The position numbers and the translations under genes are program-made. From Beroe forskalii (taxonomy: Eukaryota > Ctenophora > Nuda > Beroida > Beroidae), in assembly GCA_011033025.1 (NCBI GenBank), contig WFMF01000353.1, positions 1 through 64,000 of the forward strand: DNA of 64,000 nucleotides, in the 5' to 3' direction. This document shows positions 1 to 64,000 of the stretch, piece by piece (position 1 is the stretch's first letter; each line of letters opens with the position of its first letter). The notes below the pieces were generated by a model. It saw nothing but the letters and a program-made list of their open reading frames with translations. It had not been told where the DNA came from and made no database searches.

Positions 1-74
1 CTGTTATAATCATTATTCTGCAAGGAGTAAAGGAGTGATAGAAAGGCAAAGAATTCTTATTCTTTCCAAAATTT
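1..74. other. flank outside the inverted duplication
   Basis: No gene seen. Similarity to the matching right-arm intron fades at about position 75, so this may be the outer edge of the duplication or just a diverged intron of the left RAD54 copy. With 74 bases I cannot tell which. Confidence 0.4.
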
Positions 75-329
75 CAAACTAGGTATCTTATTTTTTTTCA
101 AAACCCTAGTCTTAGAATCTTAGATACTTATCCTAGGTTTTGTTTTTTATGAAAAATGAGTGGAATGTTTTTTAAATATTTCCAGCATCAGTTGATTCAA
201 AACTTCGGCACATTCCTTTGCCCTAGAATCACCTATGAGACTGTTTTTGATCTTATAGTCAGATAACTGTTCAAATATGTAATAAATCATCTTCTCAACC
301 ACAGTTTTGGTATAAATGAAACACCGTAC

Positions 330-3220
330 CTAAAATATTCGAGTAGATCATTCTGAATGGGCGTTCCTGACAGCAAAACTCTTCGTTTACAATCCAAACG
401 ATTCAAAGCGACATACGTCTGAGAGTCACAATTCTTGAGTCGGTGTCCCTCGTCACAGATGATAAGTCCAATAGGACCTGGAAGGAAGGAAGAACCGATT
501 ATCAATAAATTCTGATTACGAGAACACCCTCCAGGCCTCCAACAGTTTGAATCTGAGAAGTCCTATCATATTGCAAATATCTAGTTTTGTAACGTGGGGT
601 GGGAAGCATTACCTTTCAGCAAAGCATCGATGTGAAGTCTTAGAGTCTCGTAGGATAGAATCAGTACGGGATACACAACTCTACGAGCAGTGACGAAACT
701 CTCTAGATCGTTGTCAATCTTCTGCTTAGAACCACTGTCAATCGCTAGCGGAGTAACACGTCCTTTCAACCATTTCAAATACTCGTTTTGCCAGTTCTGA
801 GCAAGGAATGGTTAATGACTAGCAGCAATATGAAGCTCTAAGTAGACCATTACAATGCTAAACCAAATAAGTATTGTTATGCAGACTTGAAATTTGACTA
901 AAGATACATATAATGGATTCTAACAGTTGAAAGCAACAAAACAAGTATCACGGAGGCTTGATAGCACCTTACAATGTAACAAATGATCACCTTCACGAGG
1001 GAAGAAGGGCAGACAATCACTACTTTGGAAACGGTAGCCTCACATGTCGGACCTTGTTTCAGCAGAGTCCACGATAGCGTAACACACTGCAGGGTTTTAC
1101 CGAGTCCCATCTCATCTGCCATGATGCAGCCGTAGTTACTTGGCGCAGTGAGACCCGTCACACATCTGTACATGAACCTCACTCCCTAATTATGGATATC
1201 GTAGATGAGGAATGGGGCACTTAAAGCTCGTAGTCATTGGTGCTTAGGATAGCATCATTCTCATGACTTGGAGAGGTTAGCCGATAAAATTGATAAAGTC
1301 AAGCTGCTTATTTTAATACTTATCGGCTATAGTACTTATCGGATGAGAATTGTACGTAATTTAGTTATTAATGGACATCATATCCCCTAATTTTGGCGTT
1401 AACAAAGTATTTTATCATTTTCTTATTCGCTGATCATAAAACGCGTGTCTCGTAAACCTCTCTTTGATGCGGTCTAAGAATGTCTCCTAAAACAGGGTCT
1501 ACAACCACATGAACTTCGTCTTTTGAATCCTCTGCGGGTGTGTACAGTACTAGAGCGTTAGGGGCTTCTGGGTCGTGCAGTGCAACCCGGACTCCAGCTT
1601 TCCGAAGACCGAGAGATTTGCGGTAACCACCTGAAATGTTGGTGTAAATGGTAAGCGAAAAGTTTCCCACGCAAACCCAAAAAGTTTCCCACGCGCGCGC
1701 CGCGCCGCAATGCGCGGCTCTTCACTCCAAAGACAATAGAGAACTGTATAGATGATCTGCCATGCGCCTTACACAAAATCCTATGAACATTCAGCATTTA
1801 AAGAAAATGTTCCAGTTGTACCAAAATTGTCGTGAGAAGGGCCCATCAATATTCAGTCTTTTAAGAAACATACTGCCTGCACAATACACAATTCGAACAA
1901 GCTGCTACAAATTTCTGGATAAGTTATCATTCTACAAAGTGCGGATTGGCGCTATCAACAGTCCACTTAGCTTTTTGAAAATTTAACGTCCTTAAACTAA
2001 GAATTTGATATCTAGAAGACATATTGCAAGCCAAAAGGCAAGTAAGTTATTGGAATAAGATTCAAGGACACGCCATCAGGAGACATACTTAACGGGTCCG
2101 ACGCAAGTGCGATTTTTGTGGCAATTTTGCTCGGACAACGACTTAAAATTGCTGCGTGAAAGTTCCACGAATTTCAAAAGAAAGATATTTCCTTATTTTC
2201 GGTTACACCTTGGGTCAAAAACGCCTGGAAAGTGATTTAAAGTTCAGAATTTAACTCACTTGCAACATAATTTGGTATGGGAATTTGGAAGGGCTTCGAT
2301 AGTAAATTCCTAATCAGCTCCTCCTGAAAATAAAGAAGCAATAGTCAGCAAAAATAACACCAGCCACCTGAAAAAAAAACGAATGAATTTCGCCCAAATA
2401 ATTAGTTGTAACCGTTACCTATCTACAATGAAAAAGTCACACTCAAATCTTCTCGTTACATATCTTGTCCTCCGTAATTCGTAAAAGCACAAACGTGTCC
2501 ATCACAGGAAGTGAGAGGTTTATCTCACTCCTTCGAGTTGCTACTTACATGCGCTGACAGAGCTTCATTGTTCTCTTTGTCTTCTACGAACTCTCCTTTC
2601 GATCTCTGAAAGAATTAAATGATTCTACCTGTCAAGGTAATCTACAGGCATTGGAAATTAGACGACCTGGTCACATGATCATACTTCAGTTGGTTGTATT
2701 ACAAAGTTTATGATAGATAGGATTTCAAGATACTCCATGCACTGAAAGTTTCAAGTCTACAGGTGGTTCAACTAATGTACAAAGTAAGCTCGTCAAGGCC
2801 GGCTCATTTCCATTGAGCGGAGTATGCTAGTTTTCACAGAACCATAAATTAAAATGTTATTAGGCATTTACTGATAACAATAAATTGATTCTTCTGTTAC
2901 CACGAAAGTTATTGATAAGCGGTAACATGAAAGTGATCTTTCACTTGATTTTGGCATACCTTGTAAATTTGAGAGCAAATATCATCTGAACTGATTCTCT
3001 TCAATGATTGACTAGGAGCCAAGCTCCGTCTCTGATACAAATGTTTCTTTCAATGTTTTTTATATCAATTGAAAATCAAGGAATGAATTGTTAAAAAATT
3101 CGTTAAATTGATACTTGATAGAACACTATGATAATTAGATACAATTTACTTGAGTCGGTCCTTATATAATCTGACTTATTTTCAAAGCACATACCTATTT
3201 GAGTACTTGATACTTACCAT
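330..3220 (-). CDS. RAD54L: RAD54-like DNA repair translocase, left copy, 5' part only
   Basis: Minus-strand copy of the gene at 14945-26782. Eight coding exons are seen in transcription order: 3218-3220 (the ATG alone), 2960-3031, 2549-2605, 2260-2323, 1458-1630, 991-1185, 613-796 and 330-477. They encode the N-terminal RRSLAPSQ start typical of RAD54, the linker reading PNYVASGYRKSLG, the Walker A segment DEMGLGKT, the DEGH box and [13 protein letters not shown] (motif III). All introns are GT-AG. The helicase C-terminal lobe is absent: the window ends first, and similarity to the right copy stops inside the next intron. The frames are open and nearly identical to the right copy, so recent origin or purifying selection is likely. 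Whether the copy is truncated or continues off-window cannot be seen. Confidence 0.88.
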
Positions 3221-4103
3221 TTGACTGGAATACTTTCTGATTACAGCATTACATCAGGCAAATAACTTCCATAACTTCGCCATCACATGCTGTATCCTAT
3301 CCAGAAATTTCCATTATATACGATAATATTATGCGCTAATTAATTGTGTTTAAGAAGAAACCGAGCGAAAGTTAGAGCACTTATTACCGAGGAAAAGCCA
3401 AATTTGATAGGTTCACTAAGTTCAAAAGAAGAACGAGAGCAATTACCCAATAAGTGCAAAAGCGTAATTGTACAACTACGCGATGTTACCTACTTAATAG
3501 CGTATTGTACCACGAAACAACTGGTCATGAACTACGTTGTTTTCAGTAATTAGTATCAGTAACTTTAATAAAACATGAGTGAAACTAAATAAAGGTCAAC
3601 GAGACAGGGTTCCCAAATCCTTCTAAATACAAATGATTCAATCGTTTTTAATAAATAATCCCCATAAAAATATCATTACCGAACAAAATTCAACTTGCTG
3701 ATTTCAAAGGGATTTTATAACTTGTTCCTTTTACATTTGAACCCATAATTAGACGATCATATGTGCCTCGGATCGACATTTTATCAAAGCATCACAGCTG
3801 CTGACAGCCATGTTTATCTTAAAAACACAATCGACATTCAATCAATCTAAAACTGGAAGCTTTTATAGTTTTATCAAAACCAGGTATCAAACACACATTA
3901 ATCTGCACTGAACATAATTCTAATAAAACTGTCGAAATGATGTTAGTTGGCGTAATTTCCTTCTGCTAAACAATATTTAAGACATCTAATACAAAAGCAC
4001 GAACAGGCAAACATTGAGCTATCAAGGGTACCTACAAGAAAGCAGGAAGAATCAGTTTATATCAGTAAAGCAGTAATTCTGATAAACTAGTGATCTTCAA
4101 TCA

Positions 4104-5983
4104 TCATGGATCCTCTGGATTTATCTTTCCAGTCATCATGCCATGGACAGTGTTCCACCAGTTTAGAGTTCCTAAAGAGGACCCGCCATCCACCACCAGG
4201 CTATGCCCCGTGATGTACGGGGCAGTGAGCAGGAAGTGGGTTGACACAGCTATATCTTCTGGAGTACCCAGTCGCCCTTGCGGCACCTGTTTCAGAACGG
4301 GATTTATTTAAAGACTTTAGAAAGCAATCAGATAAGTAGGTATAACCATCAAAAAGTGTGGAATTGCATTCGTAAAATATCAGATCTCAAATTTTCGTGG
4401 AATGGCCACTGGTCAACAGTGATCAGGAATCTAGGGGGAATCGCACTACACATTCTAGAACACATTTGACCTGTTTAATTGCTTCTTTGAACATTTTGGG
4501 TCCGAAGATTCCGTAGTTCTTAACAGCAGTGTCAGAGTGTATGATTCCAGGTATCACGTTGTTTACACTTACACCGAATTCAGCTGGGAACAAAGCAGCA
4601 TAAATCAGGTATAGGGATCGTTTTTTAAGCACGCAAAGGAAAACCATACAAGGTATACAAGTATCCCTAACACCGCCAAAACACCTACGCCGCTCATGAA
4701 AAATAGGCGGTTGAACGTCATAAAATTACCTATCACTTTGAATCTTTGATATTTGATGATGAATTCCTCTCAACTTCAATATAATAATCTAACTGCACAT
4801 AAGATTTTTATTACTTTATCACAGAGCAAATATGGCCTGAAAGTCAGTGTCGGATAAGGTTCTTAAGACACTCAGCCCACTCCACAGCAAGTGTCTTTGA
4901 GAGAGCCTCCACCCCTGCTCTTGCTGAGACACTGTGAGCAAAGCCAGGCCATCCCCCGCTCAGAGCCATAATGATGTTAACTATGGAACCCCCGTTCTCC
5001 TTCATACAGGACTTGAACACTGACTGCGTGAGGAGAAAGGTGCCGCGCAGGTTCGTATTGACGACTGCGGGGTGGCATGATAAAGGGTGCAAGAGTTGAA
5101 GTTTAGAGGGACAATTTACTGAAAATCTCAGGTGATATTCACTTTTCATGTCATTGATCAAGCAAAATGAACTTAGATCACTTATCGTACTGAAGTACTG
5201 ATGGATAAGTCGCTCATCTTATGATCACTTTTATCCCATGAATCAGTTCTCTGACCTGCATCCCAGCCATTAGGAGACAGCATCTCTGCAGGCATAACGA
5301 ACTGGCCTCCCCCGTTGTTCACCAGGTAGTCCACTGCTCCGTAAGTCGTGGTGAGGGAGTGGAGCATGTGGTCAATGTCCTCCTGTTTCCTGATGTCGCA
5401 CTTGTAGGGGATGGCAATGCCCCCACTTCCCTCAGGTGTGGAGTGAGATACATCTTAATAATGTGTCACTTTCAAGTGAGAAATTATAATCTCACGGTAC
5501 CACACTGTACTCACAGGCAATTTTTCGATGGTTACTCATTGCATTTAAGCTCAAATTGGCAAAGGCTTTTAACCATTAATACTGTAAATGACATCTTGAA
5601 AATTATGAGGATCTGCTTCCCTCAGCCAAACTGTTGATTTCTCTGGCAGCGGGTTCCACGTTCTCTAATTTCCTAGAAGCTATGGCGACTCGACATCCCT
5701 TTTGTACCAGCAACTGTGCAATTCCTTTTCCGATGCCTGGAATTGTTAAATTCAATTTTAAGTCAACATTAAGGGAATAATTTTGATTTTAAGTTAAACA
5801 CTTAAACAGCAAGTTTTGTAAAAAGCATTACATATTATATTCTCACAATCTCAGTACGAATAACAAAGAAGGAAAATAGAAATCTACAAACATTTCGATA
5901 TAAACTTTTAATCTTCACACGAATGAATTACCTGTTCCACCCCCAGTCACAATGGCATTTTTACCAGCCACTAAGGAAGCCAT
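4104..5983 (-). CDS. PECR: PECR-like peroxisomal trans-2-enoyl-CoA reductase, left copy
   Basis: A short-chain dehydrogenase of about 275 residues in six exons: 5932-5983, 5621-5736, 5256-5430, 4876-5064, 4471-4583 and 4104-4286. The NADPH-binding motif TGGGTGIGKG spans exons 1 and 2. NNGGGQF follows the NAG-type motif, and the C-terminal part has TAVKNYG and GRLGTPEDIA as in the PECR branch. The place where classical SDRs have YxxxK reads HSVSAR, similar to vertebrate PECR. Family members reduce trans-2-enoyl-CoA with NADPH in peroxisomal chain elongation. The C-terminus ends PEDP, so no obvious SKL-type peroxisomal signal is seen. Introns 2 and 4 lack GT donors (see findings). The last intron is only 184 bp here, against 3.3 kb in the right copy. 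Confidence 0.88.
4308..4311. other. empty TTAA target site matching the right-arm insertion
   Basis: The left PECR last intron carries one TTAA here, with flanks CTTTCTAAAGTCT and ATAAATCCCGTTC on the minus strand. The right arm has the same flanks around a 3.1-kb element bordered by TTAA on both sides. This is the uninterrupted version of that site. Confidence 0.9.
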
Positions 5984-6157
5984 CACAAGATAACAGTTAG
6001 CTCGGAATAACCGTGATTACATCCTCTTCTCTGCTTTAGCCATGATCCGAAGTCTCAGGCTCAAATCAATAAGGTCAATGATTAGAAAGTTAGACAATGC
6101 ACAGTTCATCTTGCGCGATTTAAATCAGAGTAATTTGCTGTTCAGATATGTACTATT

Positions 6158-6647
6158 AGCCAATTTTGAGGTTACTTGTAGGCGTGCAATAATAAGTAAT
6201 ATTGCACTCCTCACATTGGCTAAAACACTAAGAGCATGGCAAATGGTCATGACGCTAATAAAATTATTGCACTCAGCTTCGCCTCGTGCAATAATTTGTG
6301 TTGTCGCACTCGGCCTGCTCCTCGTGCGACAGTACAAAATATTGCACTCGGCTACGCCTCGTAATAATTTCTATAAGCCAATTTTGAGGTACTGTAGGCG
6401 TGCAATAATAAGTAATATTGCACTCTCACATTGGCTAATACACTAAGAGCATGGCAAATGGTCATGACGCTAATAAATTATTACTCGGCTTCGCCTCGTG
6501 CATATTGGTATTGTCGCACTCGGCCTGCTCCTCGTGCGACAATACAAATATTACCTCGTCTTCGCCTCGTGCAATAATTTTTATTAGCGCATTCCCAGCC
6601 ATGCTCTAAGCGTATATTAGCGCATTCCCAGCCATGCTCTAAGCGTA
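6158..6647. mobile_element. 490-bp insertion present only in the left arm
   Basis: Flanked by TATT on both sides (6154-6157 and 6648-6651). The right arm at about 8880-8892 has a single TATT (read on its reverse complement) and no insert. Inside are repeated blocks around the words GCAATAATTT and CGCCTCGTGCAATA, some in inverted orientation, plus two copies of a segment containing AAGAGCATGGCAAATGGTCA. There is no coding potential beyond chance. Best read as a small non-autonomous, MITE-like element. Confidence 0.7.
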
Positions 6648-6936
6648 TATTGTACCACCTGCGAGGTTTCAACAACAATTTAACAACAAGTGCTTTCAAG
6701 TTTCAATGAAAAACGTGTTTCAAACGACACAATTTAATCCACAAATCACTCATCATTCCAAAATATGAAAAAAGAAATTAAATGTTCAAACTTTAAAGAA
6801 AAAGAAATTTCGTAATTTCATATATTTTGGAGTTTCTGGGATGATCTCCAAGTCATAAACTTTAAATTTATAAAGGATGCCAATTCACAGAAAATATAAA
6901 GTCATAACCGTAAGGTACTCGCAAATTAATCAATCA

Positions 6937-7063
6937 TCAATTAGTGAGCATTAGCTGTTCTTGAGATAGCGACTTGATCTCATTAACAAGTAACACGGCA
7001 GCAGCTGTGTCCGCACAAAGCCGGGCTCTGTCTAGGGTGTGTTGCCACTCCACTTCACCCCAC
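6937..7063 (-). pseudogene. ATPAF2: orphan last exon of ATPAF2, left arm
   Basis: Mirror copy of the 127-bp final ATPAF2 exon at 8478-8604, with its acceptor and its reading frame to the stop codon. It encodes WGEVEWQHTLDRARLCADT and onward. The three exons that should precede it are not present on this strand: similarity to the right arm ends at about 7272, inside the adjacent intron. It cannot make ATPAF2 alone. Confidence 0.85.
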
Positions 7064-7473
7064 CTGGGGAATATTTGTAATGTGAGATTACGACATTTGG
7101 CTAATTGCTTGCGCAAACTTAGGTACAAAACTTGTTATTTAGGTACCAAACGAACCATTTATTCAACTTCAAATAGGCAAATAGGTTCCTTGTTGGCCCT
7201 GATTTAACGAGCATCTTTTATTGAACTGAAACTGCGTCATTGGACCAAAATTTTCGAAGTTTCTCCAGAATACCTATGGTAGTAGTTTTGAATTGCACTA
7301 CGTTTCATCAAAATTTCGAACTTTACCGAACTTCCTTAGCTCTTTTAAATTCAAATGAACTGCTTGCTATTGTAGAGAAAACATATGAGTTTCAAACCGA
7401 ATCGGTATAGTTCCTCCTTTGAGAAAGAATCCTTAATTAAAAGTTGAAATAATCAGATAGCCTTTCATTTCAG

Positions 7474-8604
7474 AAAGAGAATATCACCTTTGCCGTCATG
7501 CCTCTCACATCTCTTTGCTTCAAAGCCACGGATCAGCCAATTCCCGCAAAGGATCTTGTGGAGCACATGCTAGAGTTTTTGAGGACTGACACTGTGTGCT
7601 ACAGGGCACCACCTGAGGAGGAACAGCTGCATAGCATGGAAAACGAGAGGTTTAGTCTTTTATCTGATAGTGATGAAGAATTGAAAAAATCGCAGGACAA
7701 ATTTAAAGTGATCATGAATAAGAAAATACCCACCAATTAAGCACTTACATACTACCTATGCTATTAAATTCGGGATATTATTTTCACGGAACTCCCTTGC
7801 CAAACAGGTGGAATCCCCTTACCACGTGGTTCTCAGACAACTACCACGTCCACCTGGCCATGACCACAGACATCACCCTCACTCCCCAACCAGAGCAAAC
7901 CATTTCTAGGATTAGGAACCATCTTATGGACCAGCACTTGTGGACCATACCAGGTATGTTTGGTGGGTTATCAGATTTTCGAATTTAGTACCTTTTCATT
8001 GCATTAAATAAGTATTACTAAGAACCTAATATAAGTTTCCAAAATTCTCGATTCACTACCGAAATATACATTTTTGATTTTCCTTTTTGACAGCATACCA
8101 CCAAGCCACCACTTCCCTGAAGTCCTTGGTGATATCATTGGCTCTGTTGGATGGGGGCCTCAGTGCAGAGGAAGCGATAGCATGTGCGTCTCTCGAGTCA
8201 GACTTTCAGATAGACAGGTATTTTCAAGATTTGCCAGCTCACTTTATAATTTTTCAGGCTTTGACATTATTCTGGAGAAACTTCGAAAATTTTGGTCCAA
8301 TGACGCAGTTTCAGTCCAATAAAAGAGGCTCGTTAAATCAGGGCCAACAAGGTACCTATTTGCCAATTTGAAGTTAAGTTAATGGTACGTTTGGTACCAA
8401 AGTACCAAGTTTTGTTCCTAAGTTTGTGCAAGCAATTAGCCAAAAGTCATAATCTCACATTACAACAATTCCCCCAGGTGGGGTGAAGTGGAGTGGCAAC
8501 ACACCCTAGACAGAGCCCGGCTTTGTGCGGACACAGCTGCTGCCGTGTTACTTGTTAACGAGATCAAGTCGCTATCTCAAGAACAGCTAATGCTCACTAA
8601 TTGA
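7474..8604 (+). CDS. ATPAF2: ATP synthase F1 assembly factor 2 (ATP12), 5' part missing
   Basis: Four exons, 7474-7649, 7808-7953, 8094-8217 and 8478-8604, join in frame through GT-AG introns to give about 190 C-terminal residues. They match ATP12 landmarks: MPLTSLC, FLRTDTVCYR, ERWNPLTTWF, the block TTSLKSLVISLALLDGGLSAEE and RWGEVEWQHT near the end. ATP12 is a mitochondrial chaperone that binds the F1 alpha subunit. The first exon here begins at an acceptor, so about 100 residues, including the mitochondrial presequence, should lie upstream. Upstream is instead the left arm of the duplication. The gene is therefore broken at the centre of symmetry, or the join is artificial. PECR starts 453 bp downstream on the same strand. 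Confidence 0.85.
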
Positions 8605-9056
8605 TGATTGATTAATTTGCGAGTACCTTACGGTTATGACTTTATATTTTCTGTGAATTGGCATCCTTTATAAATTTAAAGTTTATGACTTGGAGATCAT
8701 CCCAGAAACTCCAAAATATATGAAATTACGAAATTTCTTTTTCTTTAAAGTTTGAACATTTAATTTCTTTTTTCATATTTTGGAATGATGAGTGATTTGT
8801 GGATTAAATTGTGTCGTTTGAAACACGTTTTTCATTGAAAGCACTTGTTGTTAAATTGTTGTCGAAACCTCGCAGGTGGTACAATAGTACATATCTGAAC
8901 AGTAAATTACTCTGATTTAAATCGCGCAAGATGAACTGTGCATTGTGTAACTTTCTAAACACTGACCTTATTGATATTATCCTGAGACTTCGGATCATGG
9001 CTAAATCAGAGAAGATAATGTAATCACGGTTTTTCCGAGCTAACTGTTATCTTGTG

Positions 9057-12000
9057 ATGGCTTCCTTAGTGGCTGGTAAAAATGCCATTGTGACAGGGGG
9101 TGGAACAGGTAATTCATTCGTGTGAGGATTAAAAGTTTATATCGAAATGTTTCTAGATTTCTATTTTCTTTTTTTGTTATTCGTACTGAGATTGTGAGAA
9201 CATATTCACTGCTCTTATAGAGAACTTGCTGTTGAACTTAAAATCACTTTAATGATAGAATTACTTATCCAATTCGATATAAGATCAAAACTATTCCCTT
9301 GTAATGTTGACTTATAATTGAATTTAACCAATCCAGGCATCGGAAAAGGAATTGCACAGCTGCTGGTACAAAAGGGATGTCGAGTCGCCATAGCTTCTAG
9401 GAAGTTAGAGAACGTGGAACCCGCTGCCAGAGAAATCAACAGTTTGGCTGAGGGAAGCAGAGCCTCATAATTTTCAAGGTGTCATTACAGTGAATGGTTT
9501 ATAAGTTTATAGCCTTTGCCAATTTGAGCTTAAATGCAATGAGTTATCATCGAAAAGTTACCTGTCCGTGTGGTACTGTTTGATTATAATTTCTCATTTG
9601 AAAGTGACACATAGACACGTATCTCACTGCACACAACAGGGAAGTGGGGGCATTGCCATCCCCTACAAGTGCGACATCAGGAAACAGGAGGACATTGACC
9701 ACATGCTCCACTCCCTCACCACGACTTACGGAGCAGTGGACTACCTGGTGAACAACGGGGGAGGCCAGTTCGTTATGCCAGCAGAGATGCTGTCTCCTAA
9801 TGGCTGGGATGCAGGTCAGAGGACTGATTCATGGGATAAAAGTTATCATAAGATGAGCGATTTATCCATCAGTACTTCAGTACGATAAGTGATTCAAGTT
9901 CATTTTGCTTGATCAATGACATATCAAAGTGAATATCGCCTGAGATTTTCAGTGAATTGACCCTCACTTCAACTCTTGCACCCTCTATCATGCCACCCCG
10001 CAGTCGTCAATACGAACCTGCGCGGCACCTTTCTCCTCACGCAGTCAGTGTTCAAGTCGTGTATGAAGGAGAACGGGGGTTCCATAGTTAACATCATTAT
10101 GGCCCTGAGTGGGGGATGGCCTGGCTTCGCTCACAGTGTCTCAGCTAGAGCAGGGGTGGAGGCCCTCTCAAAGACACTCGCTGTGGAGTGGGCTGAGTGT
10201 CTTAAGAACCTTATTCGACACTGACTTTGAGGCCATATTTGCACTGTGATAAAGTAATAAACATCTTATGTGCAGTTAGATTATTATGTTATTTAATGGC
10301 AGTTGAGAAGCATTCGAAATATCAATGAGTCCAAGTGAAACCTTCATGATGTTCAACCGCCTTTTTCCATGAGTGGGGAAGGTATCTTGACGGTGGTAGG
10401 AATACTTGACATTGGTTTTCATTTGCGTGTGTTTGTTCTCAAAAACGATCCCTATCCCTGATTTCTGATGCTTTATTCCCAGCTGAATTCGGTGTAAGTG
10501 TTAACAACGTGATACCTGGAATCATTCACTCTGACACCGCTGTTAAGAACTACGGAATCTTTGGACCCAAAATGTTCAAAGAAGCAATCAAACAGGTCAA
10601 ATGTGTTTGTGTTATCATGCGATTCCAGGTTATATTCCTGGTCACTAAACAATCCCTGCTGGCCAGTGGCCACTCCACGAAAATTTGAGATCTGAGATTT
10701 TAAGAATACAATGCCAAAATTGTGCAGTTTTCCAATTTCGTACTTTTTGATGATTATACTTACATCTCATCGCTTTCTAAAGTCTTTAACCCATTATTGC
10801 CTAGTGGTTGCATATGCAACCACCAAGTTCAATCGCCCATAAAATTTGCAAATTTTGAGATAGGAAAATGGTTCATATTGCGTTTTGTAGGAAATTGTTT
10901 AAATTTTCATTTGAGACAGAAATTTGTAGGCTACAGTTTGATATGAAGCTGGTATAACTTGCCAAAGTTAAGGTTAAAATTTGAAAAATGACCTACTCTA
11001 GGCTCTTCACCTCAAAACTTGAAATTTGCCCCAAATGATTTGGAAATTTTTGTTCCTGATTCAGAATTGGCAGCTCTACAGCATGAAAGTAATTTCAGTT
11101 AAAATGGAGATTAGTGTGAACATGAGAATGTTTGAAACTATGCTGGTTGCATATGCAACCGCTAGGTGGGGCCTAGTGGTTGCATATGAAACCGGTTGCA
11201 TATGCAACCACCAGGCTACAAGATCTGGCCTAGTGGTTGCATATGCAACCACTGAATTGTGAAATTTTCATAAATGGTTGCATATGCGACCACTAGGCCC
11301 ACATTATTTGTTATTTAAGCTACATGCAGTCACCATTTTGATATCAACTAAAAATTTGAGTAGAGTTTTAGTGGTGCATCAAGTTTAAAAACATTATTTT
11401 TGACTTTTTTGAGTAAAATGCCGCTAAATTTTGCATCTGGAACTTTGTCATAATCAAATAATTTCATCTGATAAAAGTCATTTCATTCTAATATACGTTG
11501 GCCATTGCTGCATGAAAACATCAATCTATTGGCCTAACGATTTTATAAGAATAAGCAATGATTTTTGTACCAGACGCTTAGATTATATTTATAGTTTAGA
11601 CTCAAGAAAAGATAGCTTAACAACACAATTCCTCTAATTGTGTTAGTCAAAATGAGCAATTGTAATCAATATGATTTTGGATGAAATTGATGGTTCTCAA
11701 TTCTTAATTTACAATCAGCAAAACAAAAATCCTTGCTGGCCAGTTTATCCTTCCTTTGGCCCTATGCAATATTCATTCAAGGTTCTGTCCATATACCAAA
11801 AATGATTAATAATATGAAGTTATTCAGAGCCATTTGAGGCCCAGTGAATCATTGGTTTGTGGACTTCTTGAAAACCTATATTATGAAGATATAAGTAGGT
11901 ATAATGATCAATTGATCAATGGGTGTAATTGAGTTCCCTTAATCTTTGAAATTGTGAAAGGATATTAGCCAGTACTATTTTTATAGTAGCTTGTGTCTTT

Positions 12001-14108
12001 CATTTCCTTATCCTTATTCATATTCTGAACTGCCTCAAGAGTCTAGAAACCCTCTAAGGAACGAATAAGTTTCTCTGGTTTGATAAGTTCAAGAATTCCG
12101 TTGAGGGCAGCAATTTCACACATCACAAACTAATTTTCATAATTCATATTATAATGTTCAGTTATACTAGTAAAGTAGTAAATTACTGCGGGAGATTGCC
12201 GGTAGTACTCCTCCGGGAGTATAACGGGTGCCCTCCGGGAGTACTCCAGGAGTCCTACGGGATTCTCACGGGAGTCCCACGGTAGTCTTATGGGAGTCCC
12301 CTGGGATTCCTCTGGGAATTCCTAACTGAGTTCTACGGGAGTCCCTCGGGAGTCCCCCGGGAGTCCTGCAATAGTCCCTCGGGAGTTTTCCAGGAGTACA
12401 ACAAGAGTCCTACGGGAGTCCCTCGGGAGTCCCCCGGGAGTCCTGCAATAGTCCCTCGGGAGTTTTCCAGGAGTCCAACGAGAGTCCTACGGGAGTCCTG
12501 CGAGAGTCCTACGGGAGATCCAAAAGAGTCCTATGAGAGTCCCACGGGAGTCCTGCCAGAGTCCCACGAGAGTCCTGCCAGAGTCCCACGGGAGTCCTAA
12601 GGGAGTCCCACGGGAGTGCTCTGGGAGTCCTCCAAATACAGGAGTCCTATAGGAGGCCCACAGGAGTCCCAAGGGAGTCCCCCGGGAGTCCTGCAAGAAT
12701 CCCACGGGAGTCTCGAGGGAGTGCCACGGGAGTCTCGAGGGAGTGCCACGGGAGTCTCGAGGGAGTGCCACGGGAGTCTCGAAGGAGTGCCACGGAGTCT
12801 CGAGGGAGTCCCACAGGAGTCTCGAGGGAGTCCCACGAGAGTCTCGAGGGAGTCCCACGGTAGTCTCGAGGGAGTCCCATGGGAGTCTCGAGGGAGTCCC
12901 ACAGAGTCTCGAAGGAGTCCAACGGCAGTCTCGAGAGAGTCCCACGGGAGTCTCGAGGGAGTCCCACGGAGTCTCCAGGGAGTCCCATGGGAGTCGAGTC
13001 CCCCAGGAGTACTCCGGAGTCCGGGAGTCCCACAAGATTCCAACGGGAATCTTACGGGAGTCCTGCGAGAGTCCCATGGGAGTCCTACAGCTACGGGAGT
13101 CCCCCAGAAGTCCTCCGAGAGTCCCACGGGACTACGGGAGTCTCGAGGGAGCCCCACGGGAGTTCGAGGGAGTCCTGAGGGAGTTCTACGGGAGTCTTAC
13201 CAGTGGACTCCCGAAGGACTCCCGTGGGACTCCCTAAAGACTCCTGTAGGACTCCCAGAGGGCTCCTGGGGGACTCCCGGCAGCCCCCGTAACACTCCCT
13301 TGGGACTCTGGCAGGGCTCCCAGGGGAATCCCGTAGTAATTCTCTTCAATAGTTGACTGACTGATATAAAATCTATGCAAGGTCTTTCAGGAGTTATTGC
13401 AAATTCTACTTTCAATGCATGGAATTGAAGAGGTTTATATTAATACAATCATTGATTGGTGTTTCCAATTTCAAGTTTGTACACTGTACAGTTACCATTT
13501 GTGTTATAACTCAGTCTTCTATTGATAAGCTCATACTTAAATTATGCAAATATTTATATTCCACATTGATTGGTAAAAATATGATAATATTATCATGATA
13601 TGAAATATGGATAAATTTTGCTAAAAAGCTTTCACTTGGTTGCATATGCAACCAGGCCACTGTACAAATACAGGCATAATATATCCAGTTAAGCCTAGTG
13701 GTTGCATACAGCAACCATGCACCATTTGACTGGCAACGATTTCCCCTAGTGGTTGCATATGCAACCAGAGAGGATTTCTGGCCCCATGGGGGTCCGAAAC
13801 CTCAAATTTTGATTGTAGAAGTTATGCGACCTCATCTAGACACAAAATCCAAAATTTCATCAAAATCGGACCAGGTTCTGACCTACCGGGCATTAAGGGG
13901 TTAAATAAATTCCGTTCTGAAACAGGTGCCACAAGGGCGACTGGGTACTCCAGAAGATATAGCGGTGTCAACCCACTTCCTGCTCACTGCCCCGTACATC
14001 ACGGGACATAGTCTGGTGGTTGACGGTGGGTCCTCTTTAGGAACTCTAAACTGGTGGAACACTGTACATGGCATGATGACTGGGAAGATAAATCCAGAGG
14101 ATCCATGA
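9057..14108 (+). CDS. PECR: PECR-like peroxisomal trans-2-enoyl-CoA reductase, right copy
   Basis: Six exons: 9057-9108, 9337-9452, 9640-9814, 10004-10192, 10483-10595 and 13926-14108, about 275 residues, in frame throughout. Domain content is as in the left copy: TGGGTGIG cofactor loop, NNGGG, the variant catalytic region HSVSARAG, VIPG, GRLGTPEDIA and DGGSS. Introns 1, 3 and 5 are GT-AG. Intron 2 keeps frame only as GAG|GGAAGC to AG|GGAAGT. Intron 4 has no in-frame GT donor. The right-arm acceptor of intron 2 ends CAACAG where the left ends CCTGAG, but the junction is the same. Intron 5 has swollen to 3.3 kb through a TTAA-flanked insertion rich in minisatellites. Both copies look codable, so the genome may carry two functional PECR genes, or these are two alleles. 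Confidence 0.88.
10799..11302. repeat. cluster of 16-bp palindrome GGTTGCATATGCAACC, left part
   Basis: Copies at about 10806, 11145, 11192, 11234 and 11275, with a degenerate one at about 11176. Most sit inside a longer symmetrical frame CCTAGTGG...CCACTAGG. Each copy can form a perfect hairpin or bind a dimeric protein. The same word recurs near the other end of the element. Confidence 0.9.
12180..13345. repeat. GGGAGTCC minisatellite with inverted end
   Basis: Degenerate tandem repeats of GGGAGTCC-type units, locally higher-order as CACGGGAGTCTCGAGGGAGTC. From about 13200 to 13340 the orientation flips to GGACTCCC, so the array is itself partly palindromic. Several long open frames cross it on both strands, but they are low-complexity by-products of a repeat lacking stop codons. 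Confidence 0.9.
13635..13770. repeat. palindrome GGTTGCATATGCAACC, right part
   Basis: Three more copies at about 13638, 13699 (changed in the centre) and 13750, close to the right terminus of the TTAA-flanked element. The word thus marks subterminal DNA on both sides. Confidence 0.85.
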
Positions 14109-14944
14109 TCTGATTACTTGTTTATCAGAATTGTCCGTATAAACTGATTCTTCCTGCTTTCTTGTACCCTTGATAGCTCAATGTTTGCCTGTTCGTGCTT
14201 TTTTATGTCTTTAATTATTGTTTAGCAGCAAGAAATTACGCCAACTAAACATCATTTCGACAGTTTTATTAGAATTATGTTCAGTGCAGATTAATGTGTG
14301 TTTGATACCTGGTTTTGATAAAAACCTCCAGTTTTAGATTGATTGAATGTCGATTGTGTTTTTAAGATAAACATGGCTGTCAGCAGCTGTGATGCTTTGA
14401 TAAAATATCGATACGAGGCACATGATTGTCTAATGTCTAATAATGGGTTCAAACGTTCAAGGAACAAGTTATGATACCAAAAAGCTAATTTTGTTCGCTA
14501 ATGATATTCTTGGGGAATGATTAATCAAAAACGATTGAATCATTTGAATTTGGAAGGGTTTGGAATCCGTGTCTTGTTGACCTTGATTTAGTTTCACTCA
14601 TGTTTTATTAAAGTTACTGATACTATTACTGAAAACAAGTAATCTATGACCAGTTGTTTCGTGGTACGCTATATTTTAAAGAAGTAACACCGCATTGTAG
14701 TACTGTTACCCTTTAGCACTTATTGGCTAATTGCTCACGTTCACCCCTTGAAATTAGTAAAACTTGACTTTTCCTCGGTAATGAGTGCTCTAATTTTCGC
14801 TAGCTTTCGTATTATACACAATTAATTAGAGCATAATATTATCGTATAAAATTACAATTTCTGGATAGGATGCATCCTGTGATAGCGAATTGATGAAAGG
14901 TACTTGACCGCTGTAATGCTGTAATCAGAAAGCATTCTAGTCAA

Positions 14945-17900
14945 ATGGTAAGTATCAAATAGGACATAATATGTAGTTGATTTGTAAATGAGTCATATTA
15001 GATGTGGACTGACTCAATTAATTTAACATATAATTCCTATAGTGTTCTATCAAGTATGTAAATTAACGAACCTCTTAACAATTTATTCCTCGTTTTTCAA
15101 TTGATATAGAAAAATTAAAAAAACACATTTTGTATCAGAGACGGAGCTTGGCTCCTAGTCAATCATTGAAGAGAATCAGTTCAGATGATATTTGCTCTCA
15201 AATTTACAAGGTATGCCAGAATGAAATGATAGTTCACTTTCATATAACCACCTATCAATGAATTTTTTGATGACAGAAGAATCTATTTAATGTCATCAGT
15301 AAATGTCTGATAACATTTTAATTTATGATTCTGTGAATACTTGTATCTTAGTATACTCCGCTTATTGGAAATTGGCCGGCCTTCACTTAGAACTTACTTT
15401 TTACATTACTTGAATCACCTTTAGAAATGAAACTATCACAGTATCTTAAAATCCTATCTATCATAAACTTTGTAATACAACCATCAGAAGTATGATCATG
15501 TGACTAGGCTGGCTTATTTCCAATACGTGGAGATTGCCATGACTGGAAGAATGATTAACTTCTTTCAGAGATCGAAAGGAGAGTTCGTAGAAGACAAGGA
15601 GAACAATGAAGCTCTGTCAGCGCATGTAAGTAACAACTCGGCCGAGTGAGACAAACCTCTCACTTCCCTCTGAAGAACGCGTTTGTGAAATGTTTCGTGC
15701 GCACGGAGTGATAACGAGAAGATTTCCTTGCGACCTTTTGATTTTACATATGTTGACTATTGGATTGGGGCGAAATGGTAGTTGAGGAACATGACTGATT
15801 TCAGCGTAAAATAGCCCCCATTAGCCCCCATGGGGGGCCATGTAAGGGAAGCTAGTGAGGGGCTACGTGAGGGGCTAAGTGAGGGGCTAATCTTGGTGTC
15901 TAGCCCCCATGGGCGCTAATATACGGTGGGGGCTATTTGCATTATGTAGCCCTTCACGGTGAGGGGGCTAAAAGTTCACTTAGCCCTCACTAGCCCCTCA
16001 CTAGCCCTTCACTAGCCCCTCACTAGCCCCTCACGTAGCCCCCATGGGCGCTAAATCTGCAATTTAGCCCCTCATAGCCCCTCACAAGACGTTTTAACGA
16101 ATTTAGCCCCCATTAGCCCCCACGAATTATGTATCTACGCATTTCCGTGAGGGGCTATAGCACCCATATGAGGGGCTAAAGCCTTCATATGAGGGGCTAA
16201 TGGGGGCTAAATTTGACTGAATGAGCTAGCCCCCACGAGAGTACATTTTGTCGTCAAAATGTCAAAATTATGACATCCATTAAACAATTTGAATGCTTTT
16301 CTTCACTAGCCCCTCACTTAGTCCTTCGAAACAATTTCCTAAATATTGTTTCCATTCTTAATTACTAGCCCCTCACTAGCCTACACCATGGTCATGCATT
16401 TCAATTTTAAATCAGTGCCTTGTTGATCGTAACTAAATCATTTATAAGTATAATTGCTGACGCAAGCTGTTGAGATTCAGCTTGCTAAACACGTATATCC
16501 CTGTTTGCGTTGCGGCGCCTGTACACACACCTATGCGGGCTTAGGAAAGATTCAGCACGCAGCACGGTGGCTTGAAATTCTCACCAATAATAGTTATAAA
16601 AAGACTAAGACAATTGTCGGCTGTTGACACACCCTCGTGAGAACTGAGAATCAGCGCCGTTGCAGTGTTGCACGTGCGCGGCGCTGATGCTCATCTCGAA
16701 GCTGGGCTAGTGTCCATATAACTCTAGGCTCTTGGCTTCATTATATCTATGATGTGACCTCACTCAGAAAAATACATTCAATTGCACCTAGCGCTTTAAG
16801 GGTTAGGGTTAGGGTCAGGATTTGTTAGGGTAGGATTTGTTAGGGTTAGGGTAAGTTAAGGTCAGGGTTTTGGTTAGAAAAATTACATATAACATATTTT
16901 GATATTTAGGTTTAGGATTCAGAAAATTGACGTCTAGATCTGTGACGTCACTCAGAGCCGTTTATAGGCTAGTGTCCTATCTAACTTTAAAAAGCTCTTC
17001 ATTGTCTCGGGATAATGACGTCAGTCAGAAAATTATAGTTAAGCGCATCTAGCGCTTTAAAGGTTAAGGATTAGGAATTGAGGATTTGAGGTGACAAGGA
17101 TTTGTTAGGTTTAGGGGCCAGGATTAAGGTGAGGAGGTTTGGTTGGGGTCATATTTAACAGCAGAGTTAGGATGCAGAAAAATTGACCTTTTGATCTGTG
17201 ACTCACCAGAGTTATTCCTAAGCCCGCATAGGTGTGCGTACGCGCCGCGCCCTAATGAAGCGCGCATTTGGAAACCGACAGGGATAACTTTTACGTGTTT
17301 AACAACCAGAGTTATATGGGTCACATACTCACATACCCCGACCCGTTTATATGGGAGAAATACCAGGGTCCTCAATTTGGTTATCTATCATTACGACTAA
17401 GAGCAAGAAGAGGTCATACTCATTGTCATAGATAATGAAGGCTCCCGACCCTTGGAAGACCGACCCGGCGCAGGTTTTATCTTCCTCTAACCACTAACCA
17501 GTGGTGTCGCGCTTGCCTCTTAGTCTGTGCGATAAACCAGGGTCCTGGTAAGGGTCTACCCTCCACCGCGCGCACTTCTCTCTGCAGGAACAGTGAATGG
17601 GATCGGGACCCGCAAATGTCCGAGTGTTGTCCGAGTCATTAAGTAAATGACCTCTGCTTGCAGTTGCTCTTAGTCGTACGATGAATAACCCACTGCGACG
17701 CCACTCGCCAGCCGAGATAAGTTTTTCTGAGTGCATGGCACTGATTCTCACGAGGGTGTCAACAGCTCGACGGACATTGCCCGTCTATTTCTTCTGACTG
17801 GATGGCAGCTCGGCGGACGTTGCTCGTCTATTTCTTGTGGCTGGATGGCGAGACTCGAGAGCGCAAAGTGACGTCCAAAGGTGGAACGTTGCGCCGCGCG

Positions 17901-20900
17901 CGAGGTAGGGTAACATCCACACAATTGTCTTAGTCTTTAATAACTATTATTCGTGAGATTTCCACGCCACCGTGCTGCGCGCTGAATCTTTCCTAAGCCC
18001 GCATAGGTGTGTGTACGGGCGCCCGCGCAAGGCAAGCTGAATCTCAACAGCTTGCGTCAATTATACTTATAAATGATTTAGTTACGATCAACAAGGCACT
18101 GATTTAAAATTGAAATCGGCACTGGATATAATCAGCACTGGATAGAACTAGAGAGGTCACGTGATATGTCTCGAGGTATATCACGTGATGCCACAGGTTA
18201 TGTCATGTGATGTCATAATTAGCACGTGACTGGCTAATGCAGCGCTACTACCTAACACCATGGTCTATCAATATATGGCTATGGTCATGGGGGCTAATGA
18301 GGGGCTAGTAAGGGGGCTAGTAGGGGCTAGTGAGGGCTAGTGAGGGGCTAGTAAAGGCTAGTGAGGGGCTAGTAAGGGGGCTAGTGAGGGGCTAGTGAGG
18401 CTAGTAAGGGGCTAGTGAGGGCTGGCTAGTAAAGGGGGCTAGTAGGGGCCAGTGAGGCTAGTGAGGGGCTAGTGAGGGGCTAGTGAGGGGCTAGTAAGGG
18501 GCTAGTGAGGGGCTAGTGAGGGGGCTAGTAAGGGGGCTAGTGAGGGGGCTAGTAAGGGGGCTAGTGAGGGGCTAGTGAGGGGCTGTGTGGGCAAGTAAGG
18601 GGTTGGTGAGGGGCTGAGTAAGGGGCTAGTGAGGGGGCTAGTAAGGGGCTAGTGAGGGCTAGTAAGGGGCTAGTGAGGGGCTAGTAAGGGGCTAGTGAGG
18701 GGCTAGTAAGGGGGCTAGTGAGGGGCTGGCGTGGGGGCTAGTGAGGGGGCTAGTGAGGGGGCTAGTAAGGGGCTAGTGAGGGGCTAGTGTAAGGGGGCTA
18801 GTAAGGGGCTAGTGAGGGGCTAGTAAGGGGCTAGTAAGGGGCTAGTGAGGGGCTAGTGAGGGGCTAGTGAGGGGGCTAGTGAGGGGGCTAGTGAGGGGCT
18901 AGTAAGGGGCTAGTGAGGGGCTAGTGAGGGGCTAGTGAGGGGCTAGTGGGGGGCTAGTAAAGGGCTAGTGAGGGGCTAGTGACGGGCTGGACAGGGGGCT
19001 GGCCAGGGGGCTGGTGAGGGGCTAGTAAGGGGCTAGTGAGGGGGCTAGTAAGGGGCTAGTGAGGGGGCTAGTAAGGGGCTAGTAGTAAGGGGCTAGTAAG
19101 GGTGCTAGTAAAGGGCTAGTAAGGGGGCTAGTGAGGGGCTAGTGAGGGGCTAGTAAGGGGCTGGCAGAGGGGCTAGTAAGGGGCTAGTAAGGGGGGCTAG
19201 TGAGGGCTAGTGAGGGGCTAGTGAGGGGCTAGTGAGGGGCTAGTAAGGGGCTAGTGAGGGGGCTAGTGAGGGGCTAGTTAGGGGCTAGTGAGGGGCTGTG
19301 AGGGGCTAGTGAGGGGCTAGTAAGGGGCTAGTGAGGGGCTAGTGAGGGGCTAGTAAGGGGGCTAGTGAGGGGGCTAGTAAGGGGGCTAGTGAGGGGCTAG
19401 TAAGGGGCTGTTAGTGCTAGTGATTAAGAATTGACAATAAGGGAAATTGTTTCGAAGGAGTAAGTGAGGGCTAGTGAAGAAAAGCATTCAAATTGTTTAA
19501 TGGATGTCATAATTTTGACATTTTGACCACAAAATGTACTCTCGTGGGGCTAACTCATTCAGTCAAATTTTGACATTAGCCCCCATTGTACCCTCATATG
19601 AAGGCTTTAGCCCCTCATATGGTGCTATAGCCCCTCACGAAATGCGTGGGGCTAAATTCGTTAAAACGTCTTGTGAGGGGCTATGAGGGCTGGCTAAGGG
19701 GGCTAAATTGCAGATTTAGCGCCCATGGGGAACGTGAGGGGCTAGTGAAGGGGCTAGTGAGGGGCTAGTGAGGGGCTAAGTGAACTTTTAGCCCCTCACC
19801 GTGAAGGGCTACATAATGCAAATAGCCCCCACCGTATATTAGCGCCCATGGGGGCTAGACACCAAGATTAGCCCCTCACTAGCCTCACATGGCCCCATGG
19901 GGCTAATGGGGGTTATTTTACGCTGAAATCAGTCATGTTCCTCAACTACCATTTCGCCTGGATTGGTTGATGTTTGATAATTATAACTACGTTATTTTCA
20001 TGAGGAACTGATTAGGAATTTACTATCGAAGCCTTTCCAAATTCCCATACCAAATTATGTTGCAAGTGAGTTAAATTCTGATCGTTGAATTATTTTCCAG
20101 GCATTTTGTAACCGAACAGTAGTTTGTTGAAGACTGAATGCTGATGGGTATTCTCATGACAATTTTGGTACAACTGGAACATTTAATTCAAATGTTGAAT
20201 GATTCATAGAATTTTGCGTAAGGCGCATGGCATATCATCTATACAGTTCTCTATTGTCTTTGAAGTGAAGAGCCGCGCATTGCGCGCGCGCGCGGCGGCG
20301 CGCGCGTGGGAAACTTTTTGGGTTTGCGTGGGATCGGAATCTTTTCGCTTACCATTTAAAGGGACATTTCAGGTGGTTACCGCAAATCTCTCGGTCTTCG
20401 GAAAGCTGGAGTCCGGGTTGCACTGCACGACCCAGAAGCACCTAACGCTCTAGTACTGTACACGCCCGCAGAGGATTCAAAAGACGAAGTTCATGTGGTT
20501 GTAGACCCTGTTTTAGGAGACATTCTTAGACCGCATCAAAGAGAGGTTTACGAAACACGCGTTTTATGATCAGCGAATAAGAAAATGATAAAATACTTTG
20601 TTAACGCCAAAATTAGGGGATATGATGTCCATTAATAACTAAATTACGTACAATTCTCAGTCTTATCTACTATAGCCGATAAGTATTAAAATAAGCAGCT
20701 TGACTTTATCAATTTTATCGGCTAACCTCTCCAAGTCATGAGAATGATGCTATCCTAAGCACCAATGACTACGAGCTTTAAATGCCCCATTTTTCATCTC
20801 TCTACCCCTTTAGGGAGTGAGGTTCATGTACAGATGTGTGACGGGTCTCACTGCGCCCAGTAACTACGGCTGCATCATGGCAGATGAGATGGGTCTCGGT

Positions 20901-23900
20901 AAAACCCTGCAGTGTGTTACGCTATCCTGGACTCTGATGAAACAAGGTCCCACTTGTGAGGCAACGGTTTCTAAAGTTGTGATTGTCTGCCCTTCTTCCC
21001 TTGTTAAGGTGATCACATGTTACATTGTAAGGTGCTATCAAGCGTCCGTGATACTTGTTTTGTTGCTTTCAACTGTTAAAATCCGGTGATATGGACCTTG
21101 AGTCAAATTTCAAGTCAGCATAACGATACTTATTTGGTTAAGCATTGTAATGCTTCATATTGCTGCTAATTATTAACCATTCCTTTCTCAGAACTGGCAA
21201 AACGAGTATTTGAAGTGGTTGAAAGGACGTGTTACTCCGCTAGCGATTGACAGTGGTTCCAAGCAGAAGATTGACAACGATCTAGAGAGTTTCGTCACTG
21301 CTCGTAGAGTTGTGTATCCCGTACTGATTCTATCCTACGAGACTCTCAGACTTCACATCGATGCTTTGCTGAAAGGTAACAATTCCTGTCCTACGCAAGA
21401 CCACTAGATATTTACACCATGATAGGACTTGAGGACTTCTCATATTTTAACTGTTGGAGGCCTGGAGGGTGTTCTCGTGATAAGAATTTATTAATAATCG
21501 GTTTTTTTCCCAGGTCCTATTGGACTCATCATCTGCGACGAGGGACACAGACTCAAGAATTGTGACTCTCAGACGTATGTCGCTTTGAATCGTTTGGATT
21601 GTAAACGAAGAGTTTTGCTGTCAGGAACGCCCATTCAGAATGACCTACTCGAATATTTTAGGTGCGGTGTTTTGATTTATGCCAAAACTGTAGTTGAGAA
21701 GATGATTTAGTACATATTTGAACAGTTATCTCTATAAGATTAAAAATAGTTTCATAGGTGATTATAGGACAAAGGAATTTGTGCCGGAGTTTTGAGTTAA
21801 CTGATGCTGGGAATATTTTCAAAACTTAGACTCATTTTTTATAAGAAACAAAACCTAGGATAAGATTCTAAGACTAGGATTTTGAAAACAATTAAGATAC
21901 CAAGTTTCTTATTAGAGTTTGTGATTAATATGCTTTAATATGTTTGGTCCATAACGCTTACCTTACAGCCTGGTACACTTCGTGAACGAGGGAATGTTGG
22001 GTTCCATCGCAGAATTCCGGAGAAAGTTCGAGAACCCCATCCTGAAGTCACGAGACTCCTTTGCTTCGGATAAGGTGAAGGAGCGGGGAGAGGAAATGCT
22101 GAGGGAGTTGCTGGGTTTAGTGAACCGGTGAGTGCTCAAGATGTCTTAGACGTGAACTACAGCTTCGTCACACACAGGAATCATTATGAGGTTTCAAGCC
22201 GTTTGAGGCCTCAGCCCTTAACTGACTAAACTATTAATCGCGTTTAAATTTTTCGTCTTTCCTGTTAGGTGCATCATCCGACGTACAGCTGCCATCCTCT
22301 CCAAGTACCTGCCTATTAAGATAGAACAGGTGGTTTGTTGCCGTCTGTCCCCCGTCCAGACAGCGCTGTACCAGTCCTTCGTGAACTCCAAAGCCACCCG
22401 GGCTGCCCTGTCAGACGAGAAGAAAGCGGCTGTCGGGGCCCTCTCGTCCATCACAAACCTCAAGAAACTCTGCAATTGTGAGTATTACTATTCTCAATGC
22501 TGAGTGTAAAATCTATCAATTATATTCGATTAGAAAGTGATGAGGCTAACCCTTGCTTACATGGTGAGTTGATGTTGCCATTCTGCCTGATGTTCACGCA
22601 TTGCATACCTGAAAATCAGCCCCACAGACCCAGCGCTGATAAAAGAGAAGGTAGAAGAGAGAGCTCCTGGCTGGGAAGACTGTCTGGAACACATCCAATC
22701 CTTCTCTTCCAAACAAATAACACCTACTCTATCAGGTTCAGTTATTTTATTGATATACGCCTATACACCGGAGGAGTTGCTGAATTTGCTGCCTTTATAT
22801 TTCACAAAAATTGAAATTACCTGCCGTTATCAAGTCAGCTCTTCTGATTCTGTGGATGAGTGCTTTGAAAAAGGTGAATGTTGGCTAATAAGCTCGATCA
22901 AAGTTTTATAGCCCTCTTGTTTCTTTCCTTGACATTCAAAGTATGAGTAGCGGTGGATCAATAATCAGTATCCCTCGCTAACACCATGTTTTCATCAGGG
23001 AAGCTGGCCGTTCTCGATTGTATCCTTGCATCTACAAAAGCTCGAACAGATGACAAGTTCGTCCTTGTCTCCAACTATACTCAGACTTTGGATATCTTTG
23101 AGCAACTTGCCCGACTTCGAGGGTATGCTATTTTCCCTCCCCAAAAGAATCAAATCATTTGGTTTTAATTCACTGAAATGGATGCAAATAGTACAATTAT
23201 AAATTCTTGCTTCGAATTATAATTCCCTTGAACGTAATATTCAAATCAAATTTGCAATATTTTTTTTTCTCGTATTTCCTGGATCACACTTCTCGGGCTA
23301 TTGTCTCAGTTACCAATTTGTTCGGCTGGACGGATCTATGACAGCTAAAAAACGGATGAAGATAGTCGACTCCTTCAACCACCCTGAAAGCAAGGATTTC
23401 CTTTTCATGCTCAGCAGCAAAGCTGGAGGATGTGGTCTTAACTTGATTGGGGCTAACAGGTAAGCTCGTTAATTGAAGGTTAATTAAATAGGCCAAAGAA
23501 TTCATTGAATCGTCGCATAATGTACCGCAATCTTAGTAAGATTGAAGTTTTACTGAGACTGCTGATGTCCAGTAACTCCACGAATATGTTTTGTCTCCCT
23601 ACAGACTGGTTATGTTCGACCCTGATTGGAACCCTGCCAACGATGAACAGGCCATGGCCCGTGTTTGGAGGGACGGCCAGAAGAAACCGGTTTTCATCTA
23701 CCGACTACTCACAACGGGAACCATAGAGGAGAAGATATTCCAAAGGCAAACCCATAAGAAGGTGCTTATTTTCATTTTTCAATGTCATTAAATTTTTTTA
23801 GAATCAACTAATCAAGTAAAACCATGTTATCTAAATATTCACACTGTACTAGTATTACAAACTGCACGAATTAAACTGTTGACAATGGGTGTAGAGGGCT

Positions 23901-26782
23901 AGAAATCAGTGAGTAGAAATCGTGTATAATTGTTAATTAATTATGCACTAACTTTGCCACATACTGTGACCGATTGCTCCATTTTTCTTCGATTAAATTT
24001 CAAGGTCATTTGAGCGAGTGGTTAAGAAGTAAAGCATGCCTGATTCAATCAAGGCTTCCCAAAATGCAAATAAATTGGGCCAATTCTTGAGTTCATGTTC
24101 CCATTGATCATGATAAATGTTCATTAAATCACGCTCATTAATTAAATCACATTCTTCAGTCTTTCATAATGATAATTAAAATGTCCATAAAATTATGACC
24201 AAAGTAAATGAATAGGATAAGATTGTGTCTTCTTGTTGGATTCAATTGTTCCTCAAATTCAATGATTTTTTGTAAGTTCACGATAGTAACTAGTGTCCTT
24301 TCCATTTCAAATAGAAGATTCAGGTTGCTTCTTCGCTGAGCTATCCCCTTTGGAGTTTGTCTGTGCAGTGCTGAAGATCGTACTTTTATCAGCGCAAGTC
24401 ACCAGTCTCCACACGAACCTCCCGAACCTCTTGTTGGTCAGCGTGTACAGGATGGGGTTGCAGTAGGCGTTCACCATGACAGTGCACATCACAACCATCT
24501 GCAGGCCCTTTGGGGTCTTGGGGTCGATTCCGTTCCAAACGGTCCAGATCATCAGAGGGATCCAGCTGATGACAAAGGCCCCAGAAAGAGCACAAACTGT
24601 CGTCAAAGCTCGTCTACCTGACGCATCCTGCTCACCTCGATACCGGGCTGACATAACGAAGAGGACGATGTTGATGATGAAAATGGATACAACTGGAACA
24701 ATGACAATGGAACCCCAGACCAGCCTGAAGGGTATGGCTGCTGCTTCATTCTGGTAGATGGTACTGAAGCACTTGGCTGACTTCTGTGAGAACACCGCAT
24801 CTTCCCCGTAGCTCAGGATCATGATAGATGGAATGGAAGCAATGATCCAAATGATAGCAATACAGATCTTTGTTTTGCCTTGCGTCATTCTATTCATGGG
24901 AGACATGAGCAGATTGAGGCGGTATGCGGTAATGGTGAAGACTGTCAGGGTGTTGACACCACCTGGCAGAAATGGGAACTGAGCAGACCAGAAACACCAT
25001 GCTTTGCCGAGAACGTATCTTTTGACGCTGTAGCTGATAGTGGCTGGTAGCATGTTGGTGAAGATGTACAGCAGGTCGGCGATAGCCAGGTTTTGTACCA
25101 GAAGAAGAGACACTTTATCGATCTGAATAGCATCGTATCTAATGGAGGAGTAGAGGACTATGGTGTTTCCTACGATACCCAGGACAGTGGCTAGAGTTGT
25201 GTAGATGGCGAGCGGCACCAGTTGGGATGTGGTCAGCAAGACTTCCAGAGAGCTGTCGTTAGTTGCACCCATAACAAGCTATGGAGGGTGATCATTACAA
25301 ATCTACAAGAATTTACAAAAAGATGTACAAAAAATTAGTAACTGAAGTGAACACATTATTTTATATTTAGGCAAAGCATTTGCTTTTTCCTTTTCAGCTA
25401 TACTCAAAAAGAAGTTAGGATCTACAGATAGGTACAACTGATAACGGTATTATATTCTTATGTTCATTCCAACTGATTCAAGAACATATTATTATCCAGC
25501 TCTAGTATGTCAGATGATCTGACCTCAAAAGTGAACTGATAGTATATGAATGAGAAGTGAATAACGATCATAAGCTTATATATTCATACCCTGAATCTCC
25601 TGTTATCTACCGTCAACAAAAAGAGATTCCTAATTCTAGGATCATCATTTACCGTTGACTTATTGGCTAGAAATTGCTACTCTTCTGCAGAATTGAAAGC
25701 GGATGAAAATAGGTATCCTGAGAATTGTTTTCGGTTTCCTGAGGATGTTATCATCGTCATATCATTATATATTTGACTTCATGATAATGTTATGTTGAAG
25801 AAACAGCAATTGATGTCTCAACAACATGATCTTATGAACTGGAATGTTAACACTGAGTATGGGTGGGGTTTCTAAGGGAGGTATGCTACAAAAATGAGAA
25901 TGAACTGCGAGAGATCCAGCCAGTCCGCCAGATTGAGATAACCAGGTCACAGGGGCGTCGCCCGGAGTGAAGACTCTGGATGGGAACCTGATACATCCCT
26001 GATGGCCGTTTTACCGAAGTGGTCCAGCGAATGCCACTGCAGAGTTCCATTCATCACTAGATGCCAGACTGCCCTCTGATTAATTTTAAACTTTTAAAAG
26101 GCCCGTCAACCAAAAAATAAGTGTATATGTTTTGAAAATGTGGAGGAAAATAGGTCTTATTCAGAATGAATGTTTGAAATCGTTTCCTGATTTTGAGTAC
26201 TTGCGTTGCTTGAATAGCCAACGTTTGGATTTCAATCCGCTCGTAAGGTTTTAACAATCTGGCGTTTAATCAGAGCATGCTTTTCCCAGGGTTTGAGCAA
26301 TGTGGTGGTTGACTGCCAAGAAAACGTGGAGCGACATTTCTCCCTGTCCGAACTTCGAGAGTTGTATTCTCTGAAACTTGATACTCTCAGTGAAACACAC
26401 GACAAGTGAGTATACGGGTTTTTCTCATATCTAAGTGTTTTTCACCAATCAAATCCTCGCCAAGTGGTTCCGGCAGAGATGACAAATCTCTGGATTTCGA
26501 TGTAGAGACAGCAATACAGAAGTGCTGAAATGTAATCTGAACATCGTTCTCTGCACTTACTATTTGAAATTGACGAGTAACCTGCTTTTCAGACTGCAGT
26601 GTAAGCGGTGCGTCAACGACATCCAAACCCGAGCACCCCCGGAGGAAAGCGACACGACGTGCTCCGTAGCTCAGTGGCACCACACAGCCTCCAAGCACAA
26701 GATCAAGGACTTTGCCCTGCATGCCGCCTGGGACACTGCTGTGTCCTTTGTCTTCTTCCAGCGCTCCCATGAGAAGGTTTGA
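14945..26782 (+). CDS. RAD54L: RAD54-like DNA repair and recombination translocase, right copy, complete
   Basis: A Swi2/Snf2 ATPase that drives RAD51-dependent strand exchange in the nucleus. Sixteen coding exons give about 701 residues: 14945-14947 (ATG alone), 15139-15210, 15569-15625, 20005-20065, 20373-20545, 20814-21008, 21192-21375, 21514-21661, 21969-22127, 22269-22477, 22628-22735, 22999-23122, 23310-23459, 23605-23761, 26290-26405 and 26593-26782. Visible motifs in order: [16 protein letters not shown] (Walker A), DEGHRLKN (II), [13 protein letters not shown] (III), [11 protein letters not shown] (IV), [16 protein letters not shown] (V), [18 protein letters not shown] (VI), CKRCVND and FFQRSHEK at the end. 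Human RAD54L is slightly longer. All introns are GT-AG. One holds a 4.2-kb foldback element and another an antisense GPCR. The acceptor before 20005 has shifted by one codon relative to the left copy. Confidence 0.94.
16796..16870 (+). repeat. interstitial telomere-like TTAGGG tract
   Basis: Runs of GGGTTAGGGTTAGGGTCAGG with degenerate neighbours, inside the foldback element. A diverged second copy of the surrounding 240-bp segment follows (about 16960-17150), where the tract has decayed. Too short and impure to be a telomere. Confidence 0.7.
18286..19420 (+). repeat. GCTAGTGAGGGG minisatellite
   Basis: About 1.1 kb of 12-13-bp units alternating GCTAGTGAGGGG and GCTAGTAAGGGG. The reverse complement forms the left arm of the same transposon at about 15960-16390. 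No stable reading frame. Confidence 0.95.
24307..25272 (-). CDS. rhodopsin-type (class A) G-protein-coupled receptor, intronless, nested in RAD54 intron
   Basis: A single 321-residue open frame in the 2.5-kb RAD54 intron 23762-26289, on the opposite strand. Seven hydrophobic segments lie at about residues 18-41, 54-78, 95-117, 135-154, 182-208, 223-246 and 255-278. Class A landmarks are present: GNTIVL in TM1, NLAIADLLY in TM2, Cys93 and Cys168 for the extracellular disulfide, SWIP in TM6 in place of CWxP, and NPILY in TM7. The DRY position reads YRL (117-119), keeping the arginine but losing the acid. An NDS glycosylation site lies near the N-terminus. The ligand cannot be named; the overall look is of a neuropeptide-type or lineage-specific orphan receptor. 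The lack of introns suggests retroposition. Confidence 0.9.
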   Translation of the reverse strand: MGATNDSSLEVLLTTSQLVPLAIYTTLATVLGIVGNTIVLYSSIRYDAIQIDKVSLLLVQNLAIADLLYIFTNMLPATISYSVKRYVLGKAWCFWSAQFPFLPGGVNTLTVFTITAYRLNLLMSPMNRMTQGKTKICIAIIWIIASIPSIMILSYGEDAVFSQKSAKCFSTIYQNEAAAIPFRLVWGSIVIVPVVSIFIINIVLFVMSARYRGEQDASGRRALTTVCALSGAFVISWIPLMIWTVWNGIDPKTPKGLQMVVMCTVMVNAYCNPILYTLTNKRFGRFVWRLVTCADKSTIFSTAQTNSKGDSSAKKQPESSI

Positions 26783-26850
26783 ATGCTTCTTCCAGCGCTC
26801 ACATGAGAAGGTTTGAATGCTTCTCGCAGCGCTTCCAGGAGAAAATGTGA
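26757..26850 (+). repeat. triplicated end of the RAD54 last exon
   Basis: The segment coding FQRSHEKV plus the stop (around CAGCGCTCCCATGAGAAGG) is followed by two more degenerate copies, the first about 34 bp on. Only the first copy is translated, because its stop codon precedes the others. Confidence 0.85.
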
Positions 26851-27444
26851 GACTTGTTGCGGGCCTAGGCCTTCCACGTTGGTCGTTGATAGTTATTTTA
26901 TTCTATCATCATTTCTCATCTTATTGATATCATGTAATATTATGAAATATTTTAAGCTTATTAATAGTTTGCTTTACATGCCTTAATCCCTCGATTCCCC
27001 ATAAATTTGTTATTTCGTTTTCAAATTTAAGTGATATTATTTAAATTCTTCATTTCACAGTCGATAAGTTGATTTTTTGTTTCGTTAATTCTAATAACTT
27101 AATTAGTTTGAAGTTTTTTGTTGCATATTTCCGTTGTTTGAGAGATTAGACGTTAAATGAACTTTGAACGTCCGAAAGAAGAAACATTATCAAAATATAC
27201 CTTGAAGTAATCTTCGGCTCACTGTTGCAAAACGTTACCTTATTTTCAGTTTGAATTACCTATTTAATGAGTAGAATTAACTAGTCGGTTGTATTATTCG
27301 CATAGGTTAGTAGGAACAAAGCAATACTAGAAGTGGTAACAATAAAAGTATTTCCATAAGTACGAGACTATCCTAGATTTAAACGCTTGGACTATCAATA
27401 TTGTTACCCATAACCTGCACCCTTATCTACTTTACCAATATTGG
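26783..27444. other. RAD54 to EXOSC2 intergenic region
   Basis: AT-rich sequence between the RAD54 stop and the foldback before EXOSC2. No exon, RNA gene or clear repeat seen, apart from the short exon-end copies at its start. It presumably holds the RAD54 3' UTR and polyadenylation signals. Confidence 0.5.
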
Positions 27445-27580
27445 CGGCGTATGAGCTTACCCACAGGATTCTGAAATGATTATGACATCGACATCGACCA
27501 ATCAACGTGCTAATTCACGGTCAACTCGCGCGCTGATTGGTCAATGTCAAATGGACCTGTGGGAAACCTACAATACGCCG
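27445..27580. promoter_or_regulatory. foldback with two opposed CCAAT boxes before EXOSC2
   Basis: About 60-bp arms pair across this segment: CGGCGTAT...CCCACAGG on the left against CCTGTGGG...ATACGCCG on the right, with CGACCAATCA and TGATTGGTC nearer the centre. The two CCAAT boxes point toward each other. It ends 28 bp before the EXOSC2 start codon, so it probably overlaps the core promoter. CCAAT boxes are NF-Y sites in animals; binding here is inferred. Confidence 0.6.
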
Positions 27581-27607
27581 TTGATTTGAGCTAGCGAAGG
27601 CAGGACC

Positions 27608-30600
27608 ATGGATTTGGTACGGGCGCCCTACAAACGAACACGTGTGTTAGCAACCCAAGGAGAGGAGATGGAGCAGCACATAGTGACACCAGGGGATGTT
27701 TAGGGGGGTTGTGGAAATAGGAGGGTAAGAGTGACGTCATTATCATAGGTTTCAATGTTCAATTGATGAGTTGTAAACGCCTACTTTTCACGATTAGCCT
27801 TTCCATTATTTTATGTGATTCATTGAAGGGGTCGAGAGTGGAAATTAGGCGACCTTAGATTTCATGAATTATGTACTTCATCTATGATAATGTGATCACT
27901 ATTGTTTTTCTATTTTTCGTGTGTGCTTGAATGGTTATGGTTCCAGTGTTGGTAATGGTAATGTAACATTTTATGAAAATACATCGATTAGTTCCTTTCA
28001 TAGTACTACAACTGTAGTAAAGAAGATAAAAGTCTAGTAACACAAACAAGTGCTAAGGAAAGTACTTTGATCGGTCCTCAAATTTTGTCATTGATGCCAA
28101 AATCGAGACTTCTCATTTAAGGAGAACAAATCAGAATCCATAACAACAACAACAACAGCAACAACAACATAGAATCCCCCACATGTCCTCTCAGATCGTT
28201 TGCCCCATTATATCCTCACTTTTCTCTGTTACTTTTTACAGATTAATCATAACTCTCTCTAAACTGCTCCTTTTTCAGGGGATGTTATCACTCAGAACCT
28301 GGATTTCATGAAGTCCCACGGAACTGCTCTTAATCAGGAGAACATCTGCGCTACTGTAGCTGGTGCTGTGTACAAGGTTCGTTCTTGGTATTGGTATACA
28401 TTCTAACACAGCTGTGTTTCGAGTCGAGAATGATAATGATTCTACGGAATTTCCGATTGCGTGGTACCATGTTCGTACGTGGATAGTTTGTAAAAATCAG
28501 CATCACGCACGTACAATAAATATTGGTCATGTGGAAATTTCAGAGGTCGTTCTCAAAACGGACTGCTTTGGATCATGATAGTGGCATCACGTCGATGTCG
28601 TGAGTTCTAAGAACACCTTTTCAATTTTCCACACGAACGCCAATTCCTAAAACGAGATACTGATTCAGCAGTATAACACTTGCGAACACGGAGATTTCAG
28701 GTTTATTCTCATTCCTGAAACTAGCGATGTTGTGGGATTGGAGTGATTTCATGAGCACCATATAGCGTGGTGAATCCTTGTTTTTGGGCAAGTAAAAAGA
28801 AATTCCCATCCCCTTAAGGTAGACAAGTTGGTGTCAGTGAAGGGTGTCAACAACAGATACAGAGGTGAAATCGGGGACGTTCTAGTGGGGAGGGTAACTG
28901 AGGTGCAGCAGAAGAAGTGGAAGGTTTGTGTTGTGAAAGTCAATCATGGTCTGACGAATCTGAGTCGATCCTATTATTTTTACTGATTTCTCCCGATTCT
29001 CATCACTTATTAACTCTCCTCTTTCCAATTCCAAGCTACTTTAGTTTCTCTCTATCCCCAGTTCACCTTTCTAACCCTCCCTTATTGACTATCTCAGGTG
29101 GATTGTGGATCTCGACTAGACTCCCAACTGCAGCTCACCTCGGTCTACCTCAGGTAGACTGTGGATTACGGCTAGACTGTGGATCACGACTAGACTCCCA
29201 ACTGCAGCTCACCTCGGTTTATCTCAGGTAGACTGTGGATCACGACTAGACTCCCAACTGCAGCTCACCTCGGTCTATCTCAGGTGGACTGTGGATCACG
29301 ACTAGACTCCCAACTGCAGCTCACCTCGGTCTATCTCAGGTGGACTGTGGATCACGACTAGACTCCCAACTGCAGCTCACTTCGGTCTATCTCAGGTTGA
29401 CTGTGGATCACGGCTAGACTCCAAACTGCAGCTCACCTCGGTCTATCTCAGGTGGACTGTGGATCACGACTAGACTCCCAACTGCAGCTCACCTCGGTCT
29501 ATCTCCCTGGCAATGTTCTGCGGAGGAAGACCCTTAACGATGAGTTGATGATGAGGGAGTACTTTACGGAGGGAGACCTGGTTGTGGCCGAGGTGGCTGA
29601 TGTCAGTAACATTGACGGGATGTTGAAACTTCACATGAGGTCGAACAAGTACGGGAAACTGCCGGAGGGGGTGCTTATCAAGGTATGAGAGTATGATGTG
29701 TTGTGAAATTCTAAGCAAATGGGCGCTGATCACCGACAGAATACTAAGATACTGCCGTCTGCCAGTACTGAGGCACCAGTAGAATGTTAAGTGCTGCTAG
29801 TACTGCTAGCACTGGCAGCATTATTGTACTGAGGCGCCGGTAAAAGTCACGAAATTCTCTGTGAAGGGCACTTAGATACTAGCAAAGCTAATGAAATAAA
29901 TATATGGCATACTAAGACCTTTGATCATTGAACTGATGAATATGTAGTGATGCAGCTAGTTGTTTATAAAATAAGTATTTATTGTTCGTCTTGATGCTAA
30001 GGTGGGAGATAATTATTAAACGCATTATATTGTAGCCCCTACATCACCCTTTATATTATTGCCACAAATTATGGTCGAGTGATCCATTTTAGATTTTAAT
30101 AACACTGCAACAGTATATTAGCATAGCAAAGTATCCTATCAAGTACCAAGTGTGATGATTAATAAACGTAGTAAGCTTTTGTAGTCCCTTCTCTGCCTAT
30201 ATGATACACCTGAATTATCAGGTACCAAGTGTGCTGATAAAGCGTAGTAAGCTTCACTTCCACCGACTGCCCTGTAATGCCACTGTTATTCTGGGTAACA
30301 ATGGTTATGTCTGGGTAGGCCCCCACTTTTCTCCTGATCAACCAATAGGTTACTCAACAATAGATACTTTGAATCTCGTCCCTTTTTATCACGATATCAT
30401 ATTTTTTCATTGAATTGAGCAATTGGCGATAAGAAGGTTCTAGTTATTATTACCGGGATTACCATATCGGCCATGTTTTTAATCCTGGAAGTATCCCAAA
30501 TCGACCCAGTGGGTGCGTGTCTACGTATCTTATAGATCCACAAGTTTCCAAACTTGTGAAACTAGTAAACCAATCCTCTCTACCAATAAACCAATCCTTT

Positions 30601-31065
30601 CTACCAATGATACTTCGCCAGATAGAGCCGCTCACTATGACGTCACGGGAGACAATAGCCCGGCTGTGCAACGTCATCCGGGCTCTGGCGGCCTACGGAG
30701 TGCAGCTCTTTGACACCATCATACTCACTGCCTACGACATCTCCATGAAGTACAAGGTAGGGGAACCCTTTGACACCATCTTTGACACCATCTTACTCAC
30801 TGTCTACGACATCTCCATGAAGTACAAGGTAGTGCAACCCTTCCCCTTATATATTCTCTGAGACCTATAGGATCCAAAACATGGTCAATCTACTAACAAA
30901 TCGATCTGCCCTCAAAATCTTCAATCAAATCCAGAATTTTCTAAGCTCTTTTGACCCCGTATCTCCATTTCCCACTGTCGTCAGGTGAAGGAGCTCCTGA
31001 ATGCCGAAGTGATGGAGCATGTGGCTCAGGAGAGCTACGAACACTCCCTGCACCAGAACCTGTGA
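27608..31065 (+). CDS. EXOSC2: exosome cap subunit RRP4
   Basis: RNA exosome cap protein with S1 and KH domains that feeds RNA to the nine-subunit barrel in nucleus and cytoplasm. Seven exons: 27608-27692, 28279-28376, 28819-28923, 29452-29682, 30222-30314, 30622-30756 and 30985-31065, about 275 residues (human 293). Landmarks: VTPGDV at the N-terminus, the S1 part RGEIGDVLVGRVTEVQQKKWK, then SRLDSQLQL, KYGKLPEG and ILGNNGYVW in the KH part. The start ACCATGG has good context. Intron 1 works only as a GG-AG intron, with CAGGGGATGTT at both borders. The exon 5 end is tentative; it may extend further. Exon 6 has a duplicated in-frame end that offers an alternative donor at 30828 (24 extra residues). 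Confidence 0.9.
29089..29505 (+). repeat. 56-bp tandem array built from the start of EXOSC2 exon 4
   Basis: About seven copies, spaced exactly 56 bp (starts near 29099, 29155, then after a 74-bp step 29229, 29285, 29341, 29397 and 29453). Each copy consists of the first part of exon 4 (VDCGSRLDSQLQLTSVYL) ending in TATCTCAG, a usable splice acceptor. Only the last copy continues into the rest of exon 4. Because 56 is not a multiple of 3, and stops occur in the shifted frames, splicing to an upstream copy would end translation early. Confidence 0.95.
30137..30260 (+). repeat. partial duplication of EXOSC2 exon 5 start
   Basis: 30142-30179 repeats, with changes, the exon 5 start at 30222-30257 (GTACCAAGTGTGCTGATAAA and onward). 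The upstream copy has lost the reading frame. Confidence 0.75.
30698..30838 (+). repeat. duplicated end of EXOSC2 exon 6 with donor site
   Basis: The segment coding FDTIILTAYDISMKYK plus the donor GTAG is repeated 72 bp downstream (FDTILLTVYDISMKYK, donor at 30829). The spacing is 24 codons with no stop, so both donors are usable in frame. Confidence 0.85.
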
Positions 31066-31145
31066 GGGTGTAAATACCAGAACCTCTGAGGGTGTCTACA
31101 CCAGAACCTGTGAGGGTGTAAATACCAGAACCTCTGAGGGTGTCT
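31052..31145 (+). repeat. tandem copies of the EXOSC2 stop-codon region
   Basis: The last codons and stop (CACCAGAACCTGTGAGGGTG) recur about four times at 26-29-bp spacing, alternating CTGTGAGG and CTCTGAGG. This is the 3' UTR. Confidence 0.85.
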
Positions 31146-31753
31146 ACGCTGAAACCTCAGCTGATTCAGAATTTTAGGAACATTATTATCCCAATCTGAT
31201 ATGACTGAACGTGAAATCTTGGAAATCCCATTGAGATCATCAGACTTTACGGGAATTGTTATTTAGCAGTCTGATTCAGTGGAAGATTAATACATCAATC
31301 TTACGTCTCTCGGATCTTATTGTATGACATGAGAAAATTATCGTACCTATCGCAGGGTACCTTTTTTAACTTTATTAGCTCATCAGACTTTTTGAGAATT
31401 TGAATGAAGTCTGATTTGATGGCATTTTGATGACTGATCATACTGAATGAAAAGAATTTTTTGTGGATCAGACTTCATTTATGTATCATTGACAGCCAAT
31501 TGGCTATTGTGTTGGAAGCTCCTATTTTTTGTTTCCTTTGTCTAACCACTACAATCGTGATATTTTTACTGATCAATGAATTTAAGCTTTGAATTTATAT
31601 GTTTGGATTAGTCATGATCTCGTGATTTATTAGAAAGTACATAGTAAACGGTTCTTTTGTATCTTATCTACTTATTTGGACGACTAACAAATCTTTATTT
31701 CCCTAGCTTCATGTTGATCATGCAATGAACCCTTCTAGCGTTACATCAGGATA
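31146..31753. other. EXOSC2 to MRPL2 intergenic region
   Basis: AT-rich sequence with no exon or repeat recognised. It should contain the EXOSC2 poly(A) signal and the MRPL2 promoter; neither is obvious. Confidence 0.45.
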
Positions 31754-34700
31754 ATGCCCCTTTCCCGACTTGGTACCTTGATCAGCAACCTCGCCATCTC
31801 ACGATGTGCAGCCCCTTCCTCCACTATGATTACACGCGGGGTGCACCAGTCTTTCAATAAAACTCTGAGATGCCAATCAGTGATTACAATAACGTTTAAG
31901 TAAAGAAGTAAAGAAACTTTTAAGTAAACTTTTATTTTTCTCTTCAGGAATACAAACAAAAAACACTCATACACAAAAGATAAATGAAGAATAAAACGTC
32001 TTATATACTGGTAATTCTATACCGTTTGAGAATCTGTGATCTGGTCACAGTCTCTGGCAATACTCTGGCATCAGCCTCGTTACTGAAGTAAATCTCAGGG
32101 TTATTACTGACTGTTTCAGGGGTTCACCACTTACCACGAGACCCAACCAAAGTGTACCGGGGCGGAGCTAAGTTCTACATGGGGGCGGAACCCGCTCTGA
32201 TCCACTCTCCAAACCCCCTAAACACTGACCCTGCCATGCGGACCACGAGGGAGGATGTCAGGATCATACACGGTAAATAGCCCGGGGTAAATTATACACC
32301 GAGGGTAAATCATACGCAGGGTTGACATTTACCCCTGGGGAAAAGTATTATAATTCGGATATTTATACGCTGGGGATAAATTAAACACCGGGTAAACTAA
32401 ACAGTAAACACCAACACACTGACACCAGAACACTGGCACCAGTTTGCCCTGACACCAGTTGGCCCTGACACCATTTCACCCTGAAACCAGTTCGCACTGA
32501 CACCAGTTCACCTTGACACCAGTTCACACTGACACCAGTTTACCCTGACACCAGTCCACCCTGACACCAGTTCACCCTGACACCAGTTCGCCCTGACACC
32601 AGTCCACCCTGACACCAGTTCACCCTGACACCAGTTCACCCTGTCACCAGATCACCCTGACACCAGTAGAGAGTTCACCCTGACACCAGACTGGTGTCAG
32701 GATGCACTGATGTCACCAGTTAATCCTGAGACAAGTTCGCCCTGGCACAAGTAAACCCCTACACCTGTTTACCCCGACAAGATTTCACCCTGACACTAGT
32801 TCAACCTGATACCAAATCACACTGAAGCCACCTGCCTGACATCACTACCTTGACACCACCACCCTGATTTCTTTTTTATTCGCGTTTTGAATACACTTCT
32901 GTGCTGGATCAAATATTTTTCTGATCTCAGCATCATTGGTTTATCTGCATTCAGTGATCTATTAATTGATATTTTGACCAACGTCAGAACTGCAATATTG
33001 AAATTGAGTAGACGAACTTAGGAATAGGAATAATAAGGAATTCGGCTTCCCAACTCTCATCAATAATCCACCACAGAATATAAATTATATGTGTGCACTC
33101 AGCACTAGGTATATGATACAAAATGTCTCTCTACCCGCCTATCTTATATCTGAGTATCTGTTATTAACTGCCTCCGTGCAGGTCCACAACACAAACTGAA
33201 GAGGACGGGAGGCAGACACCCGGAAACAGGGAAGAAGCTGTTCATGTGTCGGGGAGGTGGAGTGGACAGGCAGGAAAGGGAAATAATGCGACAAAGAGTC
33301 CCGGTGAGTCCCTGATTTTAGATATTTTCGTATCAATACATGTTTCCCAGAGACACTCAACTAGAATTGAATCTTTGGTGTCTAAACTCTTTAGTTGCGC
33401 GATGAGATAACGCCGCGCACGAACTTCTTGCGGCGAAATGTAATTTTCTATGTTTTCGCATAATTAAGTACTGGCGCACTAAAAAAGCCTGTGCCTCGTA
33501 ATGAAATGAAAAGTCGGAAATGAAATGTCGGAACAAATGAAAATTCACACTCTCAGTAGACAGTATGTCTATTTGCTATCATTTTCTTGAACTTCCTCCC
33601 ACTGCAGGAAGGGAAGGCAGGGGTTCTCAAGTACCGAGTTATTCAGATACAGGAGTGTGAGGTACGGAATGTGGACTTGGCGCTCATAGCTGGACCTTCT
33701 ATCGAGTGAGTGGGCAAGTACTCAGGACTTAGGTAGGTACCTGCTTACTTGCCATCGAGTACTCAGTAGAGTGTAAAACTTGCCATTGAGAATTCTCTAC
33801 AGAATATTCAGTAAAAACCGCCACTGAGTAAGATATTCACTACCGATCGTATTGTGGAAAATTCAATTGTATAGAGAACACTGAGGTCGCAGGATCTATC
33901 TTATTAAGTCTTCCAAAATACGAGAATACGCTCCATGATGCTCATACCACGGATTACAAACACCACATCATATCCATGACTAAAGTGCAACGTCACAGTG
34001 GTCACCACTCCCAGGTATATAGTCCAGCCGGAAGGGCTGAATGTTGGGGATGTTGTGGAAGCTAGTAGGACCCAGATAGGGAGCATCAAACCGGGATGCT
34101 GTTACCCCCTTCATCTCATGCCCGTTGGTAAGCCATGCTTTGAGTTTGTGTATAATGGTGGTCGAATCATGCTGTATTTTCCGATAATTTCATGATCGTT
34201 GAATAACCTAGGTAAGGTTTCTTGACCTTTTGAGGCGTGGCGTGTTGCGCCGCGCCCGGGTGCTTTTTTGCTGCAAGTGACAGCGCGCAGAGTACTTTCA
34301 ATGCACCGCGCATAAAAAAGCACCCAAGTGCGGCGTAATACGCCGCGCCTCAAAAGTTCGAGACACCACGGAACTCGCCATTGAACAAGTATTGTTATTC
34401 CACCCCTATTATCGCTCGATAATTAATTCATCCACCCCACTCCGCTCAGTGAATGAAATTAGTTACACCGCTGTCCACTGCCGTGGTGTAACTATTGTTC
34501 TCCCACTCAAAACAGTTGTGTAATTAATGCGTTTTACTGTGACTTACTTAAAGTGGACCAATCAAAGTGAACCATGACTTTCGCTCTTAAAGTACTTGTT
34601 CAGGAATGGTAGTGCATGGAGTGGAGGGCTACCCCGGTGGCGGCTCACACTTTGCTCTGAACTCTGGGACTGCGTGTGAAGTGCTCCAACATACTGCTGC

Positions 34701-37700
34701 CAGAGACAAGACCCTTGTGAGGCATCCTTCAGGTATTTTAGAGAACATAATGTGAACTTCTTAGTTCTAAGACCATCTTCAGCATGTACTCGTGTAGTCC
34801 GGATGAGTGTTTCAATTGAATTGAAATTTGTATATCTAATCGAGCACAATAACGAAGAGAAATAAAGAACCATCTCGCATCAGGTATATCTCAGTGGCTT
34901 GAAAGTGACTGCTTGGCTACCATTGGGAAGGTGAAGCAGACAACCCGAGCAATAGAACCCCTCGGTTCTTGGAAGGTTTGTTGCGAATCTTTATGCATAC
35001 GTAGTACGTACCATGTACAGTGTAATTAATATTGTGACTTGTAATGTATAATGTGAGCAATAATTATCGTTCATCATTATCACGGACTTTAGCTTCATCG
35101 GTTTTAGGGACCTTAAACTTCACGAACATATTCACTCATGATCCTGTCACTTCAAATGCTTAACAAAATACGTTTTATGGAGAAAATTTTGTGAAGGATT
35201 TAGATTTTACATTGATCCCAATTCCAAAAACATTACAGTCAAAGGACTCCTAAATTGAGAACATTATTAAATGATTCATTATTCCAGTTCGATTCTGGCA
35301 ACCCTCTCAAAATACGCAAATGATGCGTGCGATACAATATCATTGGTAACAAATAAGAAGCGCGTGATTGTATTTCAGACTCAAATCAGCAAATAAAAAT
35401 AAATTCAATCTTTCATGAATTCTGCTTTCCACTCCATCTTTATGTAATCAGGGAGGTATTGATCCTTGTATAAGTAATCCTCCGCGGTTAGAAACTCCAT
35501 TCTAGCCTGTTTAGCTTCTTTAATCGCATCAAAGTAACAGCTCACTTCAGGGTTCTCATTAAAGTTGTATTCTGACATCAAACCCTGTCCCCAAACATTG
35601 AAATTTCCCCAAACATCAGCTTTGACTGTGTAGTCTGTCAGATCTGTCAAGCTAGTCACATCCTCGTGCAGGTCTTTAGTGTGAGTGTGGACACTGCAGT
35701 ACGGGCCCTGAACTGTTCTTAAAAACGCAATGCAATAACTTACCCCCTTTGAGGATAATTCGTTCTGGTAGGTAGCTCTAGCCAGCAAGTTACCATCCCC
35801 GTCAAGGGTCTCCACTCTGAGGCGGAGGTAGAATTCCACATCAGATACCTTCCCCGGGAGAGGATTCATGCGAACTGTAAACTCGAGGTTCTCATATGCC
35901 CCCACATTAACAGGAAATGTATCAGTCTTCACGCTCCAATAAGTGCCGCCCTCACCGACTATGTTCGGATTGTCGATGCCTGGCCACACAACCTCAGTCC
36001 AGTTATCACCACTCTTGCTGCAGTTGTACCCGCCACATCTCTCCGCCCTTCGGAGCATCTTCTTGCACCTCTTTTCCTCTTCAGCAGGGAGTGTCCCATC
36101 TCCTGCTTCACAGCCCGGAATTTCAAAGCCCTTTTCCAGGCACTTGCCTAGTCTATTTTTGGTCTTTTTGCAACCTGCAGCTGCTGCAGCACCTACGATC
36201 ATCATCGCCAGAACAAGCTTAGAAATCATATTGTTGCTCTGTCCACGCTTTGCTTGTTAACCTATATGAGGATTGATGTTATGATATTACAATCATTGTG
36301 ATGGCACTGAGACTCGTGTCGTAAAGGTAAGCCCAAGGCTGGGCCTAACTTGAGTTATTTGGAAACGTTAAATGATACAATAACATTTTAAGGGGCGTAA
36401 GCCTGATAATTTGGAGAACATTATTTTTGAGATAGGAGTTGGCCTGGGTGTCCAGGCCATGTGCCAGCATTTAGACGGTGGTTTTTATTCCAGTACCAAC
36501 ATTGCTCATTTGAGACTTCGTAGCAAAAATCAAAATCTGAACCAAAGGAACCAATGGTATTTCTGCCTTTTTTACGAGAATTCGCTTTAGTAAATCAGCA
36601 TTTCATTCTTGTCAGAGCGATCGGAAATTCACTGTTTTATCTAGCGATTTTAACCCATAAAAAGCTCCCAATTCCAAACAACCCACAAATATTATATGGC
36701 TATGTCTCAAAACAGCCCTAAGTCCTAAAGCCTAACGGTGACAGTTCGAACTGCAGTTTTGTGTGCGCGGCGTGAACACATATAAATATTAAATAACATG
36801 TCTGTACGCCGTGTACACATAACTGCAGTTCGAACGCTACAACAACAAAATCCTTCTAAGAAAATCTTTATCTTCTTCAATGTTTCGAAGTTGAAGACCA
36901 GACAAAGTTCTGGTTCTAAATCAACATCATTCAATGTGAAATGTAATTAATTCATTTTAGTTATTTTTATTTTCCACCTACCATTACCCCGGCACACGTG
37001 GCGAGGGCAGGTTGGAGTAGAATAACCACGTGATTAACGCACGTGATTCGCTCTCAACCAGTCACAAAGGATATTCTGTGAAGCAAACACTAGAACGGAT
37101 ATTGCCTTTCATTAAAGCATTATCCAGATTTAGTTATAATTCACATAGCTAGTATACACCTAGTCTTTAAACATAGATTCTAATTAGACATCACTCAACG
37201 ATGAATGTGTCGAACAACGAGCTTTTGTTCAAGAGTTACCTGAATGATATATCACAGGAAATTAAGCGCAAATGTAATTATTAAGCACCAAAGCCTCATA
37301 AATAAATAAAAGTGCTTAATTTCATGTTGGCTTAAAGGGGTTCTCTGCTCCAGAAAAAGTGCTATTTTTCATGATCCAATTTATTAATTATTTCTGTAAC
37401 AATAATCATGGTGAAATTCCCATGTTTCTAGGTGCCTCCTATCGCGAGATATCGCACCTTTATTTTTATCTACAAACTACAGTACAGAATTGCTGAAGTC
37501 TGTTCACCAAGTCTTTATAGTTAGTAATCCAAAAATAATAAAAGGAGTAATTTAATATCATGCTCATATCATGCTCATATCATGCTCATAGATTTATGCA
37601 AGTGTCAAAATGTATGAATAAAGGAGATTCAATGATTTTAATAATAATTTAAGGCCTAAAAACCAACAAGTGCTCTGGGCTTACAAAGGGTCATCAGTTG

Positions 37701-40700
37701 GGCAAGGGTGATTATGAGGCACAAATGTACTGCACACGGTTTTTCGGCTCCCTAGCCCAAGAAACCTACACCCCCGGGAGCCATGGACACAGACAGTGAG
37801 TACATTGCACTGTATCCATCCCGAACTGAAACCAAACTAAAAAATAAGATCACTCAAATATATGAAAAGCATGTTAAATTTTAAGAAACTGACAAACATG
37901 CGACTCACAACTGGTTAAAGTTTCATACTCACTTCATGACAGCAAACTCAAGCTGAACAAGGAAAGTAAACAACGTAGAACCAAAGGTATAAGGATAAAA
38001 TTAAAACACGAGACACCGAGTCTAACAGAATATTACACACCCGCAGTGGTATGTCTATGAGATTAGGCACCCGCAAAGTAAGATATAAAAATAGATAAAG
38101 TAAACACGGAGGGAGGAGAGCACTGAATGAAATCAGATTAACAGGAAGGTAAAAAGAGTCACAATGAATGTAAACACAAAAGAGGCGTTACATAGAAGAA
38201 AACCTGACAAACACACTCTCACACACATACAAACATACACACAAACGAGAAACTTTACTGAGAAGTATGAAAAGAAAACGGAAAAAGAGCATGAAAAGGC
38301 TGAGCACAAACAGCGTAAAACGGCAGTTTTTTAAGGTACCAGTTTTATGGCAAGAAAACCACAGTTTTATGAAACAAGAAAGCTTTTTAATAAGTTAAAA
38401 ATAGAAAATATAGAAATAAAAAGGGGAAAAATAACGTGGAAGACTTAAAAAGAGCACATAAAAAGAAAGAGAGAAGAGGAAGATTTGAAAAAAAATAATA
38501 ATCTAAATGAGAACAAAAACCAGTTACTAAAGTACTAACCAACCAAGTTCACGCAACCACTGTTCCTTCCAACCGACACGCAAAGGGTAACCTGGGTTCA
38601 AAACAAAATAAGACATGGTGAACCAGCATTTCTGTCGTCATAGGAGGAAGCCAGGACGTCTATGGTGCTAGCAAAAAGAAATAAAATAAATCAAATTCTA
38701 ATTAACCTAATTAAGCTAGAGACGACCTGAAAACCAGCCCTGACGCATTACTGTCGACAGGTATCGTGTCAAGTGAGGCACTTAGTCCCCGGTCAAGCCC
38801 ACTCACTGCCCTGATGTATTTTTGTTAGTCGTAGTCCACAGGAATACGTCTCTCCCCTTCTCCCATTTCTCACGCGCCACTTACTGCGTGAGGCCGTGAG
38901 GCCGTAACACCCGGGTATCCAAAATCAATTATTCCTTTTTCGTATTTTCCTTGCGAGAATTCTCGCGAGGAAAATGTGCAAAAAAACGTGTTCAAATTTC
39001 TCGCGAGTATTCTCGCGAGGAAAAAAGGTGGTTTTTCTCGCGAGAATTTTTGTACAGGAACTGCGGCGAAAACATTTCTCGTAAGTTTTCTTGCGAGTTT
39101 TCTCGCGAGTTTTCTCGTAACAGGAACCCGGGTGTTAGTTACCTCGCCGCTATATATTTAGTGTTATTGTAAAGTGTAACTCAGAAACTATTATTCTCCC
39201 TATCCTCCAACACGAGTTTCAATCCTCTTATACGAACCATCATCTGGCGCGAACTGTCGCCCAACAACTCTAAAACAAAGTTCCTACCAATATCCAACTT
39301 TCTCAGCATCCAAGTTTCTACAAATATCTAAAAACTACCATACTCTATTCATATCTTGAACAATAGCTTACCGTCATAAGTACCTCTGATCAATCCTCAC
39401 ACACTTCCACATCAAACGAAGTGTTCTACAATTCAGCAATTAGCTCTTTATTTCCAATAGCTATCAATTGTTCCTACCCATCTTAATATCATAACATGGC
39501 TGCCGATCAGCAGCAACAGCAGCTACAACTGCAAAGGCACGTCACAGCACGCAGTCCTTCTGAGTTTTCATTGAAAGATAAATTCGCCACTTGGTCAAAA
39601 CAATTCCGCAACTACTGCGAATTACTTAACATCCCCAATGCTAACAGATACAGGACACTCCTGTCATTTTTGGACGCAGAATGCTTCACGATCATCGAAA
39701 ATCTGAATCTAACAGCAAACCAAAGAGCTAACATATTTGAAGCAGAGCCATTCCGTCTGATCAAAAATGCTCTGTCGTCTCGTGAGGAGAACGTACCTCC
39801 GGGCTACGCCCTCAAATATCGTAAACAGAAGGAAGGAGAGTCAATTGAGAAATATGCAGCTGAACTAGAACGACTCGCCCTCGAGGCCTTCCCAAATGAA
39901 CAAAACATTAGGGCAAACCGTACCCTCATAGAGAGTTTCATAGCTGGTGTACGAAACGATGAGTTGGCTATCAAACTGCTTCAAGAGAATTTCGATAATC
40001 TCGGACCAGCAATCAATCGAGCCGTCGAATACTTTCAGGCACTGCAAACTCGGCGTTTTATCAAAACAGAGTCTGATTTCCGCCCAAGTCTCGAAAAGGT
40101 CTATGCAATCAAAGAGACCGAGAACATTAGCAATGAGACTGTCGATGCAGTGAATTGTGATGAAACAAGACTTTCAGGACAGTCCAATACGCAAACTATG
40201 ACTGATAATAAGCAGCAAGCAAACGCTCAGCCAAGTTTCAATGCACCATACCCTCCTTATAACCATGTGCATTCGCTTCAGAATCAGATTCCCTGGCAAG
40301 CAATGAATCCCTACACCCAACAATATCAAAATACATACCCACAATGGCAGCCCAACTACATGCAACAAAATCAGCCATTATTCTCAAACCAGTACACACC
40401 ACATCCATTCAGGTCCCAAAATACAAGAGGAAATGGTTATGGTCCCAGACCACAATCAAACAACAACAGGCCGACTGTTGTCTGCTACTTCTGTTCACGA
40501 CCCGGACACACACGTCCTAACTGTCGCCTCTTTCAACAAAGTAAGGCACAAAACCAACAGACACAGCCCCTTTACTGTACTTTCTGCAATAAAAAGGGTC
40601 ACAACGCCTCGACCTGCTGGCATCTGAACAACACGAGCTCTGGCCAAAACGCACCAGATCAAAATTCAAAAAACCCGTTCAGACCAACCTAACTCCGAGG

Positions 40701-43700
40701 AAAGATTTGGTCTCAAAAGGAGTTAATGTAACAAAACAAACTCCCAGGAGAAACATTAGCAATAAATCGTATGTTAACATTGCTATCTTTGATACTTTTT
40801 ATTATGCACTTGTAGACTCTGGTTCACCTGTTTCCATTATTGATGAAAGTGCAGTACCAAAACAATTATTATCAAAGCTTACAAATTGTCCACTGAAACT
40901 TACCGGTGCTAATGGTAAAAAATTAGAGACTTTAGGAAGTTTGACCGTAACAATGGGATTCTCTGAAAATTCCCCAAAGCTTGAATTACAAGCCATTGTA
41001 GCTCGCAATCTCTGTGAGACTATATTAATCGGCTCTGATTTCCTGAACGACCATTCTTGCATATTAAATTACTCTAATCTAACCTTCACTGTCGATGATT
41101 TAACAGTGCCACTCTTAAAAACATCCCAAGCCAAAACTCCGCGTTCGTTCAAAGTGAAGGTGGCTAAAACTATAAAAATTCCACCAAAAACGGCAGCTAA
41201 TAATGTGCAATGCTCAACTCTTACAAAGGGTTCATCAAAACGATGTTATATCTCAACTTCAGGAATCCTGAACCCAGCAGATAAACTGCTTTCAAAGAAA
41301 TTTAATTTCTCCTTACCAAACATCCTCCTAAATGTAACAAAAGGTTCAGGTTATATCAGCATTACGAACCCACATGAGCACCCAATCACTATTTATCGCA
41401 ATCAAATCATTGGCATTTTCAGGGAAGTTCAAGGTGAATCCGTAAATTTCTTAAACCAAGGCTACACTTCGCAGCACCAGGACTCATGCTCCGTTAATAC
41501 GATGGAGAATGAAGCAGATGATCACGATACTACTGAACTGCTTTTCAAAAAACTTAAGATCGATGAAAACCAAAATATTTCTGATCATCAGAAATCCATA
41601 CTAAAACAGTTGATCTCTAAATATCGACATATATTCTACACAGAGGGTGATGCCCTACCAGCAGCAAACTTGCCTGAGCACGAGATAGTATTAGATACTA
41701 ATAAACCTATCCAAGTGCCTTACAGGCAAATTCCAATAGCACTTAAACCACATGCTGAAAGGCTAATCAACGATCTCATGAATAAAGATATAATCGAACC
41801 TAGCAACAGTCCCTACCACAGTCCAGCATTTGTCATAAAACGAGGAGACAAATACAGGATAGTAGTTGATTACCGACAAGTTAACAAACACGTAATTCGA
41901 AACTACCAACCACTGCCGTCTATTGAAACTATTACGACAGTTTGGCACGACTGTAATTTCTGGTCGACCCTGGACCTCCATCATGCATATTTTCAGGTAA
42001 AACTTAGTGAGAAATCTCGCAAAATCACAGCCTGTTCCATTCCAGGTGTTGCATTCTTCCAATTCAAGCGAATCCCTTTGGGAGTGTCCAGTGCTGTCGG
42101 TTACTTTCAGGGTTTAATCGAACGAACCCTCATGGGACTCAAAAACAATCTCAAACTAGTCGCCTATATGGATGACATCGCCACTGGTTCTCATACATTT
42201 GAAGAAATGATTTCTAACCTTGAGCAAATCTTTAAACGTCTTAGTGACGTTGGGCTTCTTCTTAAACATAAACTACAGTACAGAATTGCTGAAGTCTGTT
42301 CACCAAGTCTTTATAGTTAGTAATCCAAAAATAATAAAAGGAGTAATTTAATATCATGCTCATATCATGCTCATATCATGCTCATAGATTTATGCAAGTG
42401 TCAAAATGTATGAATAAAGGAGATTCAATGATTTTAATAATAATTTAAGGCCTAAAAACCAACAAGTGCTCTGGGCTTACAAAGGGTCATCAGTTGGGCA
42501 AGGGTGATTATGAGGCACAAAATGTACCGCACACGGTTTTTCGGCTCCCTAGCCCAAGAAACCTACACCCCCGGGAGCCATGGACACAGACAGTGAGTAC
42601 ATTGCACTGTATCCATCCCGAACTGAAACCAAACTAAAAATAAGATCACTCAAATATATGAAAAGCATGTTAAATTTTAAGAAACTGACAAACATGCGAC
42701 TCACAACTGGTTAAAGTTTCATACTCACTTCATGACAGCAAACTCAAGCTGAACAAGGAAAGTAAACAACGTAGAACCAAAGGTATAAGGATAAAATTAA
42801 AACACGAGACACCGAGTCTAACAGAATATTACACACCCGCAGTGGTATGTCTATGAGATTAGGCACCCGCAAAGTAAGATATAAAAATAGATAAAGTAAA
42901 CACGGAGGGAGGAGAGCACTGAATGAAATCAGATTAACAGGAAGGTAAAAAGAGTCACAATGAATGTAAACACAAAAGAGGCGTTACATAGAAGAAAACC
43001 TGACAAACACACTCTCACACACATACAAACATACACACAAACGAGAAACTTTACTGAGAAGTATGAAAAGAAAAACGGAAAAAGAGCATGAAAAGGCTGA
43101 GCACAAACAGCGTAAAAACGGCAGTTTTTTAAGGTACCAGTTTTATGGCAAGAAAACCACAGTTTTATGAAACAAGAAAGCTTTTAATAAGTTAAAAAAT
43201 AGAAAATATAGAAATAAAAAAGGGGAAAAAATAACGTGGAAGACTTAAAAAGAGCACATAAAAAGAAAGAGAGAAGAGGAAGAGTTGAAAAAATAATAAT
43301 CTAAATGAGAACAAAAACCAGTTACTAAAGTACTAACCAACCAAGTTCACGCAACCACTGTTCCTTCCAACCGACACGCAAAGGGTAACCTGGGTTCAAA
43401 ACAAAATAAGACATGGTGAACCAGCATTTCTGTCGTCATAGGAGGAAGCCAGGACGTCTATGGTGCTAGCAAAAAGAAATAAAATAAATCAAATTCCTAA
43501 TTAACCTAATTAAGCTAGGAGACGACCTGAAAACCAGCCCTGACGCATTACTGTCGACAGGTATCGTGTCAAGTGAGGCACTTAGTCCCCGGTCAAGCCC
43601 ACTCACTGCCCTGATGTATTTTTATCTACAAACTACAGTACAGAATTGCTGAAGTCTGTTCACCAAGTCTTTATAGTTAGTAATCCAAAAATAATAAAAG

Positions 43701-46700
43701 GAGTAATTTAATATCATGCTCATATCATGCTCATATCATGCTCATAGATTTATGCAAGTGTCAAAATGTATGAATAAAGGAGATTCAATGATTTTAATAA
43801 TAATTTAAGGCCTAAAAACCAACAAGTGCTCTGGGCTTACAAAGGGTCATCAGTTGGGCAAGGGTGATTATGAGGCACAAAATGTACCGCACACGGTTTT
43901 TCGGCTCCCTAGCCCAAGAAACCTACACCCCCGGGAGCCATGGACACAGACAGTGAGTACATTGCACTGTATCCATCCCGAACTGAAACCAAACTAAAAA
44001 TAAGATCACTCAAATATATGAAAAGCATGTTAAATTTTAAGAAACTGACAAACATGCGACTCACAACTGGTTAAAGTTTCATACTCACTTCATGACAGCA
44101 AACTCAAGCTGAACAAGGAAAGTAAACAACGTAGAACCAAAGGTATAAGGATAAAATTAAAACACGAGACACCGAGTCTAACAGAATATTACACACCCGC
44201 AGTGGTATGTCTATGAGATTAGGCACCCGCAAAGTAAGATATAAAAATAGATAAAGTAAACACGGAGGGAGGAGAGCACTGAATGAAATCAGATTAACAG
44301 GAAGGTAAAAAGAGTCACAAAGAATGTAAACATAAAAGAGGCGTTACATAGAAGAAAACCCAAACACACTCTCACACACATACAAACATACACACAAACG
44401 AGAAACTTTACTGAGAAGTATGAAAAGAAAAACGGAAAAAGAGCATGAAAAGGCTGAGCACAAACAGCGTAAAAACGGCAGTTTTTTAAGGTACCAGTTT
44501 TATGGCAAGAAAACCACAGTTTTATGAAACAAGAAAGCTTTTAATAAGTTAAAAATAGAAAATATAGAAATAAAAAGGGGTTTCTTTTTTAAATGATTGT
44601 TTGCTGATTAGATATGTTAGTTAAAATTAAACTCAACTATTTATGCATTCATTTTGGGACAATAGGATGGGAAATGAGCCCATCTTGCCTGCAGTAAATT
44701 CTGATAGTTTTCATTGTGAAATCAGTACTTTAAGGCATCAGCTAACTCCGAGATACCTTCACTCACCCCCTTAATATTATTTGATCTGACTTCAGTTCAT
44801 TCTGAAAGTGAAACTGTTCACTCTTCAGTAGCAATTTACTCTACGTTCCTTCTTACCGTAATACCGGTCGACCAGTTCAATTATATTTTGACAACTGTCC
44901 AGTCCGACTAAAATTCACTTTTTAACAAGTTTTGACAAGTTTCAGTTCTGAAAAGAGTGCAAATGCAATGTAGGACCTGTCCTCTCTAACACCAAACACT
45001 CTGGCTCATGAACTCATGAAAATAGTCCCGGTTTAAACAAGTTTTATACTCTGACACAAGTCCACTCCGGTCTATAATCTTACCGACTATAGCACATGTT
45101 CACTCTGAATCTATATTAATTCCCATTCTAGCCGATTCCGAAGTAGGTTCACTGTTTCTTCTAACACCAGTTCACTCTAACAACAGTAAACAACCGAGTT
45201 CAAGTTCTTAGCCGAGGCCGAGTTTGCGTTGTTTTCTGACTGACTCCAGTCTACTCTAACATCAATTCAATCTGACACTAGTCCGGTTTTATCACAACAG
45301 CTCAGTGATCACTCGGACACCAATTCACTGATCATTCTGACACCATTCCTGATTCCAACATCAGTTCAGTGTTAATCTTCGACTGGTGCCAGAGTGAATA
45401 AGTGCGAGAGTGACTCTGACACTAATTCACCCTGACACCAGTCTGGATTCCAACAACCTTCAGTGTTCACTCAGTTGCTCTGACAACAGTTCAGCTGACG
45501 ACGATAATCACATGATTTTCGAAAGCTCCTGATTTAAAGTTTATCGTATCATTTAAACGTTTTAACTTGCTCTCTAAGTTCACTCTGACTCAAGTCCGGA
45601 TTCCAACAAGCGATCAGTGTTCACTCAAATGACAAAAGTTCATTTTGACACCAGTCTGGATTCCAACAACCATTCAAACAAGAGTGTAAACTCTGACAAC
45701 AGTTCCCTCTAACATCAGTCCGGAATCTGGATTCCAGCAACAGTTCATAAAACTGTTTGGTTTACTCTGATATCTTTTCACAGCTGTTCATTGTCCATGT
45801 AAATTGTAAAAGTGCGTTACTATACCTATGTTAATATTACTGTGAATATGCATTATGATTTGTACATAGTAATAGTATCAATTATCATATTTAGTCCTAG
45901 TCAATCATGATGAATAAAACCGCTTCAAAATGTGTAATTTGGAAAATCATCCAAAACCTTAGTGTAGTGTTCCACGCCCGGAAAACCGACTCGAAAAACC
46001 GCGCGGAATTCCGCCTTTTGAAAAACCGGAAAAAGCTTGGGTTGTTCCATGCAACGAAATTCCGAATCAGCCAATTTGAAATTGAATTATTGCCATGCAA
46101 GAGTGTAAGTGTGTGTAACAATTAATATCTGTGTAGTGTGTGTAATGTGTAGGTGAGTCTGGGTGCAGGACACTGCAAGTCAGCTCAACCTTTTTACAGA
46201 CTCACTTCTTGGGACTTGAAAAGACTGTCAGGAAACCAGAGTTGACACGATCAATTATAGCATATCTTTAACTCTCTGACTCCCTGAAACCATTCTTACG
46301 CTTCACTGATGACTTAAACCATTCCTACGCAGCTCTGGCCACATGTCGACGTATTATTATTAAGTGTATTAGAATCACTGAAAGTCTGGCACACTGACGT
46401 TACGTATCACTGACACCAGTCCGGCACATTGACGTTACGTATCATTGACACCAGTCCGGCACATTGACGTTACGTATCATTGACGTCAATCTGACGCTAT
46501 ATAGCACATCAACTTTCAACTGACACCAGCCTGGGATAACACTGACACTAGCCTGAGTTCTGACACGCTGACACCAGTGGCCAGTTTGGTACCATGACCA
46601 ATCGCCGACGACTATCTGGTGTATGCGTGATGTTTACTAGCCGATAGAATTAGAAAATTATGTCGGAAAATAACGAAGAAAAAGGTGTCTAGAATTTGAG

Positions 46701-49144
46701 ACTCATAGAAGTTGAGAGATCTGAATAAAGTTTCAATAGCCTAGCCACATATTTCTATCTCAAAAAATCATCTAACTCACCATTTGTTTGAAAGGAAACT
46801 GCTGTCTAGTTATGAATATAACAAGTGTATGGCTATCAATTAAGGTTAAAAAACTTTAGATCAGTACCTTCCTAGATTGTGTTTCAGGCTTCCAAAAATT
46901 ACATTGACCAATTTACTATTCTATGTTTGTTTTTGTTCTTTGAAAGTTGATGAGTGAAGGGAGCTGTGCGCTGTGTAATGTGTGTATCTGCTATGTACAT
47001 GATAATAACCTAGTCTGTACACGTTGATTGCGTTAATTAGATCTCTAGGCAGAGTCAGTCCAAAGTACTTCCTGCAATCTCCGATTTTAGTTTGTTTTCG
47101 AGCTTTTCCTATTTCTTCGTGAAATAGGGGAAAATCAACTCAGTTTTTCACCGGAAACCGCGGATTTTCATCCGTTTTGCTTTCTCGGTTTTTCGCACAC
47201 GGAATTCCGAGCAAAAACCGGGCATGGAACACTACACTTAGGTGAATGTAGTAAATTCCGTCCATGAACTAGGATGAAATACTAAATAAGCATGCTAAAA
47301 GCTTAACAATTTCACCAGATTTCACCTATTTCCCACTACAATAGTACAATAAGCTGTTTCACCTGTATATAACACTGCGCGACAGCATGTTATGTTGGTG
47401 CTGGAGGACGTCATCGCGTTAAATTTTAAACCGCAATAACTCATGAAGTAATAAAGATAGAGCGATGGGGATTTCAACATTCTATTACATGTATGTGAGA
47501 TATGATAAAATCATAATGATTTCAATTTCATATGAAGTCAATTCTATACCAGAGAACCCCTTTAATAACATGTTGGCTTAATTTTCTTATCCATTATAGG
47601 TTTCGAGAAATTCTGGGATTTTACACGGCATCAAATTCAGATATTTTTCATCTTCAGTACTGCAATGTAAAATAATGATGAAAGTACTGAATCGCAATAA
47701 TAATTTTTAAATATTAATAAAAATTAGTAATGGAAATTGGAATAATTCAATCACCCTCGACTTCAGCTTCAATCTATACTACTCGTCTTAAGCTTTCACA
47801 AGGATTGGATCTGCATCCTGCAAGTCATGACGACTGTTTCTTATTTAGCTGATTGAATACTCACCACTCAATTTTAAATATTATTCAAAGTTAGTCATAG
47901 TTAGATCATGCCACTTCAATTTTCAACAAAAATTTGAAACTTTCAGGCCAACTTTTTCCATTTTCGTCCACGATTTGAATATTTCCAATCTTTTTCGTTA
48001 ATGAATGATTAATTTCTATATTATCGCAATTACTAAGCATCAAAAGTCATAATTTCCTGAGAAATGTTATTATTAGTGCGTTTAACTTTGAAAAAGATGA
48101 AATAAGAATTTTTGATGCCCTCTAAATTCACGAAAATAAGAATTATACAATACACGACGAGGTTCTCAGCATGACTTTAATGTCCATGATAATTATGTCC
48201 GATAAAGCTGTACATCATACGGCACACAATCGTCTCCTCAGGCCTCCCGTGCAAAGGGCAGGAAGCCTCGTAGGAACAGGCAAAGACACAAACACTGGAG
48301 GAAACGAATACTCGTCCATCGAATGGATCAGAAGTGGGCTAAACGTACCAGTAGATACTTCGATGATAGACCCTGGGGTGGTCAATGTTTTGTTTCTTAG
48401 CTATTGTTCTGGAGTTCATTAGCTTGAATGGTGCATGGAACCTCTGTTTTATGAACCATTAAACCTTGTCGATTTCATATCTTATTACTATTAATGACGT
48501 ATGTTACGTATAATTATAAAACAAACTACCGCTCGTTTCAGGGTGGTCAGGAGAGTTTCTCTCCCGAGTTGTTCGAGCGTTTCAGGTATCAGTTTGGGGA
48601 CAGAAAGCCTGAGTACTTCATTCGAAGACTACGAAACAAGGATCCTAAAGTCATGAAATTCATCAATACTAGGAAATACGAGCCGAGGGAGTGAGTTTCA
48701 ACTTTCCTAATTTCTTCTTTTATAAGTAAATTCATATTATATTGTTTCAAATACCCCCTACAAATATCACTCTTATCGAACTCCTAGATTTTAGTGTAAC
48801 CCCTATAAAATATGTTTGGCATATAAATCTTTGGCATGATATCCCGTTTTCTTTCCATTTGCTTTGTTGGATGATGGTACCTCTCAAAGCCACTCAGTTA
48901 AATAATTATTCTAATTAATTCTCGACCATTTTAAATTTCAATTAAAATTTAAGCTCTAATTAATTCGAGATTAAATACTCCGATTAGAACATTAACCGTT
49001 TACCTTGCTGCTACCTGCCCCAGAGAGAAGTTGTACCAGTGCTCCTACGAGCATATGACCTATCAGAAGACTGATGTGATGTGGGAAAAGAGACAGCGGT
49101 GGCGAAAGTGGAAAGTCATTAAGGAACTCACTAACAAACGCTAG
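31754..49144 (+). CDS. MRPL2: mitochondrial large-subunit ribosomal protein uL2m, with 13.3-kb intron
   Basis: Ten exons give about 398 residues: 31754-31838, 32120-32272, 33182-33303, 33608-33705, 34015-34127, 34604-34732, 34884-34975, 48242-48376, 48542-48690 and 49024-49144. Exon 1 encodes an arginine- and serine-rich, acid-free start, as expected for a mitochondrial presequence. Exons 3-7 match uL2: GRHPETGKKLFMCRGGG, YRVIQIQECEVRNVDLALIAG, NVGDVVEAS, HLMPVG, and LATIGKVKQTTR at the end. Exon 8 continues SWK|ASRAKGRKP, resembling the KAGRxRxLGKRP of the family, then a long basic tail that I cannot match. Introns 1 and 8 are GG-AG with direct repeats. Exons 8-10 could be a separate gene, but phases fit and no start codon is evident. 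Confidence 0.75.
32421..32870 (+). repeat. TGACACCAGTTCACCC minisatellite in MRPL2 intron 2
   Basis: About 450 bp of 16-bp units (TGACACCAGTTCACCC with variants), one copy inverted near 32690. A much more decayed relative lies at 44760-46600. Confidence 0.9.
35405..36229 (-). CDS. secreted cysteine-containing protein of unknown family, nested in MRPL2 intron 7
   Basis: A 274-residue intronless frame, antisense to MRPL2. Residues 1-18 form a signal peptide (MISKLVLAMMIVGAAAAA). Then comes a lysine-rich block with six to seven cysteines (about residues 20-70, pattern CKKTK...CLEKG...PGC...RCKK...RCGGYNC). After that is a roughly 180-residue region with aromatic and beta-type alternation (EFTVRMNPLPG, EFYLRLRVETLDGDG) that could be a jelly-roll-like fold. 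The C-terminal 40 residues are charged. N-glycosylation motifs NCS and NWT are present. I do not recognise the family and assign no function. The full-length frame, signal peptide and paired cysteines argue for a real gene. Confidence 0.75.
   Translation of the reverse strand: MISKLVLAMMIVGAAAAAGCKKTKNRLGKCLEKGFEIPGCEAGDGTLPAEEEKRCKKMLRRAERCGGYNCSKSGDNWTEVVWPGIDNPNIVGEGGTYWSVKTDTFPVNVGAYENLEFTVRMNPLPGKVSDVEFYLRLRVETLDGDGNLLARATYQNELSSKGVSYCIAFLRTVQGPYCSVHTHTKDLHEDVTSLTDLTDYTVKADVWGNFNVWGQGLMSEYNFNENPEVSCYFDAIKEAKQARMEFLTAEDYLYKDQYLPDYIKMEWKAEFMKD
37462..38820 (+). repeat. 1.36-kb tandem unit, copy 1
   Basis: Starts TTTTTATCTACAAACTACAG and ends CCCTGATGTATTTTT. Purine/A-rich plus strand, with CATGCTCATAT repeats near the start and an ACACAC tract. 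No coding potential seen. Nearly identical to the copies starting at 42270 and 43617. Confidence 0.92.
38905..39137. repeat. 233-bp inverted-terminus element with TCGCGA palindromes
   Basis: Bounded by perfect 12-bp inverted repeats, TAACACCCGGGT and its complement. Inside, TTCTCGCGAG-type palindromes recur about six times. It lies just upstream of the retroelement body and could be part of its leader or LTR, or a small MITE. Confidence 0.6.
39245..42268 (+). mobile_element. Ty3/gypsy-like LTR retrotransposon, 3'-truncated
   Basis: Gag and the start of Pol are present. The element stops abruptly inside the reverse transcriptase domain, where copy 2 of the 1.36-kb unit begins. No RNase H, integrase or 3' LTR is present. 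A candidate primer-binding site, TGGCGCGAACTGTCGCCC, lies at 39245-39262. It sits between tandem units 1 and 2, so it was probably inserted into the array and then lost its 3' half. Confidence 0.85.
39496..40692 (+). CDS. gag: retrotransposon Gag polyprotein
   Basis: 398 residues. Glutamine-rich start, a helical capsid-like region (about residues 20-200, with a GVRNDELAIKLL segment typical of retrotransposon Gag), a Q/N/P-rich linker, then two CCHC zinc knuckles near residues 330-375 (CYFCSRPGHTRPNC and CTFCNKKGHNASTC). The intact frame suggests fairly recent activity of the family. Confidence 0.92.
   Translation: MAADQQQQQLQLQRHVTARSPSEFSLKDKFATWSKQFRNYCELLNIPNANRYRTLLSFLDAECFTIIENLNLTANQRANIFEAEPFRLIKNALSSREENVPPGYALKYRKQKEGESIEKYAAELERLALEAFPNEQNIRANRTLIESFIAGVRNDELAIKLLQENFDNLGPAINRAVEYFQALQTRRFIKTESDFRPSLEKVYAIKETENISNETVDAVNCDETRLSGQSNTQTMTDNKQQANAQPSFNAPYPPYNHVHSLQNQIPWQAMNPYTQQYQNTYPQWQPNYMQQNQPLFSNQYTPHPFRSQNTRGNGYGPRPQSNNNRPTVVCYFCSRPGHTRPNCRLFQQSKAQNQQTQPLYCTFCNKKGHNASTCWHLNNTSSGQNAPDQNSKNPFRPT
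40707..42320 (+). CDS. pol: retrotransposon Pol (protease and reverse transcriptase), truncated
   Basis: Starts 14 bp after the Gag stop in another frame. An aspartic protease motif, DSGSPVSIID, lies near residues 37-46. Reverse transcriptase blocks follow, with the catalytic YMDD near residue 487. The last 17-18 residues come from the adjoining tandem repeat, not from Pol, so the thumb, RNase H and integrase are missing. Non-functional as it stands. Confidence 0.92.
   Translation: MVSKGVNVTKQTPRRNISNKSYVNIAIFDTFYYALVDSGSPVSIIDESAVPKQLLSKLTNCPLKLTGANGKKLETLGSLTVTMGFSENSPKLELQAIVARNLCETILIGSDFLNDHSCILNYSNLTFTVDDLTVPLLKTSQAKTPRSFKVKVAKTIKIPPKTAANNVQCSTLTKGSSKRCYISTSGILNPADKLLSKKFNFSLPNILLNVTKGSGYISITNPHEHPITIYRNQIIGIFREVQGESVNFLNQGYTSQHQDSCSVNTMENEADDHDTTELLFKKLKIDENQNISDHQKSILKQLISKYRHIFYTEGDALPAANLPEHEIVLDTNKPIQVPYRQIPIALKPHAERLINDLMNKDIIEPSNSPYHSPAFVIKRGDKYRIVVDYRQVNKHVIRNYQPLPSIETITTVWHDCNFWSTLDLHHAYFQVKLSEKSRKITACSIPGVAFFQFKRIPLGVSSAVGYFQGLIERTLMGLKNNLKLVAYMDDIATGSHTFEEMISNLEQIFKRLSDVGLLLKHKLQYRIAEVCSPSLYS
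42270..44580 (+). repeat. 1.36-kb tandem unit, copies 2 and 3
   Basis: Copy 2 (about 42270-43616) lacks the first dozen bases because of the retroelement junction. Copy 3 starts at about 43617, exactly 1360 bp on, and is cut at about 44580. Copies differ by a few single-base indels in homopolymers. A 5' fragment of the same family lies on the minus strand at 60845-60975. Confidence 0.92.
44760..46600 (+). repeat. decayed GACACCAGT-type repeat field
   Basis: Recurrent but irregular words TTCACTCTGACACCAGT, GTCCGGATTCCAACA and CATTGACGTTACGTATCA. Probably an old minisatellite related to 32421-32870. Interrupted by the inverted-repeat element that begins at 45957. Confidence 0.6.
45957..47242. 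mobile_element. 1.29-kb inverted-repeat DNA element
   Basis: Left terminus CCTTAGTGTAGTGTTCCACG and right terminus, read inward, CCTAAGTGTAGTGTTCCATG, followed by a similar stretch rich in AAAACCG and GGAATTCCG. No transposase frame. A MITE-like, non-autonomous element. The target duplication is not clear. Confidence 0.75.
47562..48241. other. end of MRPL2 intron 7
   Basis: AT-rich intron sequence without recognisable exons or repeats, ending at the acceptor CTCCTCAG before 48242. Confidence 0.5.
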
Positions 49145-49741
49145 GGTCTCATAGGACTCATCAGTGAAGGCTAGAACATAATGAATAATAAATTGTAAGA
49201 CAGATTGGTGATCACTAAACACAATTTTTGAGTACAGTTCATTTTTGTCGAAGACTCCCTTTTGTCAAAGATTTGAAGGATTTAGATATCTATTGCTCAT
49301 GAATTTGAATATGAATATTTCATTTATTAGGAAGCTATATAGTCACCAGGCGATCATTTCGTCAAATGGTTGAAAATTTAGTTCAATAACCTTTCAGACT
49401 ATCGTATAACGACCAATTAAACACTCATGTTGTCAAGTGGTAAAGTTATTTTCCTTACACCGCTTCAACACGCAGCATTCGCTACATCACCATTAAATTA
49501 ATCGCATCCTTGATTGCTGCATTTTTGATACCGTGGTACCAAAAAAAGTATGATGAATGAACTGTAAGTGGCACTATCTATTAAGATACCCGTTACCCAT
49601 ATGAGAAATGATATACACAGAGTAACTGCTAAGCAAATTAAACCAAAAAAGAGTTGGAAGATATATCTGAATCTCATCTGTTAGATATCTAAAACTCGTC
49701 TGTTAGGCAAATTAAACTAAATAGGATATATAATCTGAATC
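49145..49741. other. gap between MRPL2 and the cysteine peptidase (convergent genes)
   Basis: The two genes converge here. Only AT-rich sequence is seen, which should contain both 3' UTRs. Confidence 0.5.
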
Positions 49742-51356
49742 TTATCTGCTTAGTCTATTGGCTTCAGGGCAGAAGTTCTTGTGTTTGCAGCAGTTGCAGT
49801 CGCTACACAGGACCAAGCCTGCTGAAGCATTGCACTGTTTGCACGGGACATAATGCTCTATCCATTGGTAACCAAATTTGAGACGAGTTGCTGCATAGAA
49901 ACATGAGCTTCCCTTCTGCACGATCACGCACATCTTAGCTTCAACCTCCTTCTTACACACTTTCAGGGCTCTTTCTCGTGTCGACCAGCACCCACTTAGG
50001 AAGGTCTTTTTCTTGCAGAGCGTGCTGTTTGATGAACTATTACTGCATTTGCTTGGGATCTCGACATGATTTGTGCTTGCCGTTGCTTCATCAGTGCCCA
50101 GGTAGCACTTTCTACTGATCTTTGCTACGGTGCACTGATCCGTGTTGTTTTTGCACTGATCTCTTGCCTCGCTTTCCTTCACCAAACATGTGCTAAGATA
50201 CTGCTTGCTCCAACAAGCTTCATCGTATCGGAAACTATCATCCACCACATCATTTTGGTCGTGTTCATCATAAGTACTGTCAGCATCATTGGGGTTGGGA
50301 GCCACACAACCACCATTCCTGCACTCCACTCTTGGGACGAGGGGAGTGGTAGAAATAGAGCACATGTTGTCCTTCTCCCTATCCATTAGCATGTATCCCT
50401 TCTCACCCCAGGATTGTCCCCAACTGTTCCTCAGTTTCCAGTACCTCCTTCCGGAAGTGCTGTGCACCCCATACCCCACTAAAGTAACTGCATGGTTGCC
50501 ACCCCGCTGACATGTACTGTCAACATAGACCCCCTCGCTGTAGCCCTGGAAGTATCTATTGACGTACACTGCTACTGACACGATGTGTCTTGAAGCTCCA
50601 ACCAGCAGCCTTGCATCTCCCCTGTAGTAACCGTGCGAAGCAACCCTCACATTGTTATCTGCCAGGGCGTTAGGGGTGCTGGAGTCGACATAGCATTTCC
50701 GTCTGTCTGTAGTGGCGTAAGGGTAGGCGCTGGCTGGAGCTATCCTGTCATTCTTTCTGGAGTAGATGAAGCAGACGTTCGGCGTCGCTCCCTCGCAGGC
50801 ATCCCCCCTTGTAGCACACTCCATGAACTCCCGCTCTGCGAGATTCACTTGCTTGTTGCCCGTTTTGAAGTAGATTTCACCTTCCAGCGCTCCTGCAGCT
50901 GAGAAGGTCCAACAGGACCCGCAAGTTCCTTGATCTTTGACATCAGGTAAGATCTGACTGAAGTCTCTACTCATTGGGATCTTAGACTCTATGTTAGAGG
51001 TGCCGATAAGCATGGTGTCATCAGTGTTATCAATATCAGAATCTTCTGCTTCGTGTCCGGTGATGTTCAAACCAAGACGGAGCATCCGTTCCTCCTCAGT
51101 AAGAACGGACATGAAGTTGTCTGCATGTATGCTGTGTGTGTGTGTGGCAGTGAGTTTATCATTTATTGTTCACTTCTTCCACCATGGCATGGAATTTGAG
51201 GAAAGATCTGAACCTTTTCTCCATCATAGTGGGGGATTCGGACTTCAGGATGCCGTCTGCCTTAGCATACTTTGCCATAGCTTGCCGAAACAAGTCCCGG
51301 ACATCTTCTGACCTGGTCAGGGCAAGGATCGTAGCCACTAGAATTAGTAACTTCAT
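49742..51356 (-). CDS. secreted papain-family (C1A) cysteine peptidase with cysteine-rich C-terminal extension
   Basis: Signal peptide MKLLILVATILALTRS starts at 51356; an upstream in-frame ATG (51401) is less likely because it precedes the hydrophobic stretch. The propeptide follows, then an intron of about 50-80 bp near 51110-51180, then one long exon (51112 down to 49742, 456 residues counted from its first Met). The catalytic set in that numbering is Gln61, Cys67 (in CGSCW), His207 (GGNHAVTLVGYG) and Asn229 (RNSWGQSWGEKGY), so it should be active. About 190 residues follow, with many cysteines and NxS/T sites, ending in a CxxCxC-type cluster. That tail is unusual for cathepsins. The propeptide intron has no in-frame GT-AG solution. 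Confidence 0.88.
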
Positions 51357-51919
51357 CTCTGTGTCAGTATAAACTATAAAACGAGTTCTGAATGGGCTCA
51401 CATCAAATCTCTCCGACTTTTATATCATTCGGAACCTACCCTTCCACGTTATGCTGAGAGTTGTGCCAGATGGATTATCCTGGGGTTAGTGTTACCTTAC
51501 GAGCCTTGAATTGTCAAACTTGCTAATTCATGGACCACCTAGTTGTTCCAACCCCGTTCTGAAGTGCCGTGAGAATTTACACCTCTTGTGCGTTTATTGT
51601 CTTAGTTTTATTCACTTGTTCAGGGTCAAATTTTAATAAAACGATGTAGAAGTTTTGAATTCTGTTCTTCTGTCATGATGAAGAAGTTCCAGTTGTAGCA
51701 AGGTGTTAATTAGATCAGAGATCCGGATAAGATCCAATTTTTCTTGCTTCAATGAGCACACTTTCATTGGTTTAGCTTCAGCTTCTGGGGTAATCTGTGA
51801 AATGTGGTGCTCATCTATAGGGAAGTTGACCTATACATTCAGTAGAAAGTTGAGACAACCGAAAAATGGGAAGTTAGATGAAATCCTTCTTCTGGAATTC
51901 CCTATTTGTCTTCCCCTGG
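51357..51919. other. upstream of the cysteine peptidase
   Basis: Should contain its promoter. Nothing else recognised. Confidence 0.4.
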
Positions 51920-53020
51920 ATAATTTTGAATCAAAATCATGTTTTATGACTTACTTTGACATTCTGAACGGTTTAAAAGTGATTCTGAACAAATTTGAAA
52001 ATTTTTGAAATGGGTGTCATGGTGTCACTAAGGTGTCACCGCGTCACCATTTTCAGGAATAAAGGCCTCAAGATGGTTCAAACAGTATCTTATGACCATG
52101 AACAATCATATCTGATCATATAAAATCATCAGAGCATATTAAAACACACACATTTCAATTTTGTCACATTTTGTTACAAGTGCCGGTAATTTGGCGGATA
52201 CTCTCAGGTCATGAAAATGGTGAAAAGTGCCATATCTCGAGTTCTGGAATAGATAGCCACACCAAATTTTGCAGGCACGTCAGTTGAATGTTAACTAGAA
52301 GAAATAAATCGCCATCTTAACAAAAAGTCGATTTTCGTCCGTGATGACCGATTTTTCGTTTTTACTGTATTTTCAGGCTATGTCAATATCGCAATATAAC
52401 CTGACAAAATCGAAAATTTTGAATCAAAATCATGTTTTTATGACTTACTTTGACATTCTGAACGGTTTAAAGTGATTCTGAACAAATTTGAAAATTTTTG
52501 AAATGGGTGTCATGGTGTCACTAAGGTGTCACCGCGTCACCATTTTCAGGAATAAAGGCCTCAAGATGGTTCAAACAGTATCTTGACCATGAACAATCAT
52601 ATCTGATCATATAAAATCATCAGACATATTAAAACACACAGAAACACGCATTTCAATTTTGTCACATTTTGTTACAAAGTGCCGGTAATTTGGCGGATAC
52701 TCTCAGGTCATGAAAATGGTGACAAGTGTCATATCTCGAGTTCTGGAATAGATAGCCACACCAAATTTTGCAGGCACGTCAGTTGAATGTTTACTAGAAG
52801 AAATAAATCGCCATCTTAACAAAAAAGTCGATTTTTCGTCCGTGATGACCGATTTTCGTTTTTACTGTATTTTCAGGCTATGTCAATATCGCAATATAAC
52901 CTGACAAAATCGAAAATTTTGAATCAAAATCATGTTTTTATGACTTACTTTGACATTCTGAACGGTTTAAAAGTGATTCTGAACAAATTTGGAAAATTTT
53001 TTGAAAATTTATTTTTTGTG
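51920..53020 (+). repeat. tandem duplication, unit about 495 bp
   Basis: TTTTGAATCAAAATCATG recurs at 51924, 52417 and 52917, and the sequence between copies matches closely (including GGTGTCATGGTGTCACTAAGG). Two full units and a partial third. No coding potential. Confidence 0.92.
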
Positions 53021-54431
53021 TCACCATGATGTCATCATGTCATCACTGTCGTCATCATTGACTCTAAAACGGCTCAGACAGTGTCTAAGGACCTCCTACT
53101 ATGATATCTTATCACTAAAGTGAGTCAAAGTAGACAGAAACTCGTTATTTTGCTTTGTCACGTTTTTGTCACGTTTTTGTTACATGCCGGTAATTTGCCG
53201 GTAATTCGGCGGATTCATGAACTCATGCCGCACATATCATAAAGAAGACCCTTTTAACAGTAGATGTTCGAGCTTTATATTGTCTAGGACTGATCGTCGA
53301 GGATCGATCGGTCCTCAACAAACTTGCAGTGGGAACATAGCTTGACACAAAACATAGCTTGAGTCACGGAGTGATTCTGAGAAAATCTGCTGGGGATAAT
53401 CAGAACAGAGATATCAAGTTTCACTTGCATATAACCAACCAAAGACAGGGGTGCCAGGAAATTAAAATAGTAATGCGCAGTGATATGGCTTCTACTGTAT
53501 ACTCGACTTTCTACATAGCCAAGAGCAGTATTTTTTTTGGTGCAAAATCCTCGGACCACCACATCACCTTGCGGAGTGGGTGGCAACTCTCAACAACAGA
53601 ACGCAGTATGTACTACAATTCCACCGTCGTATCTTGAACCTTGTTCTTAAGGCACGTCTCATCTCAAGATAAACATGATGTATCCAAGGAAAAAGATGCA
53701 AATCACTAAGAACCGAAGAACATCGGTCATCAACAATAGATGCTGAAATAAAAAAAAGAATATACAAAGAAGCAGAGCGTCGTTTTAAGAGAACTAAAAT
53801 GTGGATCAATTCACTGATCTGAAGGTAATATTTTTATCAGCAGCTCTTTGCTATTTTGGAACCTTAAGGATCATTTACTCATTTACTGAGAGGGTTCAAT
53901 TTACAAGCATGTATGACGTAAATCAATAGATCATGTCTGTGAATGAGAAACAAAGTAAATGAGTGGGAAGCAAGTATTGATGAAGTTATTCAGTCAAGAA
54001 AAGTTATTATGTTATTATGAGGTGGAAATGAAATGAATTATATATTTTTCTATACCTACAGTAAAACGAAATAAGTTATCAACAATTAAATTGTCATTCA
54101 TAATAGAACAACTCAATCAATTACATTAAAAGGACGGTATTAATCGATAAAATTTATTCAATCAAAAATTAATCATGAGATCATGGTATGACAACATGAT
54201 TATCTAGTATTTTTCATTTCATCAAAATTGTAATTTCAAATATAAGCATCAATCCAATAAAGCAATAATACTCAAATATTGTTTGAAACGAACCACACAT
54301 GCACAAACTGTCATCCGAAACATCATATTTGTAGTAAAAAGTTTTTAAATCTGAAAAAGAATAAAAGTATATTTAGAAAAAGAAAGCAATCATCAAATAA
54401 CTACACAACTACAGCTGGGTAGGAAATTCAG
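53021..54431. other. intergenic, nothing recognised
   Basis: AT-rich with a few short open frames lacking family features. It should hold the 3' UTR of ETHE1. Confidence 0.45.
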
Positions 54432-54556
54432 CTAAAAAGGTCGATTAAACTTGTTATCTGCAATATCGGTTAAAATTTCTTTATCATCTGCTTCTGTAGG
54501 ACCACAAATAGCATTCCAAGGTACGGAAACATCCATCTTGGCTGGTAATTTCAGTC
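54432..54556 (-). CDS. ETHE1: second (downstream) copy of the ETHE1 last exon
   Basis: 125 bp, the same length as the proximal last exon 55318-55442, with its own CACAG acceptor and stop codon. It encodes [19 protein letters not shown] and onward, then ends NKFNRPF, where the proximal one ends NKFNPPT. Differences are mostly conservative, so it is probably a usable mutually exclusive terminal exon. Confidence 0.8.
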
Positions 54557-55317
54557 CTGTGATACACATAGCATTGGTTTCCATTGGTTCATAATTCCAA
54601 CTCTCCTATCGGTCCTTATATTATGGAAAAACTATGCACAATTGCAGTATACTTTGTTGAATGGTGAATAAAGAGCGCATACTTCATTTCATGTGATGCC
54701 TTGCAAGGGCAATGAATCACCGCAAGGGCAGTGAAAGAATCAAGGGATGCGGTAACAGGTACACACACAATCGTCCTTCTTTGCTACTTCTTTTTTTTAT
54801 TATATTGTCAGAACTCATAGCTTGAAACAAGGACTCTAGCACAACACGCTGTCGTGCTAGAGTCCATGTTTTGCTAGAGTCTTAATAGGAATGGAATCAT
54901 CCCATCTCAATGCAGTTCAGAAATAAATACGGAATCTTAGATATATCGTACTTTATGTACAGGAGCGCAAAACAATTTTAGGGCCAAAATGGGATTTCCA
55001 GCACATCTGAACACGTTACCCATAAATTCAATACGCTGAATACTTTAAAAGTTTAAATAGCCACGTTATTCTTTTCTCGTTATAACTTGCTACTTTGCTA
55101 ATGTAATATTATCATACATTAATACAACTATTACTTCCTAAAACGATGAACACAAATTAGTAAATTAAAAACATTTAGAAATCTAGAAAAGCAAAATACA
55201 TAAATGAATCAGCCAATTACCGAGTAAATGTAAGAGAATCCCATCATCAAATAGGCACAGGCACTGTTGCTGCTTATTTGATGACTTATTCGAATGGTTG
55301 TCATACTTATCTAATAC

Positions 55318-58300
55318 CTAGGTTGGGGGATTAAACTTGTTGGCCACTATATCAGCCAGTATTTCCTTATCATCTGCTTCAGTAGGACCACAAATAGCAT
55401 TCCAGGGCACCGATACGTCTATCTTAGCCGGATATTTCAGTCCTGTACGTTAAGTTCACTAAGTCGGTGGTTCAGCCGCAGAATATTGTGCAACTTAACT
55501 AAGTCAGTATTTCAATTTTTTCCTGTTCCCAATCGCGTTTTTGTTTTACAAAAAGGCATTGAGAATAGGTTAGCAGAGATCGTGTACTTTGGGGGTTGTG
55601 TGTATACTACCTTTACGCGTACTGTTAAATCTGAAATAGGTGCTGCGCGCGACCGTGTGTCGTCGTGGTGGTGGTGGTGGTTGGTACATTTCCATGCATC
55701 TAACTGCTCCTTTATAATATCACTCGCGTCAGAGTAGCTTGGTTTAGTGGCATCCTTTACATTGTGGGCTTCAGCTAGCTAACAGCGTTGTAGGTATTTG
55801 AGTTCAATGCTCTGTTCATGCTGATGTTGAAATTAATTCTTTTTCAAAAATTCTACAATTCTTTAATCATTAAATCGAAACAATATCGATTTTCACGGAA
55901 TCAATCAAATATTTGATTGATTCCGTGAATCACACAGTCATTTGGCCTTCTTTAAGTAGCGGGCAGTTCGGACAAATTACAATGGGCAGTGTTATAAAAT
56001 CAGTTATGAATGATCTAAAGAATTGACGAGAGGAAAGAAAGACATGAGAGTTTGTCTCGGTTCATCGATTGATAATATATCTGAATCTTTTATCTTAATC
56101 TTGGTCAGTAATCATATTTTGTATCTCAATCTTGAAAATCAATCAATTGGGGTGAAATAATAGCGAACATTGCAACGGTTTGATATCTGCAACGCAGCAA
56201 TAAGAAAACGTAACGCGTAACGAAAATGGTGATCATAGTTGTGAAACTCTGAACGGCGCGCAACCAAACGAAAAGAGTTCTACGAGATGGCGGGAACGCG
56301 CGCGCGAACATTGGGCACGTGGAACGAAATCGCCCACGTGATATTTTTATCAGCGCGCGTTAATTTAAACTTGTACGTAGGAGAGGGAAATGTAAAGCGT
56401 CCGCATAATGAGGAAAATTGATTCAATGATGTTAGTATTGCGATGTGACACTAATTGATAGAAGAAGCGCGATTGTATCATGATTTGGAAGGTCACTTCA
56501 TGCTTTATCGTCAACTCATCATGTCAGTAAATAAGACGGACAACGGTCGCCGATCAAATGACGGCGTGTTTTAATACCAGCCCCAGGGAACAGGAAATTA
56601 AGCGCCTACATACGGGAACAACGGGTACAAGAAATGTGCCGGTAGGCGCAATTCTTGTTAACCCTGTACATTGTTGATTGTATAAGCTCACTAAGTTTTC
56701 GTGTGCTTTTCACATTTTTACCTAGTCCGTTATAGGAAACGCTTTTCAGATTTAATAACCCATGATGGGAATTTCCCTAACACTTCCGCACCTTAACTTT
56801 AGTGCAAAACGATGGTAAAATTGAAGAACGAATTCTAGTGTTTACATTATAGTCACCTTCATTATGGACCATGCGACTTATCATTGACTCATCAAAGGAA
56901 AAAGGGAATTAATGAATACAATAATCTTACCTAGATTTTCCATGATCTGAATAAATTCCTCCTCGGACTTCGTAAGTCGAAGGTTGTAAAGTTTCTCTTC
57001 TCGGATGGACGACTGCGTTCTTCCTTGATAAAAGGGAATCAAGAATATGTTTTTGGACAGTAAGCGATTTTAAATTTTCCAGATAAATAGAATTATGACT
57101 GCTTTACTTAAATGATAAAATACTATCCAAAATTAAATCATTAAAAATGGTCCTCAGAAATTGTGAGAACATTCACATTAAATCTTCTAAAACTAATTCT
57201 GTCTTTTTCCATCTCAATAATCTAGCTAAGTAAGTATCTAGTTACTTAGGAAGTATTGAACTATAGTTACCTTGATAATCATGAGCAGGATAAACACTAA
57301 ACTCCTCTGGAAGAGACAATATCCTGTCATGTACAGACTTAAAGAGGAGGGAGGAGCAGCCTTGTTGGAAATCAGTCCTACCACACCCCCGAATCAGGAG
57401 CGCATCCCCGGTGGAGAGTTATATCAGTCCTACCACACCCTCGAATCAGAAGCGCATCCCCTGTGGAGAGTTATATTAGTCCTACCACACCCCCGAATCA
57501 GGGGCACATCCCCTGTGGAGAGTTACATCAGTCCTACCACACCCCCGAATCAGGAGCTCATCCCTTGTGGAGAGGTACATCAGTACAACCACACCCCGAA
57601 TCAGGAGCGCACCCCCTGTGGAGAGTTACATCAGTCCTACCACACCCCCGAATCAGGAGCTCATCCCTTGTGGAGAGTTACATCAGTCCTACCACACCCC
57701 CGAATCAGGAGCGCATCCCCTGTGGAGAGTTACATCAGTTCTACCACACCCCCGAATCAGGAGCGCATCCCCTGTGGAGAGTTACATCAGTCCTACCACA
57801 CCCCCGAATCAGAAGCACATCTCCTGTGGAGAGGTACATCAGTCCTACCACACCCCCGAATCAGGAGCGCAACCCCTGTTAGAGACCGAGAGTCATATCA
57901 GTTTCAGGAAAAGCAGAGGAAGTTTACAAAAAATGTTGTATTCAGTTTCAAACCATTTTGAACAATATCAAACTACAATCCGTTTATGGGCATTATATGA
58001 TCTAATTCTCATTATGCTGAAGTTCATTGGTTCTCATTACCGGTGAAGCAGAGTTTGTGGTCGTGTAAGACGTAGGTCATACAGCCATCGGTGTGTCCGG
58101 GCGTGCTCCTTGCCTCTAACTTGAGGTTGCCTGCAGGAGAGTAATGTACTAGGAGAGTAGTGAGGTTGTTTCAAATTGCTGTGACGTCACTATCAGCATA
58201 GCCTTATTCCGAAAGTTATTAGCATTACATGTTACTATGTTGTACTACTTGTACTGTATGCGGGAAATATGGAAGAAACTGTATTCAATGAGGAAATGGT

Positions 58301-60767
58301 TAGAATGCCCGGTACATTTAGTTGCAGCGCGTGGCAACCTCACTGTGTAATATATGGTCACAACTTCGCTACACATAGTTACAGAACACCTTCCCAATAT
58401 TAACGACATCGTTATCGTTAAGTAACAAGTCGGCTTTAGCCCCTGATGCAGCTGATATCATGCTCTTACAGCTTGTAGCGCTCTTCAACGCTCCGGTTCC
58501 TGGGATCAAATAGTACATTATTATCATCAATTATTAGCTAAGTAGTGTCCGCTATATTGAGACTGTCTAAAACATAAAAGTGGGTGCTATTAACTTATTA
58601 ATACCTTACATTGAATCCATTATATATCAAACCCACTGTTACATGTACTGCTATAAAACAGAGAAAGCCACGCATAATGAGACACGCCCCAGGAATGTTA
58701 CAACATAAATTAGCATCACTACTTTAATAGCTAGGGTAAAGTGGGGTGAAGTGGGACAATTTGAGACATATTGAGGTGCCACAGTCACACTTTTAACGAA
58801 AAATTAATTTTTGGTTGATGATTTTAGCAATGAACCCTTCCTCTTTCCATAGAATTGGCCGAAAAAATCTCAACCAATGGTTTTCATATAGAAAAAAAGC
58901 TGTCCATCTTTCCCCGCAGCATGTCCCACTTCACCCCTCATGTGGAGGTAAAGAGGACAGTCTCTGTAGCACTGAGATAACCATTTGAGAAGTTTTTCTT
59001 CATTGGACATGTACAGTTCTTTAGAATAAGTCGAATAAACCACTTTGGAACAGAGAAAGATTGAGTCTAATTGGGCAAATTGGAGAATTGAATGAATTGG
59101 TCCACTTTACCCCAAAAATTATTCTTTTAGATTTAAACTTTCAAATTTCATAAAGAGGTTCATATATGGCCAAACATGGAAAATAAGTACCTCTTTGGCA
59201 AGAATTTTGGTTTTGGTCATTTCACAGCCTTTTTAAAAATGTCCCACTTTACCCGCGCTCACCTAAAAACTTTGTAAATTTGTTGTATGGGAACCATTTA
59301 TCGATTTTCTCCATTCCAACGGTTCAGTTGCCATCTGAGTGAAGCCCAAAATGACGAAATTTAATGAGAAAATGTAGTTACCTATAATTAACACGTTGTG
59401 GGGGAAAGAGGGACACTGATAGTTAACAGGGATAATTATCACAATCTAAGCAATAAAAGCATTTGCAACTCATAATTTGTTTACTAAAACATCCCTTATA
59501 AGTTTCTCAGGCATGAAATTTTATTTTCATTAAAAATCATGTTAATGGGGAAAGTGGGACAGTCAAGTCAGATCAAATGAAATCATGTATTCCTAAGGAA
59601 ACAGTTATGCTATGCAGGTTGTTTTTCATCAAGATTTTTCACTTTGGTTGTAGTATACTTTATTTTTTCTTGAAAATAGCACTAAATGATATGGTATAAT
59701 AAATTTGGGGGAAAGTGGGACAGTTGCGCAAAATTGTCAAAATTCAATAAAAATCAATAATTTTAATTCGTGATGCTGTATTAAAAGTTTTAATAGGCAT
59801 TATTGATATTCTCACATACATAAGTCACAAAAACAGGGCGATTTTCGATTAGTTCCATACTTTTTATCAATTGTCCCACATTACCCCATTATCCAATAAT
59901 CAAGATTAAATTCCTGTTCCACTTTCCCCACTCACCTGTAAAGTCTTGTTGGCAATAGCATTCCATCTAAATTTTAACAAATAAATGTCTAGATCATCAT
60001 AAAAATCAGTTGTTATTGCTGTACCACTTTACCCCACAATGGGTAAAATATACAAAATATGACTGTCCCACTTTACCCAGTGGCTTTTATTGCATGAAAT
60101 ACTGTTGGGGTGTTGCTTTGGAAAATTTTCGAAAATTTGTCTCACTTTACCCCATATCGGTCTTATGCATCATTTTGACAGTGTTCCTCTTTACCCAAAG
60201 TGTAGTCTTCACCATAGCTTTGCATAGATGAAGGTTTTTTGAAATTTCGTTAAGTGTCCCACTTTCCCCCCAGGTGTTCCATTTCACCCCAATTTGTCCC
60301 TCTTTACCTCCTGTCCCACTCCACCCCGTTTTACCCTACACAGTGTACCTATAATTGGTGAGCAACGTCCTTCGAACAAAATAAAACGATGGTATAGCTC
60401 CTTACAGTGCTCTTACAAGCTTGTGATAACGAGAGTGACGTGACATCTGAGTTAAATAAATGAGATGTCGCCACCTATGAGATCGGAGTATGAAATTTCC
60501 CCAAAACTGCCATTTGTACGTGCGCGATACTAATTTAACAGTTTATTCACGTACGTATATGGCGCCGCGCAATCGGAAATTTCAGAATGATTCTCATTTC
60601 TCGAAATGGCGACACTTCCATTATCCCACCTGTCACATGGTCGGCATGCATGTGGGTGTTCAGAGCGTACTGTAACTTCAGGTCAAGTTCTGAGAGTATT
60701 CCCACATCCCTGCTCACTTTCTCATAGACCGGGTCAACGATAGCAGCCAGCCGAGTCACCGCACAAC
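55318..60767 (-). CDS. ETHE1: ETHE1-like persulfide dioxygenase, first exon(s) not found
   Basis: Mitochondrial non-heme iron enzyme of the metallo-beta-lactamase fold that oxidises glutathione persulfide in sulfide catabolism. Exons in order: 60630-60767, 58395-58499, 58041-58130, 57271-57408, 56931-57023 and 55318-55442, about 220 residues. Metal motif THMHADH in the first exon shown, PGHTDG in the third, [16 protein letters not shown] and YPAHDYQG in the fourth, then [18 protein letters not shown] at the end. The N-terminal 30-50 residues with the presequence should be encoded upstream; I could not find them between 60768 and 63309. The second intron shown is GG-AG (ATTG|GGAAGG). The acceptor before 57408 reads CCG, not CAG. 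A 10-copy array of that exon's start lies beside it. Confidence 0.87.
55443..56930. other. ETHE1 intron, nothing recognised
   Basis: Intron between the fifth and sixth ETHE1 exons. It contains a short perfect inverted pair (GATTCCGTGAATC and its partner near 55895-55930) and a GTGGTGGTGG run at about 55670, but no gene. Confidence 0.5.
57371..57885 (-). repeat. 52-bp tandem array built from the start of an ETHE1 exon
   Basis: Ten copies at 52-bp spacing (one step is 51). On the minus strand each copy reads TCTCCACAG|GGGATGCGCTC and on through GGACTGAT, that is, a splice acceptor plus the codons for [12 protein letters not shown]. Only the lowest-coordinate copy runs on into the rest of the exon, and that copy has CCG where the others have CAG. 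On the plus strand the array gives proline-rich frames that are not genes. Confidence 0.95.
58732..60338. mobile_element. 1.6-kb inverted-terminus element rich in GTCCCACTTTACCCC
   Basis: Left end TAGGGTAAAGTGGGGTGAAGT and right end, read inward, TAGGGTAAAACGGGGTGGAGT, form imperfect inverted termini. The inside is studded with the word GTCCCACTT(T/C)ACCCC in one orientation on the right half and the opposite on the left. It lies in an ETHE1 intron. No transposase seen; non-autonomous. Confidence 0.7.
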
Positions 60768-63309
60768 CTGATGGTTAATGCCAGGAGTTATAGGCGTAAA
60801 AAATGCTTCGTTAGCTTATAAATCATAAATGAGATAATATATAAGAGCATGATATGAGCACGAATTATGATGTGAGCATAATATGAGCATGATATTAAAT
60901 AACTCCATTTTTTTGCCTACTAACTATAAAGAATTGGTCACAGCACTTCTGTACTGTAGTTTGTAGATAAAAATACGCCCATGAAAACGTCAGATGGTTC
61001 TACGGTAACTGAAATACCTATGATGTAAGTGTAGGTACTGCTGGCTGTATCAAATAACTGTCGGAATACTAACCCCGACATCCTAGAAAATACGGGGGTG
61101 ATATTAAGATACTTTAAATTACAGATTTGAGCCCTTCTCGGGTAATTTCACCTCAGTAAATTATATATCAGATTTGTGCCCGAGCTCCGGGGTGTGCCCA
61201 AGAGTGCTGGACAGATGTTGACTGTCGAAAATTACGCAAGAAATCGTACTATTGATCCAGCATTTTATGCATCAATTTTGATCCAATGATACTCAAAAGC
61301 TCAATCAGAACTGAGAAAAGGAACAAAGTAAACGAAGAATTTCAATACCTTAAAAACAAATTTGATTGTTACAGATCATGCAACGACGATCAGATATCAC
61401 TTTATCATAAACAAAACACTTTCATTATATAAGACATTCTCAACTAAATTACAATCTATCAACACGATCCTTATTACAGTTGGTACAATACAATAATTTC
61501 AGATCACAACTTCACAATATTACAGTATTACATACTTAACGGTCGAGTAAGGAACAAGAAACATTCTCGAAAATTCAAATTATTCAATTGAGACAATTTG
61601 CGCAGAATTAAGTTCACACATTCAAAATTTCATGCTGCTTCTAATAAATTCAACTACTCAACCAGCAGTTTACAACTATGTGAGTATGTGTGCACATGGA
61701 TCATTGACCGATCCCTTATCTTAATCTTAAAGGCAACAAGATATCTCTGTTGTATCTTAATGTGAAACTCATTCCCTCGCAATTCACATCGACAAAAAAT
61801 AAAAATAAACAAGAACACATAATATCATCATTGAATATGAATTTATGAGTTTCATGATTTAACGATAATTGAAGAACTTACATATTATGATATCTTAGAA
61901 GAATCAACTCTGCAATTCTCAACACATTCGGAAACTGACACATAAAAGCGATTGGAATTACGTTATCTATAATTAAATAAGGTATTTGTATCTATGCATT
62001 TATGAGTGCATTTAAACCTCATTCAATATTAAAACAATTTGTACACTATAATATGTTACTGTACCACCAATTCATCACATAAAACTTTTATGCATTTCAT
62101 TCCGGTGGTTCCTAATCTAACTCGAATCCCTATCAAAATGTTTATACTTTTATACTTTATAGCGCGTTATAAATAAAAGTCTTCCTTGAAACATAGTAAT
62201 ATCAATGGTAGAGAATGCTGCAATTAAATTCATTTCAAATTCCAAGTTCATCATTTTTGTCACATTGTTCATAGCATTGTAGATCTTGTTAAAACCAAGG
62301 CAATGATATTTCAATGGTGAATGAATTCGATATACATTATATTATGTATATTTCAAACTTGACTTTTAACAACCTTGCACAGTGCACACTAGCCATGTCA
62401 ATTAAAAATGTAAATACTGTTTCTCTCTAACTCTCTAAAGAATATTGTCCAAAATTCTATCAAGAGTTCAGCGTTTGTATAGGTATAAACTTTGATTTCA
62501 ATCGAAATTATTACCCAGTCAATCATTTATAGATCATACTCAAAATAAAAAACCAGGGCTGGCTGGCTTGTAAAAGCTTTAAATACCTTCTGTGCGACCC
62601 ATTCGATAGTTCAAGTTTCAACTGACATCTGCTTACTTCAATACAACAACTTTCAGGAATCGGTAAAAAAACATTTAGCATCTACTGCCAGCAGTTCGTT
62701 TGAATTTTGTGTTGTGTAAATCGAAATTAGCATGATTAATTAATTATAACAAAGGTGAGGTAGTGCTATGTTTTATGGTGTTATTGGGCATTTGCATGCA
62801 GGAGATCATATATTAACAGTACAATAAATTTATATTAATCATCCACCCTTCATTCATTAATTTAAATAATAAAATTACCCCATTCCAGCAATTTAGAATA
62901 TGACATTGTGAACTGTGAAGTGAGTATGAACCGTGGTCGGTGGCAAAATGAACTAATCATGGATTACACCTATTTGAATGTAGTATCTTAGCATTATACA
63001 TCATGACACTTGGGTCTGTTCGACACTTCAGTCCCTGTACTCCAGCATTTCTTTAGTAGTACAGTGGTGCAGCGACCTTATGATCTTCAAACAAAATCCG
63101 GACACGACTGACCGCAGCTAGGTTTATCGCAATAAAGGATTCGCCAAGAAACTTCCCAGTTTCCACCAGATTTCTATAATGTTCATAGATCAGAGTTTGT
63201 TTTACCTTCATTTCTCCTGCTACAGAACATACCCTGTATTTATTTTTGTCCACATCCAAATCTGGGTTTTACAAGATAAAACATGGTACATAATCCTTCC
63301 TCTAAGCAG
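60768..63309. other. 2.5-kb region without recognised genes
   Basis: AT-rich. At 60845-60975 lies a minus-strand fragment of the 1.36-kb repeat family (CTGTACTGTAGTTTGTAGATA and the ATGAGCAT words). A 68-residue frame at 63053-63259 has no family match I can name and may be 3' UTR of the chloride channel. The ETHE1 first exon may be hidden here. Confidence 0.5.
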
Positions 63310-64000
63310 CTACTTGTGCACCATGTGTGTTGGATCCAGTTCGAAGGTAGAATGATGAACCCCCGCCCCTGACCCCCTCTGATCCCGGGATGGAGGAGGG
63401 GGTTGCTGCCCCCCTCCGGTGTGGGGTGGTTGGGAGGCGACTGTGGGGGAGGCGAGATGCCCCACGATCTGTATCCGACCCTCAATTACTTCCTGGATTT
63501 CGTTTAGCGTCATGACACCCACCAAACGACCTAGGATGAAAGGGATAAGTTCAAGGCAAAATAGTATATCGAATTTAACAAACTAACAAGGCGATCGGAT
63601 CAATGACAATAGATAAATATTCGATAGAATACAATATTTTCTCGACACTACGTACCGACACTGGTAATGTAAGCATGGCTGACACTGAGCAGACCAAAGA
63701 GAGTGTGGCACTTGTAAATACTGGTGGTTTCCACGAGTTGGAAGGGCGCCCCATCCATGGGACACTTGGAGAAGTCCATTCTGTTGTCTAGTTGCTTCTC
63801 ATACCACGAGTTGTATTCTGAAGCGGGAAGTGACATCTTAGAGCCATCGCAATCACTAATCCTTTGTCATACAGAAGCACAGAATGCGGTATATATATAT
63901 ATATACAATTAAACAGTTCTACACACTAAACTTATCACTTTTTCACTATATATTTCATAGAACATACCTTTATCTGAGATCCCAGCGGGAGTTGGGCCGA
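63310..64000 (-). CDS. ClC voltage-gated chloride channel, C-terminal end (5' part off-window)
   Basis: Three exons on the minus strand: 63968-64000 (partial), 63656-63836 and 63310-63530, with GT-AG introns. They encode the second CBS domain of a ClC-1/2/K-type plasma-membrane channel: an acidic linker region EKQLDNRMDFSKCPMDGAPF, then FQLVETTS, KCHTLFGLLSVSHAYITSVG, and RLVGVMTLNEIQEVIEG. CBS pairs gate the channel and bind nucleotides. A proline/glycine-rich tail of about 50 residues follows and ends at TAG. The membrane part lies beyond the window edge. Confidence 0.87.

Follow-up and report, generated by a model that had tools for sequence, protein, structure and literature searches.

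Direct repeats at candidate GG-AG introns in the ctenophore Beroe forskalii

Results

Genes and candidate introns in the window

The window analyzed here is the whole 64,000-nucleotide stretch of the Beroe forskalii contig. It carries an inverted pair of PECR (SDR) copies, a RAD54-like gene, EXOSC2 (RRP4), MRPL2 and ETHE1. In an earlier note, five introns of this stretch were proposed to start with GG and end with AG, namely PECR intron 2, EXOSC2 intron 1, MRPL2 introns 1 and 8, and one ETHE1 intron. GG and AG are indeed present at the ends of every one of them. The reading is firm for EXOSC2 and good for both PECR copies, whereas the other three introns fared less well. For each site we listed in-frame GT-AG and GC-AG alternatives with a donor at most 45 nt away and an acceptor between 60 nt upstream and 45 nt downstream. 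Such solutions were found at every claimed site, with a severity that varies from site to site. In what follows, a slash marks the exon-intron boundary.

EXOSC2 intron 1 (27693..28278, plus strand) is firmly read as a GG-AG intron from spliced alignment and reading frame, and an 11-nt direct repeat, CAG/GGGATGTT, lies at both of its junctions. Under this reading, ...GACACCAG is joined to GGGATGTTATC. The spliced alignment to human RRP4 scored 405 with free donors and 395 with canonical donors only, and the score-based alignment selected GG even with a penalty of 6 points on non-GT donors. Three alternative donors, two of them GT and one GC, provide six in-frame pairings, the mildest of which removes four residues from a block conserved in human RRP4. 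BLAST matches of the joined exons extend 8 and 3 nt past the two junctions. The intron contains a dispersed element that begins some 20 nt into the intron from the donor, and only about 80 bp of its interior are common to other places in the genome.

PECR intron 2 occurs in the right copy (9453..9639, plus strand) and in the left, inverted copy (5431..5620, minus strand), and GG-AG is the favored reading in both, based on frame and homologue length. The repeat is 7 nt long in the right copy (AG/GGAAG) and 10 nt long in the left one (CTGAG/GGAAG), and under this reading ...GGCTGAG is joined to GGAAGTGGGG. The two introns are approximately 81% identical, differing at about 19% of positions, yet the donor GGAAGCAGA and the core of the repeat are kept. 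Considering that the copies have diverged and that their repeats differ in length, the pattern fits a decaying duplication rather than a sequencing error. The alternative is a weak GC donor that removes two residues in a loop variable among homologues, and a GT register was found in neither copy. In the right copy, the score-based aligner preferred a pair of short introns separated by an exon of 7 residues. The last PECR intron (10596..13925, plus strand), placed by spliced alignment, is GT-AG with an 8-nt repeat, AAACAG/GT.

The intron at 48377..48541 (plus strand) is a plausible GG-AG intron, judged by its frame and a 9-nt repeat, G/GGTGGTCA. Its previous designation as MRPL2 intron 8 is unsupported, since the flanking exons have no Pfam match and their best PDB match has E = 0.81. 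GG keeps the frame; a GT donor does likewise with five additional residues, or with one or two through shifted acceptors. A search of the genome with this intron gave a single match and none elsewhere. MRPL2 intron 1 (31839..32119, plus strand) may be GG-AG or GC-AG: its 5-nt repeat is within chance, and a GC donor keeps the frame at the cost of one residue in a variable N-terminus.

For the ETHE1 intron at 58131..58394 (minus strand), GG-AG is not established and the repeat is 2 nt. Nearby GT donors had been said to give stops or frameshifts, but here they retain the frame in two solutions. TCT/GTAACT, 12 nt downstream at 58382, adds four residues with the acceptor unchanged, and AAG/GTGTTC with an acceptor 11 nt further removes two. 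The score-based aligner chose another donor, AA, at this site. A second ETHE1 intron (57024..57270, minus strand) is GT-AG with a 9-nt direct repeat ending ATCAAG/G, and its acceptor lies inside the repeat.

The mild solutions at ETHE1, MRPL2 intron 1, 48377 and PECR would be expected if splicing were canonical and neighboring GT or GC donors added or removed a few residues of protein. At EXOSC2, however, such splicing would sacrifice residues that align with human RRP4, and it leaves the repeats of 11, 10 and 9 nt without explanation. We consider it an unlikely account.

The sites had also been described as working only with a GG donor. This is too strong, because introns flanked by repeats give an identical mRNA from several registers, for example GT-AT at EXOSC2 and GT-TG at 48377. 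As the junctions lie within direct repeats, even mRNA is unable to fix the exact splice position. A GT donor paired with an unusual acceptor in another register of the same repeat is available at EXOSC2 (GT-AT), at 48377 (GT-GG or GT-TG) and at MRPL2 intron 1 (GT-GG), and a TG acceptor has been reported for human genes (PMC2374985). On the other hand, PECR intron 2 offers no such pairing, the AG acceptors of the three introns end in T-rich tails, and an AG sits just 5' of each unusual acceptor. We regard splicing in another register as quite improbable, and some introns of B. forskalii are best read as GG-AG.

Donor usage in a curated intron set

The frequency of GG donors was assessed in 54 introns of 10 genes, chosen by hand from spliced alignments. 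Their donors are 51 GT, 2 GG and 1 probable GA, so that 3 of 54 are non-GT; the earlier estimate that one intron in nine carries GG does not hold in this set. GG introns with good support number only two. Both are among the 20 curated introns of the window; the 34 from outside it include no GG and the probable GA. For comparison within the window, the RAD54-like gene (20546..24221, plus strand) has ten introns, all GT-AG. Its last intron, resting on five aligned residues, was retained as a weaker member of the set, as was EXOSC2 28924-29451, the acceptor of which lies within tandem repeats.

The set omits PECR 10193/10199 (CT-AG, or GT with two additional residues) and the second HSPA9 intron, which poses the same choice; ETHE1 58131-58394; ETHE1 57740, with tandem repeats; ATP5F1A 10524, with a GC donor and a tandem duplication over it; MRPL2 intron 1; 48377; the left PECR copy; poorly aligned ends; and the PGK, L039 and L045 models. 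Score-based alignment alone was rejected as a donor caller, as free donors become noise in stretches of low similarity. Its automatic calls gave 9 non-GT introns among 56 filtered by their flanks, mostly judged to be alignment artefacts.

Frame and homology together demand a GA or GG donor firmly at EXOSC2 intron 1, favor it at PECR intron 2, and make it probable at the first HSPA9 intron (copy L043). With E. coli DnaK as the reference, the HSPA9 donor is GA; with the human protein it is AA, 3 nt upstream, and a GT donor is also in frame with two residues fewer. This HSPA9 copy needs one frameshift in its alignment and its downstream frame is broken. Taken with the inverted PECR pair, this could suggest broken or misassembled genes. 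However, the EXOSC2 and PECR alignments are free of frameshifts and the GG donor stands in two diverged PECR copies, which makes such an explanation highly improbable.

An exonic AG precedes the donor in all three curated non-GT introns and is absent at MRPL2 intron 1, 48377 and ETHE1. Intron position 3 is A in PECR and HSPA9, and not A in EXOSC2.

Direct repeats at the junctions

As a null expectation for the repeats, we re-paired the donors of the 54 curated introns with their acceptors (2862 pairs). Junction repeats of at least 8 nt are present in 5 of 54 introns against 0.40 expected. Those of at least 7 nt (7-14 nt) are present in 6 of 54 against 1.11, a count reached in 8 of 20000 permutations. 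A repeat of the EXOSC2 length (11 nt) or more occurs in none of the 2862 re-paired junctions, of the left PECR length (10 nt) or more in 3, and of the 48377 length (9 nt) or more in 7. For the right PECR copy (7 nt) the number is 59 and for MRPL2 intron 1 (5 nt) 557, while the ETHE1 repeat (2 nt) is ordinary. Repeats of at least 7 nt are found in 2 of 2 curated GG introns versus 4 of 51 GT introns (Fisher approximately 0.011 by hand arithmetic, with the GG introns preselected in the earlier note). The junction repeat of the HSPA9 GA intron is at most 2 nt.

When the initial 30 nt of each of the 54 introns were compared with its final 30 nt, an inverted repeat of 10 bp appeared in one, the HSPA9 GA intron (0.02 expected), and repeats of at least 6 bp in 13 (7.7 expected); we built no argument on them. 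A scan for neointrons by direct repeat and coding potential (263,498 bases) was set aside, as it was swamped by tandem repeats and gave no excess over controls: 648 with AG, and 689, 422, 361 and 556 with the control tails GA, CA, TG and AC.

Spliceosomal RNAs and lineage

A relaxed U1 or U6 had been suggested as the cause of the GG donors. Eight of ten U1 copies are canonical and carry ATACTTACCTG; the remaining two have ATACTAACCTG, in which the altered base faces intron position 3, not position 2. ACAGAGA is kept in the five best of eight U6 matches and in one lower-scoring match, and two weak, diverged matches are without it. As the U1 and U6 sequences are canonical, no change in these RNAs was detected.

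These results bear on the view that old GT donors mutated to GG under relaxed 5' splice-site recognition, with the repeats coincidental. GGAAGC and GGAAGG are one base from common donors, and GG and GA are common in the copepod Eurytemora affinis. However, re-pairing seldom or never yields repeats like those of EXOSC2, left PECR and 48377, and the small nuclear RNAs appear unaltered, making decayed donors rather unlikely. The donors had been described as normal ones in which the second base had become G; those with good support instead duplicate the opening bases of the following exon.

The donors had further been taken as a possible mark of the copepod lineage, but the genome is that of a ctenophore. 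The 28-nt core of the calanoid spliced leader (CopepodSL), searched with up to two mismatches, and a siphonostomatoid leader-like sequence each gave no match in the genome. The ctenophore spliced leader gave 34 matches, each with three mismatches, against none for the reversed pattern. In the mitochondrial contig, no tRNA was found within the 10,000 bases examined, TGA is read as Trp, and AGR stands at usual Arg positions.

Discussion

We propose that the GG-AG introns are young, born by insertions that duplicated their target, and tolerated by an ordinary spliceosome, and we consider this the probable explanation. A piece of DNA would enter an exon at an AG/G site and duplicate the target, so that the junction repeats would be target-site duplications. 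The inserted piece would provide the 3' splice site, and the upstream duplicate of exon sequence would become the 5' end of the intron. An AG/GT target would give an ordinary GT intron, as may have happened in HSPA5, GLDC and the last PECR intron, and an AG/GG target a GG intron. A ctenophore spliceosome whose U1 and U6 RNAs are ordinary would tolerate the mismatch at position +2 given AG/G and the other pairing.

This proposal resembles known cases of intron gain. In Daphnia pulex, neointrons have direct repeats of 4-12 bp that one exon end has in common with the opposite intron end, and 118 of 120 derived introns are GT-AG and one is GG..AG (PMC4202315). A short direct repeat with a unique filler, as in neointrons of the Daphnia type, is present in Beroe, with EXOSC2 intron 1 partly repetitive. 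The Daphnia study compared alleles with and without the intron, whereas Beroe shows the footprint alone. Introners are also introns made by insertion, in which the target-site duplication can supply the 5' splice site, and their hosts include copepods (Gozashti et al. 2022, PMC9860276). While introners form families of similar introns, none of eight introns searched in Beroe had a full-length match elsewhere, the PECR duplicate aside. As for a mobile family, seven of the eight (PECR intron 2, MRPL2 intron 1, 48377, ETHE1 57270, HSPA5, GLDC and HSPA9) had no other match in the genome, with the same exception. Intron-free copies of the five joined genes were absent among the matches listed for this genome.

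Non-GT donors in Eurytemora affinis had been mentioned previously, and the literature confirms them: 36 of 297 donors are non-GT, 5 GG and 31 GA, and an exonic AG before them is the rule (Robertson 2017, PMC5714493). Beroe is similar in its non-GT donors starting with G, in their occurrence in ordinary conserved genes, in the exonic AG of the curated cases and in the canonical 5' end of U1, and many Eurytemora introns were gained recently, a likeness that we draw to Beroe (PMC5714493). However, Beroe belongs to another phylum, its non-GT donors are fewer (3 of 54, 2 GG and 1 probable GA), and its GG donors fall within direct repeats, a feature that goes unmentioned in the main text of PMC5714493. 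In the tunicate Oikopleura dioica, new introns are often GA-AG (PMC4202315). As in Beroe, its non-canonical donors are tied to new introns and have an exonic AG flank, but they are GA rather than GG (PMC7072748, PMC4202315). A partly broad search of the open-licence PMC literature found no report of non-canonical introns in ctenophores.

More broadly, ongoing insertional intron gain in ctenophores may repeatedly yield AG/GG or AG/GA donors from duplicated exon sequence, spliced by the ordinary spliceosome. Ctenophores, copepods and appendicularians would in that case have acquired the tolerance independently of one another, and what they share as its cause would be intron gain rather than an altered U1. 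We put this forward tentatively, as a possibility that falls somewhat short of probable.

If the proposed origin is correct, mRNA within direct repeats would be unable to reveal the dinucleotides used, and GG-type introns of Beroe may go unnoticed when genes are modeled or RNA is mapped. Among young introns, donors recruited from a duplicated target would be GG, GA and GT in proportion to the AG/GN target sites. Ctenophores would then be a third distant animal lineage that tolerates non-GT donors.

Candidate introns with GG donors

Four genes were rebuilt by a purpose-written spliced aligner with PDB homologues as references (RAD54, RRP4, ETHE1 and PECR), and for each site the neighbouring GT or GC donors that preserve the reading frame were listed as alternatives. 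The ten RAD54 introns in the window were all GT-AG in the spliced alignment. Inspection of the sequence confirmed a GG start and an AG end at all six stretches proposed as GG-AG (five introns, PECR twice), which the earlier note had held to work only in that form. After the in-frame alternatives were weighed, EXOSC2 (RRP4) intron 1 (27693-28278, plus strand) was firm as GG-AG. Its join VTP|GDVITQ aligns with human VVPGDTIT, and the alignment score was 405 with free donors versus 395 with canonical donors only, where an inserted 11-nt microexon was needed. For PECR intron 2 (9453-9639, plus strand, and 5431-5620, minus strand, in the left inverted copy), GG-AG is favoured by the reading frame, the length of homologues and the presence of two copies, and not by the aligner score, by which another path with two short introns and a 7-residue exon was chosen. 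Accordingly, two sites are good candidates. One more, 48377-48541, is plausible as GG-AG; it had been labelled MRPL2 intron 8, and this label is unsupported because its flanking exons matched no Pfam family and the best PDB match had E = 0.81. MRPL2 intron 1 (31839-32119, plus strand) is open, and the ETHE1 intron at 58131-58394 (minus strand) is not established as GG-AG, since pairing the donor TCT|GTAACT with the unchanged acceptor preserves the frame and adds four residues.

At 4300-10600, the inverted PECR pair flanks a stretch with another gene (7500-8230, ATP12-like on inspection by eye). By eye, two overlapping long open frames at 39487-42317 resemble the gag and pol part of a Gypsy-type retroelement, near repeated blocks. 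Long single open frames at 49745-51169 (minus, papain-like by eye) and 35408-36256 (minus) adjoin intron-rich genes.

Direct repeats at intron junctions

The better-supported GG introns each sit between two copies of one exon sequence: CAG|GGGATGTT in EXOSC2 (11 nt), AG|GGAAG in the right PECR copy (7 nt), CTGAG|GGAAG in the left (10 nt) and G|GGTGGTCA at 48377 (9 nt). The repeat is 5 nt at MRPL2 intron 1 and 2 nt at ETHE1 58131-58394. When the joined EXOSC2 exons were compared by BLAST, the left-exon match extended 8 nt and the right-exon match 3 nt into the intron, which shows the same direct repeat. Introns with GT donors also carry repeats, namely those of HSPA5 (CCAG|GTGTTCGAAG, 14 nt), GLDC (CAG|GTTGGCCT, 11 nt), ETHE1 57270-57024 (9 nt) and the last intron of PECR (AAACAG|GT, 8 nt). 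Among 54 curated introns from 10 genes, repeats of at least 8 nt occurred in five versus 0.40 expected from re-paired donors and acceptors (2862 pairs), and repeats of at least 7 nt in six versus 1.11 expected, a count reached in 8 of 20000 permutations. Identity between the two PECR introns is about 81%, yet they have their donor in common; their repeats differ in length, as would be seen in a decaying repeat.

The same mRNA could arise from several registers of a junction repeat, so that EXOSC2 could be read as GT-AT and 48377 as GT-TG or GT-GG. In PECR intron 2, neither copy offers a GT register, which makes it the cleanest GG case in this regard. Such registers are inseparable by proteins or spliced reads, and lariats could separate them.

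Donor frequency and snRNAs

By our reading, the curated donors comprise 51 GT, two GG and one GA, which falls short of the claim that about one in nine introns is GG. Non-GT donors account for 2/20 introns inside the window, both GG, and 1/34 outside, the GA; if five doubtful introns (PECR 10193, the second of HSPA9, ETHE1, MRPL2 intron 1 and 48377) are counted as non-GT, the figure becomes 8/59. The GA donor belongs to HSPA9 intron 1 (locus L043, 8155-8254, 100 nt), where it gives gapless spacing against E. coli DnaK and was the aligner's own choice with that reference. It is probable, not firm, because with human HSPA9 as reference the aligner set the donor 3 nt further upstream, reading AA and leaving a gap of one residue, an alternative GT donor keeps the frame with two residues fewer, and this copy has a frameshift downstream. 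The same intron has a 10-bp perfect inverted repeat near both ends, against an expectation of 0.02 introns of this kind in the set of 54. In ATP5F1A (L032, about 490-743), an exon end and its donor are tandemly duplicated, giving a possible 502-nt intron with a GC donor.

No snRNA change explaining GG was found among ten U1 copies above the Rfam cut-off and eight U6 matches, contrary to the suggestion of a relaxed U1 or U6. The U1 5' end is ATACTTACCTG in eight copies and ATACTAACCTG in two (L004, L012), where the altered base faces intron position 3, not position 2. ACAGAGA is kept in the five best U6 matches (109.6-116.4 bits) and in L054 (65.6), and is absent from the diverged L055 (53.4) and L056 (35.5, below the cut-off). 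Eurytemora U1 likewise offered no snRNA explanation (Robertson 2017, PMC5714493).

Lineage

A copepod lineage such as that of Eurytemora affinis, proposed in the earlier note, is contradicted by the genome (216,145,372 bases, 1134 contigs). Neither the calanoid spliced leader nor the siphonostomatoid leader-like sequence (both from PMC4664967) had a match. A pattern of 28 nt taken from the leader of Hormiphora californensis (PMC8527503) had 34, each with 3 mismatches, versus 0 for the reversed pattern. In five of six loci (L060-L065), non-GT sequence directly follows the spliced-leader sequence, a pattern suggestive of genomic re-insertion of trans-spliced mRNAs.

The mitochondrial contig bearing COX1 is 13,339 bp long. 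COX1 uses code 4 and not a bilaterian code, because TGA reads as Trp (four internal TGA) and AGR codons lie within DRN, PRINN, DTRFYF and GLPRHY, at sites usually occupied by Arg. The first 10,000 bases have 17.4% G+C, and no tRNA was found in them; published Beroe forskalii mitochondrial genomes are 13,357, 13,339 and 13,338 bp with 17.3% G+C. Together, the leader and mitochondrial results assign the genome to a ctenophore, very probably Beroe forskalii. Open frames 4311-4691 and 7546-8649 of this contig (C1134, L059) have a stretch of about 50 residues in common near their starts.

Elsewhere, long open frames match glucose-6-phosphate isomerase, several per contig (C424:118521-121371, C633:39009-41001), and a 763-residue frame matches methylmalonyl-CoA mutase (C288:37856-38545); these may be retrocopies, intronless genes or contamination.

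Possible origin of the candidate GG introns

An insertion footprint is present, and a mobile intron family was not found among eight introns searched in the genome, seven of which matched only themselves and the PECR duplicate. EXOSC2 intron 1 holds an element of about 80 bp (27713-27793, starting about 20 nt inside the donor; core TGACGTCATTATCAT), listed at 12 other places, with copies in L009, L011 and L040. It is MITE-like in that the ends of its copy in L040 are complementary (GAGAAATAGGC / GCCTATTTCTC). For the candidate introns, the mechanism proposed for Daphnia, in which unique DNA fills a staggered break, fits no less well than a transposon does.

In other animals, GG/GA donors, junction repeats and an association between unusual donors and newly gained introns are each known already. 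Within the open-licence literature, there is a slight indication that their occurrence in a ctenophore is new. The candidate GG introns are most likely signs that this ctenophore has gained introns recently and that its spliceosome tolerates AG|GG.
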